DNA from: Agarophyton chilense
Lineage: Eukaryota > Rhodophyta > Florideophyceae > Gracilariales > Gracilariaceae
Reading direction: 5' to 3'
DNA: 59,562 nucleotides
Assembly: GCA_030374765.1 (NCBI GenBank)
Contig: JARGXX010000087.1
Location: 1 to 59,562 of the forward strand
The notes under the pieces are model-generated. The model worked only from the letters and a program-made list of their open reading frames with translations, did not search any database and was not told where the DNA came from. The translations under genes and the position numbers were made by a program. Shown piece by piece: positions 1 through 59,562 of this stretch. How positions within the stretch are numbered: position 1 is the stretch's first letter; every line of letters begins with the position of its first letter.

Positions 1-115
1 GAGAAATCCAAAGTGTACAGTTGAACATGGTGGCCGCTAGATGATCTGATCTAATTTTCGAAAAGCTTCGGATTTGGGTGTGCTTGGGTGGGGTTTTACA
101 ATCTGAGAAAAGGTC
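1..115. other. Unassigned left edge
   Basis: No gene, RNA or repeat was recognised here. It is single-copy within the window and leads into the first subtelomeric repeat copy. Confidence 0.4.
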
Positions 116-1176
116 TATATATATTACATGGTTGTAAGTGTGGGCTGGCGCTTGGTAAAACGCAGTTGTCAGTAGCGCTTGGTAATTACATACACCAAGC
201 GCCACGCGCTGCATTCGACGTATGTGCGATTTTGACCCCCCTGGATGGAAAACGTTGTGTGGAGAGCGCGTATGACACATTGGCACGCTCAAAAAATCGT
301 GGCTAATTGCGCTCAGGCGTTCGTTGGGTAAACGTAGCGCGCGACTTGGCAGATGTTGGGGCGCAGCACCCATTTTCGCAATATTTGCTTTTGAAAAAAT
401 CATAAATTTTACGCGCGCTGGGCTTTCTGCCCAAATCCTGCGTTTGCACATGCTTTATTGTAACATTTTTGCTACACAACGTGGAGGCGTGCGTCGAGTG
501 TGGCCCTCAAAGGCGCTTGGTTTCAGCCACATCTCCGCTGCACAGTCGAGCTGTGTTGTAAGCTGGATAATGTGCGAAAATTTTATCAAAAGAAAGGGTT
601 AGGGTATGCGTTTGCGCTTGGTTCTGTGGCGATTCGTGGAGGCAGTTGGCACATGTCAGGCGTTTTGTATGTGCGTTTTTGGGGTCGTGGACGCGGCTAA
701 AAAAAGGTGCGTTTGCGCTTGGTTCTAGGATGGTTTTCATATCCGGCAACACTGGGGGCGATATCGTTGGTATTGTCAAGTTCAATGTAGGTTTGAGTGT
801 GGTGAGTAGTAGGTCAGGCGAGTGCTGGCGCCACACTCTCAGTAAAGAAGACGCGTGCAGTGCGTTCAGTGAGGTAGGGATGACGTATGCTTAACGATGC
901 CAGGTAGGGCTTATGACGTTAAGGTTTGTCCAACAGTGCCATCGCCAACAAAGTAGCTATTGGTCAGGGCCTACGGGAGTTTACGTTTTCGTAGAGGAAA
1001 ACCATTGTGTACGGGCTTTTTACAGGTTTCAGGGGTTTAGGAGTTTTAGGGGTTTTAGGGGAAGCTTTACCTTTATGGATTTTGAATTACGGAGAGGAAA
1101 CATTGTGTAGGGGTTTTAGGGCGTTTACAGGTTTCAGGGGTTCAGGGGTTCCGGGGGTTTAGGCGTAACTTTACCT
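116..1176 (+). repeat. Subtelomeric repeat R, copy 1
   Basis: This is the most diverged of three copies of a ~1.06-kb sequence. All begin at TATATATATTACA followed by GGTTGTAAGTGTGGGC (GGTT preceded by T in this copy). Short ORFs occur in several frames but differ by indels between copies and match no family, so I call it non-coding. The 9-mer GCGCTTGGT recurs at 148, 175, ~514, ~614 and ~714. The copy at 175-183 forms a perfect inverted repeat with ACCAAGCGC at 194-202, and the one at 147-156 can pair with 194-203 instead. The last ~150 bp are degenerate telomere-like repeats mixed with a GAGAGGAAACATTGTG motif. Copy 2 follows directly in the same orientation. Confidence 0.85.
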
Positions 1177-2398
1177 TATATATATTACAGGTTGTAAGTG
1201 TGGGCTGGCGCTTGGTAAAACGCAGTTGTCAGTAGCGCTTGGTAATTACATACACCAAGCGCCACGCGCTGCATTCGACGTATGTGCGATTTTGACCCCC
1301 TGGATGGAAAACGTTGTGCTGGAGAGCGCGTATGACACATTGGCACGCTCAAAAAATCGTGGCTAATTGCGCTCAGGCGCTTCGTTCGGGTAACGTAGCG
1401 CGCGAATTGCCAGATGTTGGCGCGCAGCACCCATTTTCGCAATATTTGCATTTGAAAAAATCATAAATTTTAGGCGCGCTGGGCTTTCTGCCAAATCCTG
1501 CGTTTGCACATGTTTTATTGTAACATTTTGCTGCACAACGTGGAGGCGTGCGTCGAGTGTGGCACTCAAAGGCGCTTGGTTTCAGCCACATCTCCGCTGC
1601 ACAGTCGAGCTGTGTTGTAAGCTGGATAATGTGCGAAATTTTTATCAAAAGAAAGGGTTTTGTGTTATGCGTTTGCGCTTGGTTCTGTGGCTATTTCGTG
1701 GAGGCAGATGGCACATTGTCAGGCGTTTTGTATGTGCGTTTTTGGGGTCGTGTACGCGGCTGAAAAAGGTGCGTTTGCGCTTGGTTCTAGGATGGTTTTC
1801 ATATCCGGCAACACTGGGGGTCGATATTCGATGGTATTGCCAAGTTCAATGTAGGTTGAGTGTGGTGAGTAGTAGGTCACGCGAGTGCTGGCGCCACACT
1901 CTCAGCTAAAGAAGACGCGTGCAGTGCGTTTAGTGAGGTAGGGATGACGTATGCTTAACGATGACAGGTAGATCTTATGACGTTAAGGTTTGTCCAACAG
2001 TGGCATCGCCACTAAGTAGCTATCGGTCAGGGCCTACGGGAGTTTACGTTTTCGTAGAGGAAACCATTGTGTACGGGCTTTTACAGGTTTCAGGGTTTAG
2101 GGGTTTAGGGGTTTAGGGTTTTAGGGGTTTTAGGAGAAGCTTTACCTTTATGGGATTTTGAAGTTACGGAGAGGAAAACATTGTGTAGGGGTTTTAGGGG
2201 TTTTAGAGGTTCAGGGGTTCAGGGGTTCAGGGGGTTTAGGGGAAACTTTACCTTTATGGGATTTTTTATTTACGGAGAGGAAAACATTGTTTAGGGGCTG
2301 GAGGGCTTTAGGGGTTTTAGGGGAAGCTTTTCGTTTATTGGATTTTAGGGGTTTTAGGAGTCTAGAGTCGAGACGTCAAGTTCCATTATAGTACGAAT
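1177..2398 (+). repeat. Subtelomeric repeat R, copy 2
   Basis: This is a near-identical relative of copy 3 (10683) and closer to it than to copy 1. It keeps the TATATATATTACAG start, the GCGCTTGGT motifs and the hairpin at the same internal positions. From about 2073 it passes into telomere-like GGGGTTT(T)AGG units interleaved with a ~60-bp module (AAGCTTTACCTTTATGGGA ... GGAGAGGAAAACATTGTG) that recurs with variation at about 2139, 2243 and 2320. No coding content is supported. Confidence 0.85.
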
Positions 2399-2777
2399 GC
2401 GTGGTGAACAGATTGTTTGAGGGTGTACTCGATATCTGCGGTGGTTGGATAAAGTTCTGTGTTGAGCGACCTGCATTCGATAAGTGTACTGGGCTTTATG
2501 TGTAGGACTGATATAGAGTGTAGGTTGTTTCGTTACACTGTTTTTGAGGCGGAGTTGGGGTATTTAGGGGCTGAGGTTGAGCTGGAGATAGAGTCGTTTG
2601 AATAACGCTTGTTGCTGGGTTGGGTGTAATGTAACGGTCGAATATGGGGTGTTTGGCGTTATACTTAAGTATAAAGAGTAGGAAATGTGGTTTTCTGTGG
2701 CAAGGAAGAGAGTTGAAAGCAAAATGGAGAAAGAAGAATGGGTGTTTATTGTACCGGGTTGGAATCTAAAATCGTGC
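2399..2777. other. Region without recognised gene
   Basis: This stretch lies between the telomere-like tail of repeat R copy 2 and the 3' end of the helicase remnant. Short minus-strand ORFs are present, but nothing recognisable. It may hold the 3' flank of the helicase gene. Confidence 0.4.
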
Positions 2778-3257
2778 TTAAATGAGTGTTGTGGTTGACT
2801 TCCACCAAGCTGCAAGGCGTAGAATGTTGGGTACGGCAAAGTGGTTGTTGTGTGTTAACCAATCATGAAACATGGCGTCTATTTCAAGGTGGAGGGGTGA
2901 GGAATCTTGGGAGGATTGGGAAATGGAGTTGAACTTGGATTGCATGCGGCCGTCAAAGAGGTGGAGTGCAATTTCGGAGCGAGTTTTGGAGCATGTTCGC
3001 CACAAAGACCCATGCCAGTTGATAGAGCGAAATGAAGATGCAGTGTCTTGTTCCAAAAGTGTGCGGTTGAGAATGAGTTTTGAGTCCCTTGCAGAATCCG
3101 AGATGGCAACGGTAGCAGGTTCCTTGAGGTGATTTATCGAACCTGCAGTTGCGCGATATATGGTGCGGCGAAAAAGCATCTGAAGCATCGTTGACGGGAA
3201 TGGGGGCATGCATGAGTGTCCGTCAAGTGCACTTGCGTTTTTTCGTGCAGCAAGCAT
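2778..3257 (-). pseudogene. Decayed C-terminal tail of the OrsD/recombinase/RecQ gene
   Basis: Two overlapping minus frames seem to carry successive pieces of the C-terminal extension seen after the helicase in fungal OrsD-RecQ proteins. One frame (2953-3213) has a Cys pair with a nearby His (TCYRCHLGF...H) followed by a hydrophobic stretch. The other (2778-3257) carries a Trp-rich end (FHDWLTHN ... LRLAAWW). Neither starts with a convincing Met. The coding signal jumps frames near 3130-3180 from the preceding Cys-rich piece, with no reasonable GT-AG intron visible. I read this as frameshift decay. The assignment rests on remembered family pattern and is tentative. Confidence 0.4.
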
Positions 3258-4599
3258 GGCACACAGAGAGGGGCAAGTCGGCGGGAGAGCTCCTCGAAGT
3301 GTGACACGATTTGTTGCGGTGTTTTTCGTTCCAAGGTGTAAAAGAAGGTGGCAGAGTGCGACTGAGATTGAGAATGAGCGACAGTGGGCGATTGGGTCGC
3401 TGCGGATGGATGCGTGGTTGTCAGCAACGGCGATGGAGTGGAGGTGGGGGGTCGTGGTGGACGACTGGCGTGGGGTTTGGGGCTTTGTGTTGGGCCGCCG
3501 TTGGTGTTGGTGTTTTGGTTGTTTAAGGATGTTCTGTTTGATTGATTGGCACGGTTTTTTGGCGGCGTGGGCGTTTGTGGGGAAGCGCTGGGTGACGGTG
3601 AAATGGATTGGGCGTGCTGAGAGGCAGAAGGGGTAGCGGAAACGGAGCTTCGTTCCGGGGTGGGAGAGGGGGAGACAGCTGCGATGCTATTGCAAATATC
3701 GCAATTAAGAACCGAAGGAGAGAAGAGACAGATGCCTGGTTCTTTTCCGTCCATGTGGAAATAGAGGGCGTTCCTTCGACAAACAGATTTGCATTCGACC
3801 CAATGCTGCGCTTCCAACCAACGCTCCGTGGAAAGTGCTTGGTTGTATATGCGATTGGGCTCCTCAAACGCATTTGTGTTGGATGAGGACGAAGAAAGAG
3901 TTTCCGTAACGAGTTTGAAGTAGGGCTGGAAATAAATGGTGACGCAAGTGGATGGGTTTCCATCGCGGCCGGCCCTGCGGCCTGTTGCGCGAGGTCGCAA
4001 AGACTCGCTACTCCACCAAAGTTGAAAACCAGGCGAACGTTGGGAACGTCGATGCCCGTACCAAAAGAAGAGGTGCAAACCATGAAGAGAATGTGGTTGG
4101 TTGTGGGTGCGCTGGAAGAAGGCGGAGAGTTCCAAAGGGTGTGAGCCCGGCGTTTACGAACATCGGAGAGACCAGAATGGTACAGGAGAACCGTGACAGT
4201 AGTGGATTGTTTAAGGGCACCAAAAGAAGAACGCGAAGCGGCGAGAGCTTCATGGACAGCTTCGGCAGCCGGGCGTGTTAACGAGAATATAAGAACGCGA
4301 GCTAGGGTTGTGTCAGCCGACGAGTGAAGCAATCGAGCCACATGCTCTTGCATGATTGAGACGCCCAGCTGAAGCAGGTATCCAAACACATCCTGAAAGT
4401 GGCCATGAGCGGCGCGAAAGCGTGTGGCACGCGAAGTGCTGGGGGCTGAGCTTAGCTGATACACGACAAAAGAAATGTTGTTTCTTGCAGTCGAAGAAGC
4501 GTACACATGCGAGGGATCTTTGTGGGAATATGGCCGAAGCAGTTGTGGAGGTTGGCCAAGCACGGGCGAAAGTGTTGCCATAAAAGAAATAAGTGACAT
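3134..4599 (-). pseudogene. RecQ-type helicase C-terminal half plus Cys-rich tail, frameshifted
   Basis: This continues the helicase begun at 4452-6865, in two further frames. Frame 3523-4599 carries STARNNISF, the start of RecA domain 2 (ARVLIFSLTRPAAEA), then VCTSSFGTGIDVPNVRLVFNFGG (motif V region) and DLAQQA. The arginine-finger motif VI (RAGRDG) appears only in frame 3134-4135. The two are separated by what looks like a one-base deletion near 3975-3985. Motif VI is followed by CKSVCRR ... YFHMDG ... CDIC, the Zn-binding pattern found after the helicase in fungal OrsD-RecQ proteins. A long Ser/Thr/Pro-rich linker and another Cys cluster (CVPCLLH ... H.C.....C..C) come next. With breaks near 4520-4560 and ~3980 the helicase cannot be translated as one frame, so I score it as a pseudogene unless sequencing errors or introns explain it. 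Confidence 0.7.
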
Positions 4600-6865
4600 T
4601 CATCGATGGCAATGCGGGCGAGGCGGTCGGCGGCGATCAGTCGCGTGGTGAACTCTGTAAAAGAAGGAAGAGAAAGTCTTTCAGCGGAAAAGATGTAAAT
4701 GTCGGCAAAGGAGTGCGATCCGGGAGGGGTGGGTGTACGAGAAGCACGAAGGCCGAAGAGCTGAGCGCGCAGTTCGTATTCACTGAGCAAGGCTGTGAGA
4801 GGGGTGATGAGAACGGTGGAGTATTTGCCCTTTTCCATGAAGACGGGGAGCAGAAGAGATAGTGTTTTTCCAGATCCAGTCGGCTGGAGTAGTAGCATGT
4901 TGGAAAGCCTGTTGTACACGGCCGCTGTGTTCACAAATTGTTGGTGGGACTTGAATAAAGCGGAGTCGTTGGAAAGTGCCTGTCTTAGTGCTCGGAGCAT
5001 TTCTGATGTAATATGTTCGTAGGTCACAAGCGGTTGTTGTAAGAGAGAAGCTCCACCGCGCGGTATGGCGGCTGCCATAAAAGCAGGCGGATGTGGATTG
5101 AAAGGATGAGAGGCGGCCAGGTTTAGGTTGATTTGAGAATGGGGGATCGCAGAGCGGTCAGTGGGAGGGGACGGGGTTGGCTGCGATGTATGGATGGAGC
5201 GCTTTGGTTCAGGTGTAGGTAGAACTGTGTCAGTAACCGGACGTTTTCTGTGGTGTTGTTGTTGTTGTTGTTGTTGGGTGAGGGGAGCATTAAGAAGAAG
5301 ACCGAGATACTGGTGCCATTTGCTGGACCACTCGCGATATTTGGAAAGTTGAGAGTGCTGCAAACCGGATATGTCATGTGGTGTACGAGCGTAAAGAAAA
5401 GCGGCGGTGTGCGCAGAGTGGCCCGCCTGGCCATGGGCAGTGGTCAATAGCTCTTCCAAGATGTGATCGGCTACAGAAGATGCGGTGACATTGGAAACTG
5501 TGTTGGTCATTCCCACGGTGAAGTTTCTATAGTCGTTGAAGGATATCGGGAAACCGCGTTTGCTCAAGTGAGAGCTGATTATCGAGCGGATGGTGTTTGC
5601 GGCATACGGAATTCCGCAGTTGGCGAACAGCATTTTCCAATGCATCTGGAAACAGTTTTCTCCGTGTAGGCAGCGGACGATATATGCTTCAAACGGACGT
5701 ATCAGAGTCAAGTACATGAGCAGAAGACGGGATGTTTGGGCATCGGGAAAGCGAGCAATCGGAGTGGCGGCCCCTTTGCTGTTTCGCGTTTTCATGTACC
5801 GGCAAATGAGGACAGGCGATTTGTCGATGAGCATGAGACAACGTTGAAAGTGTTGGTCGTTGTGGATACGGTATGTCTCAATCTCTGTGCCGCGCGCAGG
5901 AGAGCCCGACGAAAGGTGTAGCGCAACCAACAGGCGTTCTTGGATTTTCTGTGCACATGAGAGCCACCTCGACAACGCATGCGTGAACATATCGGTGCCC
6001 AAAATGTCGGTTGTGGGCAGTTGTGTGCGGGGAAAGGTACCGTTTTGCTTGCGTTGCGGAAGAAACGGAGTGTGGTCGGTGTTGGAGTTGTGGGGCATGG
6101 AAGACGTGAGACAAGTGAAAACGAAAGCCATGTTTTGTTCGATAAATGGGCGGTTGTTGAGGTTGGTAAGGAAAGAAAAGCCTGGGCTTTTGTTGAAGGA
6201 GTCGTCCTGAAGTGAGTGTAGCGCGTTTGTGAAACCGGTTGGCAGAGCGTGGCCAAGAAGCAGGTCGTTGTGAAGAGTATGTTGTATTTCTTTGTGTAGA
6301 GTTAAAACCAAAGAGCCGACTTCTGAGAGGGCGAGGTGAGTGTCACGCACTATGCCGCAGGACGGGTGAACATCACAATTGTGGAAAGAAACGAACATTT
6401 CCTCGCGAGAGGATATGGACATTGCAAGCGTGAGTGTCTTTCTGACAAACGAAAGGGCGTTGTTGGAATCAGCGTCGATTGCCGCGTCGATGGTACGCAT
6501 GCGTTCTTGAACGTGAACTGGGCGTTCGGAAGCAGGGGTGGCAGGTTGCAACAGGGGAGAAGATTTGGAGAGCACGTGCAGTTCGTGTATGGCGCAGGCA
6601 CAGATGCCATATTGAAGAGCGGCGAGGAGGTGCGTCACATCTGAGGCGGCTGCAAAACGAAAGGAGGTATTGTTGGGGTCGTGAGAAATGACCGTGTCGT
6701 AAGGCTCAGGCGTGCGGTCAGACGGCAAGGGGGCAGCGATAGGCGGGTTGGGGTCGGTGCTTATCACGCTTGCGCAAGCAATGAAGTTGCGAACGGAGAG
6801 GAGATCCAAAGAGTGGTATGGCGCTAAAGATTGAAGCAAGAAGGGCTTGAGCGCGCTATGGACCG
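4452..6865 (-). CDS. Tyrosine-recombinase-like domain fused to RecQ-type helicase (N-terminal half)
   Basis: The open frame on the minus strand reaches up to 7019 (TTG codon, not a true start) and is probably exon 2 of the gene starting at 8250. Residue numbers count from 7019. Residues ~350-560 show the tyrosine-recombinase signature: box I SGSPARGTEI (R376), DYRNF (R498, with Asn where the usual His of HxxR lies) and QAGHS with H534, followed exactly nine residues later by Y543. The PARGTE block is also typical of fungal OrsD-RecQ proteins. A Gln-rich linker (~581-592) leads to the helicase: Walker A PTGSGKT (713-719), LITPLTALLSEYE (motif Ia region) and DECH (806-809), then W..HFRP. The frame stops at 4452 before motif III, and the coding signal continues in another frame. 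The protein would bind DNA and unwind it with ATP; integrase activity is inferred from motifs only. Confidence 0.75.
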
Positions 6866-6908
6866 CTGGGCCATGTTGGGTTGGAGGAAAGGGGAGCGGG
6901 GAGCTCAC
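6866..6908 (-). other. Candidate 43-nt intron
   Basis: On the minus strand GTGAGC begins at 6908 and CCCAG ends at 6866. Removing this piece joins the zinc-finger frame (ending SSS) to the recombinase/helicase frame (AVHSALKPF) in phase and skips the stop of the first frame. The interval is pyrimidine-rich with a possible CAAC branch region. An alternative acceptor (CATAG, giving 53 nt) is out of phase. A frameshift instead of an intron cannot be excluded. Confidence 0.5.
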
Positions 6909-8250
6909 CAGAGGAAGACATGCGAATGGCATCCAACACGGAAGTAGTGTAGCAGTACATGAGGTCTGAGTCGGGTACGAGATGAGGGAGGTTTGCCCTT
7001 GTCCTGTGAGTAAACACAAGCAAACGGGAAATGTGTGAAGCGTAACGCTTGAGGGTTTCAGTGGAGACAGTTTTAAAAGCTGTGTCGGTGCGCTTGTTGA
7101 GGCGGTCCAAGAAAGCCAGTGAGGTCTTACTAACCAAAATGTTCACCTGAGAGAGGTAGTCGAAGATGTGGTGGGTGATGGTGCTTTCAGCGGATGTGGG
7201 CGTTGTGCCAGTTCTGGATAGTTGAGCCGCCACATCCAGATGAACATGAAGCGAGTGAAGAACGATGTCAAACTTGGAAAAGGTGATGAAAGAATTCTTC
7301 TCCGAGTGGTGACGAAGCAAAGGGTCTGATTGCGAACAAGGAGCGCCGGTGTTGAACTTTTGTAAAAAGTGGTTAATGTGTTGAAGCGGGGGCTCGATGC
7401 CTTTGGCAGTCGTTGCCACTGGACGATGGGGTGGTTGGAGACAAACAGGCTGCGCCGGGGGGGTATCAGGCCGTGCCGCAGGCGCCTGCGGAACCTGGAA
7501 AGTTTTGGACAAGCAGCCTATGGGTTGAGCATTGGTAACGGGGAATAAACGGCGACGAACGCCGCCGTACACTGTCTGCAAGGCAATACGGCCCGACGAG
7601 ACGGTACGGTCAAGGTGTGGCTGGGCAACCGCAGGCGACATATTGTGGCATTCGATCAGATGCGCTTGCAAACGAACGGGGTCGAGGTAGCAGAATTTGC
7701 AGAGCGGGCACTGATAGCCATTGTGAATGGCAATGTGTGCCAGGGGCGTGAGGAACGTAGAGGGCCCGGACACAAATTGAGCGTTGTGTTGGGGGCGATA
7801 CTTTTGCCACACGGGGGCAACGTTAGAGTTGTTGCGCAAGGTGTGCACCTCGTGCAGGATTGCCATTGACATGGGACTTGCAATTTCCAAAGGGATGGAG
7901 TGCTGTTTGCGCAAGTGATGTTGGATTGCGCGGGCAGACGGCAGCCCACACTGGCAGTTGACGCACAACGGAAAGAACCCAATAGAATGAATACCCATAT
8001 TCACAATGGTACCGAGTGCCATGATAAAAGAGGAAGAATCGTCGGCTGCATTTGCGTCGGTAACGGGTAAGTCGGAATGGGGTTGAGCATGGGCGTCACG
8101 CGCCACGGGCGGAGGCGGTGGGGGGAGCAGGGGATTAGGGGGAGTGGGCGGTGAGATGTTCACCGCAGCCCTCGGTGGGCTGTGCACCGAAGAGGGGATG
8201 AACACGGGCAAGCCATGTTCGCCGGCGGAGGATAAGCTGTTTTGCGACAT
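6909..8250 (-). CDS. OrsD-type zinc-finger N-terminus of the recombinase/RecQ protein
   Basis: The frame is open from 8334, but the first in-frame ATG is at 8250 (MSQNSLSS), which I take as the start. Numbered from that Met, there are two C2H2-like fingers: C96-x2-C99 with H112 and H117, and C181-x2-C184 with H197 and H202. The second (NGYQCPLCKFCYLDPVRLQAH) matches the pattern of the fungal OrsD domain. A Pro/Ala-rich leader precedes them. The C-terminal part (TETLKRYASHISRLLVFTHRT) resembles the SAM-like core-binding domain that precedes tyrosine-recombinase catalytic domains, in keeping with the next exon. The frame probably leaves through the splice donor at 6908. Expected role: nuclear DNA binding as part of a mobile or telomere-linked helicase. 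Confidence 0.7.
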
Positions 8251-9219
8251 AACTGAACGTGTAAGAGAGAGAAGAAGACGCTTGGGAGGATTGTTTTTGA
8301 AGACGCAAAGAAAGACACACACAAACAAACACAATCGAGTTTGGGAGCATCAGCGAAATGGACGGGTTCACTGCCGATATAGCAGTATAAGTAGTAAATA
8401 GGTGGGGCGAGGGTAATTGGAGAAAGGCGGTTTGGTGTTTTGGGGGAGGGCGCGTGTGGCTGGCTTGAGCAAATGGCATACTGTACAAGGGAACCTTCAC
8501 GATACTATTTGGTATTGCAGGTCATTCATTCCCGGTGTATGACTGTGGGGTTGTGGGGAGGAGTGTGTCACAATAAAGCTCATTGGCCTCCGCCCCATTG
8601 AGGAGAGTGATTTTGTGTAAGGGGCGTGGTTTCCGTGCAGGGGGGGAGCGGGAAGGGGAAAAAGGGCAGCACAGAGAAGAGATGGGGCTGCGCGGTGGTG
8701 GAGTCGGGTTGGGGGAGGGCAGAAGTTTTCAGGGTGGGTTCGGACTTGTGTGTAAATGGACGGAGGTTTAGAACGAGCTGGCGCGCGATCGGGTGCGCCA
8801 GCGGATGTTGTGCGGCAATGTGGCAACTTGTTGTGAAGCATGACGTTTTCAGAACGGCTAACTAGTGGCGGTGGTGGCGTATCGTACACACGTATTAGTT
8901 TGAGCACAAGCGGTGCTGCACCGCGGTTGAGCTCATATATGCATATGCGACATGTTTGACCGTTGATTTTGGAAAAATGGTGCTACATGTGACGTGGGTA
9001 GGAGGGGTGCTATGTGTTACAGTATGCGCACTGTGTAACGTTATGATGGTGTTTGGCAAAAGAAGTGAGATGTTGCGGGGCGTGGCAGTGGGGGCCGAAG
9101 AAGAAGGTTATAGGTTTTCTGTTTTTAAAACGAATGAAGGAAGAGAGTTTGCGCGTGGTTGTTCTTAGGAGAGAAGGTTTAGTTTTTAGTTGTGTTCTAC
9201 TGAGAAAGAAAAGAAACAA
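8251..9219. other. Intergenic region between two minus-strand gene remnants
   Basis: No gene was recognised. It should hold the upstream region of the gene starting at 8250 and the 3' flank of the methyltransferase/SET remnant. Visible structure: an 8-bp inverted repeat GCTGGCGC/GCGCCAGC (8777-8784 with 8795-8802, 10-nt loop), a 6-bp hairpin GCGGTG-CTG-CACCGC (8910-8924), and the palindrome ATATGCATAT (8937-8946). No clear TATA box or terminator could be assigned. Confidence 0.5.
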
Positions 9220-9933
9220 CTAATCTACAAGATCCACATGAAAGGTGTGTGTTTGTGGTTTTGGAACCCTGGGCCAATGAGCGTAGTCGTTTCCATAGTC
9301 TATTAGCACTTCTTCTTCTCGCTCGATGGTTCGGGTGGCTACTATTGTGATAAGGTGGTAGTCTTGGATTCCTGACTTTGAGTTTTTCAAAGTAGACGAA
9401 AGGCGCGCTACTACATTTGGTGTGCGAGGGTTGGGGAGTACCTTGTCCCGTAAGGCCTGAATGTCGAGGTCCTCTGGGCGGTATTGGGCATCATTGATGA
9501 TTCCGCCAACACAGAACGGGGCAGGCGTGATCCACATGGAGTGGGTTCCACGGTCTCCCGGGGTGGGCAGTCTGACAAAGTCCGGACCTGTCACTCGGAT
9601 TTCCATGGAAGTGGAGTTGAAGCGCTCCACGGTGACGGCGAGCAAACCGTTGGCATACGAAGACTGTGTGGCGGAGCGTTTGGAGAGGTCGTGGTAGACG
9701 AGAGTTCCATAAAAGTAGCACACGGTGTCGCCTTCATTAAACTGGCGTGCGGCAAAGACCCCGTCTCCCGCCAAGGGGTGTCGGATGTCGGACTTTTTGG
9801 TATACACTCCATGGGCATACCCTTCTATGGCAAGTAACGTAGCCGGATCAATCTGAGTGAGAAGGCCCTGTTTCTCTCGCGGCCATTCATGCACCGGTTT
9901 AGTGCGGCAAACGGCTGCAAACTCACGGTCTTT
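9220..9933 (-). pseudogene. SET-domain protein segment (probable lysine methyltransferase)
   Basis: The frame is open from just after the methyltransferase TGA (9934-9936) to the stop at 9220. There is no ATG at its head; the nearest start-like codon is a GTG at 9894. Counting from that GTG, a SET domain spans ~40-205: GDGVFAARQFNEGD (43-56), a Y-x-G-x-L step (FYGTL), GGIINDAQ (130-137) in place of the usual INHS, PNVVARL (159-165) and EEEVLIDYGNDY (193-204). The NDA variant of NHS occurs in divergent SET proteins. The family transfers methyl from SAM to lysine. Because this piece has no Met and shares its frame with the upstream methyltransferase, I think both were one fusion protein now split by a stop. 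A separate gene with an unseen 5' exon is the alternative. Confidence 0.65.
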
Positions 9934-10682
9934 TCACAAGTTGCAGAGAAAGGAAGCGAGCGGCGCAGGAAAAATTTGGTACTGTGGCAGACCGGGAGGC
10001 GCGGTCCAAAGGTATTTCGATCGCAGGTCCGTGTTCGGTAGTGAGCGAACTAGGCGACTGAACTTGGCGATGAGATGGTGCGGCACTTCAATGTCGGTGC
10101 TGTTCTGTAAAACGGTTTTGATAAAGTGAACGACAGCATTGTGTTTTGCGTGAGCGTAACACACTGCGTCTTTCTCGCACCCCAAAAAGCGTCTGTGACC
10201 TGGGAGCTCCATGCACGCCAAAGCGGTGGAACCCGTTCCGGCAAATAAATCCACCACCATGTCGCCAGGCTGAGAATAGCGGCTTATGAGTTCCTTGAGT
10301 AGAGCACGACTCTTCTGCTCCGGGCGTACTTTTTCAGTGACGGCGTTGTGATTGTTGGTGACAGAATGCAGGCGATTCCAACGCAGGGTCTCGCCAGCGG
10401 CTAGTCCCGGCACGTTATCAATCACGTTCTTGTAAGCCGGGTAGCGAGAAGGAACGTAGTTGTAGTTGACGAGGTTTACGCGAGCCAGGTTTTCATCGTG
10501 AGTGAGCCCCGTTTTGATGCCGTGAATGGCGTACTCGGTGATGGGCAACGGCGACGTTCGCAGCCCGCGGTGGCTCCCAGTAGGATGGGAGGCGGCGCGG
10601 ACGAAAACCAACGGCACAGGGTCCACCTTGAACAGCGCAGTATGGGACTCGGAAATGCTCTTGAAGCACGACAACCACGGCC
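9934..10682 (-). pseudogene. N4/N6-type DNA methyltransferase, 5'-truncated
   Basis: The frame is open across the boundary with repeat R copy 3 at 10682, so the true start is missing. From a TTG at 10674, residues 114-166 carry TEKVRPEQKSRALLKELI, the SAM-binding FxGxG motif VVDLFAGTGSTALACME (140-156) and the acidic step LGCEKD. This is the C-terminal half of the permuted (beta-type) N6_N4 methyltransferase fold. In that order the catalytic D/NPPY motif lies N-terminal, that is, in the part lost to the right. A downstream segment to ~246 (PNTDLRSKYLWTAPP) ends in TGA at 9934, after which the same frame continues into a SET domain. Activity is unlikely in this truncated copy. Confidence 0.75.
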
Positions 10683-11589
10683 TATATATATTACAGGTTG
10701 TAAGTGTGGGCTGGCGCTTGGTAAAACGCAGTTGTCAGTAGCGCTTGGTAATTACATACACCAAGCGCCACGCGCTGCATTCGACGTATGTGCGATTTTG
10801 ACCCCCTGGATGGAAAACGTTGTGCTGGAGAGCGCGTATGACACATTGGCACGCTCAAAAAATCGTGGCTAATTGCGCTCAGGCGCTTCGTTCGGGTAAC
10901 GTAGCGCGCGAATTGCCAGATGTTGGCGCGCAGCACCCATTTTCGCAATATTTGCATTTGAAAAAATCATAAATTTTAGGCGCGCTGGGCTTTCTGCCAA
11001 ATCCTGCGTTTGCACATGTTTTATTGTAACATTTTTGCTGCACAACGTGGAGGCGTGCGTCGAGTGTGGCACTCAAAGGCGCTTGGTTTCAGCCACATCT
11101 CCGCTGCACAGTCGAGCTGTGTTGTAAGCTGGATAATGTGCGAAATTTTTATCAAAAGAAAGGGTTGTGTTATGCGTTTGCGCTTGGTTCTGTGGCTATT
11201 TCGTGGAGGCAGATGGCACATTGTCAGGCGTTTTGTATGTGCGTTTTTGGGGTCGTGTACGCGGCTGAAAAAGGTGCGTTTGCGCTTGGTTCTAGGATGG
11301 TTTTCATATCCGGCAACACTGGGGGTCGATATTCGATGGTATTGCCAAGTTCAATGTAGGTTGAGTGTGGTGAGTAGTAGGTCACGCGAGTGCTGGCGCC
11401 ACACTCTCAGCTAAAGAAGACGCGTGCAGTGCGTTTAGTGAGGTAGGGATGACGTATGCTTAACGATGACAGGTAGATTCTTATGACGTTAAGGTTTGTC
11501 CAACAGTGGCATCGCCACTAAGTAGCTATCGGTCAGGGCCTACGGGAGTTTACGTTTTCGTAGAGGAAAGCATTGTGTACGGGCTTTTA
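10683..11589 (+). repeat. Subtelomeric repeat R, copy 3 (core)
   Basis: It is almost identical to copy 2 from TATATATATTACAG onward. It cuts the methyltransferase gene at its left edge and passes at its right into telomere repeats, first with two of the GGAGAGGAAAACATTGTG-type modules (to ~11780) and then pure. The GCGCTTGGT motifs and the inverted repeat (about 10742-10769) are kept. No coding content is supported. Confidence 0.85.
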
Positions 11590-13359
11590 CAGGTTTCAGG
11601 GGTTTAGGGGTTTAGGGGTTTAGGGGTTTAGGGGTTTTAGGAGAAGCTTTACCTTTATGGGATTTTGAAGTTACGGAGAGGAAAACATTGTGTAGGGGTT
11701 TTAGGGGTTTTAGAGGTTCAGGGGTTCAGGGGTTCAGGGGGTTTAGGGGAAACTTTACCTTTATGGGATTTTTTATTTAGGGGTTTTTAGGGGTTTAGGG
11801 GGTTTTAGGGGTTTAGGGCGTTTAGGGGTTTTAGGGGTTTTAGGGGTTTTAGGGGTTTAGGGGTTTAGGGGTTTAGGGGTTTAGGGGTTTAGGGGTTTTA
11901 GGGCGGGGTTTTAGGGGTTTTTAGGGGTTTAGGGGTTTAGGGGTTTAGGGGTTTAGGGGTTTTAGGGGTTTTAGGGGTTTAGGGGTTTAGGGGTTTTAGG
12001 GGTTTTAGGGGTTTAGGGGTTTTAGGGGTTTAGGGGTTTAGGGGTTTAGGGGTTTAGGGGTTTAGGGGTTTAGGGGTTTAGGGGTTTTAGGGGTTTTAGG
12101 GGTTTAGGGGTTTTAGGGGTTTAGGGGTTTAGGGGTTTTAGGGGTTTTAGGGGTTTTAGGGGTTTAGGGGTTTAGGGGTTTAGGGGTTTATAGGGCGTTT
12201 TAGGGGTTTAGGGGTTTTAGGGGTTTAGGGGTTTTAGGGGTTTAGGGGTTTAGGGGTTTAGGGGTTTAGGGGTTTAGGGGTTTTAGGGGTTTAGGGGTTT
12301 TAGGGGTTTAGGGGTTTTAGGGGTTTTAGGGGTTTAGGGGTTTAGGGGTTTTAGGGGTTTAGGGGTTTTAGGGGTTTAGGGCGTTTAGGGGTTTAGGGGT
12401 TTTAGGGGTTTAGGGGTTTTAGGGGTTTAGGGCGCCGGGGGTTTAGGGCGGGGGGGGGGGGGGGGGGGGGGGGGGGTTTTAGGGGTTTAGGGGGTTTTAG
12501 GGGTTTAGGGGTTTTAGGGGTTTAGGGGTTTAGGGCGTTTAGGGGTTTTAGGGGTTTAGGGGTTTTAGGGGTTTAGGGGTTTTAGGGGTTTAGGGGTTTA
12601 GGGGTTTAGGGGTTTTAGGGGTTTTAGGGGTTTAGGGCGTTTAGGGCGTTTTAGGGGTTTTAGGGGTTTAGGGGTTTTAGGGGTTTAGGGGTTTAGGGGT
12701 TTTAGGGGTTTAGGGGTTTAGGGGTTTAGGGGTTTAGGGGTTTAGGGGTTTAGGGGTTTAGGGGTTTAGGGGTTTAGGGGTTTTAGGGGTTTAGGGGTTT
12801 AGGGGTTTAGGGGTTTTAGGGGTTTTAGGGGTTTTAGGGGTTTAGGGGTTTAGGGGTTTTAGGGGTTTAGGGGTTTTAGGGGTTTTAGGGGTTTAGGGGT
12901 TTAGGGGTTTAGGGGTTTAAGGGGTTTAGGGGGTTTAGGGGTTTTAGGGGTTTTAGGGGTTTAGGGGTTTTTAGGGGTTTAGGGGTTTAGGGGTTTTAGG
13001 GGTTTAGGGGTTTAGGGCTTTAGGGGTTTAGGGTTTAGGGGTTTAGGGGTTTAGGGGTTTAGGGGTTTTAGGGCTTAGGGGTTTAGGGGTTTAGGGGTTT
13101 AGGGGTTTTAGGGGGTTTAGGGGTTTTAGGGGTTTTAGGGGTTTAGGGGTTTAGGGGTTTTAGGGGTTTTAGGGGTTTTAGGGGTTTTAGGGGTTTTAGG
13201 GGTTTAGGGGTTTAGGGGTTTTAGGGGTTTAGGGGTTTAGGGGTTTAGGGGTTTAGGGGTTTAGGGGTTTAGGGGTTTTAGGGGTTTTAGGGGTTTTAGG
13301 GGTTTTAGGGGTTTAGGGGTTTAGGGGTTTAGGGGGTTTAGGGGTTTAGGGGTTTAGGG
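11590..13359 (+). repeat. Interstitial telomeric block 1
   Basis: About 1.8 kb of GGGGTTTAG/GGGGTTTTAG units, G-strand on plus. Units with three and four T are mixed without obvious order. Occasional GGGCG variants interrupt it, as does a run of 27 G at 12450-12476. The first 190 bp are interleaved with modules from repeat R. It ends in GGGTTTAGGG directly against the 3' end of the first PLE unit. Confidence 0.95.
12450..12476 (+). repeat. G27 homopolymer inside telomeric block
   Basis: An uninterrupted run of 27 G between TTTAGGGC and TTTTAGGGG. It is the only long homopolymer in the window. Confidence 0.95.
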
Positions 13360-13499
13360 ATTGAGTAAGGTGGTTGAAAGTGTGCTGCGTCGCGCAGAAT
13401 GTAAGGGGGGGGAGAGAGAGAGACTGCTTAAGGACTAGGACGCCCTTGAAGCCGGAAGGGGAGGGGGAAAGGGAAAGGGAGGGGAAGCGGGGTGAAGTG

Positions 13500-13550
13500 A
13501 ACGATGTGGCAGAGCGCTTTCGTCTTTATGACTCCTCAGTGCCTTATGTT
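13500..13550 (-). ncRNA. Type I hammerhead ribozyme, unit 1
   Basis: The minus strand shows the full conserved core: CTGAGGA (13539-13533), stem II GTC-ATAAA-GAC (13532-13522) and GAAA (13521-13518), then a stem III consisting only of the palindrome GCGC (13517-13514), and UC, with predicted cleavage between 13512 and 13511. Stem I is GGCA (13543-13540) with TGCC (13511-13508), continued past an internal loop by AAC/GTT (13550-13548 with 13502-13500). PLEs are known to carry minimal type I hammerheads. A loopless self-complementary stem III can only form between two molecules, so activity is expected to be as a dimer. Confidence 0.85.
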
Positions 13551-13573
13551 GGGATGAGAAGGTTGGAAGAGAG

Positions 13574-13612
13574 GTGGAGAGCTCTCCACGGCTTCTTACA
13601 TAGCCTCCTATG
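13574..13612 (-). other. Palindrome and hairpin in PLE 3' region
   Basis: GTGGAGAGCTCTCCAC (13574-13589) is a perfect 16-bp palindrome. It is followed by a 5-bp hairpin CATAG-CCTC-CTATG (13599-13612). Both lie between the RT stop and the hammerhead and recur in each unit. They may act as an RT-binding or 3'-processing structure; no function can be shown. Confidence 0.6.
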
Positions 13613-13686
13613 GCCCAAGCACTGCTCTACTTATGTTGCTCCCTATCTAATGAAACGAACATTACTAACTTAACTAAGCCCAGAGT

Positions 13687-13701
13687 GGGGTTTTTAGCCC
13701 C
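13687..13701 (-). other. Hairpin with telomere-like loop just after RT stop
   Basis: Plus-strand GGGG-TTTTTAG-CCCC. In the element RNA this reads GGGGCTAAAAACCCC, a 4-bp hairpin that contains a near-telomeric C-strand motif 23 nt after the RT stop codon. Confidence 0.5.
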
Positions 13702-13723
13702 GTTCTTGGACAGTTGGTCATTT

Positions 13724-15349
13724 CTAATTGGTTCCATTAGTTTGGTTTTGAGTGCTATTGGCTAAGTCCGAAGACTTTGCTCCTTTCGCAATAGCACTTA
13801 TGACATGGCGAGCTACTCCATTACCTCGTCTGAAGACAAGAGTACGTGGCCATTTCTCTTGGATTCCACTTCGCGGGACTTGAACTTCCATTAGTTCCTT
13901 GAAGCGGCGCCAGAACATCTTAATGCGAGGATGGAATCTGCAGACTACCCATCCTCCCAAGTCTGGAGATGGTTTGACGAACTTCTCAAGATATTTCGCC
14001 CTGTCTTGGTAAGACACATATTCCAAAGCAGCCCGTAGATGCTGTCCTGTGTATCCACGATTCGCTAACATTCGGAATAGGATGCTTACTTTGGCCTCCC
14101 ACGTATGTTTATCGGAAGTGTTACGGAGATATCTTATCATTTCTCCTTTCACGATTCCTGACAAAGTATGCGTGGGATGGTTGGACTTTCCATGGAGATA
14201 TAGGAACTTGGAGATGGGCTTTGTGTATACCCGAATGTCCACAATGTTATGAAACATAAACCTCCTTCCTTTATATATCTCCAAGTCAAGATAGACTGCT
14301 TTTTTGGAGCTGATGTCCCATGTCATAGACAGGTTTGAACAGGTGTTCAATCTATGCATGAGAGCCTCCGCAGTTGCCCTATCTCTGAGTATCACAAGTC
14401 CATCATCAATATAGCGGCGATTGATGATGATCTTGCTTACAAAGTCCAAGAAGATTCCTCGAAACTTAAAGAACAAATAAAGGTTAGCAAATGCTGGAGC
14501 TACCGGTGTTCCAGTTGCTGTACCAATAAGCTGTCGATGTACACCCTGTCCATCTGTTACATAGTTGTTAAACATGATGAACTCCAAAGCACGACACCAG
14601 AAGCCTTTGTTTGCCATGAATATGTGAGGCAATTCATGTAACAGAGTTCTTATGGCGTCTCTGATATCGATGCTGGGGTAACATCGCTCCACGTCATACG
14701 TCAAGAAGACACAGTCTGACGGGAGCTCTATATGTTCCAATTGCCTTACGGTTTGCCAGCTATTAACTGTTATAGCCGGAATCTTTTGCACCTCCTTGTT
14801 GAGAATGGTGCTAAGTTGTCTAGACAACCCCGACGTGATGTACGAGTGTGACGCCGTGATCGGTCTAGACTTCACCGTAGGCTTGTGAATCTTCGGTAGT
14901 ACATAGAAGGGTGCCGGGAACTTGGCGCCTAAAGCGTATTCTAGCGTTTCATCTGTGAATTTCCTCCCCAGATTACATGCCAGCAAGATTGCGTTGAGGT
15001 TACCGAGGAGCCTTCCATGGGGGAATGAGCTTACCTCGGAGAATGCACCCTCACGAATCTCCTTGCGCACAAGGTCGTCGTAGAACTCTCGGCTCATAAG
15101 TGTGAGTCCGAGGTTCTTATCGGCTTGTTTGACGACCCAGTCCTTCGTCTTCATGTACTTAATACCTCGCATCAACGTTCGATGCAAGGCTGGGGGAATG
15201 TCATCCTCAATACGAGTGAGTTCTCTCTCAAACTTCCGTGTCACTCGCATAGCTAGGGGATGAACCATTCTCCCTGTCCCCGTTCCTAGTGCCTTAAAGA
15301 GGGGATCCACTGTATCTTCAAGGCATTCCTTTAATGGAGTTCGAAGCAT
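13724..15349 (-). CDS. PLE reverse transcriptase, unit 1
   Basis: A 541-residue ORF from ATG at 15349. PLE hallmarks in order: ADKNLGLTL (76-84), FYVLPKIHKP (148-157), motif A YDVERCYPSID (218-228), motif B GTATGTPVAPAFANL (276-290), motif C RYIDD (312-316) with both catalytic Asp, YLDLEIYKG (353-361), and the PLE-specific KPISKFLYLHGKSNHP (377-392). After residue 450 there is only a basic tail and no GIY-YIG endonuclease, so this is the endonuclease-deficient class, thought to prime on chromosome 3' ends. The frame is open upstream of the ATG to about 15530 without another Met. The extra ~60 codons end in a PLE-like VKKVLSVGGGF, so translation probably enters by -1 frameshifting from ORF1. 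The ATG may serve as a shorter alternative start. Confidence 0.96.
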   Translation of the reverse strand: MLRTPLKECLEDTVDPLFKALGTGTGRMVHPLAMRVTRKFERELTRIEDDIPPALHRTLMRGIKYMKTKDWVVKQADKNLGLTLMSREFYDDLVRKEIREGAFSEVSSFPHGRLLGNLNAILLACNLGRKFTDETLEYALGAKFPAPFYVLPKIHKPTVKSRPITASHSYITSGLSRQLSTILNKEVQKIPAITVNSWQTVRQLEHIELPSDCVFLTYDVERCYPSIDIRDAIRTLLHELPHIFMANKGFWCRALEFIMFNNYVTDGQGVHRQLIGTATGTPVAPAFANLYLFFKFRGIFLDFVSKIIINRRYIDDGLVILRDRATAEALMHRLNTCSNLSMTWDISSKKAVYLDLEIYKGRRFMFHNIVDIRVYTKPISKFLYLHGKSNHPTHTLSGIVKGEMIRYLRNTSDKHTWEAKVSILFRMLANRGYTGQHLRAALEYVSYQDRAKYLEKFVKPSPDLGGWVVCRFHPRIKMFWRRFKELMEVQVPRSGIQEKWPRTLVFRRGNGVARHVISAIAKGAKSSDLANSTQNQTNGTN

Positions 15350-15474
15350 GAACCCACCACCGACGGAGAGTACCTTTTTAACTTCAAAAGGTACTTCCTC
15401 GTCTTTGATTCCAACCGGTGGGTTATATTTGAACTCGCAGGAGAAGGAACGGGGCTTCCTTGGCCTGGAACGGT

Positions 15475-16362
15475 TTAATTTTGCCTGGCGCCCCGTCCGG
15501 CGGCGCCTGCCTTTCCGTTTTTCGGCTTCGGATTAGGCTTTACACTACTTTTCCCCGCTGCTTTAGCCCTGCCCTTTAGGGGCTTTTGTTTATTAGGGGC
15601 TTTTGGAGCTTTGGGGGGATTATTCTTACGAGAACTCTCCAAAACACTAATTCTATTTCTAAGGGCTGCTAGCTCCTTCCGCGTCTGATCGACCCCTTCT
15701 GGGGCCCCCTCTTCATCAGCCGATTGCGCGGATTTCTTCAGGAGGTCAGCTTTCTTTTTGGTGTTCTTTATGTAGCTACCTAGACCGCTCGCTATTGTGG
15801 CTTGTATCTTCTTATCATTCAGAGAAGATACAAACATTTCCTTGAACCTTTCACAGAGGTTCTTGGTTTGTTCATTGGTGACGTACGAAAGGCAAATGAG
15901 GCCCTCCGTAAGCGCCTCCTCCAAACTTTCGAAAGCTTCTTCGAGTAGTTTCCTTCGAGACTTTTTAAGCTCACGGACTTCGTCCAGTTTGGCTTGAATA
16001 AGAAGTTTCAGAAATTGTTTCGCAAAATTTTCCGAAAGTTGTTTGAACTGCGAGCTGTATTTGTCTATCTGAGCGCTTTGAAGCTGAGGCATACGGGGTA
16101 CCACGATAGATTTCGGTATCGTATCCTCTTCAGCATGCTTCATCAATTGGCTCACATAGACTGTTCTGCGAGCGATCGTCTCATCCACTACTTGAATCTG
16201 TTTACGAAAGGGAGCGCAAACTTTTATTAAGAGTGGTTTCGTGAAGTCGAAGAGCATTTCGTCCGTACACTCCGGCTTATCGCCTAGGAGAGTTTCCTGG
16301 ACTGGCTCGATTTCATCGACCTCTTCCTCTTGTGCACGTCTGACGATTGCACGACGAGGCAT
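15475..16362 (-). CDS. PLE ORF1: coiled-coil, basic (Gag-like) protein, unit 1
   Basis: A 295-residue protein from ATG at 16362. The acidic N-terminus (~11-35) leads into a largely helical middle rich in Lys, Glu and Leu (~95-215). A short coiled-coil-like stretch (RKELAALRNRISVLESS) precedes a strongly basic Lys/Pro/Ala/Gly tail (~247-295). No catalytic motif or known domain was recognised. Position and composition suggest an RNA-binding, self-associating Gag-like ORF1 as in other retroelements; that is inference. Its last ~55 nt overlap the upstream extension of the RT frame, and a -1 frameshift signal sits in the overlap. Start choice: first ATG in the frame, 46 nt after the telomere-like junction. 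Confidence 0.85.
   Translation of the reverse strand: MPRRAIVRRAQEEEVDEIEPVQETLLGDKPECTDEMLFDFTKPLLIKVCAPFRKQIQVVDETIARRTVYVSQLMKHAEEDTIPKSIVVPRMPQLQSAQIDKYSSQFKQLSENFAKQFLKLLIQAKLDEVRELKKSRRKLLEEAFESLEEALTEGLICLSYVTNEQTKNLCERFKEMFVSSLNDKKIQATIASGLGSYIKNTKKKADLLKKSAQSADEEGAPEGVDQTRKELAALRNRISVLESSRKNNPPKAPKAPNKQKPLKGRAKAAGKSSVKPNPKPKNGKAGAAGRGARQN
15487..15523 (-). promoter_or_regulatory. Candidate -1 ribosomal frameshift signal (ORF1 to RT), unit 1
   Basis: On the minus strand a slippery-like G AAA AAC (15523-15517, codons AAA AAC in ORF1 frame) is followed after nine nt by a strong hairpin GGCGCC ... GGCGCC (15507-15502 with 15492-15487), extendable by CC/GG inside the loop. The -1 frame is blocked by a TAA just upstream (~15533) and open from here through the whole RT. 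The heptamer is one base off the canonical A AAA AAC. The same signal recurs at +3060 steps in all ten full units. Confidence 0.6.
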
Positions 16363-16382
16363 TGCGAAAGAGATTTGTGATC

Positions 16383-16453
16383 GGCGACGGCACCTACTCC
16401 GCGTACAGGGGTTTTAGGGATTGAGTAAGGTGGTTGAAAGTGTGCTGCGTCGC
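16383..16453 (-). other. PLE junction module with telomere-complementary loop (first of ten)
   Basis: It spans the joint between adjacent units. GCGACG+GCA (16384-16392) pairs with TGC+CGTCGC (16443-16453) as 9 bp with a two-base bulge. Directly inside, CCTACTC (16393-16399) pairs with GAGTA-A-GG (16423-16430). The 23-nt apical loop holds GGGGTTTTAGGG (16408-16419), read as CCCUAAAACCCC in the element RNA. Further copies start at 19443, 22503, 25563, 28623, 31683, 34743, 37803, 40863 and 43923. The 349-bp satellite carries a related module. Confidence 0.75.
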
Positions 16454-16559
16454 GCAGAATGTAAGGGGGGGGAGAGAGAGAGACTGCTTAAGGACTAGGA
16501 CGCCCTTGAAGCCGGAAGGGGAGGGGGAAAGGGAAAGGGAGGGGAAGCGGGGTGAAGTG

Positions 16560-16610
16560 AACGATGTGGCAGAGCGCTTTCGTCTTTATGACTCCTCAGT
16601 GCCTTATGTT
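16560..16610 (-). ncRNA. Hammerhead ribozyme, unit 2
   Basis: Same sequence as unit 1. Predicted cleavage is between 16572 and 16571. Together with the unit 1 site it would release a 3060-nt RNA containing leader, ORF1, RT and 3' region. Confidence 0.85.
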
Positions 16611-16783
16611 GGGATGAGAAGGTTGGAAGAGAGGTGGAGAGCTCTCCACGGCTTCTTACATAGCCTCCTATGGCCCAAGCACTGCTCTACTTATGTTGCT
16701 CCCTATCTAATGAAACGAACATTACTAACTTAACTAAGCCCAGAGTGGGGTTTTTAGCCCCGTTCTTGGACAGTTGGTCATTT

Positions 16784-18409
16784 CTAATTGGTTCCATTAG
16801 TTTGGTTTTGAGTGCTATTGGCTAAGTCCGAAGACTTTGCTCCTTTCGCAATAGCACTTATGACATGGCGAGCTACTCCATTACCTCGTCTGAAGACAAG
16901 AGTACGTGGCCATTTCTCTTGGATTCCACTTCGCGGGACTTGAACTTCCATTAGTTCCTTGAAGCGGCGCCAGAACATCTTAATGCGAGGATGGAATCTG
17001 CAGACTACCCATCCTCCCAAGTCTGGAGATGGTTTGACGAACTTCTCAAGATATTTCGCCCTGTCTTGGTAAGACACATATTCCAAAGCAGCCCGTAGAT
17101 GCTGTCCTGTGTATCCACGATTCGCTAACATTCGGAATAGGATGCTTACTTTGGCCTCCCACGTATGTTTATCGGAAGTGTTACGGAGATATCTTATCAT
17201 TTCTCCTTTCACGATTCCTGACAAAGTATGCGTGGGATGGTTGGACTTTCCATGGAGATATAGGAACTTGGAGATGGGCTTTGTGTATACCCGAATGTCC
17301 ACAATGTTATGAAACATAAACCTCCTTCCTTTATATATCTCCAAGTCAAGATAGACTGCTTTTTTGGAGCTGATGTCCCATGTCATAGACAGGTTTGAAC
17401 AGGTGTTCAATCTATGCATGAGAGCCTCCGCAGTTGCCCTATCTCTGAGTATCACAAGTCCATCATCAATATAGCGGCGATTGATGATGATCTTGCTTAC
17501 AAAGTCCAAGAAGATTCCTCGAAACTTAAAGAACAAATAAAGGTTAGCAAATGCTGGAGCTACCGGTGTTCCAGTTGCTGTACCAATAAGCTGTCGATGT
17601 ACACCCTGTCCATCTGTTACATAGTTGTTAAACATGATGAACTCCAAAGCACGACACCAGAAGCCTTTGTTTGCCATGAATATGTGAGGCAATTCATGTA
17701 ACAGAGTTCTTATGGCGTCTCTGATATCGATGCTGGGGTAACATCGCTCCACGTCATACGTCAAGAAGACACAGTCTGACGGGAGCTCTATATGTTCCAA
17801 TTGCCTTACGGTTTGCCAGCTATTAACTGTTATAGCCGGAATCTTTTGCACCTCCTTGTTGAGAATGGTGCTAAGTTGTCTAGACAACCCCGACGTGATG
17901 TACGAGTGTGACGCCGTGATCGGTCTAGACTTCACCGTAGGCTTGTGAATCTTCGGTAGTACATAGAAGGGTGCCGGGAACTTGGCGCCTAAAGCGTATT
18001 CTAGCGTTTCATCTGTGAATTTCCTCCCCAGATTACATGCCAGCAAGATTGCGTTGAGGTTACCGAGGAGCCTTCCATGGGGGAATGAGCTTACCTCGGA
18101 GAATGCACCCTCACGAATCTCCTTGCGCACAAGGTCGTCGTAGAACTCTCGGCTCATAAGTGTGAGTCCGAGGTTCTTATCGGCTTGTTTGACGACCCAG
18201 TCCTTCGTCTTCATGTACTTAATACCTCGCATCAACGTTCGATGCAAGGCTGGGGGAATGTCATCCTCAATACGAGTGAGTTCTCTCTCAAACTTCCGTG
18301 TCACTCGCATAGCTAGGGGATGAACCATTCTCCCTGTCCCCGTTCCTAGTGCCTTAAAGAGGGGATCCACTGTATCTTCAAGGCATTCCTTTAATGGAGT
18401 TCGAAGCAT
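16784..18409 (-). CDS. PLE reverse transcriptase, unit 2
   Basis: 541 residues, identical to unit 1; the RYIDD catalytic motif is intact. Confidence 0.96.
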   Translation of the reverse strand: MLRTPLKECLEDTVDPLFKALGTGTGRMVHPLAMRVTRKFERELTRIEDDIPPALHRTLMRGIKYMKTKDWVVKQADKNLGLTLMSREFYDDLVRKEIREGAFSEVSSFPHGRLLGNLNAILLACNLGRKFTDETLEYALGAKFPAPFYVLPKIHKPTVKSRPITASHSYITSGLSRQLSTILNKEVQKIPAITVNSWQTVRQLEHIELPSDCVFLTYDVERCYPSIDIRDAIRTLLHELPHIFMANKGFWCRALEFIMFNNYVTDGQGVHRQLIGTATGTPVAPAFANLYLFFKFRGIFLDFVSKIIINRRYIDDGLVILRDRATAEALMHRLNTCSNLSMTWDISSKKAVYLDLEIYKGRRFMFHNIVDIRVYTKPISKFLYLHGKSNHPTHTLSGIVKGEMIRYLRNTSDKHTWEAKVSILFRMLANRGYTGQHLRAALEYVSYQDRAKYLEKFVKPSPDLGGWVVCRFHPRIKMFWRRFKELMEVQVPRSGIQEKWPRTLVFRRGNGVARHVISAIAKGAKSSDLANSTQNQTNGTN

Positions 18410-18534
18410 GAACCCACCACCGACGGAGAGTACCTTTTTAACTTCAAAAGGTACTTCCTCGTCTTTGATTCCAACCGGTGGGTTATATTTGAACTCGCAG
18501 GAGAAGGAACGGGGCTTCCTTGGCCTGGAACGGT

Positions 18535-19422
18535 TTAATTTTGCCTGGCGCCCCGTCCGGCGGCGCCTGCCTTTCCGTTTTTCGGCTTCGGATTAGGCTT
18601 TACACTACTTTTCCCCGCTGCTTTAGCCCTGCCCTTTAGGGGCTTTTGTTTATTAGGGGCTTTTGGAGCTTTGGGGGGATTATTCTTACGAGAACTCTCC
18701 AAAACACTAATTCTATTTCTAAGGGCTGCTAGCTCCTTCCGCGTCTGATCGACCCCTTCTGGGGCCCCCTCTTCATCAGCCGATTGCGCGGATTTCTTCA
18801 GGAGGTCAGCTTTCTTTTTGGTGTTCTTTATGTAGCTACCTAGACCGCTCGCTATTGTGGCTTGTATCTTCTTATCATTCAGAGAAGATACAAACATTTC
18901 CTTGAACCTTTCACAGAGGTTCTTGGTTTGTTCATTGGTGACGTACGAAAGGCAAATGAGGCCCTCCGTAAGCGCCTCCTCCAAACTTTCGAAAGCTTCT
19001 TCGAGTAGTTTCCTTCGAGACTTTTTAAGCTCACGGACTTCGTCCAGTTTGGCTTGAATAAGAAGTTTCAGAAATTGTTTCGCAAAATTTTCCGAAAGTT
19101 GTTTGAACTGCGAGCTGTATTTGTCTATCTGAGCGCTTTGAAGCTGAGGCATACGGGGTACCACGATAGATTTCGGTATCGTATCCTCTTCAGCATGCTT
19201 CATCAATTGGCTCACATAGACTGTTCTGCGAGCGATCGTCTCATCCACTACTTGAATCTGTTTACGAAAGGGAGCGCAAACTTTTATTAAGAGTGGTTTC
19301 GTGAAGTCGAAGAGCATTTCGTCCGTACACTCCGGCTTATCGCCTAGGAGAGTTTCCTGGACTGGCTCGATTTCATCGACCTCTTCCTCTTGTGCACGTC
19401 TGACGATTGCACGACGAGGCAT
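18535..19422 (-). CDS. PLE ORF1, unit 2
   Basis: 295 residues, identical to unit 1. It overlaps the upstream extension of the RT frame of unit 2. Confidence 0.85.
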   Translation of the reverse strand: MPRRAIVRRAQEEEVDEIEPVQETLLGDKPECTDEMLFDFTKPLLIKVCAPFRKQIQVVDETIARRTVYVSQLMKHAEEDTIPKSIVVPRMPQLQSAQIDKYSSQFKQLSENFAKQFLKLLIQAKLDEVRELKKSRRKLLEEAFESLEEALTEGLICLSYVTNEQTKNLCERFKEMFVSSLNDKKIQATIASGLGSYIKNTKKKADLLKKSAQSADEEGAPEGVDQTRKELAALRNRISVLESSRKNNPPKAPKAPNKQKPLKGRAKAAGKSSVKPNPKPKNGKAGAAGRGARQN

Positions 19423-19619
19423 TGCGAAAGAGATTTGTGATCGGCGACGGCACCTACTCCGCGTACAGGGGTTTTAGGGATTGAGTAAGGTGGTTGAAAG
19501 TGTGCTGCGTCGCGCAGAATGTAAGGGGGGGGAGAGAGAGAGACTGCTTAAGGACTAGGACGCCCTTGAAGCCGGAAGGGGAGGGGGAAAGGGAAAGGGA
19601 GGGGAAGCGGGGTGAAGTG

Positions 19620-19670
19620 AACGATGTGGCAGAGCGCTTTCGTCTTTATGACTCCTCAGTGCCTTATGTT
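19620..19670 (-). ncRNA. Hammerhead ribozyme, unit 3
   Basis: Core identical to unit 1; predicted cleavage 19632/19631. Confidence 0.85.
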
Positions 19671-19843
19671 GGGATGAGAAGGTTGGAAGAGAGGTGGAGA
19701 GCTCTCCACGGCTTCTTACATAGCCTCCTATGGCCCAAGCACTGCTCTACTTATGTTGCTCCCTATCTAATGAAACGAACATTACTAACTTAACTAAGCC
19801 CAGAGTGGGGTTTTTAGCCCCGTTCTTGGACAGTTGGTCATTT

Positions 19844-21469
19844 CTAATTGGTTCCATTAGTTTGGTTTTGAGTGCTATTGGCTAAGTCCGAAGACTTTGC
19901 TCCTTTCGCAATAGCACTTATGACATGGCGAGCTACTCCATTACCTCGTCTGAAGACAAGAGTACGTGGCCATTTCTCTTGGATTCCACTTCGCGGGACT
20001 TGAACTTCCATTAGTTCCTTGAAGCGGCGCCAGAACATCTTAATGCGAGGATGGAATCTGCAGACTACCCATCCTCCCAAGTCTGGAGATGGTTTGACGA
20101 ACTTCTCAAGATATTTCGCCCTGTCTTGGTAAGACACATATTCCAAAGCAGCCCGTAGATGCTGTCCTGTGTATCCACGATTCGCTAACATTCGGAATAG
20201 GATGCTTACTTTGGCCTCCCACGTATGTTTATCGGAAGTGTTACGGAGATATCTTATCATTTCTCCTTTCACGATTCCTGACAAAGTATGCGTGGGATGG
20301 TTGGACTTTCCATGGAGATATAGGAACTTGGAGATGGGCTTTGTGTATACCCGAATGTCCACAATGTTATGAAACATAAACCTCCTTCCTTTATATATCT
20401 CCAAGTCAAGATAGACTGCTTTTTTGGAGCTGATGTCCCATGTCATAGACAGGTTTGAACAGGTGTTCAATCTATGCATGAGAGCCTCCGCAGTTGCCCT
20501 ATCTCTGAGTATCACAAGTCCATCATCAATATAGCGGCGATTGATGATGATCTTGCTTACAAAGTCCAAGAAGATTCCTCGAAACTTAAAGAACAAATAA
20601 AGGTTAGCAAATGCTGGAGCTACCGGTGTTCCAGTTGCTGTACCAATAAGCTGTCGATGTACACCCTGTCCATCTGTTACATAGTTGTTAAACATGATGA
20701 ACTCCAAAGCACGACACCAGAAGCCTTTGTTTGCCATGAATATGTGAGGCAATTCATGTAACAGAGTTCTTATGGCGTCTCTGATATCGATGCTGGGGTA
20801 ACATCGCTCCACGTCATACGTCAAGAAGACACAGTCTGACGGGAGCTCTATATGTTCCAATTGCCTTACGGTTTGCCAGCTATTAACTGTTATAGCCGGA
20901 ATCTTTTGCACCTCCTTGTTGAGAATGGTGCTAAGTTGTCTAGACAACCCCGACGTGATGTACGAGTGTGACGCCGTGATCGGTCTAGACTTCACCGTAG
21001 GCTTGTGAATCTTCGGTAGTACATAGAAGGGTGCCGGGAACTTGGCGCCTAAAGCGTATTCTAGCGTTTCATCTGTGAATTTCCTCCCCAGATTACATGC
21101 CAGCAAGATTGCGTTGAGGTTACCGAGGAGCCTTCCATGGGGGAATGAGCTTACCTCGGAGAATGCACCCTCACGAATCTCCTTGCGCACAAGGTCGTCG
21201 TAGAACTCTCGGCTCATAAGTGTGAGTCCGAGGTTCTTATCGGCTTGTTTGACGACCCAGTCCTTCGTCTTCATGTACTTAATACCTCGCATCAACGTTC
21301 GATGCAAGGCTGGGGGAATGTCATCCTCAATACGAGTGAGTTCTCTCTCAAACTTCCGTGTCACTCGCATAGCTAGGGGATGAACCATTCTCCCTGTCCC
21401 CGTTCCTAGTGCCTTAAAGAGGGGATCCACTGTATCTTCAAGGCATTCCTTTAATGGAGTTCGAAGCAT
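19844..21469 (-). CDS. PLE reverse transcriptase, unit 3
   Basis: 541 residues, identical to unit 1. Confidence 0.96.
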   Translation of the reverse strand: MLRTPLKECLEDTVDPLFKALGTGTGRMVHPLAMRVTRKFERELTRIEDDIPPALHRTLMRGIKYMKTKDWVVKQADKNLGLTLMSREFYDDLVRKEIREGAFSEVSSFPHGRLLGNLNAILLACNLGRKFTDETLEYALGAKFPAPFYVLPKIHKPTVKSRPITASHSYITSGLSRQLSTILNKEVQKIPAITVNSWQTVRQLEHIELPSDCVFLTYDVERCYPSIDIRDAIRTLLHELPHIFMANKGFWCRALEFIMFNNYVTDGQGVHRQLIGTATGTPVAPAFANLYLFFKFRGIFLDFVSKIIINRRYIDDGLVILRDRATAEALMHRLNTCSNLSMTWDISSKKAVYLDLEIYKGRRFMFHNIVDIRVYTKPISKFLYLHGKSNHPTHTLSGIVKGEMIRYLRNTSDKHTWEAKVSILFRMLANRGYTGQHLRAALEYVSYQDRAKYLEKFVKPSPDLGGWVVCRFHPRIKMFWRRFKELMEVQVPRSGIQEKWPRTLVFRRGNGVARHVISAIAKGAKSSDLANSTQNQTNGTN

Positions 21470-21594
21470 GAACCCACCACCGACGGAGAGTACCTTTTTA
21501 ACTTCAAAAGGTACTTCCTCGTCTTTGATTCCAACCGGTGGGTTATATTTGAACTCGCAGGAGAAGGAACGGGGCTTCCTTGGCCTGGAACGGT

Positions 21595-22482
21595 TTAATT
21601 TTGCCTGGCGCCCCGTCCGGCGGCGCCTGCCTTTCCGTTTTTCGGCTTCGGATTAGGCTTTACACTACTTTTCCCCGCTGCTTTAGCCCTGCCCTTTAGG
21701 GGCTTTTGTTTATTAGGGGCTTTTGGAGCTTTGGGGGGATTATTCTTACGAGAACTCTCCAAAACACTAATTCTATTTCTAAGGGCTGCTAGCTCCTTCC
21801 GCGTCTGATCGACCCCTTCTGGGGCCCCCTCTTCATCAGCCGATTGCGCGGATTTCTTCAGGAGGTCAGCTTTCTTTTTGGTGTTCTTTATGTAGCTACC
21901 TAGACCGCTCGCTATTGTGGCTTGTATCTTCTTATCATTCAGAGAAGATACAAACATTTCCTTGAACCTTTCACAGAGGTTCTTGGTTTGTTCATTGGTG
22001 ACGTACGAAAGGCAAATGAGGCCCTCCGTAAGCGCCTCCTCCAAACTTTCGAAAGCTTCTTCGAGTAGTTTCCTTCGAGACTTTTTAAGCTCACGGACTT
22101 CGTCCAGTTTGGCTTGAATAAGAAGTTTCAGAAATTGTTTCGCAAAATTTTCCGAAAGTTGTTTGAACTGCGAGCTGTATTTGTCTATCTGAGCGCTTTG
22201 AAGCTGAGGCATACGGGGTACCACGATAGATTTCGGTATCGTATCCTCTTCAGCATGCTTCATCAATTGGCTCACATAGACTGTTCTGCGAGCGATCGTC
22301 TCATCCACTACTTGAATCTGTTTACGAAAGGGAGCGCAAACTTTTATTAAGAGTGGTTTCGTGAAGTCGAAGAGCATTTCGTCCGTACACTCCGGCTTAT
22401 CGCCTAGGAGAGTTTCCTGGACTGGCTCGATTTCATCGACCTCTTCCTCTTGTGCACGTCTGACGATTGCACGACGAGGCAT
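21595..22482 (-). CDS. PLE ORF1, unit 3
   Basis: 295 residues, identical to unit 1. Confidence 0.85.
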   Translation of the reverse strand: MPRRAIVRRAQEEEVDEIEPVQETLLGDKPECTDEMLFDFTKPLLIKVCAPFRKQIQVVDETIARRTVYVSQLMKHAEEDTIPKSIVVPRMPQLQSAQIDKYSSQFKQLSENFAKQFLKLLIQAKLDEVRELKKSRRKLLEEAFESLEEALTEGLICLSYVTNEQTKNLCERFKEMFVSSLNDKKIQATIASGLGSYIKNTKKKADLLKKSAQSADEEGAPEGVDQTRKELAALRNRISVLESSRKNNPPKAPKAPNKQKPLKGRAKAAGKSSVKPNPKPKNGKAGAAGRGARQN

Positions 22483-22679
22483 TGCGAAAGAGATTTGTGA
22501 TCGGCGACGGCACCTACTCCGCGTACAGGGGTTTTAGGGATTGAGTAAGGTGGTTGAAAGTGTGCTGCGTCGCGCAGAATGTAAGGGGGGGGAGAGAGAG
22601 AGACTGCTTAAGGACTAGGACGCCCTTGAAGCCGGAAGGGGAGGGGGAAAGGGAAAGGGAGGGGAAGCGGGGTGAAGTG

Positions 22680-22730
22680 AACGATGTGGCAGAGCGCTTT
22701 CGTCTTTATGACTCCTCAGTGCCTTATGTT
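22680..22730 (-). ncRNA. Hammerhead ribozyme, unit 4
   Basis: Core identical to unit 1; predicted cleavage 22692/22691. Confidence 0.85.
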
Positions 22731-22903
22731 GGGATGAGAAGGTTGGAAGAGAGGTGGAGAGCTCTCCACGGCTTCTTACATAGCCTCCTATGGCCCAAGC
22801 ACTGCTCTACTTATGTTGCTCCCTATCTAATGAAACGAACATTACTAACTTAACTAAGCCCAGAGTGGGGTTTTTAGCCCCGTTCTTGGACAGTTGGTCA
22901 TTT

Positions 22904-24529
22904 CTAATTGGTTCCATTAGTTTGGTTTTGAGTGCTATTGGCTAAGTCCGAAGACTTTGCTCCTTTCGCAATAGCACTTATGACATGGCGAGCTACTCCA
23001 TTACCTCGTCTGAAGACAAGAGTACGTGGCCATTTCTCTTGGATTCCACTTCGCGGGACTTGAACTTCCATTAGTTCCTTGAAGCGGCGCCAGAACATCT
23101 TAATGCGAGGATGGAATCTGCAGACTACCCATCCTCCCAAGTCTGGAGATGGTTTGACGAACTTCTCAAGATATTTCGCCCTGTCTTGGTAAGACACATA
23201 TTCCAAAGCAGCCCGTAGATGCTGTCCTGTGTATCCACGATTCGCTAACATTCGGAATAGGATGCTTACTTTGGCCTCCCACGTATGTTTATCGGAAGTG
23301 TTACGGAGATATCTTATCATTTCTCCTTTCACGATTCCTGACAAAGTATGCGTGGGATGGTTGGACTTTCCATGGAGATATAGGAACTTGGAGATGGGCT
23401 TTGTGTATACCCGAATGTCCACAATGTTATGAAACATAAACCTCCTTCCTTTATATATCTCCAAGTCAAGATAGACTGCTTTTTTGGAGCTGATGTCCCA
23501 TGTCATAGACAGGTTTGAACAGGTGTTCAATCTATGCATGAGAGCCTCCGCAGTTGCCCTATCTCTGAGTATCACAAGTCCATCATCAATATAGCGGCGA
23601 TTGATGATGATCTTGCTTACAAAGTCCAAGAAGATTCCTCGAAACTTAAAGAACAAATAAAGGTTAGCAAATGCTGGAGCTACCGGTGTTCCAGTTGCTG
23701 TACCAATAAGCTGTCGATGTACACCCTGTCCATCTGTTACATAGTTGTTAAACATGATGAACTCCAAAGCACGACACCAGAAGCCTTTGTTTGCCATGAA
23801 TATGTGAGGCAATTCATGTAACAGAGTTCTTATGGCGTCTCTGATATCGATGCTGGGGTAACATCGCTCCACGTCATACGTCAAGAAGACACAGTCTGAC
23901 GGGAGCTCTATATGTTCCAATTGCCTTACGGTTTGCCAGCTATTAACTGTTATAGCCGGAATCTTTTGCACCTCCTTGTTGAGAATGGTGCTAAGTTGTC
24001 TAGACAACCCCGACGTGATGTACGAGTGTGACGCCGTGATCGGTCTAGACTTCACCGTAGGCTTGTGAATCTTCGGTAGTACATAGAAGGGTGCCGGGAA
24101 CTTGGCGCCTAAAGCGTATTCTAGCGTTTCATCTGTGAATTTCCTCCCCAGATTACATGCCAGCAAGATTGCGTTGAGGTTACCGAGGAGCCTTCCATGG
24201 GGGAATGAGCTTACCTCGGAGAATGCACCCTCACGAATCTCCTTGCGCACAAGGTCGTCGTAGAACTCTCGGCTCATAAGTGTGAGTCCGAGGTTCTTAT
24301 CGGCTTGTTTGACGACCCAGTCCTTCGTCTTCATGTACTTAATACCTCGCATCAACGTTCGATGCAAGGCTGGGGGAATGTCATCCTCAATACGAGTGAG
24401 TTCTCTCTCAAACTTCCGTGTCACTCGCATAGCTAGGGGATGAACCATTCTCCCTGTCCCCGTTCCTAGTGCCTTAAAGAGGGGATCCACTGTATCTTCA
24501 AGGCATTCCTTTAATGGAGTTCGAAGCAT
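22904..24529 (-). CDS. PLE reverse transcriptase, unit 4
   Basis: 541 residues, identical to unit 1. Confidence 0.96.
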   Translation of the reverse strand: MLRTPLKECLEDTVDPLFKALGTGTGRMVHPLAMRVTRKFERELTRIEDDIPPALHRTLMRGIKYMKTKDWVVKQADKNLGLTLMSREFYDDLVRKEIREGAFSEVSSFPHGRLLGNLNAILLACNLGRKFTDETLEYALGAKFPAPFYVLPKIHKPTVKSRPITASHSYITSGLSRQLSTILNKEVQKIPAITVNSWQTVRQLEHIELPSDCVFLTYDVERCYPSIDIRDAIRTLLHELPHIFMANKGFWCRALEFIMFNNYVTDGQGVHRQLIGTATGTPVAPAFANLYLFFKFRGIFLDFVSKIIINRRYIDDGLVILRDRATAEALMHRLNTCSNLSMTWDISSKKAVYLDLEIYKGRRFMFHNIVDIRVYTKPISKFLYLHGKSNHPTHTLSGIVKGEMIRYLRNTSDKHTWEAKVSILFRMLANRGYTGQHLRAALEYVSYQDRAKYLEKFVKPSPDLGGWVVCRFHPRIKMFWRRFKELMEVQVPRSGIQEKWPRTLVFRRGNGVARHVISAIAKGAKSSDLANSTQNQTNGTN

Positions 24530-24654
24530 GAACCCACCACCGACGGAGAGTACCTTTTTAACTTCAAAAGGTACTTCCTCGTCTTTGATTCCAACCGGTG
24601 GGTTATATTTGAACTCGCAGGAGAAGGAACGGGGCTTCCTTGGCCTGGAACGGT

Positions 24655-25542
24655 TTAATTTTGCCTGGCGCCCCGTCCGGCGGCGCCTGCCTTTCCGTTT
24701 TTCGGCTTCGGATTAGGCTTTACACTACTTTTCCCCGCTGCTTTAGCCCTGCCCTTTAGGGGCTTTTGTTTATTAGGGGCTTTTGGAGCTTTGGGGGGAT
24801 TATTCTTACGAGAACTCTCCAAAACACTAATTCTATTTCTAAGGGCTGCTAGCTCCTTCCGCGTCTGATCGACCCCTTCTGGGGCCCCCTCTTCATCAGC
24901 CGATTGCGCGGATTTCTTCAGGAGGTCAGCTTTCTTTTTGGTGTTCTTTATGTAGCTACCTAGACCGCTCGCTATTGTGGCTTGTATCTTCTTATCATTC
25001 AGAGAAGATACAAACATTTCCTTGAACCTTTCACAGAGGTTCTTGGTTTGTTCATTGGTGACGTACGAAAGGCAAATGAGGCCCTCCGTAAGCGCCTCCT
25101 CCAAACTTTCGAAAGCTTCTTCGAGTAGTTTCCTTCGAGACTTTTTAAGCTCACGGACTTCGTCCAGTTTGGCTTGAATAAGAAGTTTCAGAAATTGTTT
25201 CGCAAAATTTTCCGAAAGTTGTTTGAACTGCGAGCTGTATTTGTCTATCTGAGCGCTTTGAAGCTGAGGCATACGGGGTACCACGATAGATTTCGGTATC
25301 GTATCCTCTTCAGCATGCTTCATCAATTGGCTCACATAGACTGTTCTGCGAGCGATCGTCTCATCCACTACTTGAATCTGTTTACGAAAGGGAGCGCAAA
25401 CTTTTATTAAGAGTGGTTTCGTGAAGTCGAAGAGCATTTCGTCCGTACACTCCGGCTTATCGCCTAGGAGAGTTTCCTGGACTGGCTCGATTTCATCGAC
25501 CTCTTCCTCTTGTGCACGTCTGACGATTGCACGACGAGGCAT
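24655..25542 (-). CDS. PLE ORF1, unit 4
   Basis: 295 residues, identical to unit 1. Confidence 0.85.
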   Translation of the reverse strand: MPRRAIVRRAQEEEVDEIEPVQETLLGDKPECTDEMLFDFTKPLLIKVCAPFRKQIQVVDETIARRTVYVSQLMKHAEEDTIPKSIVVPRMPQLQSAQIDKYSSQFKQLSENFAKQFLKLLIQAKLDEVRELKKSRRKLLEEAFESLEEALTEGLICLSYVTNEQTKNLCERFKEMFVSSLNDKKIQATIASGLGSYIKNTKKKADLLKKSAQSADEEGAPEGVDQTRKELAALRNRISVLESSRKNNPPKAPKAPNKQKPLKGRAKAAGKSSVKPNPKPKNGKAGAAGRGARQN

Positions 25543-25739
25543 TGCGAAAGAGATTTGTGATCGGCGACGGCACCTACTCCGCGTACAGGGGTTTTAGGGA
25601 TTGAGTAAGGTGGTTGAAAGTGTGCTGCGTCGCGCAGAATGTAAGGGGGGGGAGAGAGAGAGACTGCTTAAGGACTAGGACGCCCTTGAAGCCGGAAGGG
25701 GAGGGGGAAAGGGAAAGGGAGGGGAAGCGGGGTGAAGTG

Positions 25740-25790
25740 AACGATGTGGCAGAGCGCTTTCGTCTTTATGACTCCTCAGTGCCTTATGTT
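25740..25790 (-). ncRNA. Hammerhead ribozyme, unit 5
   Basis: Core identical to unit 1; predicted cleavage 25752/25751. Confidence 0.85.
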
Positions 25791-25963
25791 GGGATGAGAA
25801 GGTTGGAAGAGAGGTGGAGAGCTCTCCACGGCTTCTTACATAGCCTCCTATGGCCCAAGCACTGCTCTACTTATGTTGCTCCCTATCTAATGAAACGAAC
25901 ATTACTAACTTAACTAAGCCCAGAGTGGGGTTTTTAGCCCCGTTCTTGGACAGTTGGTCATTT

Positions 25964-27589
25964 CTAATTGGTTCCATTAGTTTGGTTTTGAGTGCTATTG
26001 GCTAAGTCCGAAGACTTTGCTCCTTTCGCAATAGCACTTATGACATGGCGAGCTACTCCATTACCTCGTCTGAAGACAAGAGTACGTGGCCATTTCTCTT
26101 GGATTCCACTTCGCGGGACTTGAACTTCCATTAGTTCCTTGAAGCGGCGCCAGAACATCTTAATGCGAGGATGGAATCTGCAGACTACCCATCCTCCCAA
26201 GTCTGGAGATGGTTTGACGAACTTCTCAAGATATTTCGCCCTGTCTTGGTAAGACACATATTCCAAAGCAGCCCGTAGATGCTGTCCTGTGTATCCACGA
26301 TTCGCTAACATTCGGAATAGGATGCTTACTTTGGCCTCCCACGTATGTTTATCGGAAGTGTTACGGAGATATCTTATCATTTCTCCTTTCACGATTCCTG
26401 ACAAAGTATGCGTGGGATGGTTGGACTTTCCATGGAGATATAGGAACTTGGAGATGGGCTTTGTGTATACCCGAATGTCCACAATGTTATGAAACATAAA
26501 CCTCCTTCCTTTATATATCTCCAAGTCAAGATAGACTGCTTTTTTGGAGCTGATGTCCCATGTCATAGACAGGTTTGAACAGGTGTTCAATCTATGCATG
26601 AGAGCCTCCGCAGTTGCCCTATCTCTGAGTATCACAAGTCCATCATCAATATAGCGGCGATTGATGATGATCTTGCTTACAAAGTCCAAGAAGATTCCTC
26701 GAAACTTAAAGAACAAATAAAGGTTAGCAAATGCTGGAGCTACCGGTGTTCCAGTTGCTGTACCAATAAGCTGTCGATGTACACCCTGTCCATCTGTTAC
26801 ATAGTTGTTAAACATGATGAACTCCAAAGCACGACACCAGAAGCCTTTGTTTGCCATGAATATGTGAGGCAATTCATGTAACAGAGTTCTTATGGCGTCT
26901 CTGATATCGATGCTGGGGTAACATCGCTCCACGTCATACGTCAAGAAGACACAGTCTGACGGGAGCTCTATATGTTCCAATTGCCTTACGGTTTGCCAGC
27001 TATTAACTGTTATAGCCGGAATCTTTTGCACCTCCTTGTTGAGAATGGTGCTAAGTTGTCTAGACAACCCCGACGTGATGTACGAGTGTGACGCCGTGAT
27101 CGGTCTAGACTTCACCGTAGGCTTGTGAATCTTCGGTAGTACATAGAAGGGTGCCGGGAACTTGGCGCCTAAAGCGTATTCTAGCGTTTCATCTGTGAAT
27201 TTCCTCCCCAGATTACATGCCAGCAAGATTGCGTTGAGGTTACCGAGGAGCCTTCCATGGGGGAATGAGCTTACCTCGGAGAATGCACCCTCACGAATCT
27301 CCTTGCGCACAAGGTCGTCGTAGAACTCTCGGCTCATAAGTGTGAGTCCGAGGTTCTTATCGGCTTGTTTGACGACCCAGTCCTTCGTCTTCATGTACTT
27401 AATACCTCGCATCAACGTTCGATGCAAGGCTGGGGGAATGTCATCCTCAATACGAGTGAGTTCTCTCTCAAACTTCCGTGTCACTCGCATAGCTAGGGGA
27501 TGAACCATTCTCCCTGTCCCCGTTCCTAGTGCCTTAAAGAGGGGATCCACTGTATCTTCAAGGCATTCCTTTAATGGAGTTCGAAGCAT
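25964..27589 (-). CDS. PLE reverse transcriptase, unit 5
   Basis: 541 residues, identical to unit 1. Confidence 0.96.
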   Translation of the reverse strand: MLRTPLKECLEDTVDPLFKALGTGTGRMVHPLAMRVTRKFERELTRIEDDIPPALHRTLMRGIKYMKTKDWVVKQADKNLGLTLMSREFYDDLVRKEIREGAFSEVSSFPHGRLLGNLNAILLACNLGRKFTDETLEYALGAKFPAPFYVLPKIHKPTVKSRPITASHSYITSGLSRQLSTILNKEVQKIPAITVNSWQTVRQLEHIELPSDCVFLTYDVERCYPSIDIRDAIRTLLHELPHIFMANKGFWCRALEFIMFNNYVTDGQGVHRQLIGTATGTPVAPAFANLYLFFKFRGIFLDFVSKIIINRRYIDDGLVILRDRATAEALMHRLNTCSNLSMTWDISSKKAVYLDLEIYKGRRFMFHNIVDIRVYTKPISKFLYLHGKSNHPTHTLSGIVKGEMIRYLRNTSDKHTWEAKVSILFRMLANRGYTGQHLRAALEYVSYQDRAKYLEKFVKPSPDLGGWVVCRFHPRIKMFWRRFKELMEVQVPRSGIQEKWPRTLVFRRGNGVARHVISAIAKGAKSSDLANSTQNQTNGTN

Positions 27590-27714
27590 GAACCCACCAC
27601 CGACGGAGAGTACCTTTTTAACTTCAAAAGGTACTTCCTCGTCTTTGATTCCAACCGGTGGGTTATATTTGAACTCGCAGGAGAAGGAACGGGGCTTCCT
27701 TGGCCTGGAACGGT

Positions 27715-28602
27715 TTAATTTTGCCTGGCGCCCCGTCCGGCGGCGCCTGCCTTTCCGTTTTTCGGCTTCGGATTAGGCTTTACACTACTTTTCCCCGCTG
27801 CTTTAGCCCTGCCCTTTAGGGGCTTTTGTTTATTAGGGGCTTTTGGAGCTTTGGGGGGATTATTCTTACGAGAACTCTCCAAAACACTAATTCTATTTCT
27901 AAGGGCTGCTAGCTCCTTCCGCGTCTGATCGACCCCTTCTGGGGCCCCCTCTTCATCAGCCGATTGCGCGGATTTCTTCAGGAGGTCAGCTTTCTTTTTG
28001 GTGTTCTTTATGTAGCTACCTAGACCGCTCGCTATTGTGGCTTGTATCTTCTTATCATTCAGAGAAGATACAAACATTTCCTTGAACCTTTCACAGAGGT
28101 TCTTGGTTTGTTCATTGGTGACGTACGAAAGGCAAATGAGGCCCTCCGTAAGCGCCTCCTCCAAACTTTCGAAAGCTTCTTCGAGTAGTTTCCTTCGAGA
28201 CTTTTTAAGCTCACGGACTTCGTCCAGTTTGGCTTGAATAAGAAGTTTCAGAAATTGTTTCGCAAAATTTTCCGAAAGTTGTTTGAACTGCGAGCTGTAT
28301 TTGTCTATCTGAGCGCTTTGAAGCTGAGGCATACGGGGTACCACGATAGATTTCGGTATCGTATCCTCTTCAGCATGCTTCATCAATTGGCTCACATAGA
28401 CTGTTCTGCGAGCGATCGTCTCATCCACTACTTGAATCTGTTTACGAAAGGGAGCGCAAACTTTTATTAAGAGTGGTTTCGTGAAGTCGAAGAGCATTTC
28501 GTCCGTACACTCCGGCTTATCGCCTAGGAGAGTTTCCTGGACTGGCTCGATTTCATCGACCTCTTCCTCTTGTGCACGTCTGACGATTGCACGACGAGGC
28601 AT
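27715..28602 (-). CDS. PLE ORF1, unit 5
   Basis: 295 residues, identical to unit 1. Confidence 0.85.
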   Translation of the reverse strand: MPRRAIVRRAQEEEVDEIEPVQETLLGDKPECTDEMLFDFTKPLLIKVCAPFRKQIQVVDETIARRTVYVSQLMKHAEEDTIPKSIVVPRMPQLQSAQIDKYSSQFKQLSENFAKQFLKLLIQAKLDEVRELKKSRRKLLEEAFESLEEALTEGLICLSYVTNEQTKNLCERFKEMFVSSLNDKKIQATIASGLGSYIKNTKKKADLLKKSAQSADEEGAPEGVDQTRKELAALRNRISVLESSRKNNPPKAPKAPNKQKPLKGRAKAAGKSSVKPNPKPKNGKAGAAGRGARQN

Positions 28603-28799
28603 TGCGAAAGAGATTTGTGATCGGCGACGGCACCTACTCCGCGTACAGGGGTTTTAGGGATTGAGTAAGGTGGTTGAAAGTGTGCTGCGTCGCGCAGAAT
28701 GTAAGGGGGGGGAGAGAGAGAGACTGCTTAAGGACTAGGACGCCCTTGAAGCCGGAAGGGGAGGGGGAAAGGGAAAGGGAGGGGAAGCGGGGTGAAGTG

Positions 28800-28850
28800 A
28801 ACGATGTGGCAGAGCGCTTTCGTCTTTATGACTCCTCAGTGCCTTATGTT
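28800..28850 (-). ncRNA. Hammerhead ribozyme, unit 6
   Basis: Core identical to unit 1; predicted cleavage 28812/28811. Confidence 0.85.
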
Positions 28851-29023
28851 GGGATGAGAAGGTTGGAAGAGAGGTGGAGAGCTCTCCACGGCTTCTTACA
28901 TAGCCTCCTATGGCCCAAGCACTGCTCTACTTATGTTGCTCCCTATCTAATGAAACGAACATTACTAACTTAACTAAGCCCAGAGTGGGGTTTTTAGCCC
29001 CGTTCTTGGACAGTTGGTCATTT

Positions 29024-30649
29024 CTAATTGGTTCCATTAGTTTGGTTTTGAGTGCTATTGGCTAAGTCCGAAGACTTTGCTCCTTTCGCAATAGCACTTA
29101 TGACATGGCGAGCTACTCCATTACCTCGTCTGAAGACAAGAGTACGTGGCCATTTCTCTTGGATTCCACTTCGCGGGACTTGAACTTCCATTAGTTCCTT
29201 GAAGCGGCGCCAGAACATCTTAATGCGAGGATGGAATCTGCAGACTACCCATCCTCCCAAGTCTGGAGATGGTTTGACGAACTTCTCAAGATATTTCGCC
29301 CTGTCTTGGTAAGACACATATTCCAAAGCAGCCCGTAGATGCTGTCCTGTGTATCCACGATTCGCTAACATTCGGAATAGGATGCTTACTTTGGCCTCCC
29401 ACGTATGTTTATCGGAAGTGTTACGGAGATATCTTATCATTTCTCCTTTCACGATTCCTGACAAAGTATGCGTGGGATGGTTGGACTTTCCATGGAGATA
29501 TAGGAACTTGGAGATGGGCTTTGTGTATACCCGAATGTCCACAATGTTATGAAACATAAACCTCCTTCCTTTATATATCTCCAAGTCAAGATAGACTGCT
29601 TTTTTGGAGCTGATGTCCCATGTCATAGACAGGTTTGAACAGGTGTTCAATCTATGCATGAGAGCCTCCGCAGTTGCCCTATCTCTGAGTATCACAAGTC
29701 CATCATCAATATAGCGGCGATTGATGATGATCTTGCTTACAAAGTCCAAGAAGATTCCTCGAAACTTAAAGAACAAATAAAGGTTAGCAAATGCTGGAGC
29801 TACCGGTGTTCCAGTTGCTGTACCAATAAGCTGTCGATGTACACCCTGTCCATCTGTTACATAGTTGTTAAACATGATGAACTCCAAAGCACGACACCAG
29901 AAGCCTTTGTTTGCCATGAATATGTGAGGCAATTCATGTAACAGAGTTCTTATGGCGTCTCTGATATCGATGCTGGGGTAACATCGCTCCACGTCATACG
30001 TCAAGAAGACACAGTCTGACGGGAGCTCTATATGTTCCAATTGCCTTACGGTTTGCCAGCTATTAACTGTTATAGCCGGAATCTTTTGCACCTCCTTGTT
30101 GAGAATGGTGCTAAGTTGTCTAGACAACCCCGACGTGATGTACGAGTGTGACGCCGTGATCGGTCTAGACTTCACCGTAGGCTTGTGAATCTTCGGTAGT
30201 ACATAGAAGGGTGCCGGGAACTTGGCGCCTAAAGCGTATTCTAGCGTTTCATCTGTGAATTTCCTCCCCAGATTACATGCCAGCAAGATTGCGTTGAGGT
30301 TACCGAGGAGCCTTCCATGGGGGAATGAGCTTACCTCGGAGAATGCACCCTCACGAATCTCCTTGCGCACAAGGTCGTCGTAGAACTCTCGGCTCATAAG
30401 TGTGAGTCCGAGGTTCTTATCGGCTTGTTTGACGACCCAGTCCTTCGTCTTCATGTACTTAATACCTCGCATCAACGTTCGATGCAAGGCTGGGGGAATG
30501 TCATCCTCAATACGAGTGAGTTCTCTCTCAAACTTCCGTGTCACTCGCATAGCTAGGGGATGAACCATTCTCCCTGTCCCCGTTCCTAGTGCCTTAAAGA
30601 GGGGATCCACTGTATCTTCAAGGCATTCCTTTAATGGAGTTCGAAGCAT
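29024..30649 (-). CDS. PLE reverse transcriptase, unit 6
   Basis: 541 residues, identical to unit 1. Confidence 0.96.
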   Translation of the reverse strand: MLRTPLKECLEDTVDPLFKALGTGTGRMVHPLAMRVTRKFERELTRIEDDIPPALHRTLMRGIKYMKTKDWVVKQADKNLGLTLMSREFYDDLVRKEIREGAFSEVSSFPHGRLLGNLNAILLACNLGRKFTDETLEYALGAKFPAPFYVLPKIHKPTVKSRPITASHSYITSGLSRQLSTILNKEVQKIPAITVNSWQTVRQLEHIELPSDCVFLTYDVERCYPSIDIRDAIRTLLHELPHIFMANKGFWCRALEFIMFNNYVTDGQGVHRQLIGTATGTPVAPAFANLYLFFKFRGIFLDFVSKIIINRRYIDDGLVILRDRATAEALMHRLNTCSNLSMTWDISSKKAVYLDLEIYKGRRFMFHNIVDIRVYTKPISKFLYLHGKSNHPTHTLSGIVKGEMIRYLRNTSDKHTWEAKVSILFRMLANRGYTGQHLRAALEYVSYQDRAKYLEKFVKPSPDLGGWVVCRFHPRIKMFWRRFKELMEVQVPRSGIQEKWPRTLVFRRGNGVARHVISAIAKGAKSSDLANSTQNQTNGTN

Positions 30650-30774
30650 GAACCCACCACCGACGGAGAGTACCTTTTTAACTTCAAAAGGTACTTCCTC
30701 GTCTTTGATTCCAACCGGTGGGTTATATTTGAACTCGCAGGAGAAGGAACGGGGCTTCCTTGGCCTGGAACGGT

Positions 30775-31662
30775 TTAATTTTGCCTGGCGCCCCGTCCGG
30801 CGGCGCCTGCCTTTCCGTTTTTCGGCTTCGGATTAGGCTTTACACTACTTTTCCCCGCTGCTTTAGCCCTGCCCTTTAGGGGCTTTTGTTTATTAGGGGC
30901 TTTTGGAGCTTTGGGGGGATTATTCTTACGAGAACTCTCCAAAACACTAATTCTATTTCTAAGGGCTGCTAGCTCCTTCCGCGTCTGATCGACCCCTTCT
31001 GGGGCCCCCTCTTCATCAGCCGATTGCGCGGATTTCTTCAGGAGGTCAGCTTTCTTTTTGGTGTTCTTTATGTAGCTACCTAGACCGCTCGCTATTGTGG
31101 CTTGTATCTTCTTATCATTCAGAGAAGATACAAACATTTCCTTGAACCTTTCACAGAGGTTCTTGGTTTGTTCATTGGTGACGTACGAAAGGCAAATGAG
31201 GCCCTCCGTAAGCGCCTCCTCCAAACTTTCGAAAGCTTCTTCGAGTAGTTTCCTTCGAGACTTTTTAAGCTCACGGACTTCGTCCAGTTTGGCTTGAATA
31301 AGAAGTTTCAGAAATTGTTTCGCAAAATTTTCCGAAAGTTGTTTGAACTGCGAGCTGTATTTGTCTATCTGAGCGCTTTGAAGCTGAGGCATACGGGGTA
31401 CCACGATAGATTTCGGTATCGTATCCTCTTCAGCATGCTTCATCAATTGGCTCACATAGACTGTTCTGCGAGCGATCGTCTCATCCACTACTTGAATCTG
31501 TTTACGAAAGGGAGCGCAAACTTTTATTAAGAGTGGTTTCGTGAAGTCGAAGAGCATTTCGTCCGTACACTCCGGCTTATCGCCTAGGAGAGTTTCCTGG
31601 ACTGGCTCGATTTCATCGACCTCTTCCTCTTGTGCACGTCTGACGATTGCACGACGAGGCAT
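30775..31662 (-). CDS. PLE ORF1, unit 6
   Basis: 295 residues, identical to unit 1. Confidence 0.85.
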   Translation of the reverse strand: MPRRAIVRRAQEEEVDEIEPVQETLLGDKPECTDEMLFDFTKPLLIKVCAPFRKQIQVVDETIARRTVYVSQLMKHAEEDTIPKSIVVPRMPQLQSAQIDKYSSQFKQLSENFAKQFLKLLIQAKLDEVRELKKSRRKLLEEAFESLEEALTEGLICLSYVTNEQTKNLCERFKEMFVSSLNDKKIQATIASGLGSYIKNTKKKADLLKKSAQSADEEGAPEGVDQTRKELAALRNRISVLESSRKNNPPKAPKAPNKQKPLKGRAKAAGKSSVKPNPKPKNGKAGAAGRGARQN

Positions 31663-31859
31663 TGCGAAAGAGATTTGTGATCGGCGACGGCACCTACTCC
31701 GCGTACAGGGGTTTTAGGGATTGAGTAAGGTGGTTGAAAGTGTGCTGCGTCGCGCAGAATGTAAGGGGGGGGAGAGAGAGAGACTGCTTAAGGACTAGGA
31801 CGCCCTTGAAGCCGGAAGGGGAGGGGGAAAGGGAAAGGGAGGGGAAGCGGGGTGAAGTG

Positions 31860-31910
31860 AACGATGTGGCAGAGCGCTTTCGTCTTTATGACTCCTCAGT
31901 GCCTTATGTT
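31860..31910 (-). ncRNA. Hammerhead ribozyme, unit 7
   Basis: Core identical to unit 1; predicted cleavage 31872/31871. Confidence 0.85.
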
Positions 31911-32083
31911 GGGATGAGAAGGTTGGAAGAGAGGTGGAGAGCTCTCCACGGCTTCTTACATAGCCTCCTATGGCCCAAGCACTGCTCTACTTATGTTGCT
32001 CCCTATCTAATGAAACGAACATTACTAACTTAACTAAGCCCAGAGTGGGGTTTTTAGCCCCGTTCTTGGACAGTTGGTCATTT

Positions 32084-33709
32084 CTAATTGGTTCCATTAG
32101 TTTGGTTTTGAGTGCTATTGGCTAAGTCCGAAGACTTTGCTCCTTTCGCAATAGCACTTATGACATGGCGAGCTACTCCATTACCTCGTCTGAAGACAAG
32201 AGTACGTGGCCATTTCTCTTGGATTCCACTTCGCGGGACTTGAACTTCCATTAGTTCCTTGAAGCGGCGCCAGAACATCTTAATGCGAGGATGGAATCTG
32301 CAGACTACCCATCCTCCCAAGTCTGGAGATGGTTTGACGAACTTCTCAAGATATTTCGCCCTGTCTTGGTAAGACACATATTCCAAAGCAGCCCGTAGAT
32401 GCTGTCCTGTGTATCCACGATTCGCTAACATTCGGAATAGGATGCTTACTTTGGCCTCCCACGTATGTTTATCGGAAGTGTTACGGAGATATCTTATCAT
32501 TTCTCCTTTCACGATTCCTGACAAAGTATGCGTGGGATGGTTGGACTTTCCATGGAGATATAGGAACTTGGAGATGGGCTTTGTGTATACCCGAATGTCC
32601 ACAATGTTATGAAACATAAACCTCCTTCCTTTATATATCTCCAAGTCAAGATAGACTGCTTTTTTGGAGCTGATGTCCCATGTCATAGACAGGTTTGAAC
32701 AGGTGTTCAATCTATGCATGAGAGCCTCCGCAGTTGCCCTATCTCTGAGTATCACAAGTCCATCATCAATATAGCGGCGATTGATGATGATCTTGCTTAC
32801 AAAGTCCAAGAAGATTCCTCGAAACTTAAAGAACAAATAAAGGTTAGCAAATGCTGGAGCTACCGGTGTTCCAGTTGCTGTACCAATAAGCTGTCGATGT
32901 ACACCCTGTCCATCTGTTACATAGTTGTTAAACATGATGAACTCCAAAGCACGACACCAGAAGCCTTTGTTTGCCATGAATATGTGAGGCAATTCATGTA
33001 ACAGAGTTCTTATGGCGTCTCTGATATCGATGCTGGGGTAACATCGCTCCACGTCATACGTCAAGAAGACACAGTCTGACGGGAGCTCTATATGTTCCAA
33101 TTGCCTTACGGTTTGCCAGCTATTAACTGTTATAGCCGGAATCTTTTGCACCTCCTTGTTGAGAATGGTGCTAAGTTGTCTAGACAACCCCGACGTGATG
33201 TACGAGTGTGACGCCGTGATCGGTCTAGACTTCACCGTAGGCTTGTGAATCTTCGGTAGTACATAGAAGGGTGCCGGGAACTTGGCGCCTAAAGCGTATT
33301 CTAGCGTTTCATCTGTGAATTTCCTCCCCAGATTACATGCCAGCAAGATTGCGTTGAGGTTACCGAGGAGCCTTCCATGGGGGAATGAGCTTACCTCGGA
33401 GAATGCACCCTCACGAATCTCCTTGCGCACAAGGTCGTCGTAGAACTCTCGGCTCATAAGTGTGAGTCCGAGGTTCTTATCGGCTTGTTTGACGACCCAG
33501 TCCTTCGTCTTCATGTACTTAATACCTCGCATCAACGTTCGATGCAAGGCTGGGGGAATGTCATCCTCAATACGAGTGAGTTCTCTCTCAAACTTCCGTG
33601 TCACTCGCATAGCTAGGGGATGAACCATTCTCCCTGTCCCCGTTCCTAGTGCCTTAAAGAGGGGATCCACTGTATCTTCAAGGCATTCCTTTAATGGAGT
33701 TCGAAGCAT
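32084..33709 (-). CDS. PLE reverse transcriptase, unit 7
   Basis: 541 residues, identical to unit 1. Confidence 0.96.
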   Translation of the reverse strand: MLRTPLKECLEDTVDPLFKALGTGTGRMVHPLAMRVTRKFERELTRIEDDIPPALHRTLMRGIKYMKTKDWVVKQADKNLGLTLMSREFYDDLVRKEIREGAFSEVSSFPHGRLLGNLNAILLACNLGRKFTDETLEYALGAKFPAPFYVLPKIHKPTVKSRPITASHSYITSGLSRQLSTILNKEVQKIPAITVNSWQTVRQLEHIELPSDCVFLTYDVERCYPSIDIRDAIRTLLHELPHIFMANKGFWCRALEFIMFNNYVTDGQGVHRQLIGTATGTPVAPAFANLYLFFKFRGIFLDFVSKIIINRRYIDDGLVILRDRATAEALMHRLNTCSNLSMTWDISSKKAVYLDLEIYKGRRFMFHNIVDIRVYTKPISKFLYLHGKSNHPTHTLSGIVKGEMIRYLRNTSDKHTWEAKVSILFRMLANRGYTGQHLRAALEYVSYQDRAKYLEKFVKPSPDLGGWVVCRFHPRIKMFWRRFKELMEVQVPRSGIQEKWPRTLVFRRGNGVARHVISAIAKGAKSSDLANSTQNQTNGTN

Positions 33710-33834
33710 GAACCCACCACCGACGGAGAGTACCTTTTTAACTTCAAAAGGTACTTCCTCGTCTTTGATTCCAACCGGTGGGTTATATTTGAACTCGCAG
33801 GAGAAGGAACGGGGCTTCCTTGGCCTGGAACGGT

Positions 33835-34722
33835 TTAATTTTGCCTGGCGCCCCGTCCGGCGGCGCCTGCCTTTCCGTTTTTCGGCTTCGGATTAGGCTT
33901 TACACTACTTTTCCCCGCTGCTTTAGCCCTGCCCTTTAGGGGCTTTTGTTTATTAGGGGCTTTTGGAGCTTTGGGGGGATTATTCTTACGAGAACTCTCC
34001 AAAACACTAATTCTATTTCTAAGGGCTGCTAGCTCCTTCCGCGTCTGATCGACCCCTTCTGGGGCCCCCTCTTCATCAGCCGATTGCGCGGATTTCTTCA
34101 GGAGGTCAGCTTTCTTTTTGGTGTTCTTTATGTAGCTACCTAGACCGCTCGCTATTGTGGCTTGTATCTTCTTATCATTCAGAGAAGATACAAACATTTC
34201 CTTGAACCTTTCACAGAGGTTCTTGGTTTGTTCATTGGTGACGTACGAAAGGCAAATGAGGCCCTCCGTAAGCGCCTCCTCCAAACTTTCGAAAGCTTCT
34301 TCGAGTAGTTTCCTTCGAGACTTTTTAAGCTCACGGACTTCGTCCAGTTTGGCTTGAATAAGAAGTTTCAGAAATTGTTTCGCAAAATTTTCCGAAAGTT
34401 GTTTGAACTGCGAGCTGTATTTGTCTATCTGAGCGCTTTGAAGCTGAGGCATACGGGGTACCACGATAGATTTCGGTATCGTATCCTCTTCAGCATGCTT
34501 CATCAATTGGCTCACATAGACTGTTCTGCGAGCGATCGTCTCATCCACTACTTGAATCTGTTTACGAAAGGGAGCGCAAACTTTTATTAAGAGTGGTTTC
34601 GTGAAGTCGAAGAGCATTTCGTCCGTACACTCCGGCTTATCGCCTAGGAGAGTTTCCTGGACTGGCTCGATTTCATCGACCTCTTCCTCTTGTGCACGTC
34701 TGACGATTGCACGACGAGGCAT
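33835..34722 (-). CDS. PLE ORF1, unit 7
   Basis: 295 residues, identical to unit 1. Confidence 0.85.
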   Translation of the reverse strand: MPRRAIVRRAQEEEVDEIEPVQETLLGDKPECTDEMLFDFTKPLLIKVCAPFRKQIQVVDETIARRTVYVSQLMKHAEEDTIPKSIVVPRMPQLQSAQIDKYSSQFKQLSENFAKQFLKLLIQAKLDEVRELKKSRRKLLEEAFESLEEALTEGLICLSYVTNEQTKNLCERFKEMFVSSLNDKKIQATIASGLGSYIKNTKKKADLLKKSAQSADEEGAPEGVDQTRKELAALRNRISVLESSRKNNPPKAPKAPNKQKPLKGRAKAAGKSSVKPNPKPKNGKAGAAGRGARQN

Positions 34723-34919
34723 TGCGAAAGAGATTTGTGATCGGCGACGGCACCTACTCCGCGTACAGGGGTTTTAGGGATTGAGTAAGGTGGTTGAAAG
34801 TGTGCTGCGTCGCGCAGAATGTAAGGGGGGGGAGAGAGAGAGACTGCTTAAGGACTAGGACGCCCTTGAAGCCGGAAGGGGAGGGGGAAAGGGAAAGGGA
34901 GGGGAAGCGGGGTGAAGTG

Positions 34920-34970
34920 AACGATGTGGCAGAGCGCTTTCGTCTTTATGACTCCTCAGTGCCTTATGTT
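34920..34970 (-). ncRNA. Hammerhead ribozyme, unit 8
   Basis: Core identical to unit 1; predicted cleavage 34932/34931. Confidence 0.85.
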
Positions 34971-35143
34971 GGGATGAGAAGGTTGGAAGAGAGGTGGAGA
35001 GCTCTCCACGGCTTCTTACATAGCCTCCTATGGCCCAAGCACTGCTCTACTTATGTTGCTCCCTATCTAATGAAACGAACATTACTAACTTAACTAAGCC
35101 CAGAGTGGGGTTTTTAGCCCCGTTCTTGGACAGTTGGTCATTT

Positions 35144-36769
35144 CTAATTGGTTCCATTAGTTTGGTTTTGAGTGCTATTGGCTAAGTCCGAAGACTTTGC
35201 TCCTTTCGCAATAGCACTTATGACATGGCGAGCTACTCCATTACCTCGTCTGAAGACAAGAGTACGTGGCCATTTCTCTTGGATTCCACTTCGCGGGACT
35301 TGAACTTCCATTAGTTCCTTGAAGCGGCGCCAGAACATCTTAATGCGAGGATGGAATCTGCAGACTACCCATCCTCCCAAGTCTGGAGATGGTTTGACGA
35401 ACTTCTCAAGATATTTCGCCCTGTCTTGGTAAGACACATATTCCAAAGCAGCCCGTAGATGCTGTCCTGTGTATCCACGATTCGCTAACATTCGGAATAG
35501 GATGCTTACTTTGGCCTCCCACGTATGTTTATCGGAAGTGTTACGGAGATATCTTATCATTTCTCCTTTCACGATTCCTGACAAAGTATGCGTGGGATGG
35601 TTGGACTTTCCATGGAGATATAGGAACTTGGAGATGGGCTTTGTGTATACCCGAATGTCCACAATGTTATGAAACATAAACCTCCTTCCTTTATATATCT
35701 CCAAGTCAAGATAGACTGCTTTTTTGGAGCTGATGTCCCATGTCATAGACAGGTTTGAACAGGTGTTCAATCTATGCATGAGAGCCTCCGCAGTTGCCCT
35801 ATCTCTGAGTATCACAAGTCCATCATCAATATAGCGGCGATTGATGATGATCTTGCTTACAAAGTCCAAGAAGATTCCTCGAAACTTAAAGAACAAATAA
35901 AGGTTAGCAAATGCTGGAGCTACCGGTGTTCCAGTTGCTGTACCAATAAGCTGTCGATGTACACCCTGTCCATCTGTTACATAGTTGTTAAACATGATGA
36001 ACTCCAAAGCACGACACCAGAAGCCTTTGTTTGCCATGAATATGTGAGGCAATTCATGTAACAGAGTTCTTATGGCGTCTCTGATATCGATGCTGGGGTA
36101 ACATCGCTCCACGTCATACGTCAAGAAGACACAGTCTGACGGGAGCTCTATATGTTCCAATTGCCTTACGGTTTGCCAGCTATTAACTGTTATAGCCGGA
36201 ATCTTTTGCACCTCCTTGTTGAGAATGGTGCTAAGTTGTCTAGACAACCCCGACGTGATGTACGAGTGTGACGCCGTGATCGGTCTAGACTTCACCGTAG
36301 GCTTGTGAATCTTCGGTAGTACATAGAAGGGTGCCGGGAACTTGGCGCCTAAAGCGTATTCTAGCGTTTCATCTGTGAATTTCCTCCCCAGATTACATGC
36401 CAGCAAGATTGCGTTGAGGTTACCGAGGAGCCTTCCATGGGGGAATGAGCTTACCTCGGAGAATGCACCCTCACGAATCTCCTTGCGCACAAGGTCGTCG
36501 TAGAACTCTCGGCTCATAAGTGTGAGTCCGAGGTTCTTATCGGCTTGTTTGACGACCCAGTCCTTCGTCTTCATGTACTTAATACCTCGCATCAACGTTC
36601 GATGCAAGGCTGGGGGAATGTCATCCTCAATACGAGTGAGTTCTCTCTCAAACTTCCGTGTCACTCGCATAGCTAGGGGATGAACCATTCTCCCTGTCCC
36701 CGTTCCTAGTGCCTTAAAGAGGGGATCCACTGTATCTTCAAGGCATTCCTTTAATGGAGTTCGAAGCAT
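35144..36769 (-). CDS. PLE reverse transcriptase, unit 8
   Basis: 541 residues, identical to unit 1. Confidence 0.96.
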   Translation of the reverse strand: MLRTPLKECLEDTVDPLFKALGTGTGRMVHPLAMRVTRKFERELTRIEDDIPPALHRTLMRGIKYMKTKDWVVKQADKNLGLTLMSREFYDDLVRKEIREGAFSEVSSFPHGRLLGNLNAILLACNLGRKFTDETLEYALGAKFPAPFYVLPKIHKPTVKSRPITASHSYITSGLSRQLSTILNKEVQKIPAITVNSWQTVRQLEHIELPSDCVFLTYDVERCYPSIDIRDAIRTLLHELPHIFMANKGFWCRALEFIMFNNYVTDGQGVHRQLIGTATGTPVAPAFANLYLFFKFRGIFLDFVSKIIINRRYIDDGLVILRDRATAEALMHRLNTCSNLSMTWDISSKKAVYLDLEIYKGRRFMFHNIVDIRVYTKPISKFLYLHGKSNHPTHTLSGIVKGEMIRYLRNTSDKHTWEAKVSILFRMLANRGYTGQHLRAALEYVSYQDRAKYLEKFVKPSPDLGGWVVCRFHPRIKMFWRRFKELMEVQVPRSGIQEKWPRTLVFRRGNGVARHVISAIAKGAKSSDLANSTQNQTNGTN

Positions 36770-36894
36770 GAACCCACCACCGACGGAGAGTACCTTTTTA
36801 ACTTCAAAAGGTACTTCCTCGTCTTTGATTCCAACCGGTGGGTTATATTTGAACTCGCAGGAGAAGGAACGGGGCTTCCTTGGCCTGGAACGGT

Positions 36895-37782
36895 TTAATT
36901 TTGCCTGGCGCCCCGTCCGGCGGCGCCTGCCTTTCCGTTTTTCGGCTTCGGATTAGGCTTTACACTACTTTTCCCCGCTGCTTTAGCCCTGCCCTTTAGG
37001 GGCTTTTGTTTATTAGGGGCTTTTGGAGCTTTGGGGGGATTATTCTTACGAGAACTCTCCAAAACACTAATTCTATTTCTAAGGGCTGCTAGCTCCTTCC
37101 GCGTCTGATCGACCCCTTCTGGGGCCCCCTCTTCATCAGCCGATTGCGCGGATTTCTTCAGGAGGTCAGCTTTCTTTTTGGTGTTCTTTATGTAGCTACC
37201 TAGACCGCTCGCTATTGTGGCTTGTATCTTCTTATCATTCAGAGAAGATACAAACATTTCCTTGAACCTTTCACAGAGGTTCTTGGTTTGTTCATTGGTG
37301 ACGTACGAAAGGCAAATGAGGCCCTCCGTAAGCGCCTCCTCCAAACTTTCGAAAGCTTCTTCGAGTAGTTTCCTTCGAGACTTTTTAAGCTCACGGACTT
37401 CGTCCAGTTTGGCTTGAATAAGAAGTTTCAGAAATTGTTTCGCAAAATTTTCCGAAAGTTGTTTGAACTGCGAGCTGTATTTGTCTATCTGAGCGCTTTG
37501 AAGCTGAGGCATACGGGGTACCACGATAGATTTCGGTATCGTATCCTCTTCAGCATGCTTCATCAATTGGCTCACATAGACTGTTCTGCGAGCGATCGTC
37601 TCATCCACTACTTGAATCTGTTTACGAAAGGGAGCGCAAACTTTTATTAAGAGTGGTTTCGTGAAGTCGAAGAGCATTTCGTCCGTACACTCCGGCTTAT
37701 CGCCTAGGAGAGTTTCCTGGACTGGCTCGATTTCATCGACCTCTTCCTCTTGTGCACGTCTGACGATTGCACGACGAGGCAT
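36895..37782 (-). CDS. PLE ORF1, unit 8
   Basis: 295 residues, identical to unit 1. Confidence 0.85.
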   Translation of the reverse strand: MPRRAIVRRAQEEEVDEIEPVQETLLGDKPECTDEMLFDFTKPLLIKVCAPFRKQIQVVDETIARRTVYVSQLMKHAEEDTIPKSIVVPRMPQLQSAQIDKYSSQFKQLSENFAKQFLKLLIQAKLDEVRELKKSRRKLLEEAFESLEEALTEGLICLSYVTNEQTKNLCERFKEMFVSSLNDKKIQATIASGLGSYIKNTKKKADLLKKSAQSADEEGAPEGVDQTRKELAALRNRISVLESSRKNNPPKAPKAPNKQKPLKGRAKAAGKSSVKPNPKPKNGKAGAAGRGARQN

Positions 37783-37979
37783 TGCGAAAGAGATTTGTGA
37801 TCGGCGACGGCACCTACTCCGCGTACAGGGGTTTTAGGGATTGAGTAAGGTGGTTGAAAGTGTGCTGCGTCGCGCAGAATGTAAGGGGGGGGAGAGAGAG
37901 AGACTGCTTAAGGACTAGGACGCCCTTGAAGCCGGAAGGGGAGGGGGAAAGGGAAAGGGAGGGGAAGCGGGGTGAAGTG

Positions 37980-38030
37980 AACGATGTGGCAGAGCGCTTT
38001 CGTCTTTATGACTCCTCAGTGCCTTATGTT
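37980..38030 (-). ncRNA. Hammerhead ribozyme, unit 9
   Basis: Core identical to unit 1; predicted cleavage 37992/37991. Confidence 0.85.
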
Positions 38031-38203
38031 GGGATGAGAAGGTTGGAAGAGAGGTGGAGAGCTCTCCACGGCTTCTTACATAGCCTCCTATGGCCCAAGC
38101 ACTGCTCTACTTATGTTGCTCCCTATCTAATGAAACGAACATTACTAACTTAACTAAGCCCAGAGTGGGGTTTTTAGCCCCGTTCTTGGACAGTTGGTCA
38201 TTT

Positions 38204-39829
38204 CTAATTGGTTCCATTAGTTTGGTTTTGAGTGCTATTGGCTAAGTCCGAAGACTTTGCTCCTTTCGCAATAGCACTTATGACATGGCGAGCTACTCCA
38301 TTACCTCGTCTGAAGACAAGAGTACGTGGCCATTTCTCTTGGATTCCACTTCGCGGGACTTGAACTTCCATTAGTTCCTTGAAGCGGCGCCAGAACATCT
38401 TAATGCGAGGATGGAATCTGCAGACTACCCATCCTCCCAAGTCTGGAGATGGTTTGACGAACTTCTCAAGATATTTCGCCCTGTCTTGGTAAGACACATA
38501 TTCCAAAGCAGCCCGTAGATGCTGTCCTGTGTATCCACGATTCGCTAACATTCGGAATAGGATGCTTACTTTGGCCTCCCACGTATGTTTATCGGAAGTG
38601 TTACGGAGATATCTTATCATTTCTCCTTTCACGATTCCTGACAAAGTATGCGTGGGATGGTTGGACTTTCCATGGAGATATAGGAACTTGGAGATGGGCT
38701 TTGTGTATACCCGAATGTCCACAATGTTATGAAACATAAACCTCCTTCCTTTATATATCTCCAAGTCAAGATAGACTGCTTTTTTGGAGCTGATGTCCCA
38801 TGTCATAGACAGGTTTGAACAGGTGTTCAATCTATGCATGAGAGCCTCCGCAGTTGCCCTATCTCTGAGTATCACAAGTCCATCATCAATATAGCGGCGA
38901 TTGATGATGATCTTGCTTACAAAGTCCAAGAAGATTCCTCGAAACTTAAAGAACAAATAAAGGTTAGCAAATGCTGGAGCTACCGGTGTTCCAGTTGCTG
39001 TACCAATAAGCTGTCGATGTACACCCTGTCCATCTGTTACATAGTTGTTAAACATGATGAACTCCAAAGCACGACACCAGAAGCCTTTGTTTGCCATGAA
39101 TATGTGAGGCAATTCATGTAACAGAGTTCTTATGGCGTCTCTGATATCGATGCTGGGGTAACATCGCTCCACGTCATACGTCAAGAAGACACAGTCTGAC
39201 GGGAGCTCTATATGTTCCAATTGCCTTACGGTTTGCCAGCTATTAACTGTTATAGCCGGAATCTTTTGCACCTCCTTGTTGAGAATGGTGCTAAGTTGTC
39301 TAGACAACCCCGACGTGATGTACGAGTGTGACGCCGTGATCGGTCTAGACTTCACCGTAGGCTTGTGAATCTTCGGTAGTACATAGAAGGGTGCCGGGAA
39401 CTTGGCGCCTAAAGCGTATTCTAGCGTTTCATCTGTGAATTTCCTCCCCAGATTACATGCCAGCAAGATTGCGTTGAGGTTACCGAGGAGCCTTCCATGG
39501 GGGAATGAGCTTACCTCGGAGAATGCACCCTCACGAATCTCCTTGCGCACAAGGTCGTCGTAGAACTCTCGGCTCATAAGTGTGAGTCCGAGGTTCTTAT
39601 CGGCTTGTTTGACGACCCAGTCCTTCGTCTTCATGTACTTAATACCTCGCATCAACGTTCGATGCAAGGCTGGGGGAATGTCATCCTCAATACGAGTGAG
39701 TTCTCTCTCAAACTTCCGTGTCACTCGCATAGCTAGGGGATGAACCATTCTCCCTGTCCCCGTTCCTAGTGCCTTAAAGAGGGGATCCACTGTATCTTCA
39801 AGGCATTCCTTTAATGGAGTTCGAAGCAT
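38204..39829 (-). CDS. PLE reverse transcriptase, unit 9
   Basis: 541 residues, identical to unit 1. Confidence 0.96.
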   Translation of the reverse strand: MLRTPLKECLEDTVDPLFKALGTGTGRMVHPLAMRVTRKFERELTRIEDDIPPALHRTLMRGIKYMKTKDWVVKQADKNLGLTLMSREFYDDLVRKEIREGAFSEVSSFPHGRLLGNLNAILLACNLGRKFTDETLEYALGAKFPAPFYVLPKIHKPTVKSRPITASHSYITSGLSRQLSTILNKEVQKIPAITVNSWQTVRQLEHIELPSDCVFLTYDVERCYPSIDIRDAIRTLLHELPHIFMANKGFWCRALEFIMFNNYVTDGQGVHRQLIGTATGTPVAPAFANLYLFFKFRGIFLDFVSKIIINRRYIDDGLVILRDRATAEALMHRLNTCSNLSMTWDISSKKAVYLDLEIYKGRRFMFHNIVDIRVYTKPISKFLYLHGKSNHPTHTLSGIVKGEMIRYLRNTSDKHTWEAKVSILFRMLANRGYTGQHLRAALEYVSYQDRAKYLEKFVKPSPDLGGWVVCRFHPRIKMFWRRFKELMEVQVPRSGIQEKWPRTLVFRRGNGVARHVISAIAKGAKSSDLANSTQNQTNGTN

Positions 39830-39954
39830 GAACCCACCACCGACGGAGAGTACCTTTTTAACTTCAAAAGGTACTTCCTCGTCTTTGATTCCAACCGGTG
39901 GGTTATATTTGAACTCGCAGGAGAAGGAACGGGGCTTCCTTGGCCTGGAACGGT

Positions 39955-40842
39955 TTAATTTTGCCTGGCGCCCCGTCCGGCGGCGCCTGCCTTTCCGTTT
40001 TTCGGCTTCGGATTAGGCTTTACACTACTTTTCCCCGCTGCTTTAGCCCTGCCCTTTAGGGGCTTTTGTTTATTAGGGGCTTTTGGAGCTTTGGGGGGAT
40101 TATTCTTACGAGAACTCTCCAAAACACTAATTCTATTTCTAAGGGCTGCTAGCTCCTTCCGCGTCTGATCGACCCCTTCTGGGGCCCCCTCTTCATCAGC
40201 CGATTGCGCGGATTTCTTCAGGAGGTCAGCTTTCTTTTTGGTGTTCTTTATGTAGCTACCTAGACCGCTCGCTATTGTGGCTTGTATCTTCTTATCATTC
40301 AGAGAAGATACAAACATTTCCTTGAACCTTTCACAGAGGTTCTTGGTTTGTTCATTGGTGACGTACGAAAGGCAAATGAGGCCCTCCGTAAGCGCCTCCT
40401 CCAAACTTTCGAAAGCTTCTTCGAGTAGTTTCCTTCGAGACTTTTTAAGCTCACGGACTTCGTCCAGTTTGGCTTGAATAAGAAGTTTCAGAAATTGTTT
40501 CGCAAAATTTTCCGAAAGTTGTTTGAACTGCGAGCTGTATTTGTCTATCTGAGCGCTTTGAAGCTGAGGCATACGGGGTACCACGATAGATTTCGGTATC
40601 GTATCCTCTTCAGCATGCTTCATCAATTGGCTCACATAGACTGTTCTGCGAGCGATCGTCTCATCCACTACTTGAATCTGTTTACGAAAGGGAGCGCAAA
40701 CTTTTATTAAGAGTGGTTTCGTGAAGTCGAAGAGCATTTCGTCCGTACACTCCGGCTTATCGCCTAGGAGAGTTTCCTGGACTGGCTCGATTTCATCGAC
40801 CTCTTCCTCTTGTGCACGTCTGACGATTGCACGACGAGGCAT
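39955..40842 (-). CDS. PLE ORF1, unit 9
   Basis: 295 residues, identical to unit 1. Confidence 0.85.
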   Translation of the reverse strand: MPRRAIVRRAQEEEVDEIEPVQETLLGDKPECTDEMLFDFTKPLLIKVCAPFRKQIQVVDETIARRTVYVSQLMKHAEEDTIPKSIVVPRMPQLQSAQIDKYSSQFKQLSENFAKQFLKLLIQAKLDEVRELKKSRRKLLEEAFESLEEALTEGLICLSYVTNEQTKNLCERFKEMFVSSLNDKKIQATIASGLGSYIKNTKKKADLLKKSAQSADEEGAPEGVDQTRKELAALRNRISVLESSRKNNPPKAPKAPNKQKPLKGRAKAAGKSSVKPNPKPKNGKAGAAGRGARQN

Positions 40843-41039
40843 TGCGAAAGAGATTTGTGATCGGCGACGGCACCTACTCCGCGTACAGGGGTTTTAGGGA
40901 TTGAGTAAGGTGGTTGAAAGTGTGCTGCGTCGCGCAGAATGTAAGGGGGGGGAGAGAGAGAGACTGCTTAAGGACTAGGACGCCCTTGAAGCCGGAAGGG
41001 GAGGGGGAAAGGGAAAGGGAGGGGAAGCGGGGTGAAGTG

Positions 41040-41090
41040 AACGATGTGGCAGAGCGCTTTCGTCTTTATGACTCCTCAGTGCCTTATGTT
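41040..41090 (-). ncRNA. Hammerhead ribozyme, unit 10
   Basis: Core identical to unit 1; predicted cleavage 41052/41051. Confidence 0.85.
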
Positions 41091-41263
41091 GGGATGAGAA
41101 GGTTGGAAGAGAGGTGGAGAGCTCTCCACGGCTTCTTACATAGCCTCCTATGGCCCAAGCACTGCTCTACTTATGTTGCTCCCTATCTAATGAAACGAAC
41201 ATTACTAACTTAACTAAGCCCAGAGTGGGGTTTTTAGCCCCGTTCTTGGACAGTTGGTCATTT

Positions 41264-42889
41264 CTAATTGGTTCCATTAGTTTGGTTTTGAGTGCTATTG
41301 GCTAAGTCCGAAGACTTTGCTCCTTTCGCAATAGCACTTATGACATGGCGAGCTACTCCATTACCTCGTCTGAAGACAAGAGTACGTGGCCATTTCTCTT
41401 GGATTCCACTTCGCGGGACTTGAACTTCCATTAGTTCCTTGAAGCGGCGCCAGAACATCTTAATGCGAGGATGGAATCTGCAGACTACCCATCCTCCCAA
41501 GTCTGGAGATGGTTTGACGAACTTCTCAAGATATTTCGCCCTGTCTTGGTAAGACACATATTCCAAAGCAGCCCGTAGATGCTGTCCTGTGTATCCACGA
41601 TTCGCTAACATTCGGAATAGGATGCTTACTTTGGCCTCCCACGTATGTTTATCGGAAGTGTTACGGAGATATCTTATCATTTCTCCTTTCACGATTCCTG
41701 ACAAAGTATGCGTGGGATGGTTGGACTTTCCATGGAGATATAGGAACTTGGAGATGGGCTTTGTGTATACCCGAATGTCCACAATGTTATGAAACATAAA
41801 CCTCCTTCCTTTATATATCTCCAAGTCAAGATAGACTGCTTTTTTGGAGCTGATGTCCCATGTCATAGACAGGTTTGAACAGGTGTTCAATCTATGCATG
41901 AGAGCCTCCGCAGTTGCCCTATCTCTGAGTATCACAAGTCCATCATCAATATAGCGGCGATTGATGATGATCTTGCTTACAAAGTCCAAGAAGATTCCTC
42001 GAAACTTAAAGAACAAATAAAGGTTAGCAAATGCTGGAGCTACCGGTGTTCCAGTTGCTGTACCAATAAGCTGTCGATGTACACCCTGTCCATCTGTTAC
42101 ATAGTTGTTAAACATGATGAACTCCAAAGCACGACACCAGAAGCCTTTGTTTGCCATGAATATGTGAGGCAATTCATGTAACAGAGTTCTTATGGCGTCT
42201 CTGATATCGATGCTGGGGTAACATCGCTCCACGTCATACGTCAAGAAGACACAGTCTGACGGGAGCTCTATATGTTCCAATTGCCTTACGGTTTGCCAGC
42301 TATTAACTGTTATAGCCGGAATCTTTTGCACCTCCTTGTTGAGAATGGTGCTAAGTTGTCTAGACAACCCCGACGTGATGTACGAGTGTGACGCCGTGAT
42401 CGGTCTAGACTTCACCGTAGGCTTGTGAATCTTCGGTAGTACATAGAAGGGTGCCGGGAACTTGGCGCCTAAAGCGTATTCTAGCGTTTCATCTGTGAAT
42501 TTCCTCCCCAGATTACATGCCAGCAAGATTGCGTTGAGGTTACCGAGGAGCCTTCCATGGGGGAATGAGCTTACCTCGGAGAATGCACCCTCACGAATCT
42601 CCTTGCGCACAAGGTCGTCGTAGAACTCTCGGCTCATAAGTGTGAGTCCGAGGTTCTTATCGGCTTGTTTGACGACCCAGTCCTTCGTCTTCATGTACTT
42701 AATACCTCGCATCAACGTTCGATGCAAGGCTGGGGGAATGTCATCCTCAATACGAGTGAGTTCTCTCTCAAACTTCCGTGTCACTCGCATAGCTAGGGGA
42801 TGAACCATTCTCCCTGTCCCCGTTCCTAGTGCCTTAAAGAGGGGATCCACTGTATCTTCAAGGCATTCCTTTAATGGAGTTCGAAGCAT
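41264..42889 (-). CDS. PLE reverse transcriptase, unit 10
   Basis: 541 residues, identical to unit 1. It is the outermost complete RT gene. Confidence 0.96.
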   Translation of the reverse strand: MLRTPLKECLEDTVDPLFKALGTGTGRMVHPLAMRVTRKFERELTRIEDDIPPALHRTLMRGIKYMKTKDWVVKQADKNLGLTLMSREFYDDLVRKEIREGAFSEVSSFPHGRLLGNLNAILLACNLGRKFTDETLEYALGAKFPAPFYVLPKIHKPTVKSRPITASHSYITSGLSRQLSTILNKEVQKIPAITVNSWQTVRQLEHIELPSDCVFLTYDVERCYPSIDIRDAIRTLLHELPHIFMANKGFWCRALEFIMFNNYVTDGQGVHRQLIGTATGTPVAPAFANLYLFFKFRGIFLDFVSKIIINRRYIDDGLVILRDRATAEALMHRLNTCSNLSMTWDISSKKAVYLDLEIYKGRRFMFHNIVDIRVYTKPISKFLYLHGKSNHPTHTLSGIVKGEMIRYLRNTSDKHTWEAKVSILFRMLANRGYTGQHLRAALEYVSYQDRAKYLEKFVKPSPDLGGWVVCRFHPRIKMFWRRFKELMEVQVPRSGIQEKWPRTLVFRRGNGVARHVISAIAKGAKSSDLANSTQNQTNGTN

Positions 42890-43014
42890 GAACCCACCAC
42901 CGACGGAGAGTACCTTTTTAACTTCAAAAGGTACTTCCTCGTCTTTGATTCCAACCGGTGGGTTATATTTGAACTCGCAGGAGAAGGAACGGGGCTTCCT
43001 TGGCCTGGAACGGT

Positions 43015-43902
43015 TTAATTTTGCCTGGCGCCCCGTCCGGCGGCGCCTGCCTTTCCGTTTTTCGGCTTCGGATTAGGCTTTACACTACTTTTCCCCGCTG
43101 CTTTAGCCCTGCCCTTTAGGGGCTTTTGTTTATTAGGGGCTTTTGGAGCTTTGGGGGGATTATTCTTACGAGAACTCTCCAAAACACTAATTCTATTTCT
43201 AAGGGCTGCTAGCTCCTTCCGCGTCTGATCGACCCCTTCTGGGGCCCCCTCTTCATCAGCCGATTGCGCGGATTTCTTCAGGAGGTCAGCTTTCTTTTTG
43301 GTGTTCTTTATGTAGCTACCTAGACCGCTCGCTATTGTGGCTTGTATCTTCTTATCATTCAGAGAAGATACAAACATTTCCTTGAACCTTTCACAGAGGT
43401 TCTTGGTTTGTTCATTGGTGACGTACGAAAGGCAAATGAGGCCCTCCGTAAGCGCCTCCTCCAAACTTTCGAAAGCTTCTTCGAGTAGTTTCCTTCGAGA
43501 CTTTTTAAGCTCACGGACTTCGTCCAGTTTGGCTTGAATAAGAAGTTTCAGAAATTGTTTCGCAAAATTTTCCGAAAGTTGTTTGAACTGCGAGCTGTAT
43601 TTGTCTATCTGAGCGCTTTGAAGCTGAGGCATACGGGGTACCACGATAGATTTCGGTATCGTATCCTCTTCAGCATGCTTCATCAATTGGCTCACATAGA
43701 CTGTTCTGCGAGCGATCGTCTCATCCACTACTTGAATCTGTTTACGAAAGGGAGCGCAAACTTTTATTAAGAGTGGTTTCGTGAAGTCGAAGAGCATTTC
43801 GTCCGTACACTCCGGCTTATCGCCTAGGAGAGTTTCCTGGACTGGCTCGATTTCATCGACCTCTTCCTCTTGTGCACGTCTGACGATTGCACGACGAGGC
43901 AT
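43015..43902 (-). CDS. PLE ORF1, unit 10
   Basis: 295 residues, identical to unit 1. It is the outermost ORF1, because unit 11 has lost its own. Confidence 0.85.
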   Translation of the reverse strand: MPRRAIVRRAQEEEVDEIEPVQETLLGDKPECTDEMLFDFTKPLLIKVCAPFRKQIQVVDETIARRTVYVSQLMKHAEEDTIPKSIVVPRMPQLQSAQIDKYSSQFKQLSENFAKQFLKLLIQAKLDEVRELKKSRRKLLEEAFESLEEALTEGLICLSYVTNEQTKNLCERFKEMFVSSLNDKKIQATIASGLGSYIKNTKKKADLLKKSAQSADEEGAPEGVDQTRKELAALRNRISVLESSRKNNPPKAPKAPNKQKPLKGRAKAAGKSSVKPNPKPKNGKAGAAGRGARQN

Positions 43903-44099
43903 TGCGAAAGAGATTTGTGATCGGCGACGGCACCTACTCCGCGTACAGGGGTTTTAGGGATTGAGTAAGGTGGTTGAAAGTGTGCTGCGTCGCGCAGAAT
44001 GTAAGGGGGGGGAGAGAGAGAGACTGCTTAAGGACTAGGACGCCCTTGAAGCCGGAAGGGGAGGGGGAAAGGGAAAGGGAGGGGAAGCGGGGTGAAGTG

Positions 44100-44150
44100 A
44101 ACGATGTGGCAGAGCGCTTTCGTCTTTATGACTCCTCAGTGCCTTATGTT
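44100..44150 (-). ncRNA. Hammerhead ribozyme, unit 11
   Basis: Intact core; predicted cleavage 44112/44111. It is retained although the unit is truncated further upstream. Confidence 0.85.
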
Positions 44151-44323
44151 GGGATGAGAAGGTTGGAAGAGAGGTGGAGAGCTCTCCACGGCTTCTTACA
44201 TAGCCTCCTATGGCCCAAGCACTGCTCTACTTATGTTGCTCCCTATCTAATGAAACGAACATTACTAACTTAACTAAGCCCAGAGTGGGGTTTTTAGCCC
44301 CGTTCTTGGACAGTTGGTCATTT

Positions 44324-45779
44324 CTAATTGGTTCCATTAGTTTGGTTTTGAGTGCTATTGGCTAAGTCCGAAGACTTTGCTCCTTTCGCAATAGCACTTA
44401 TGACATGGCGAGCTACTCCATTACCTCGTCTGAAGACAAGAGTACGTGGCCATTTCTCTTGGATTCCACTTCGCGGGACTTGAACTTCCATTAGTTCCTT
44501 GAAGCGGCGCCAGAACATCTTAATGCGAGGATGGAATCTGCAGACTACCCATCCTCCCAAGTCTGGAGATGGTTTGACGAACTTCTCAAGATATTTCGCC
44601 CTGTCTTGGTAAGACACATATTCCAAAGCAGCCCGTAGATGCTGTCCTGTGTATCCACGATTCGCTAACATTCGGAATAGGATGCTTACTTTGGCCTCCC
44701 ACGTATGTTTATCGGAAGTGTTACGGAGATATCTTATCATTTCTCCTTTCACGATTCCTGACAAAGTATGCGTGGGATGGTTGGACTTTCCATGGAGATA
44801 TAGGAACTTGGAGATGGGCTTTGTGTATACCCGAATGTCCACAATGTTATGAAACATAAACCTCCTTCCTTTATATATCTCCAAGTCAAGATAGACTGCT
44901 TTTTTGGAGCTGATGTCCCATGTCATAGACAGGTTTGAACAGGTGTTCAATCTATGCATGAGAGCCTCCGCAGTTGCCCTATCTCTGAGTATCACAAGTC
45001 CATCATCAATATAGCGGCGATTGATGATGATCTTGCTTACAAAGTCCAAGAAGATTCCTCGAAACTTAAAGAACAAATAAAGGTTAGCAAATGCTGGAGC
45101 TACCGGTGTTCCAGTTGCTGTACCAATAAGCTGTCGATGTACACCCTGTCCATCTGTTACATAGTTGTTAAACATGATGAACTCCAAAGCACGACACCAG
45201 AAGCCTTTGTTTGCCATGAATATGTGAGGCAATTCATGTAACAGAGTTCTTATGGCGTCTCTGATATCGATGCTGGGGTAACATCGCTCCACGTCATACG
45301 TCAAGAAGACACAGTCTGACGGGAGCTCTATATGTTCCAATTGCCTTACGGTTTGCCAGCTATTAACTGTTATAGCCGGAATCTTTTGCACCTCCTTGTT
45401 GAGAATGGTGCTAAGTTGTCTAGACAACCCCGACGTGATGTACGAGTGTGACGCCGTGATCGGTCTAGACTTCACCGTAGGCTTGTGAATCTTCGGTAGT
45501 ACATAGAAGGGTGCCGGGAACTTGGCGCCTAAAGCGTATTCTAGCGTTTCATCTGTGAATTTCCTCCCCAGATTACATGCCAGCAAGATTGCGTTGAGGT
45601 TACCGAGGAGCCTTCCATGGGGGAATGAGCTTACCTCGGAGAATGCACCCTCACGAATCTCCTTGCGCACAAGGTCGTCGTAGAACTCTCGGCTCATAAG
45701 TGTGAGTCCGAGGTTCTTATCGGCTTGTTTGACGACCCAGTCCTTCGTCTTCATGTACTTAATACCTCGCATCAACGTT
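44324..45779 (-). pseudogene. PLE reverse transcriptase, unit 11, N-terminally truncated
   Basis: It keeps residues ~59-541 of the RT, including all catalytic motifs. The 5' end is replaced by telomeric sequence, so the normal start, the frameshift signal and ORF1 are absent. The open frame happens to run to a TTG at 45775, which is not evidence for translation. Confidence 0.9.
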
Positions 45780-46384
45780 TAGGGGTTTAGGGGTTTTAGG
45801 GGTTTAGGGGTTTTAGGGGTTTAAGGGGGTTTTAGGGGTTTAGGGGTTTTAGGGCGTTTTTAGGGGTTTTAGGGGTTTAGGGGTTTTAGGGGTTTAGGGG
45901 TTTTAGGGCGGGGTTTAGGGCTTTAGGGCGTTTAGGGGTTTTAGGGCGTTTAGGGGGGTTTAGGGCGTTTAGGGGTTTAGGGCGTTTAGGGGGTTTAGGG
46001 CGTTTAGGGGTTTAGGGGTTTTAGGGGTTTAGGGGTTTAGGGGTTTTAGGGGTTTAGGGGTTTTAGGGGTTTAGGGGTTTTAGGGGTTTTAGGGGTTTTA
46101 GGGGTTTTAGGGGTTTAGGGGTTTTAGGGGTTTTAGGGGTTTTAGGGGTTTTAGGGGTTTAGGGGTTTAGGGGTTTTAGGGGTTTAGGGGTTTAGGGGTT
46201 TAGGGGGTTTTAGGGGTTTTAGGGGTTTAGGGGTTTAGGGGTTTTTTAGGGGTTTTAGGGGTTTAGGGGTTTAGGGGTTTAGGGGTTTAGGGGTTTTAGG
46301 GGTTTTAGGGGTTTTAGGGGTTTTAGGGGCGTTTTAGGGGTTTAGGGCGTTTTAGGGGTTTTAGGGCGTAGGGGTTTTTAGGGG
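45780..46384 (+). repeat. Interstitial telomeric block 2
   Basis: About 600 bp of GGGGTTTAG/GGGGTTTTAG with a higher share of GGGCG variants than the other blocks (clustered at ~45850-46010 and ~46330-46370). It joins the broken PLE unit 11 to the first satellite unit. Confidence 0.95.
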
Positions 46385-46412
46385 CAACTGTTCCCCTTAA
46401 GGGTACTTGGTT

Positions 46413-46484
46413 GGCGACGGCATTTTTCTATTCCGCGAACGGGGTTTAGGTGTTAAGAAATGCGGTGGGAATGTGCGGCGTCGC
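46413..46484 (-). other. Satellite module related to the PLE junction (first of 37)
   Basis: GGCGACGGCA (46413-46422), CTATTCCGCGAAC, GGGGTTTAGG (46441-46450), GGTGG and TGTGCGGCGTCGC (46472-46484) match the PLE junction in order and spacing. The 9-bp stem with a two-base bulge forms identically (46414-46422 with 46474-46484), although the bulge itself differs (GG instead of TG). A different inner pairing, TTTCT (46425-46429) with AGAAA (46456-46460), again leaves the telomere motif in the loop. It repeats every 349 bp. Confidence 0.75.
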
Positions 46485-46604
46485 TGTGCTCTGGAGGAAC
46501 TTAATTTGCTAATTAGGGGTGGCCAAACCTTAATTGCAAGTGTTACCTCGTCATTAAGCTAATTACATGATATTAGGGGCGCTACTCCTAATTGTAATTG
46601 TCCT

Positions 46605-46675
46605 GCAAACAATGGGAATTGAACCCACGACTTGTGGAAAATATTAACAAATATTAACCACTGAGCTAAACGTAC
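46605..46675 (-). ncRNA. tRNA-derived element with pol III A and B boxes (first of 36 full copies)
   Basis: On the minus strand the A box TAGCTCAGTGG (46668-46658) and B box GGTTCAATTCC (46625-46615) match consensus, with a normal T-arm GTGGG-TTCAATT-CCCAT. It is not a working tRNA: the acceptor strands (GTACGTT and TGTTTGC) pair poorly, and D and anticodon arms are replaced by one hairpin, GTGG ... AATATT-TGTT-AATATT ... CCAC (46634-46661), that contains a 10-bp tandem duplication (46639-46658). A TTTT inside that hairpin could end pol III transcription early. It repeats every 349 bp; the 37th copy (59169-59227) is truncated. Confidence 0.75.
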
Positions 46676-49600
46676 TCATATTGGCTTGACTTATGGACTT
46701 GCGACGTTTCCATTTAAGGTACTAATCGACTTGCAACTGTTCCCCTTAAGGGTACTTGGTTGGCGACGGCATTTTTCTATTCCGCGAACGGGGTTTAGGT
46801 GTTAAGAAATGCGGTGGGAATGTGCGGCGTCGCTGTGCTCTGGAGGAACTTAATTTGCTAATTAGGGGTGGCCAAACCTTAATTGCAAGTGTTACCTCGT
46901 CATTAAGCTAATTACATGATATTAGGGGCGCTACTCCTAATTGTAATTGTCCTGCAAACAATGGGAATTGAACCCACGACTTGTGGAAAATATTAACAAA
47001 TATTAACCACTGAGCTAAACGTACTCATATTGGCTTGACTTATGGACTTGCGACGTTTCCATTTAAGGTACTAATCGACTTGCAACTGTTCCCCTTAAGG
47101 GTACTTGGTTGGCGACGGCATTTTTCTATTCCGCGAACGGGGTTTAGGTGTTAAGAAATGCGGTGGGAATGTGCGGCGTCGCTGTGCTCTGGAGGAACTT
47201 AATTTGCTAATTAGGGGTGGCCAAACCTTAATTGCAAGTGTTACCTCGTCATTAAGCTAATTACATGATATTAGGGGCGCTACTCCTAATTGTAATTGTC
47301 CTGCAAACAATGGGAATTGAACCCACGACTTGTGGAAAATATTAACAAATATTAACCACTGAGCTAAACGTACTCATATTGGCTTGACTTATGGACTTGC
47401 GACGTTTCCATTTAAGGTACTAATCGACTTGCAACTGTTCCCCTTAAGGGTACTTGGTTGGCGACGGCATTTTTCTATTCCGCGAACGGGGTTTAGGTGT
47501 TAAGAAATGCGGTGGGAATGTGCGGCGTCGCTGTGCTCTGGAGGAACTTAATTTGCTAATTAGGGGTGGCCAAACCTTAATTGCAAGTGTTACCTCGTCA
47601 TTAAGCTAATTACATGATATTAGGGGCGCTACTCCTAATTGTAATTGTCCTGCAAACAATGGGAATTGAACCCACGACTTGTGGAAAATATTAACAAATA
47701 TTAACCACTGAGCTAAACGTACTCATATTGGCTTGACTTATGGACTTGCGACGTTTCCATTTAAGGTACTAATCGACTTGCAACTGTTCCCCTTAAGGGT
47801 ACTTGGTTGGCGACGGCATTTTTCTATTCCGCGAACGGGGTTTAGGTGTTAAGAAATGCGGTGGGAATGTGCGGCGTCGCTGTGCTCTGGAGGAACTTAA
47901 TTTGCTAATTAGGGGTGGCCAAACCTTAATTGCAAGTGTTACCTCGTCATTAAGCTAATTACATGATATTAGGGGCGCTACTCCTAATTGTAATTGTCCT
48001 GCAAACAATGGGAATTGAACCCACGACTTGTGGAAAATATTAACAAATATTAACCACTGAGCTAAACGTACTCATATTGGCTTGACTTATGGACTTGCGA
48101 CGTTTCCATTTAAGGTACTAATCGACTTGCAACTGTTCCCCTTAAGGGTACTTGGTTGGCGACGGCATTTTTCTATTCCGCGAACGGGGTTTAGGTGTTA
48201 AGAAATGCGGTGGGAATGTGCGGCGTCGCTGTGCTCTGGAGGAACTTAATTTGCTAATTAGGGGTGGCCAAACCTTAATTGCAAGTGTTACCTCGTCATT
48301 AAGCTAATTACATGATATTAGGGGCGCTACTCCTAATTGTAATTGTCCTGCAAACAATGGGAATTGAACCCACGACTTGTGGAAAATATTAACAAATATT
48401 AACCACTGAGCTAAACGTACTCATATTGGCTTGACTTATGGACTTGCGACGTTTCCATTTAAGGTACTAATCGACTTGCAACTGTTCCCCTTAAGGGTAC
48501 TTGGTTGGCGACGGCATTTTTCTATTCCGCGAACGGGGTTTAGGTGTTAAGAAATGCGGTGGGAATGTGCGGCGTCGCTGTGCTCTGGAGGAACTTAATT
48601 TGCTAATTAGGGGTGGCCAAACCTTAATTGCAAGTGTTACCTCGTCATTAAGCTAATTACATGATATTAGGGGCGCTACTCCTAATTGTAATTGTCCTGC
48701 AAACAATGGGAATTGAACCCACGACTTGTGGAAAATATTAACAAATATTAACCACTGAGCTAAACGTACTCATATTGGCTTGACTTATGGACTTGCGACG
48801 TTTCCATTTAAGGTACTAATCGACTTGCAACTGTTCCCCTTAAGGGTACTTGGTTGGCGACGGCATTTTTCTATTCCGCGAACGGGGTTTAGGTGTTAAG
48901 AAATGCGGTGGGAATGTGCGGCGTCGCTGTGCTCTGGAGGAACTTAATTTGCTAATTAGGGGTGGCCAAACCTTAATTGCAAGTGTTACCTCGTCATTAA
49001 GCTAATTACATGATATTAGGGGCGCTACTCCTAATTGTAATTGTCCTGCAAACAATGGGAATTGAACCCACGACTTGTGGAAAATATTAACAAATATTAA
49101 CCACTGAGCTAAACGTACTCATATTGGCTTGACTTATGGACTTGCGACGTTTCCATTTAAGGTACTAATCGACTTGCAACTGTTCCCCTTAAGGGTACTT
49201 GGTTGGCGACGGCATTTTTCTATTCCGCGAACGGGGTTTAGGTGTTAAGAAATGCGGTGGGAATGTGCGGCGTCGCTGTGCTCTGGAGGAACTTAATTTG
49301 CTAATTAGGGGTGGCCAAACCTTAATTGCAAGTGTTACCTCGTCATTAAGCTAATTACATGATATTAGGGGCGCTACTCCTAATTGTAATTGTCCTGCAA
49401 ACAATGGGAATTGAACCCACGACTTGTGGAAAATATTAACAAATATTAACCACTGAGCTAAACGTACTCATATTGGCTTGACTTATGGACTTGCGACGTT
49501 TCCATTTAAGGTACTAATCGACTTGCAACTGTTCCCCTTAAGGGTACTTGGTTGGCGACGGCATTTTTCTATTCCGCGAACGGGGTTTAGGTGTTAAGAA

Positions 49601-52600
49601 ATGCGGTGGGAATGTGCGGCGTCGCTGTGCTCTGGAGGAACTTAATTTGCTAATTAGGGGTGGCCAAACCTTAATTGCAAGTGTTACCTCGTCATTAAGC
49701 TAATTACATGATATTAGGGGCGCTACTCCTAATTGTAATTGTCCTGCAAACAATGGGAATTGAACCCACGACTTGTGGAAAATATTAACAAATATTAACC
49801 ACTGAGCTAAACGTACTCATATTGGCTTGACTTATGGACTTGCGACGTTTCCATTTAAGGTACTAATCGACTTGCAACTGTTCCCCTTAAGGGTACTTGG
49901 TTGGCGACGGCATTTTTCTATTCCGCGAACGGGGTTTAGGTGTTAAGAAATGCGGTGGGAATGTGCGGCGTCGCTGTGCTCTGGAGGAACTTAATTTGCT
50001 AATTAGGGGTGGCCAAACCTTAATTGCAAGTGTTACCTCGTCATTAAGCTAATTACATGATATTAGGGGCGCTACTCCTAATTGTAATTGTCCTGCAAAC
50101 AATGGGAATTGAACCCACGACTTGTGGAAAATATTAACAAATATTAACCACTGAGCTAAACGTACTCATATTGGCTTGACTTATGGACTTGCGACGTTTC
50201 CATTTAAGGTACTAATCGACTTGCAACTGTTCCCCTTAAGGGTACTTGGTTGGCGACGGCATTTTTCTATTCCGCGAACGGGGTTTAGGTGTTAAGAAAT
50301 GCGGTGGGAATGTGCGGCGTCGCTGTGCTCTGGAGGAACTTAATTTGCTAATTAGGGGTGGCCAAACCTTAATTGCAAGTGTTACCTCGTCATTAAGCTA
50401 ATTACATGATATTAGGGGCGCTACTCCTAATTGTAATTGTCCTGCAAACAATGGGAATTGAACCCACGACTTGTGGAAAATATTAACAAATATTAACCAC
50501 TGAGCTAAACGTACTCATATTGGCTTGACTTATGGACTTGCGACGTTTCCATTTAAGGTACTAATCGACTTGCAACTGTTCCCCTTAAGGGTACTTGGTT
50601 GGCGACGGCATTTTTCTATTCCGCGAACGGGGTTTAGGTGTTAAGAAATGCGGTGGGAATGTGCGGCGTCGCTGTGCTCTGGAGGAACTTAATTTGCTAA
50701 TTAGGGGTGGCCAAACCTTAATTGCAAGTGTTACCTCGTCATTAAGCTAATTACATGATATTAGGGGCGCTACTCCTAATTGTAATTGTCCTGCAAACAA
50801 TGGGAATTGAACCCACGACTTGTGGAAAATATTAACAAATATTAACCACTGAGCTAAACGTACTCATATTGGCTTGACTTATGGACTTGCGACGTTTCCA
50901 TTTAAGGTACTAATCGACTTGCAACTGTTCCCCTTAAGGGTACTTGGTTGGCGACGGCATTTTTCTATTCCGCGAACGGGGTTTAGGTGTTAAGAAATGC
51001 GGTGGGAATGTGCGGCGTCGCTGTGCTCTGGAGGAACTTAATTTGCTAATTAGGGGTGGCCAAACCTTAATTGCAAGTGTTACCTCGTCATTAAGCTAAT
51101 TACATGATATTAGGGGCGCTACTCCTAATTGTAATTGTCCTGCAAACAATGGGAATTGAACCCACGACTTGTGGAAAATATTAACAAATATTAACCACTG
51201 AGCTAAACGTACTCATATTGGCTTGACTTATGGACTTGCGACGTTTCCATTTAAGGTACTAATCGACTTGCAACTGTTCCCCTTAAGGGTACTTGGTTGG
51301 CGACGGCATTTTTCTATTCCGCGAACGGGGTTTAGGTGTTAAGAAATGCGGTGGGAATGTGCGGCGTCGCTGTGCTCTGGAGGAACTTAATTTGCTAATT
51401 AGGGGTGGCCAAACCTTAATTGCAAGTGTTACCTCGTCATTAAGCTAATTACATGATATTAGGGGCGCTACTCCTAATTGTAATTGTCCTGCAAACAATG
51501 GGAATTGAACCCACGACTTGTGGAAAATATTAACAAATATTAACCACTGAGCTAAACGTACTCATATTGGCTTGACTTATGGACTTGCGACGTTTCCATT
51601 TAAGGTACTAATCGACTTGCAACTGTTCCCCTTAAGGGTACTTGGTTGGCGACGGCATTTTTCTATTCCGCGAACGGGGTTTAGGTGTTAAGAAATGCGG
51701 TGGGAATGTGCGGCGTCGCTGTGCTCTGGAGGAACTTAATTTGCTAATTAGGGGTGGCCAAACCTTAATTGCAAGTGTTACCTCGTCATTAAGCTAATTA
51801 CATGATATTAGGGGCGCTACTCCTAATTGTAATTGTCCTGCAAACAATGGGAATTGAACCCACGACTTGTGGAAAATATTAACAAATATTAACCACTGAG
51901 CTAAACGTACTCATATTGGCTTGACTTATGGACTTGCGACGTTTCCATTTAAGGTACTAATCGACTTGCAACTGTTCCCCTTAAGGGTACTTGGTTGGCG
52001 ACGGCATTTTTCTATTCCGCGAACGGGGTTTAGGTGTTAAGAAATGCGGTGGGAATGTGCGGCGTCGCTGTGCTCTGGAGGAACTTAATTTGCTAATTAG
52101 GGGTGGCCAAACCTTAATTGCAAGTGTTACCTCGTCATTAAGCTAATTACATGATATTAGGGGCGCTACTCCTAATTGTAATTGTCCTGCAAACAATGGG
52201 AATTGAACCCACGACTTGTGGAAAATATTAACAAATATTAACCACTGAGCTAAACGTACTCATATTGGCTTGACTTATGGACTTGCGACGTTTCCATTTA
52301 AGGTACTAATCGACTTGCAACTGTTCCCCTTAAGGGTACTTGGTTGGCGACGGCATTTTTCTATTCCGCGAACGGGGTTTAGGTGTTAAGAAATGCGGTG
52401 GGAATGTGCGGCGTCGCTGTGCTCTGGAGGAACTTAATTTGCTAATTAGGGGTGGCCAAACCTTAATTGCAAGTGTTACCTCGTCATTAAGCTAATTACA
52501 TGATATTAGGGGCGCTACTCCTAATTGTAATTGTCCTGCAAACAATGGGAATTGAACCCACGACTTGTGGAAAATATTAACAAATATTAACCACTGAGCT

Positions 52601-55600
52601 AAACGTACTCATATTGGCTTGACTTATGGACTTGCGACGTTTCCATTTAAGGTACTAATCGACTTGCAACTGTTCCCCTTAAGGGTACTTGGTTGGCGAC
52701 GGCATTTTTCTATTCCGCGAACGGGGTTTAGGTGTTAAGAAATGCGGTGGGAATGTGCGGCGTCGCTGTGCTCTGGAGGAACTTAATTTGCTAATTAGGG
52801 GTGGCCAAACCTTAATTGCAAGTGTTACCTCGTCATTAAGCTAATTACATGATATTAGGGGCGCTACTCCTAATTGTAATTGTCCTGCAAACAATGGGAA
52901 TTGAACCCACGACTTGTGGAAAATATTAACAAATATTAACCACTGAGCTAAACGTACTCATATTGGCTTGACTTATGGACTTGCGACGTTTCCATTTAAG
53001 GTACTAATCGACTTGCAACTGTTCCCCTTAAGGGTACTTGGTTGGCGACGGCATTTTTCTATTCCGCGAACGGGGTTTAGGTGTTAAGAAATGCGGTGGG
53101 AATGTGCGGCGTCGCTGTGCTCTGGAGGAACTTAATTTGCTAATTAGGGGTGGCCAAACCTTAATTGCAAGTGTTACCTCGTCATTAAGCTAATTACATG
53201 ATATTAGGGGCGCTACTCCTAATTGTAATTGTCCTGCAAACAATGGGAATTGAACCCACGACTTGTGGAAAATATTAACAAATATTAACCACTGAGCTAA
53301 ACGTACTCATATTGGCTTGACTTATGGACTTGCGACGTTTCCATTTAAGGTACTAATCGACTTGCAACTGTTCCCCTTAAGGGTACTTGGTTGGCGACGG
53401 CATTTTTCTATTCCGCGAACGGGGTTTAGGTGTTAAGAAATGCGGTGGGAATGTGCGGCGTCGCTGTGCTCTGGAGGAACTTAATTTGCTAATTAGGGGT
53501 GGCCAAACCTTAATTGCAAGTGTTACCTCGTCATTAAGCTAATTACATGATATTAGGGGCGCTACTCCTAATTGTAATTGTCCTGCAAACAATGGGAATT
53601 GAACCCACGACTTGTGGAAAATATTAACAAATATTAACCACTGAGCTAAACGTACTCATATTGGCTTGACTTATGGACTTGCGACGTTTCCATTTAAGGT
53701 ACTAATCGACTTGCAACTGTTCCCCTTAAGGGTACTTGGTTGGCGACGGCATTTTTCTATTCCGCGAACGGGGTTTAGGTGTTAAGAAATGCGGTGGGAA
53801 TGTGCGGCGTCGCTGTGCTCTGGAGGAACTTAATTTGCTAATTAGGGGTGGCCAAACCTTAATTGCAAGTGTTACCTCGTCATTAAGCTAATTACATGAT
53901 ATTAGGGGCGCTACTCCTAATTGTAATTGTCCTGCAAACAATGGGAATTGAACCCACGACTTGTGGAAAATATTAACAAATATTAACCACTGAGCTAAAC
54001 GTACTCATATTGGCTTGACTTATGGACTTGCGACGTTTCCATTTAAGGTACTAATCGACTTGCAACTGTTCCCCTTAAGGGTACTTGGTTGGCGACGGCA
54101 TTTTTCTATTCCGCGAACGGGGTTTAGGTGTTAAGAAATGCGGTGGGAATGTGCGGCGTCGCTGTGCTCTGGAGGAACTTAATTTGCTAATTAGGGGTGG
54201 CCAAACCTTAATTGCAAGTGTTACCTCGTCATTAAGCTAATTACATGATATTAGGGGCGCTACTCCTAATTGTAATTGTCCTGCAAACAATGGGAATTGA
54301 ACCCACGACTTGTGGAAAATATTAACAAATATTAACCACTGAGCTAAACGTACTCATATTGGCTTGACTTATGGACTTGCGACGTTTCCATTTAAGGTAC
54401 TAATCGACTTGCAACTGTTCCCCTTAAGGGTACTTGGTTGGCGACGGCATTTTTCTATTCCGCGAACGGGGTTTAGGTGTTAAGAAATGCGGTGGGAATG
54501 TGCGGCGTCGCTGTGCTCTGGAGGAACTTAATTTGCTAATTAGGGGTGGCCAAACCTTAATTGCAAGTGTTACCTCGTCATTAAGCTAATTACATGATAT
54601 TAGGGGCGCTACTCCTAATTGTAATTGTCCTGCAAACAATGGGAATTGAACCCACGACTTGTGGAAAATATTAACAAATATTAACCACTGAGCTAAACGT
54701 ACTCATATTGGCTTGACTTATGGACTTGCGACGTTTCCATTTAAGGTACTAATCGACTTGCAACTGTTCCCCTTAAGGGTACTTGGTTGGCGACGGCATT
54801 TTTCTATTCCGCGAACGGGGTTTAGGTGTTAAGAAATGCGGTGGGAATGTGCGGCGTCGCTGTGCTCTGGAGGAACTTAATTTGCTAATTAGGGGTGGCC
54901 AAACCTTAATTGCAAGTGTTACCTCGTCATTAAGCTAATTACATGATATTAGGGGCGCTACTCCTAATTGTAATTGTCCTGCAAACAATGGGAATTGAAC
55001 CCACGACTTGTGGAAAATATTAACAAATATTAACCACTGAGCTAAACGTACTCATATTGGCTTGACTTATGGACTTGCGACGTTTCCATTTAAGGTACTA
55101 ATCGACTTGCAACTGTTCCCCTTAAGGGTACTTGGTTGGCGACGGCATTTTTCTATTCCGCGAACGGGGTTTAGGTGTTAAGAAATGCGGTGGGAATGTG
55201 CGGCGTCGCTGTGCTCTGGAGGAACTTAATTTGCTAATTAGGGGTGGCCAAACCTTAATTGCAAGTGTTACCTCGTCATTAAGCTAATTACATGATATTA
55301 GGGGCGCTACTCCTAATTGTAATTGTCCTGCAAACAATGGGAATTGAACCCACGACTTGTGGAAAATATTAACAAATATTAACCACTGAGCTAAACGTAC
55401 TCATATTGGCTTGACTTATGGACTTGCGACGTTTCCATTTAAGGTACTAATCGACTTGCAACTGTTCCCCTTAAGGGTACTTGGTTGGCGACGGCATTTT
55501 TCTATTCCGCGAACGGGGTTTAGGTGTTAAGAAATGCGGTGGGAATGTGCGGCGTCGCTGTGCTCTGGAGGAACTTAATTTGCTAATTAGGGGTGGCCAA

Positions 55601-58600
55601 ACCTTAATTGCAAGTGTTACCTCGTCATTAAGCTAATTACATGATATTAGGGGCGCTACTCCTAATTGTAATTGTCCTGCAAACAATGGGAATTGAACCC
55701 ACGACTTGTGGAAAATATTAACAAATATTAACCACTGAGCTAAACGTACTCATATTGGCTTGACTTATGGACTTGCGACGTTTCCATTTAAGGTACTAAT
55801 CGACTTGCAACTGTTCCCCTTAAGGGTACTTGGTTGGCGACGGCATTTTTCTATTCCGCGAACGGGGTTTAGGTGTTAAGAAATGCGGTGGGAATGTGCG
55901 GCGTCGCTGTGCTCTGGAGGAACTTAATTTGCTAATTAGGGGTGGCCAAACCTTAATTGCAAGTGTTACCTCGTCATTAAGCTAATTACATGATATTAGG
56001 GGCGCTACTCCTAATTGTAATTGTCCTGCAAACAATGGGAATTGAACCCACGACTTGTGGAAAATATTAACAAATATTAACCACTGAGCTAAACGTACTC
56101 ATATTGGCTTGACTTATGGACTTGCGACGTTTCCATTTAAGGTACTAATCGACTTGCAACTGTTCCCCTTAAGGGTACTTGGTTGGCGACGGCATTTTTC
56201 TATTCCGCGAACGGGGTTTAGGTGTTAAGAAATGCGGTGGGAATGTGCGGCGTCGCTGTGCTCTGGAGGAACTTAATTTGCTAATTAGGGGTGGCCAAAC
56301 CTTAATTGCAAGTGTTACCTCGTCATTAAGCTAATTACATGATATTAGGGGCGCTACTCCTAATTGTAATTGTCCTGCAAACAATGGGAATTGAACCCAC
56401 GACTTGTGGAAAATATTAACAAATATTAACCACTGAGCTAAACGTACTCATATTGGCTTGACTTATGGACTTGCGACGTTTCCATTTAAGGTACTAATCG
56501 ACTTGCAACTGTTCCCCTTAAGGGTACTTGGTTGGCGACGGCATTTTTCTATTCCGCGAACGGGGTTTAGGTGTTAAGAAATGCGGTGGGAATGTGCGGC
56601 GTCGCTGTGCTCTGGAGGAACTTAATTTGCTAATTAGGGGTGGCCAAACCTTAATTGCAAGTGTTACCTCGTCATTAAGCTAATTACATGATATTAGGGG
56701 CGCTACTCCTAATTGTAATTGTCCTGCAAACAATGGGAATTGAACCCACGACTTGTGGAAAATATTAACAAATATTAACCACTGAGCTAAACGTACTCAT
56801 ATTGGCTTGACTTATGGACTTGCGACGTTTCCATTTAAGGTACTAATCGACTTGCAACTGTTCCCCTTAAGGGTACTTGGTTGGCGACGGCATTTTTCTA
56901 TTCCGCGAACGGGGTTTAGGTGTTAAGAAATGCGGTGGGAATGTGCGGCGTCGCTGTGCTCTGGAGGAACTTAATTTGCTAATTAGGGGTGGCCAAACCT
57001 TAATTGCAAGTGTTACCTCGTCATTAAGCTAATTACATGATATTAGGGGCGCTACTCCTAATTGTAATTGTCCTGCAAACAATGGGAATTGAACCCACGA
57101 CTTGTGGAAAATATTAACAAATATTAACCACTGAGCTAAACGTACTCATATTGGCTTGACTTATGGACTTGCGACGTTTCCATTTAAGGTACTAATCGAC
57201 TTGCAACTGTTCCCCTTAAGGGTACTTGGTTGGCGACGGCATTTTTCTATTCCGCGAACGGGGTTTAGGTGTTAAGAAATGCGGTGGGAATGTGCGGCGT
57301 CGCTGTGCTCTGGAGGAACTTAATTTGCTAATTAGGGGTGGCCAAACCTTAATTGCAAGTGTTACCTCGTCATTAAGCTAATTACATGATATTAGGGGCG
57401 CTACTCCTAATTGTAATTGTCCTGCAAACAATGGGAATTGAACCCACGACTTGTGGAAAATATTAACAAATATTAACCACTGAGCTAAACGTACTCATAT
57501 TGGCTTGACTTATGGACTTGCGACGTTTCCATTTAAGGTACTAATCGACTTGCAACTGTTCCCCTTAAGGGTACTTGGTTGGCGACGGCATTTTTCTATT
57601 CCGCGAACGGGGTTTAGGTGTTAAGAAATGCGGTGGGAATGTGCGGCGTCGCTGTGCTCTGGAGGAACTTAATTTGCTAATTAGGGGTGGCCAAACCTTA
57701 ATTGCAAGTGTTACCTCGTCATTAAGCTAATTACATGATATTAGGGGCGCTACTCCTAATTGTAATTGTCCTGCAAACAATGGGAATTGAACCCACGACT
57801 TGTGGAAAATATTAACAAATATTAACCACTGAGCTAAACGTACTCATATTGGCTTGACTTATGGACTTGCGACGTTTCCATTTAAGGTACTAATCGACTT
57901 GCAACTGTTCCCCTTAAGGGTACTTGGTTGGCGACGGCATTTTTCTATTCCGCGAACGGGGTTTAGGTGTTAAGAAATGCGGTGGGAATGTGCGGCGTCG
58001 CTGTGCTCTGGAGGAACTTAATTTGCTAATTAGGGGTGGCCAAACCTTAATTGCAAGTGTTACCTCGTCATTAAGCTAATTACATGATATTAGGGGCGCT
58101 ACTCCTAATTGTAATTGTCCTGCAAACAATGGGAATTGAACCCACGACTTGTGGAAAATATTAACAAATATTAACCACTGAGCTAAACGTACTCATATTG
58201 GCTTGACTTATGGACTTGCGACGTTTCCATTTAAGGTACTAATCGACTTGCAACTGTTCCCCTTAAGGGTACTTGGTTGGCGACGGCATTTTTCTATTCC
58301 GCGAACGGGGTTTAGGTGTTAAGAAATGCGGTGGGAATGTGCGGCGTCGCTGTGCTCTGGAGGAACTTAATTTGCTAATTAGGGGTGGCCAAACCTTAAT
58401 TGCAAGTGTTACCTCGTCATTAAGCTAATTACATGATATTAGGGGCGCTACTCCTAATTGTAATTGTCCTGCAAACAATGGGAATTGAACCCACGACTTG
58501 TGGAAAATATTAACAAATATTAACCACTGAGCTAAACGTACTCATATTGGCTTGACTTATGGACTTGCGACGTTTCCATTTAAGGTACTAATCGACTTGC

Positions 58601-59227
58601 AACTGTTCCCCTTAAGGGTACTTGGTTGGCGACGGCATTTTTCTATTCCGCGAACGGGGTTTAGGTGTTAAGAAATGCGGTGGGAATGTGCGGCGTCGCT
58701 GTGCTCTGGAGGAACTTAATTTGCTAATTAGGGGTGGCCAAACCTTAATTGCAAGTGTTACCTCGTCATTAAGCTAATTACATGATATTAGGGGCGCTAC
58801 TCCTAATTGTAATTGTCCTGCAAACAATGGGAATTGAACCCACGACTTGTGGAAAATATTAACAAATATTAACCACTGAGCTAAACGTACTCATATTGGC
58901 TTGACTTATGGACTTGCGACGTTTCCATTTAAGGTACTAATCGACTTGCAACTGTTCCCCTTAAGGGTACTTGGTTGGCGACGGCATTTTTCTATTCCGC
59001 GAACGGGGTTTAGGTGTTAAGAAATGCGGTGGGAATGTGCGGCGTCGCTGTGCTCTGGAGGAACTTAATTTGCTAATTAGGGGTGGCCAAACCTTAATTG
59101 CAAGTGTTACCTCGTCATTAAGCTAATTACATGATATTAGGGGCGCTACTCCTAATTGTAATTGTCCTGCAAACAATGGGAATTGAACCCACGACTTGTG
59201 GAAAATATTAACAAATATTAACCACTG

Positions 59228-59562
59228 GGTTTTATTGGCTTTTATGGGTTTGGGTTTTAAGGGTTTTTTAAGGTTTAATCGTTTTTAGGGGTTTTAGGGT
59301 TTTAGGGGTTTAGGGGTTTAGGGGTTTAGGGGTTTAGGGTTTAGGGGTTTAGGGGTTTAGGGGTTTTAGGGTTTAGGGGTTTAGGGGTTTAGGGGTTTAG
59401 GGGTTTAGGGGTTTAGGGGTTTAGGGGTTTTTTAGGGGTTTTAGGGTTTAGGGGTTAGGGGTTTTAGGGGTTTAGGGGTTTAGGGGTTTAGGGGTTTAGG
59501 GGTTAGGGGTTTAGGGGTTTTAGGGGTTTTAGGGGTTTAGGGGTTTAGGGGTTTAGGGGTTT
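59228..59562 (+). repeat. Terminal telomeric block 3
   Basis: After ~60 bp of degenerate sequence, GGGGTTTAG units with some GGGGTTTTAG run to the window end. There are no GGGCG variants, unlike blocks 1 and 2, and three-T units dominate. This fits the chromosome's active end, though the window may stop before the true terminus. Confidence 0.9.

Follow-up and report, generated by a model that had tools for sequence, protein, structure and literature searches.

A telomere-complementary hairpin module shared by a telomeric PLE and a satellite in Agarophyton chilense, a probable start of telomere-primed reverse transcription

RESULTS

PLE and satellite arrays adjoin telomere tracts

The window, by which we mean the whole analyzed stretch of 59,562 nucleotides (contig JARGXX010000087.1), carries a tandem PLE array and a 349-bp satellite array next to telomere repeats. 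The G-strand overhang repeat is (TTTAGGGG)n. Light-harvesting proteins were found, which points to a probable algal host; chitin synthase gave no hit, but as that search gave none in any control genome either, it carries no weight.

11776..13359, plus strand: telomere tract to which the PLE array is joined (from the sequence)
13349..45779, minus strand: tandem array of PLE-A with 10 complete units plus a 5'-truncated one, its inner end at the motif and fused to telomere repeats
13724..15532, minus strand: PLE-A ORF2, telomerase-like reverse transcriptase without endonuclease hit
15475..16362, minus strand: PLE-A ORF1, first ATG at unit nt 46
16568..16603, minus strand: minimal type I hammerhead core, GGCA-CUGAGGA-GUC-AUAAA-GAC-GAAA-GCGCUC/UGCC, predicted cut (slash) between 16572 and 16571
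45778..46384, plus strand: telomere tract that caps the PLE array and lies beneath the satellite array (from the sequence)
46384..59227, minus strand: 349-bp satellite array whose inner end, exceptionally, lies 57 nt past the motif
46615..46668, minus strand: satellite tRNA-like A box (TAGCTCAGTGG) and B box (GGTTCAATTCC), 43 nt start to start

The PLE-A unit is 3060 bp long with two ORFs, and the units of the array are nearly identical. Pfam returned no endonuclease family, GIY-YIG included, in ORF1 or ORF2. The predicted fold of the reverse transcriptase (RT) appears to resemble telomerase (TERT), with ranks 14 and 15 of that ranking tied; in order of Foldseek E value, LINE-1 ORF2p came first and telomerases next. 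All 66 RT relatives found were metagenome proteins without informative names, the closest of them (P0001 to P0003) at 64 to 73% identity; searches of viral contigs and genome contigs gave no confirmed relative, and a sequence search of solved structures gave no match. The telomerase-like RT, the lack of a GIY-YIG hit, a 3' end joined to telomere repeats, 5' truncation, and the telomere cap are features of endonuclease-deficient telomeric PLEs, and the class is assigned from such features rather than from position in RT trees. The two-ORF unit of 3060 bp is not the giant unit with accessory ORFs of a Terminon.

A pattern written from the hammerhead consensus matched 66 times in the genome (reversed pattern, 0 matches), and the window holds 11 core copies; Rfam at an E value of 10 did not list it. 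Predicted type I features (CUGANGA, stem II, GAAA, a short stem III, a UH cut site, and stem I) are present in PLE-A, PLE-B, and PLE-D. In PLE-A the core lies 164 nt upstream of the telomere-complementary motif described below. Across the PLEs, the telomere letters end 147 to 247 nt past the predicted cut. A single match in L034, outside any PLE, was taken as chance.

The satellite boxes were located with a pattern that was written after inspecting the sequence, from the Pol III A/B box consensus; a first, stricter pattern matched nothing. The Rfam tRNA score of the satellite was 15.9 (under the cutoff of 29), and ARAGORN found no tRNA in it. The search for a hammerhead core came back empty for the satellite units, both in the window and in the loci scanned, so that the satellite lacks the hammerhead per unit of a retrozyme. 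It does have two SINE traits, the Pol III A and B boxes and a 3' tail in common with an autonomous partner. Old interior copies in L039 and L040 are 79.7 to 87.8% identical.

The arrays share a module that is predicted to fold into a hairpin

An earlier note on this DNA had described a module of ~72 nt common to the PLE junctions and the satellite, and both copies were found:

16383..16453, minus strand: complete module at a PLE-A unit-unit junction, 1 of 10 in the window, period 3060 bp (sequence and repeats)
16448..16453, minus strand: PLE-A P1 5' strand, GCGACG, in the upstream unit's 3'-terminal half (alignment, folding)
16437..16441, minus strand: PLE-A putative P2 5' strand, ACUUU (comparative only; low single-sequence probability)
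16408..16419, minus strand: telomere-complementary CCCUAAAACCCC in the PLE-A apical loop, where inserted copies start (junctions)
16396..16400, minus strand: PLE-A putative P2 3' strand, GGAGU (comparative)
16384..16389, minus strand: PLE-A P1 3' strand, CGUCGC, in the next unit's 5'-terminal half (alignment, folding)
46413..46484, minus strand: complete module where the first two satellite units meet (sequence, alignment)
46468..46472, minus strand: satellite putative P2 5' strand, AUUCC (comparative only; low single-sequence probability)
46441..46450, minus strand: satellite telomere-complementary CCUAAACCCC in the loop (sequence, junctions)
46430..46434, minus strand: satellite putative P2 3' strand, GGAAU (comparative)

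The similarity is real and exceeds the telomere motif: the satellite unit aligned to the PLE unit with a local score of 34 (300 dinucleotide-shuffled satellites: mean 14.9, sd 1.8, maximum 22), essentially within the module. The module is made of two half-modules, one per unit end, which are brought together at tandem junctions; in both arrays it recurs at the junctions between units. On the coding (minus) strand, the motif reads CC(C)UAAA(A)CC and is enclosed by stem P1, the outer stem with a two-base bulge, which is common to the PLE and satellite modules as previously noted.

P1 is invariant, has a pairing probability of 0.97 to 0.99, and retains both halves in the PLE families and the satellite; we conclude that it forms at tandem junctions. 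P2 is a 5-bp stem of variable sequence (PLE-A, ACUUU/GGAGU; satellite, AUUCC/GGAAU; PLE-B, ACCUU/GAGGU; PLE-C, ACCCU/GGGGU) which, when formed, leaves an apical loop of 31 to 38 nt. In an RNAalifold comparison of five sequences, among them three related PLE families and one old satellite, 25 of 25 P2 cells were paired and three of five pairs were changed on both sides. The covariation score and the percentage paired were each reached in 1/500 shuffles, the double-sided pair count in 107/500, and the pair-type count in 455/500. Single-sequence folding was weak (z of −1.4 to −2.6 on the sense strand and −0.03 to −1.3 on the opposite strand), with mean P2 pairing probabilities of 0.025 in PLE-A, 0.006 in the satellite, 0.37 in PLE-B, and 0.67 in PLE-C. 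Since the energies of PLE-A and the satellite favor other inner pairings, the case for P2 is a comparative one. On the comparative evidence, P2 probably forms at tandem junctions.

The second stem that the earlier note had drawn (CUUACUC/GAGUAGG, with a 23-nt loop) was paired in 66.7% of cells with one of six pairs changed on both sides, and we set it aside as lacking covariation; this test is not strong, the loop columns being poorly aligned. By eye, PLE-A, PLE-B, and the satellite each allow alternative helices beside the loop, in competition with P2.

Internal junctions preserve non-telomeric letters within the motif (e.g., CCTAAAACCTC in the three PLE-B junctions examined). Because these letters and both P1 halves are kept and P2 covaries, the sequences support the view that the module persists in the PLE and the satellite for function and not as leftover target. 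That an otherwise unrelated non-coding satellite keeps it lends indirect support to the module as a predicted recognition site for the PLE RT.

Inner ends of arrays meet telomere repeats at the motif

Inner ends joined to telomere repeats lie at the motif in 25 of 28 cases (satellite, 9/12; PLE-A, 8/8; PLE-B, 8/8), whereas a unit boundary marks the outer end in 2 of 18; independent events number fewer than 25, since the window and L057 have identical flanks and L029 and L030, whose arrays terminate exactly at GUUCGCGG, look like a single event, and L074 to L081 were chosen for carrying the 3' half of the module, so that inner ends before that half would be missed there. The three satellite ends off the motif are those of the window (46384), L036, and L037. 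The inner ends of L039, L040, and L047 sit in non-telomeric DNA, L047 continuing past the module, and PLE-D (L070) ends at CCTAAACCC adjoining non-telomeric DNA, with no comparator. The outer end of the PLE-B copy in L061 falls at another telomere-like CCCCTAAA within the unit. The inner and outer counts together indicate that the motif is most likely where the telomeric G overhang would anneal and reverse transcription start. Annealing to the overhang for priming, one of the roles suggested in the earlier note, is in this respect well supported by the junctions.

Template switching was considered for an X repeat that lies beside four shortened PLE-B or satellite copies, and was rejected. The flanks at 11 ends of this repeat vary, PLE-B or satellite accounting for 4 (L029 and L030 being alike), and it is therefore treated as another mobile repeat.

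DISCUSSION

We think it likely that the module is a cis-acting start of telomere-primed reverse transcription, used by an endonuclease-less PLE and by a parasitic, tRNA-headed satellite. Minus-strand transcription of the tandem arrays would give RNAs joining one unit's 3' half to the next unit's 5' half, in which P1 (firmly) and P2 (probably, from comparison) would fold and let the loop display the motif. The telomerase-like PLE RT would bind this hairpin, and the 3' end of the G-strand overhang would, as the junctions suggest, anneal to the loop and be extended. The RT would then copy toward the RNA 5' end, which in the PLE leads through the hammerhead into the coding region. Copying would stop at scattered points and telomere-repeat caps would follow, as the observed ends indicate, host telomerase probably being the capping enzyme. 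Satellite RNA, probably a Pol III transcript, would be copied in trans via the same module.

The satellite accordingly resembles a SINE that targets telomeres and parasitizes the PLE. Most examined copies of the two are telomere-fused at the loop, which suggests, together with the shared module, that the satellite may travel to chromosome ends on the PLE enzyme. More tentatively, the satellite RNA could be a Pol III non-coding RNA with a telomere-template loop on which the PLE RT acts in trans to build chromosome ends, that is, a second telomerase-like RNP with an added repeat of 349 bp.

An alternative is that telomere tracts recombined, as DNA, with the telomere-like stretch in the unit and so produced the junctions at the motif, in which case the hairpin would be incidental. 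The motif is homologous to the telomere, near-identical array units are expected from homogenization, and the odd inner ends (window 46384, L036, L037, and L047) and the L061 outer end are in keeping with such exchange. However, recombination at the motif should affect both array ends, which fit it very differently (25/28 inner, 2/18 outer), and it predicts neither P1 at both unit ends nor P2 covariation; we regard it as unlikely. A further account, compatible with telomere-primed copying from the module but doubtful in itself, has hammerhead-processed PLE RNA circles undergoing rolling-circle reverse transcription from the overhang, so that perfect arrays form in one event. The hammerhead core in PLE-A, -B, and -D, arrays that begin at one site and stop anywhere, and the private variants 272G>A and 2282C>T that the C89 units of L044 have in common (where covered) agree with it, and circular RNAs from hammerhead tandem repeats are described in metazoan retrozymes (PMC7229834). 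Yet satellite units form arrays too, with no hammerhead core found, and the arrays could be accounted for just as well by amplification at the DNA level or by a linear, multimeric RNA.

The module might instead be an undescribed self-cleaving ribozyme, cut in the loop and releasing a 3' end at CCCUAAAACCCC. Both half-modules are conserved around the loop and two arrays end exactly there at GUUCGCGG, but those two (L029 and L030) appear to count once, no Rfam ribozyme family matches the module at an E value of 10, and the PLE already carries a hammerhead core. Moreover, the start of one satellite array lies 57 nt beyond the loop, and L047 extends beyond the module, so either read-through RNA exists or recombination occurred. 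We find this ribozyme very improbable. The earlier note had also raised a telomerase-RNA-like template, in which the loop would be copied repeatedly into telomere repeats; the loop holds about 1.3 repeats, and the RT fold is predicted to be like that of TERT. We saw no sign of repeated loop copying. Copies continue through the hairpin into the element, the variant letters CCTC of PLE-B are missing at that position in 8/8 telomere-joined ends, and the host genome itself encodes a telomerase candidate. Such templating is very unlikely.

The closest known system is the rotifer Terminons, and the present element is a variant of this kind of system. Published accounts describe Terminons and Athena as endonuclease-deficient telomeric PLEs of bdelloid rotifers, and endonuclease-less PLEs with two ORFs are also known (PMC6431247, PMC3846280, PMC12477314). 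Like the elements described there, the present PLE combines a telomerase-related, endonuclease-less RT with arrays in head-to-tail order, 5' truncation with a telomere-repeat cap, and a 3' end bearing reverse-complement telomere letters with a hammerhead motif nearby. To judge from those accounts, it differs in its 3-kb units (theirs are giant elements) and in a second, non-hammerhead hairpin, which carries the telomere letters in its loop and which a non-coding satellite has as well. Poseidon PAc of Anolis, as reported (PMC11167929), likewise has a reverse transcription start internal to the RNA, in a stem-loop downstream of a hammerhead, and a tandem pLTR layout; a multi-unit RNA was proposed, and uncleaved RNA was the main substrate in vitro. 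Unlike the present PLE, PAc is reported to have a GIY-YIG endonuclease and to cut AT-rich DNA, with a start site non-homologous to its target, whereas here the loop matches the target and no endonuclease hit was obtained (PMC11167929).

For the satellite, stringent LINE/SINE pairs such as UnaL2 and ZfL2 offer a parallel: the short element has its autonomous partner's 3' tail, and the partner protein is described as recognizing a stem-loop in that common tail (PMC4176376). In contrast to those pairs as described, here the partner is a PLE whose RT is telomerase-like, the primer presumably anneals in the loop as well, and the short element builds tandem telomeric arrays. Metazoan retrozymes, too, are reported as small tandem repeats of ~300 bp with PLEs proposed as mobilizers, but they carry hammerheads, whereas the satellite has tRNA-like Pol III boxes and a telomere hairpin (PMC7229834).

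These data place the probable copying start of an endonuclease-less telomeric PLE at the nucleotide level and tie it to a conserved RNA hairpin, making RT recognition and overhang annealing directly testable. They also point to a PLE analogue of LINE/SINE parasitism at telomeres, in which a telomeric satellite may be explained as an RNA-borne parasite. If a PLE RT does use a non-coding template-loop RNA in trans, this would bear on the origin of telomerase, because this RT seems to resemble telomerase in fold; the PLE/satellite pair would then serve as a living model for the way in which telomerase could have come from a retrotransposon RT and a non-coding RNA that bears a template.

Results

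The 349-bp satellite and PLE-A, a Penelope-like element arrayed on the minus strand, have a hairpin module in common. Local alignment of the satellite unit with the PLE unit scored 34 (shuffled satellites: mean, 14.9; maximum, 22), and the likeness was restricted essentially to the module, bearing out the sharing proposed in the earlier note. Relatives found in this 80-Mb genome of 135 contigs supplied further versions:

PLE-B: RT identity, 71%; spacing, 3232 bp
PLE-C: old, contig 98; four near-identical copies
PLE-D: module 3' half only
S2: old satellite copy with module

RNAalifold, given PLE-A, -B, and -C, the satellite, and S2, returned an outer stem, P1 (GCGACG/CGUCGC, a two-base bulge, GC(A)/(U)GC), followed by an inner stem, P2, of five pairs. 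P1 had a pairing probability of 0.97 to 0.99 in single sequences. P2 was paired in 25/25 cells, with double-sided changes in three of five pairs, and was found in place of the second stem of the earlier note, which paired in 66.7% of its cells. Sliding partners by 1 to 3 columns lowered whole-structure pairing from 95.4% to 28 to 65%. The covariation score and the percentage paired were each attained by 1/500 shuffles, the number of double-sided pairs by 107/500, and the number of pair types by 455/500. Mean P2 pairing probability was 0.025 in PLE-A, 0.006 in the satellite, 0.37 in PLE-B, and 0.67 in PLE-C, and single-sequence folding z-scores were just −1.4 to −2.6; the PLE-A and satellite probabilities and the modest z-scores count against P2. 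For these reasons, P1 is firm, and P2 is tentatively supported by comparative evidence; RT might stabilize it. Because four P2 cells are U-G, the minus strand is favored. The loop inside P2 (31 to 38 nt) carries CC(C)UAAA(A)CC; the exception is the decayed PLE-C, with CCGAAACCCCC instead.

Array ends toward the underlying telomere tract (inner ends) were located by BLAST in fetched loci of this genome. Telomere-joined inner ends fell at the loop motif in 25/28 cases, which are partly nonindependent (flanks are identical in the window and L057 and similar in L029 and L030) and include loci (L074 to L081) chosen for holding the module 3' half, where ends before that half would escape. Satellite loci were identified by searching with the whole unit, and six PLE-B ends were reached through the positions of their RT; L043, with its inner end at a contig edge, was left out.

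Telomere-joined inner ends at the motif
Satellite: 9/12 (exceptions: window 46384, L036, L037)
PLE-A: 8/8
PLE-B: 8/8

The three PLE-B internal junctions examined read CCTAAAACCTC, and telomere-joined ends read CCTAAAACCCC in 8/8. PLE-A ends have three or four A's; thus, the overhang can supply those letters. Two PLE-B copies, on contigs 34 and 105, sit away from telomere repeats, and uninserted paralogues carry GAAACCCC and TAAAACCCC, sites that appear to follow the same annealing logic as telomeres. PLE-D ends at CCTAAACCC, adjoining non-telomeric DNA, and is without a comparator. Three satellite copies (L039, L040, L047) have inner ends off the motif, in non-telomeric DNA.

Telomere-joined outer ends were scattered across the unit, with 2/18 at the unit boundary (L029, L030); the 18 comprise the window satellite end and 17 distinct ends from 18 rows, one row being a cross-hit and L037 being rearranged. 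Symmetrical recombination as the source of the junctions does not fit ends so one-sided, 25/28 inner ends lying at the motif versus 2/18 outer ends at the boundary. The pattern is instead consistent with copies primed on the 3' side of the RNA, truncated at their 5' ends, and capped by telomere repeats. A degenerate telomere-like stretch lies immediately past the outer end of the satellite (window 59227-59284). On contig 89 (L044), the PLE-A units that cover nucleotides 272 and 2282 share the private variants 272G>A and 2282C>T, as would result from homogenization or from the copying of a single template.

A hammerhead core, GGCA-CUGANGA-GUC-loop-GAC-GAAA-GCGCUC|UGCC, was found by hand in PLE-A, -B, and -D; Rfam gave no match for it. 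It occurs 11 times in the window (0 expected) and 66 times genome-wide (reversed control pattern, 0). The predicted cut lies upstream of the telomere motif end, by 164 nt (A), 247 nt (B), and 147 nt (D). Long inserted copies extend through the predicted hammerhead and hence must have been templated by uncut RNA. This resembles PAc, for which a report describes hammerhead mutants that still insert and unprocessed RNA as the main substrate (PMC11167929).

No hammerhead core was found in the satellite. On its sense strand, the starts of an A box and a B box are separated by 43 nt (both boxes in 0/50,000 shuffled units; two tandem units gave 2 sense and 0 antisense matches, with the pattern fixed after a stricter one gave no match). 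Since ARAGORN found no tRNA and the Rfam tRNA score was 15.9 (cut-off, 29), the satellite resembles a tRNA but is not one. Single copies that have diverged lie within chromosomes (L039, L040). In our reading, the satellite parasitizes the PLE in the manner of a SINE. Several segments of an old copy (L041 2199-2339) read as telomere-like letters, whether by conversion or assembly artifact.

Neighboring features of the window and related loci were as follows:

2778-10734 (-): frames in the subtelomere that encode a helicase (DEAD and Helicase_C domains) as well as OrsD and N6_N4_Mtase domains, perhaps a telomere-linked helicase cassette
115-1072, 1177-2118, 10682-11626 (-): ~950-bp X repeat
L034, L047, L029, L030, L035, L041, L050, L067, L074, L076: other loci of the X repeat

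Among 11 listed X repeat ends, the 3' end is fixed (CCTGTAATATATATA) and followed by varied flanks; 4 adjoin truncated PLE-B or satellite DNA. Contig 73:520546 has a Telomerase RBD match (107.8 bits) in a 1158-aa open frame, a candidate host TERT.

Discussion

Telomere priming by a PLE is already known from rotifer Terminons, described as exposing reverse-complement telomere repeats next to a hammerhead fold (PMC6431247), and from endonuclease-less PLEs, reported to use exposed chromosome ends as primers (PMC3846280). LINE/SINE pairs are reported to have 3' tails in common, with a recognized stem-loop (PMC4176376), and PLEs have been proposed as movers of retrozymes (PMC7229834). Among the matches listed (titles and abstract starts, a scope outside which the 2007, 2014, and 2017 primary papers fall), none reported a telomere-template hairpin common to a PLE and a tRNA-headed satellite, which is weak evidence of absence.

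We propose that the hairpin displays C-strand letters and would be bound by the PLE RT; the overhang would anneal in the loop and be extended, RT would copy 5'-wards and fall off, and telomerase would presumably cap the end. The element would be transcribed, and the satellite would use the machinery in trans. At the sequence level, P1 and its conservation, the junction position, the one-sided ends, and the sharing of the module are demonstrated. The argument for function in the earlier note is supported. The module is real and conserved, and its junctions indicate that a telomeric PLE and its parasite most likely use it for priming and recognition.
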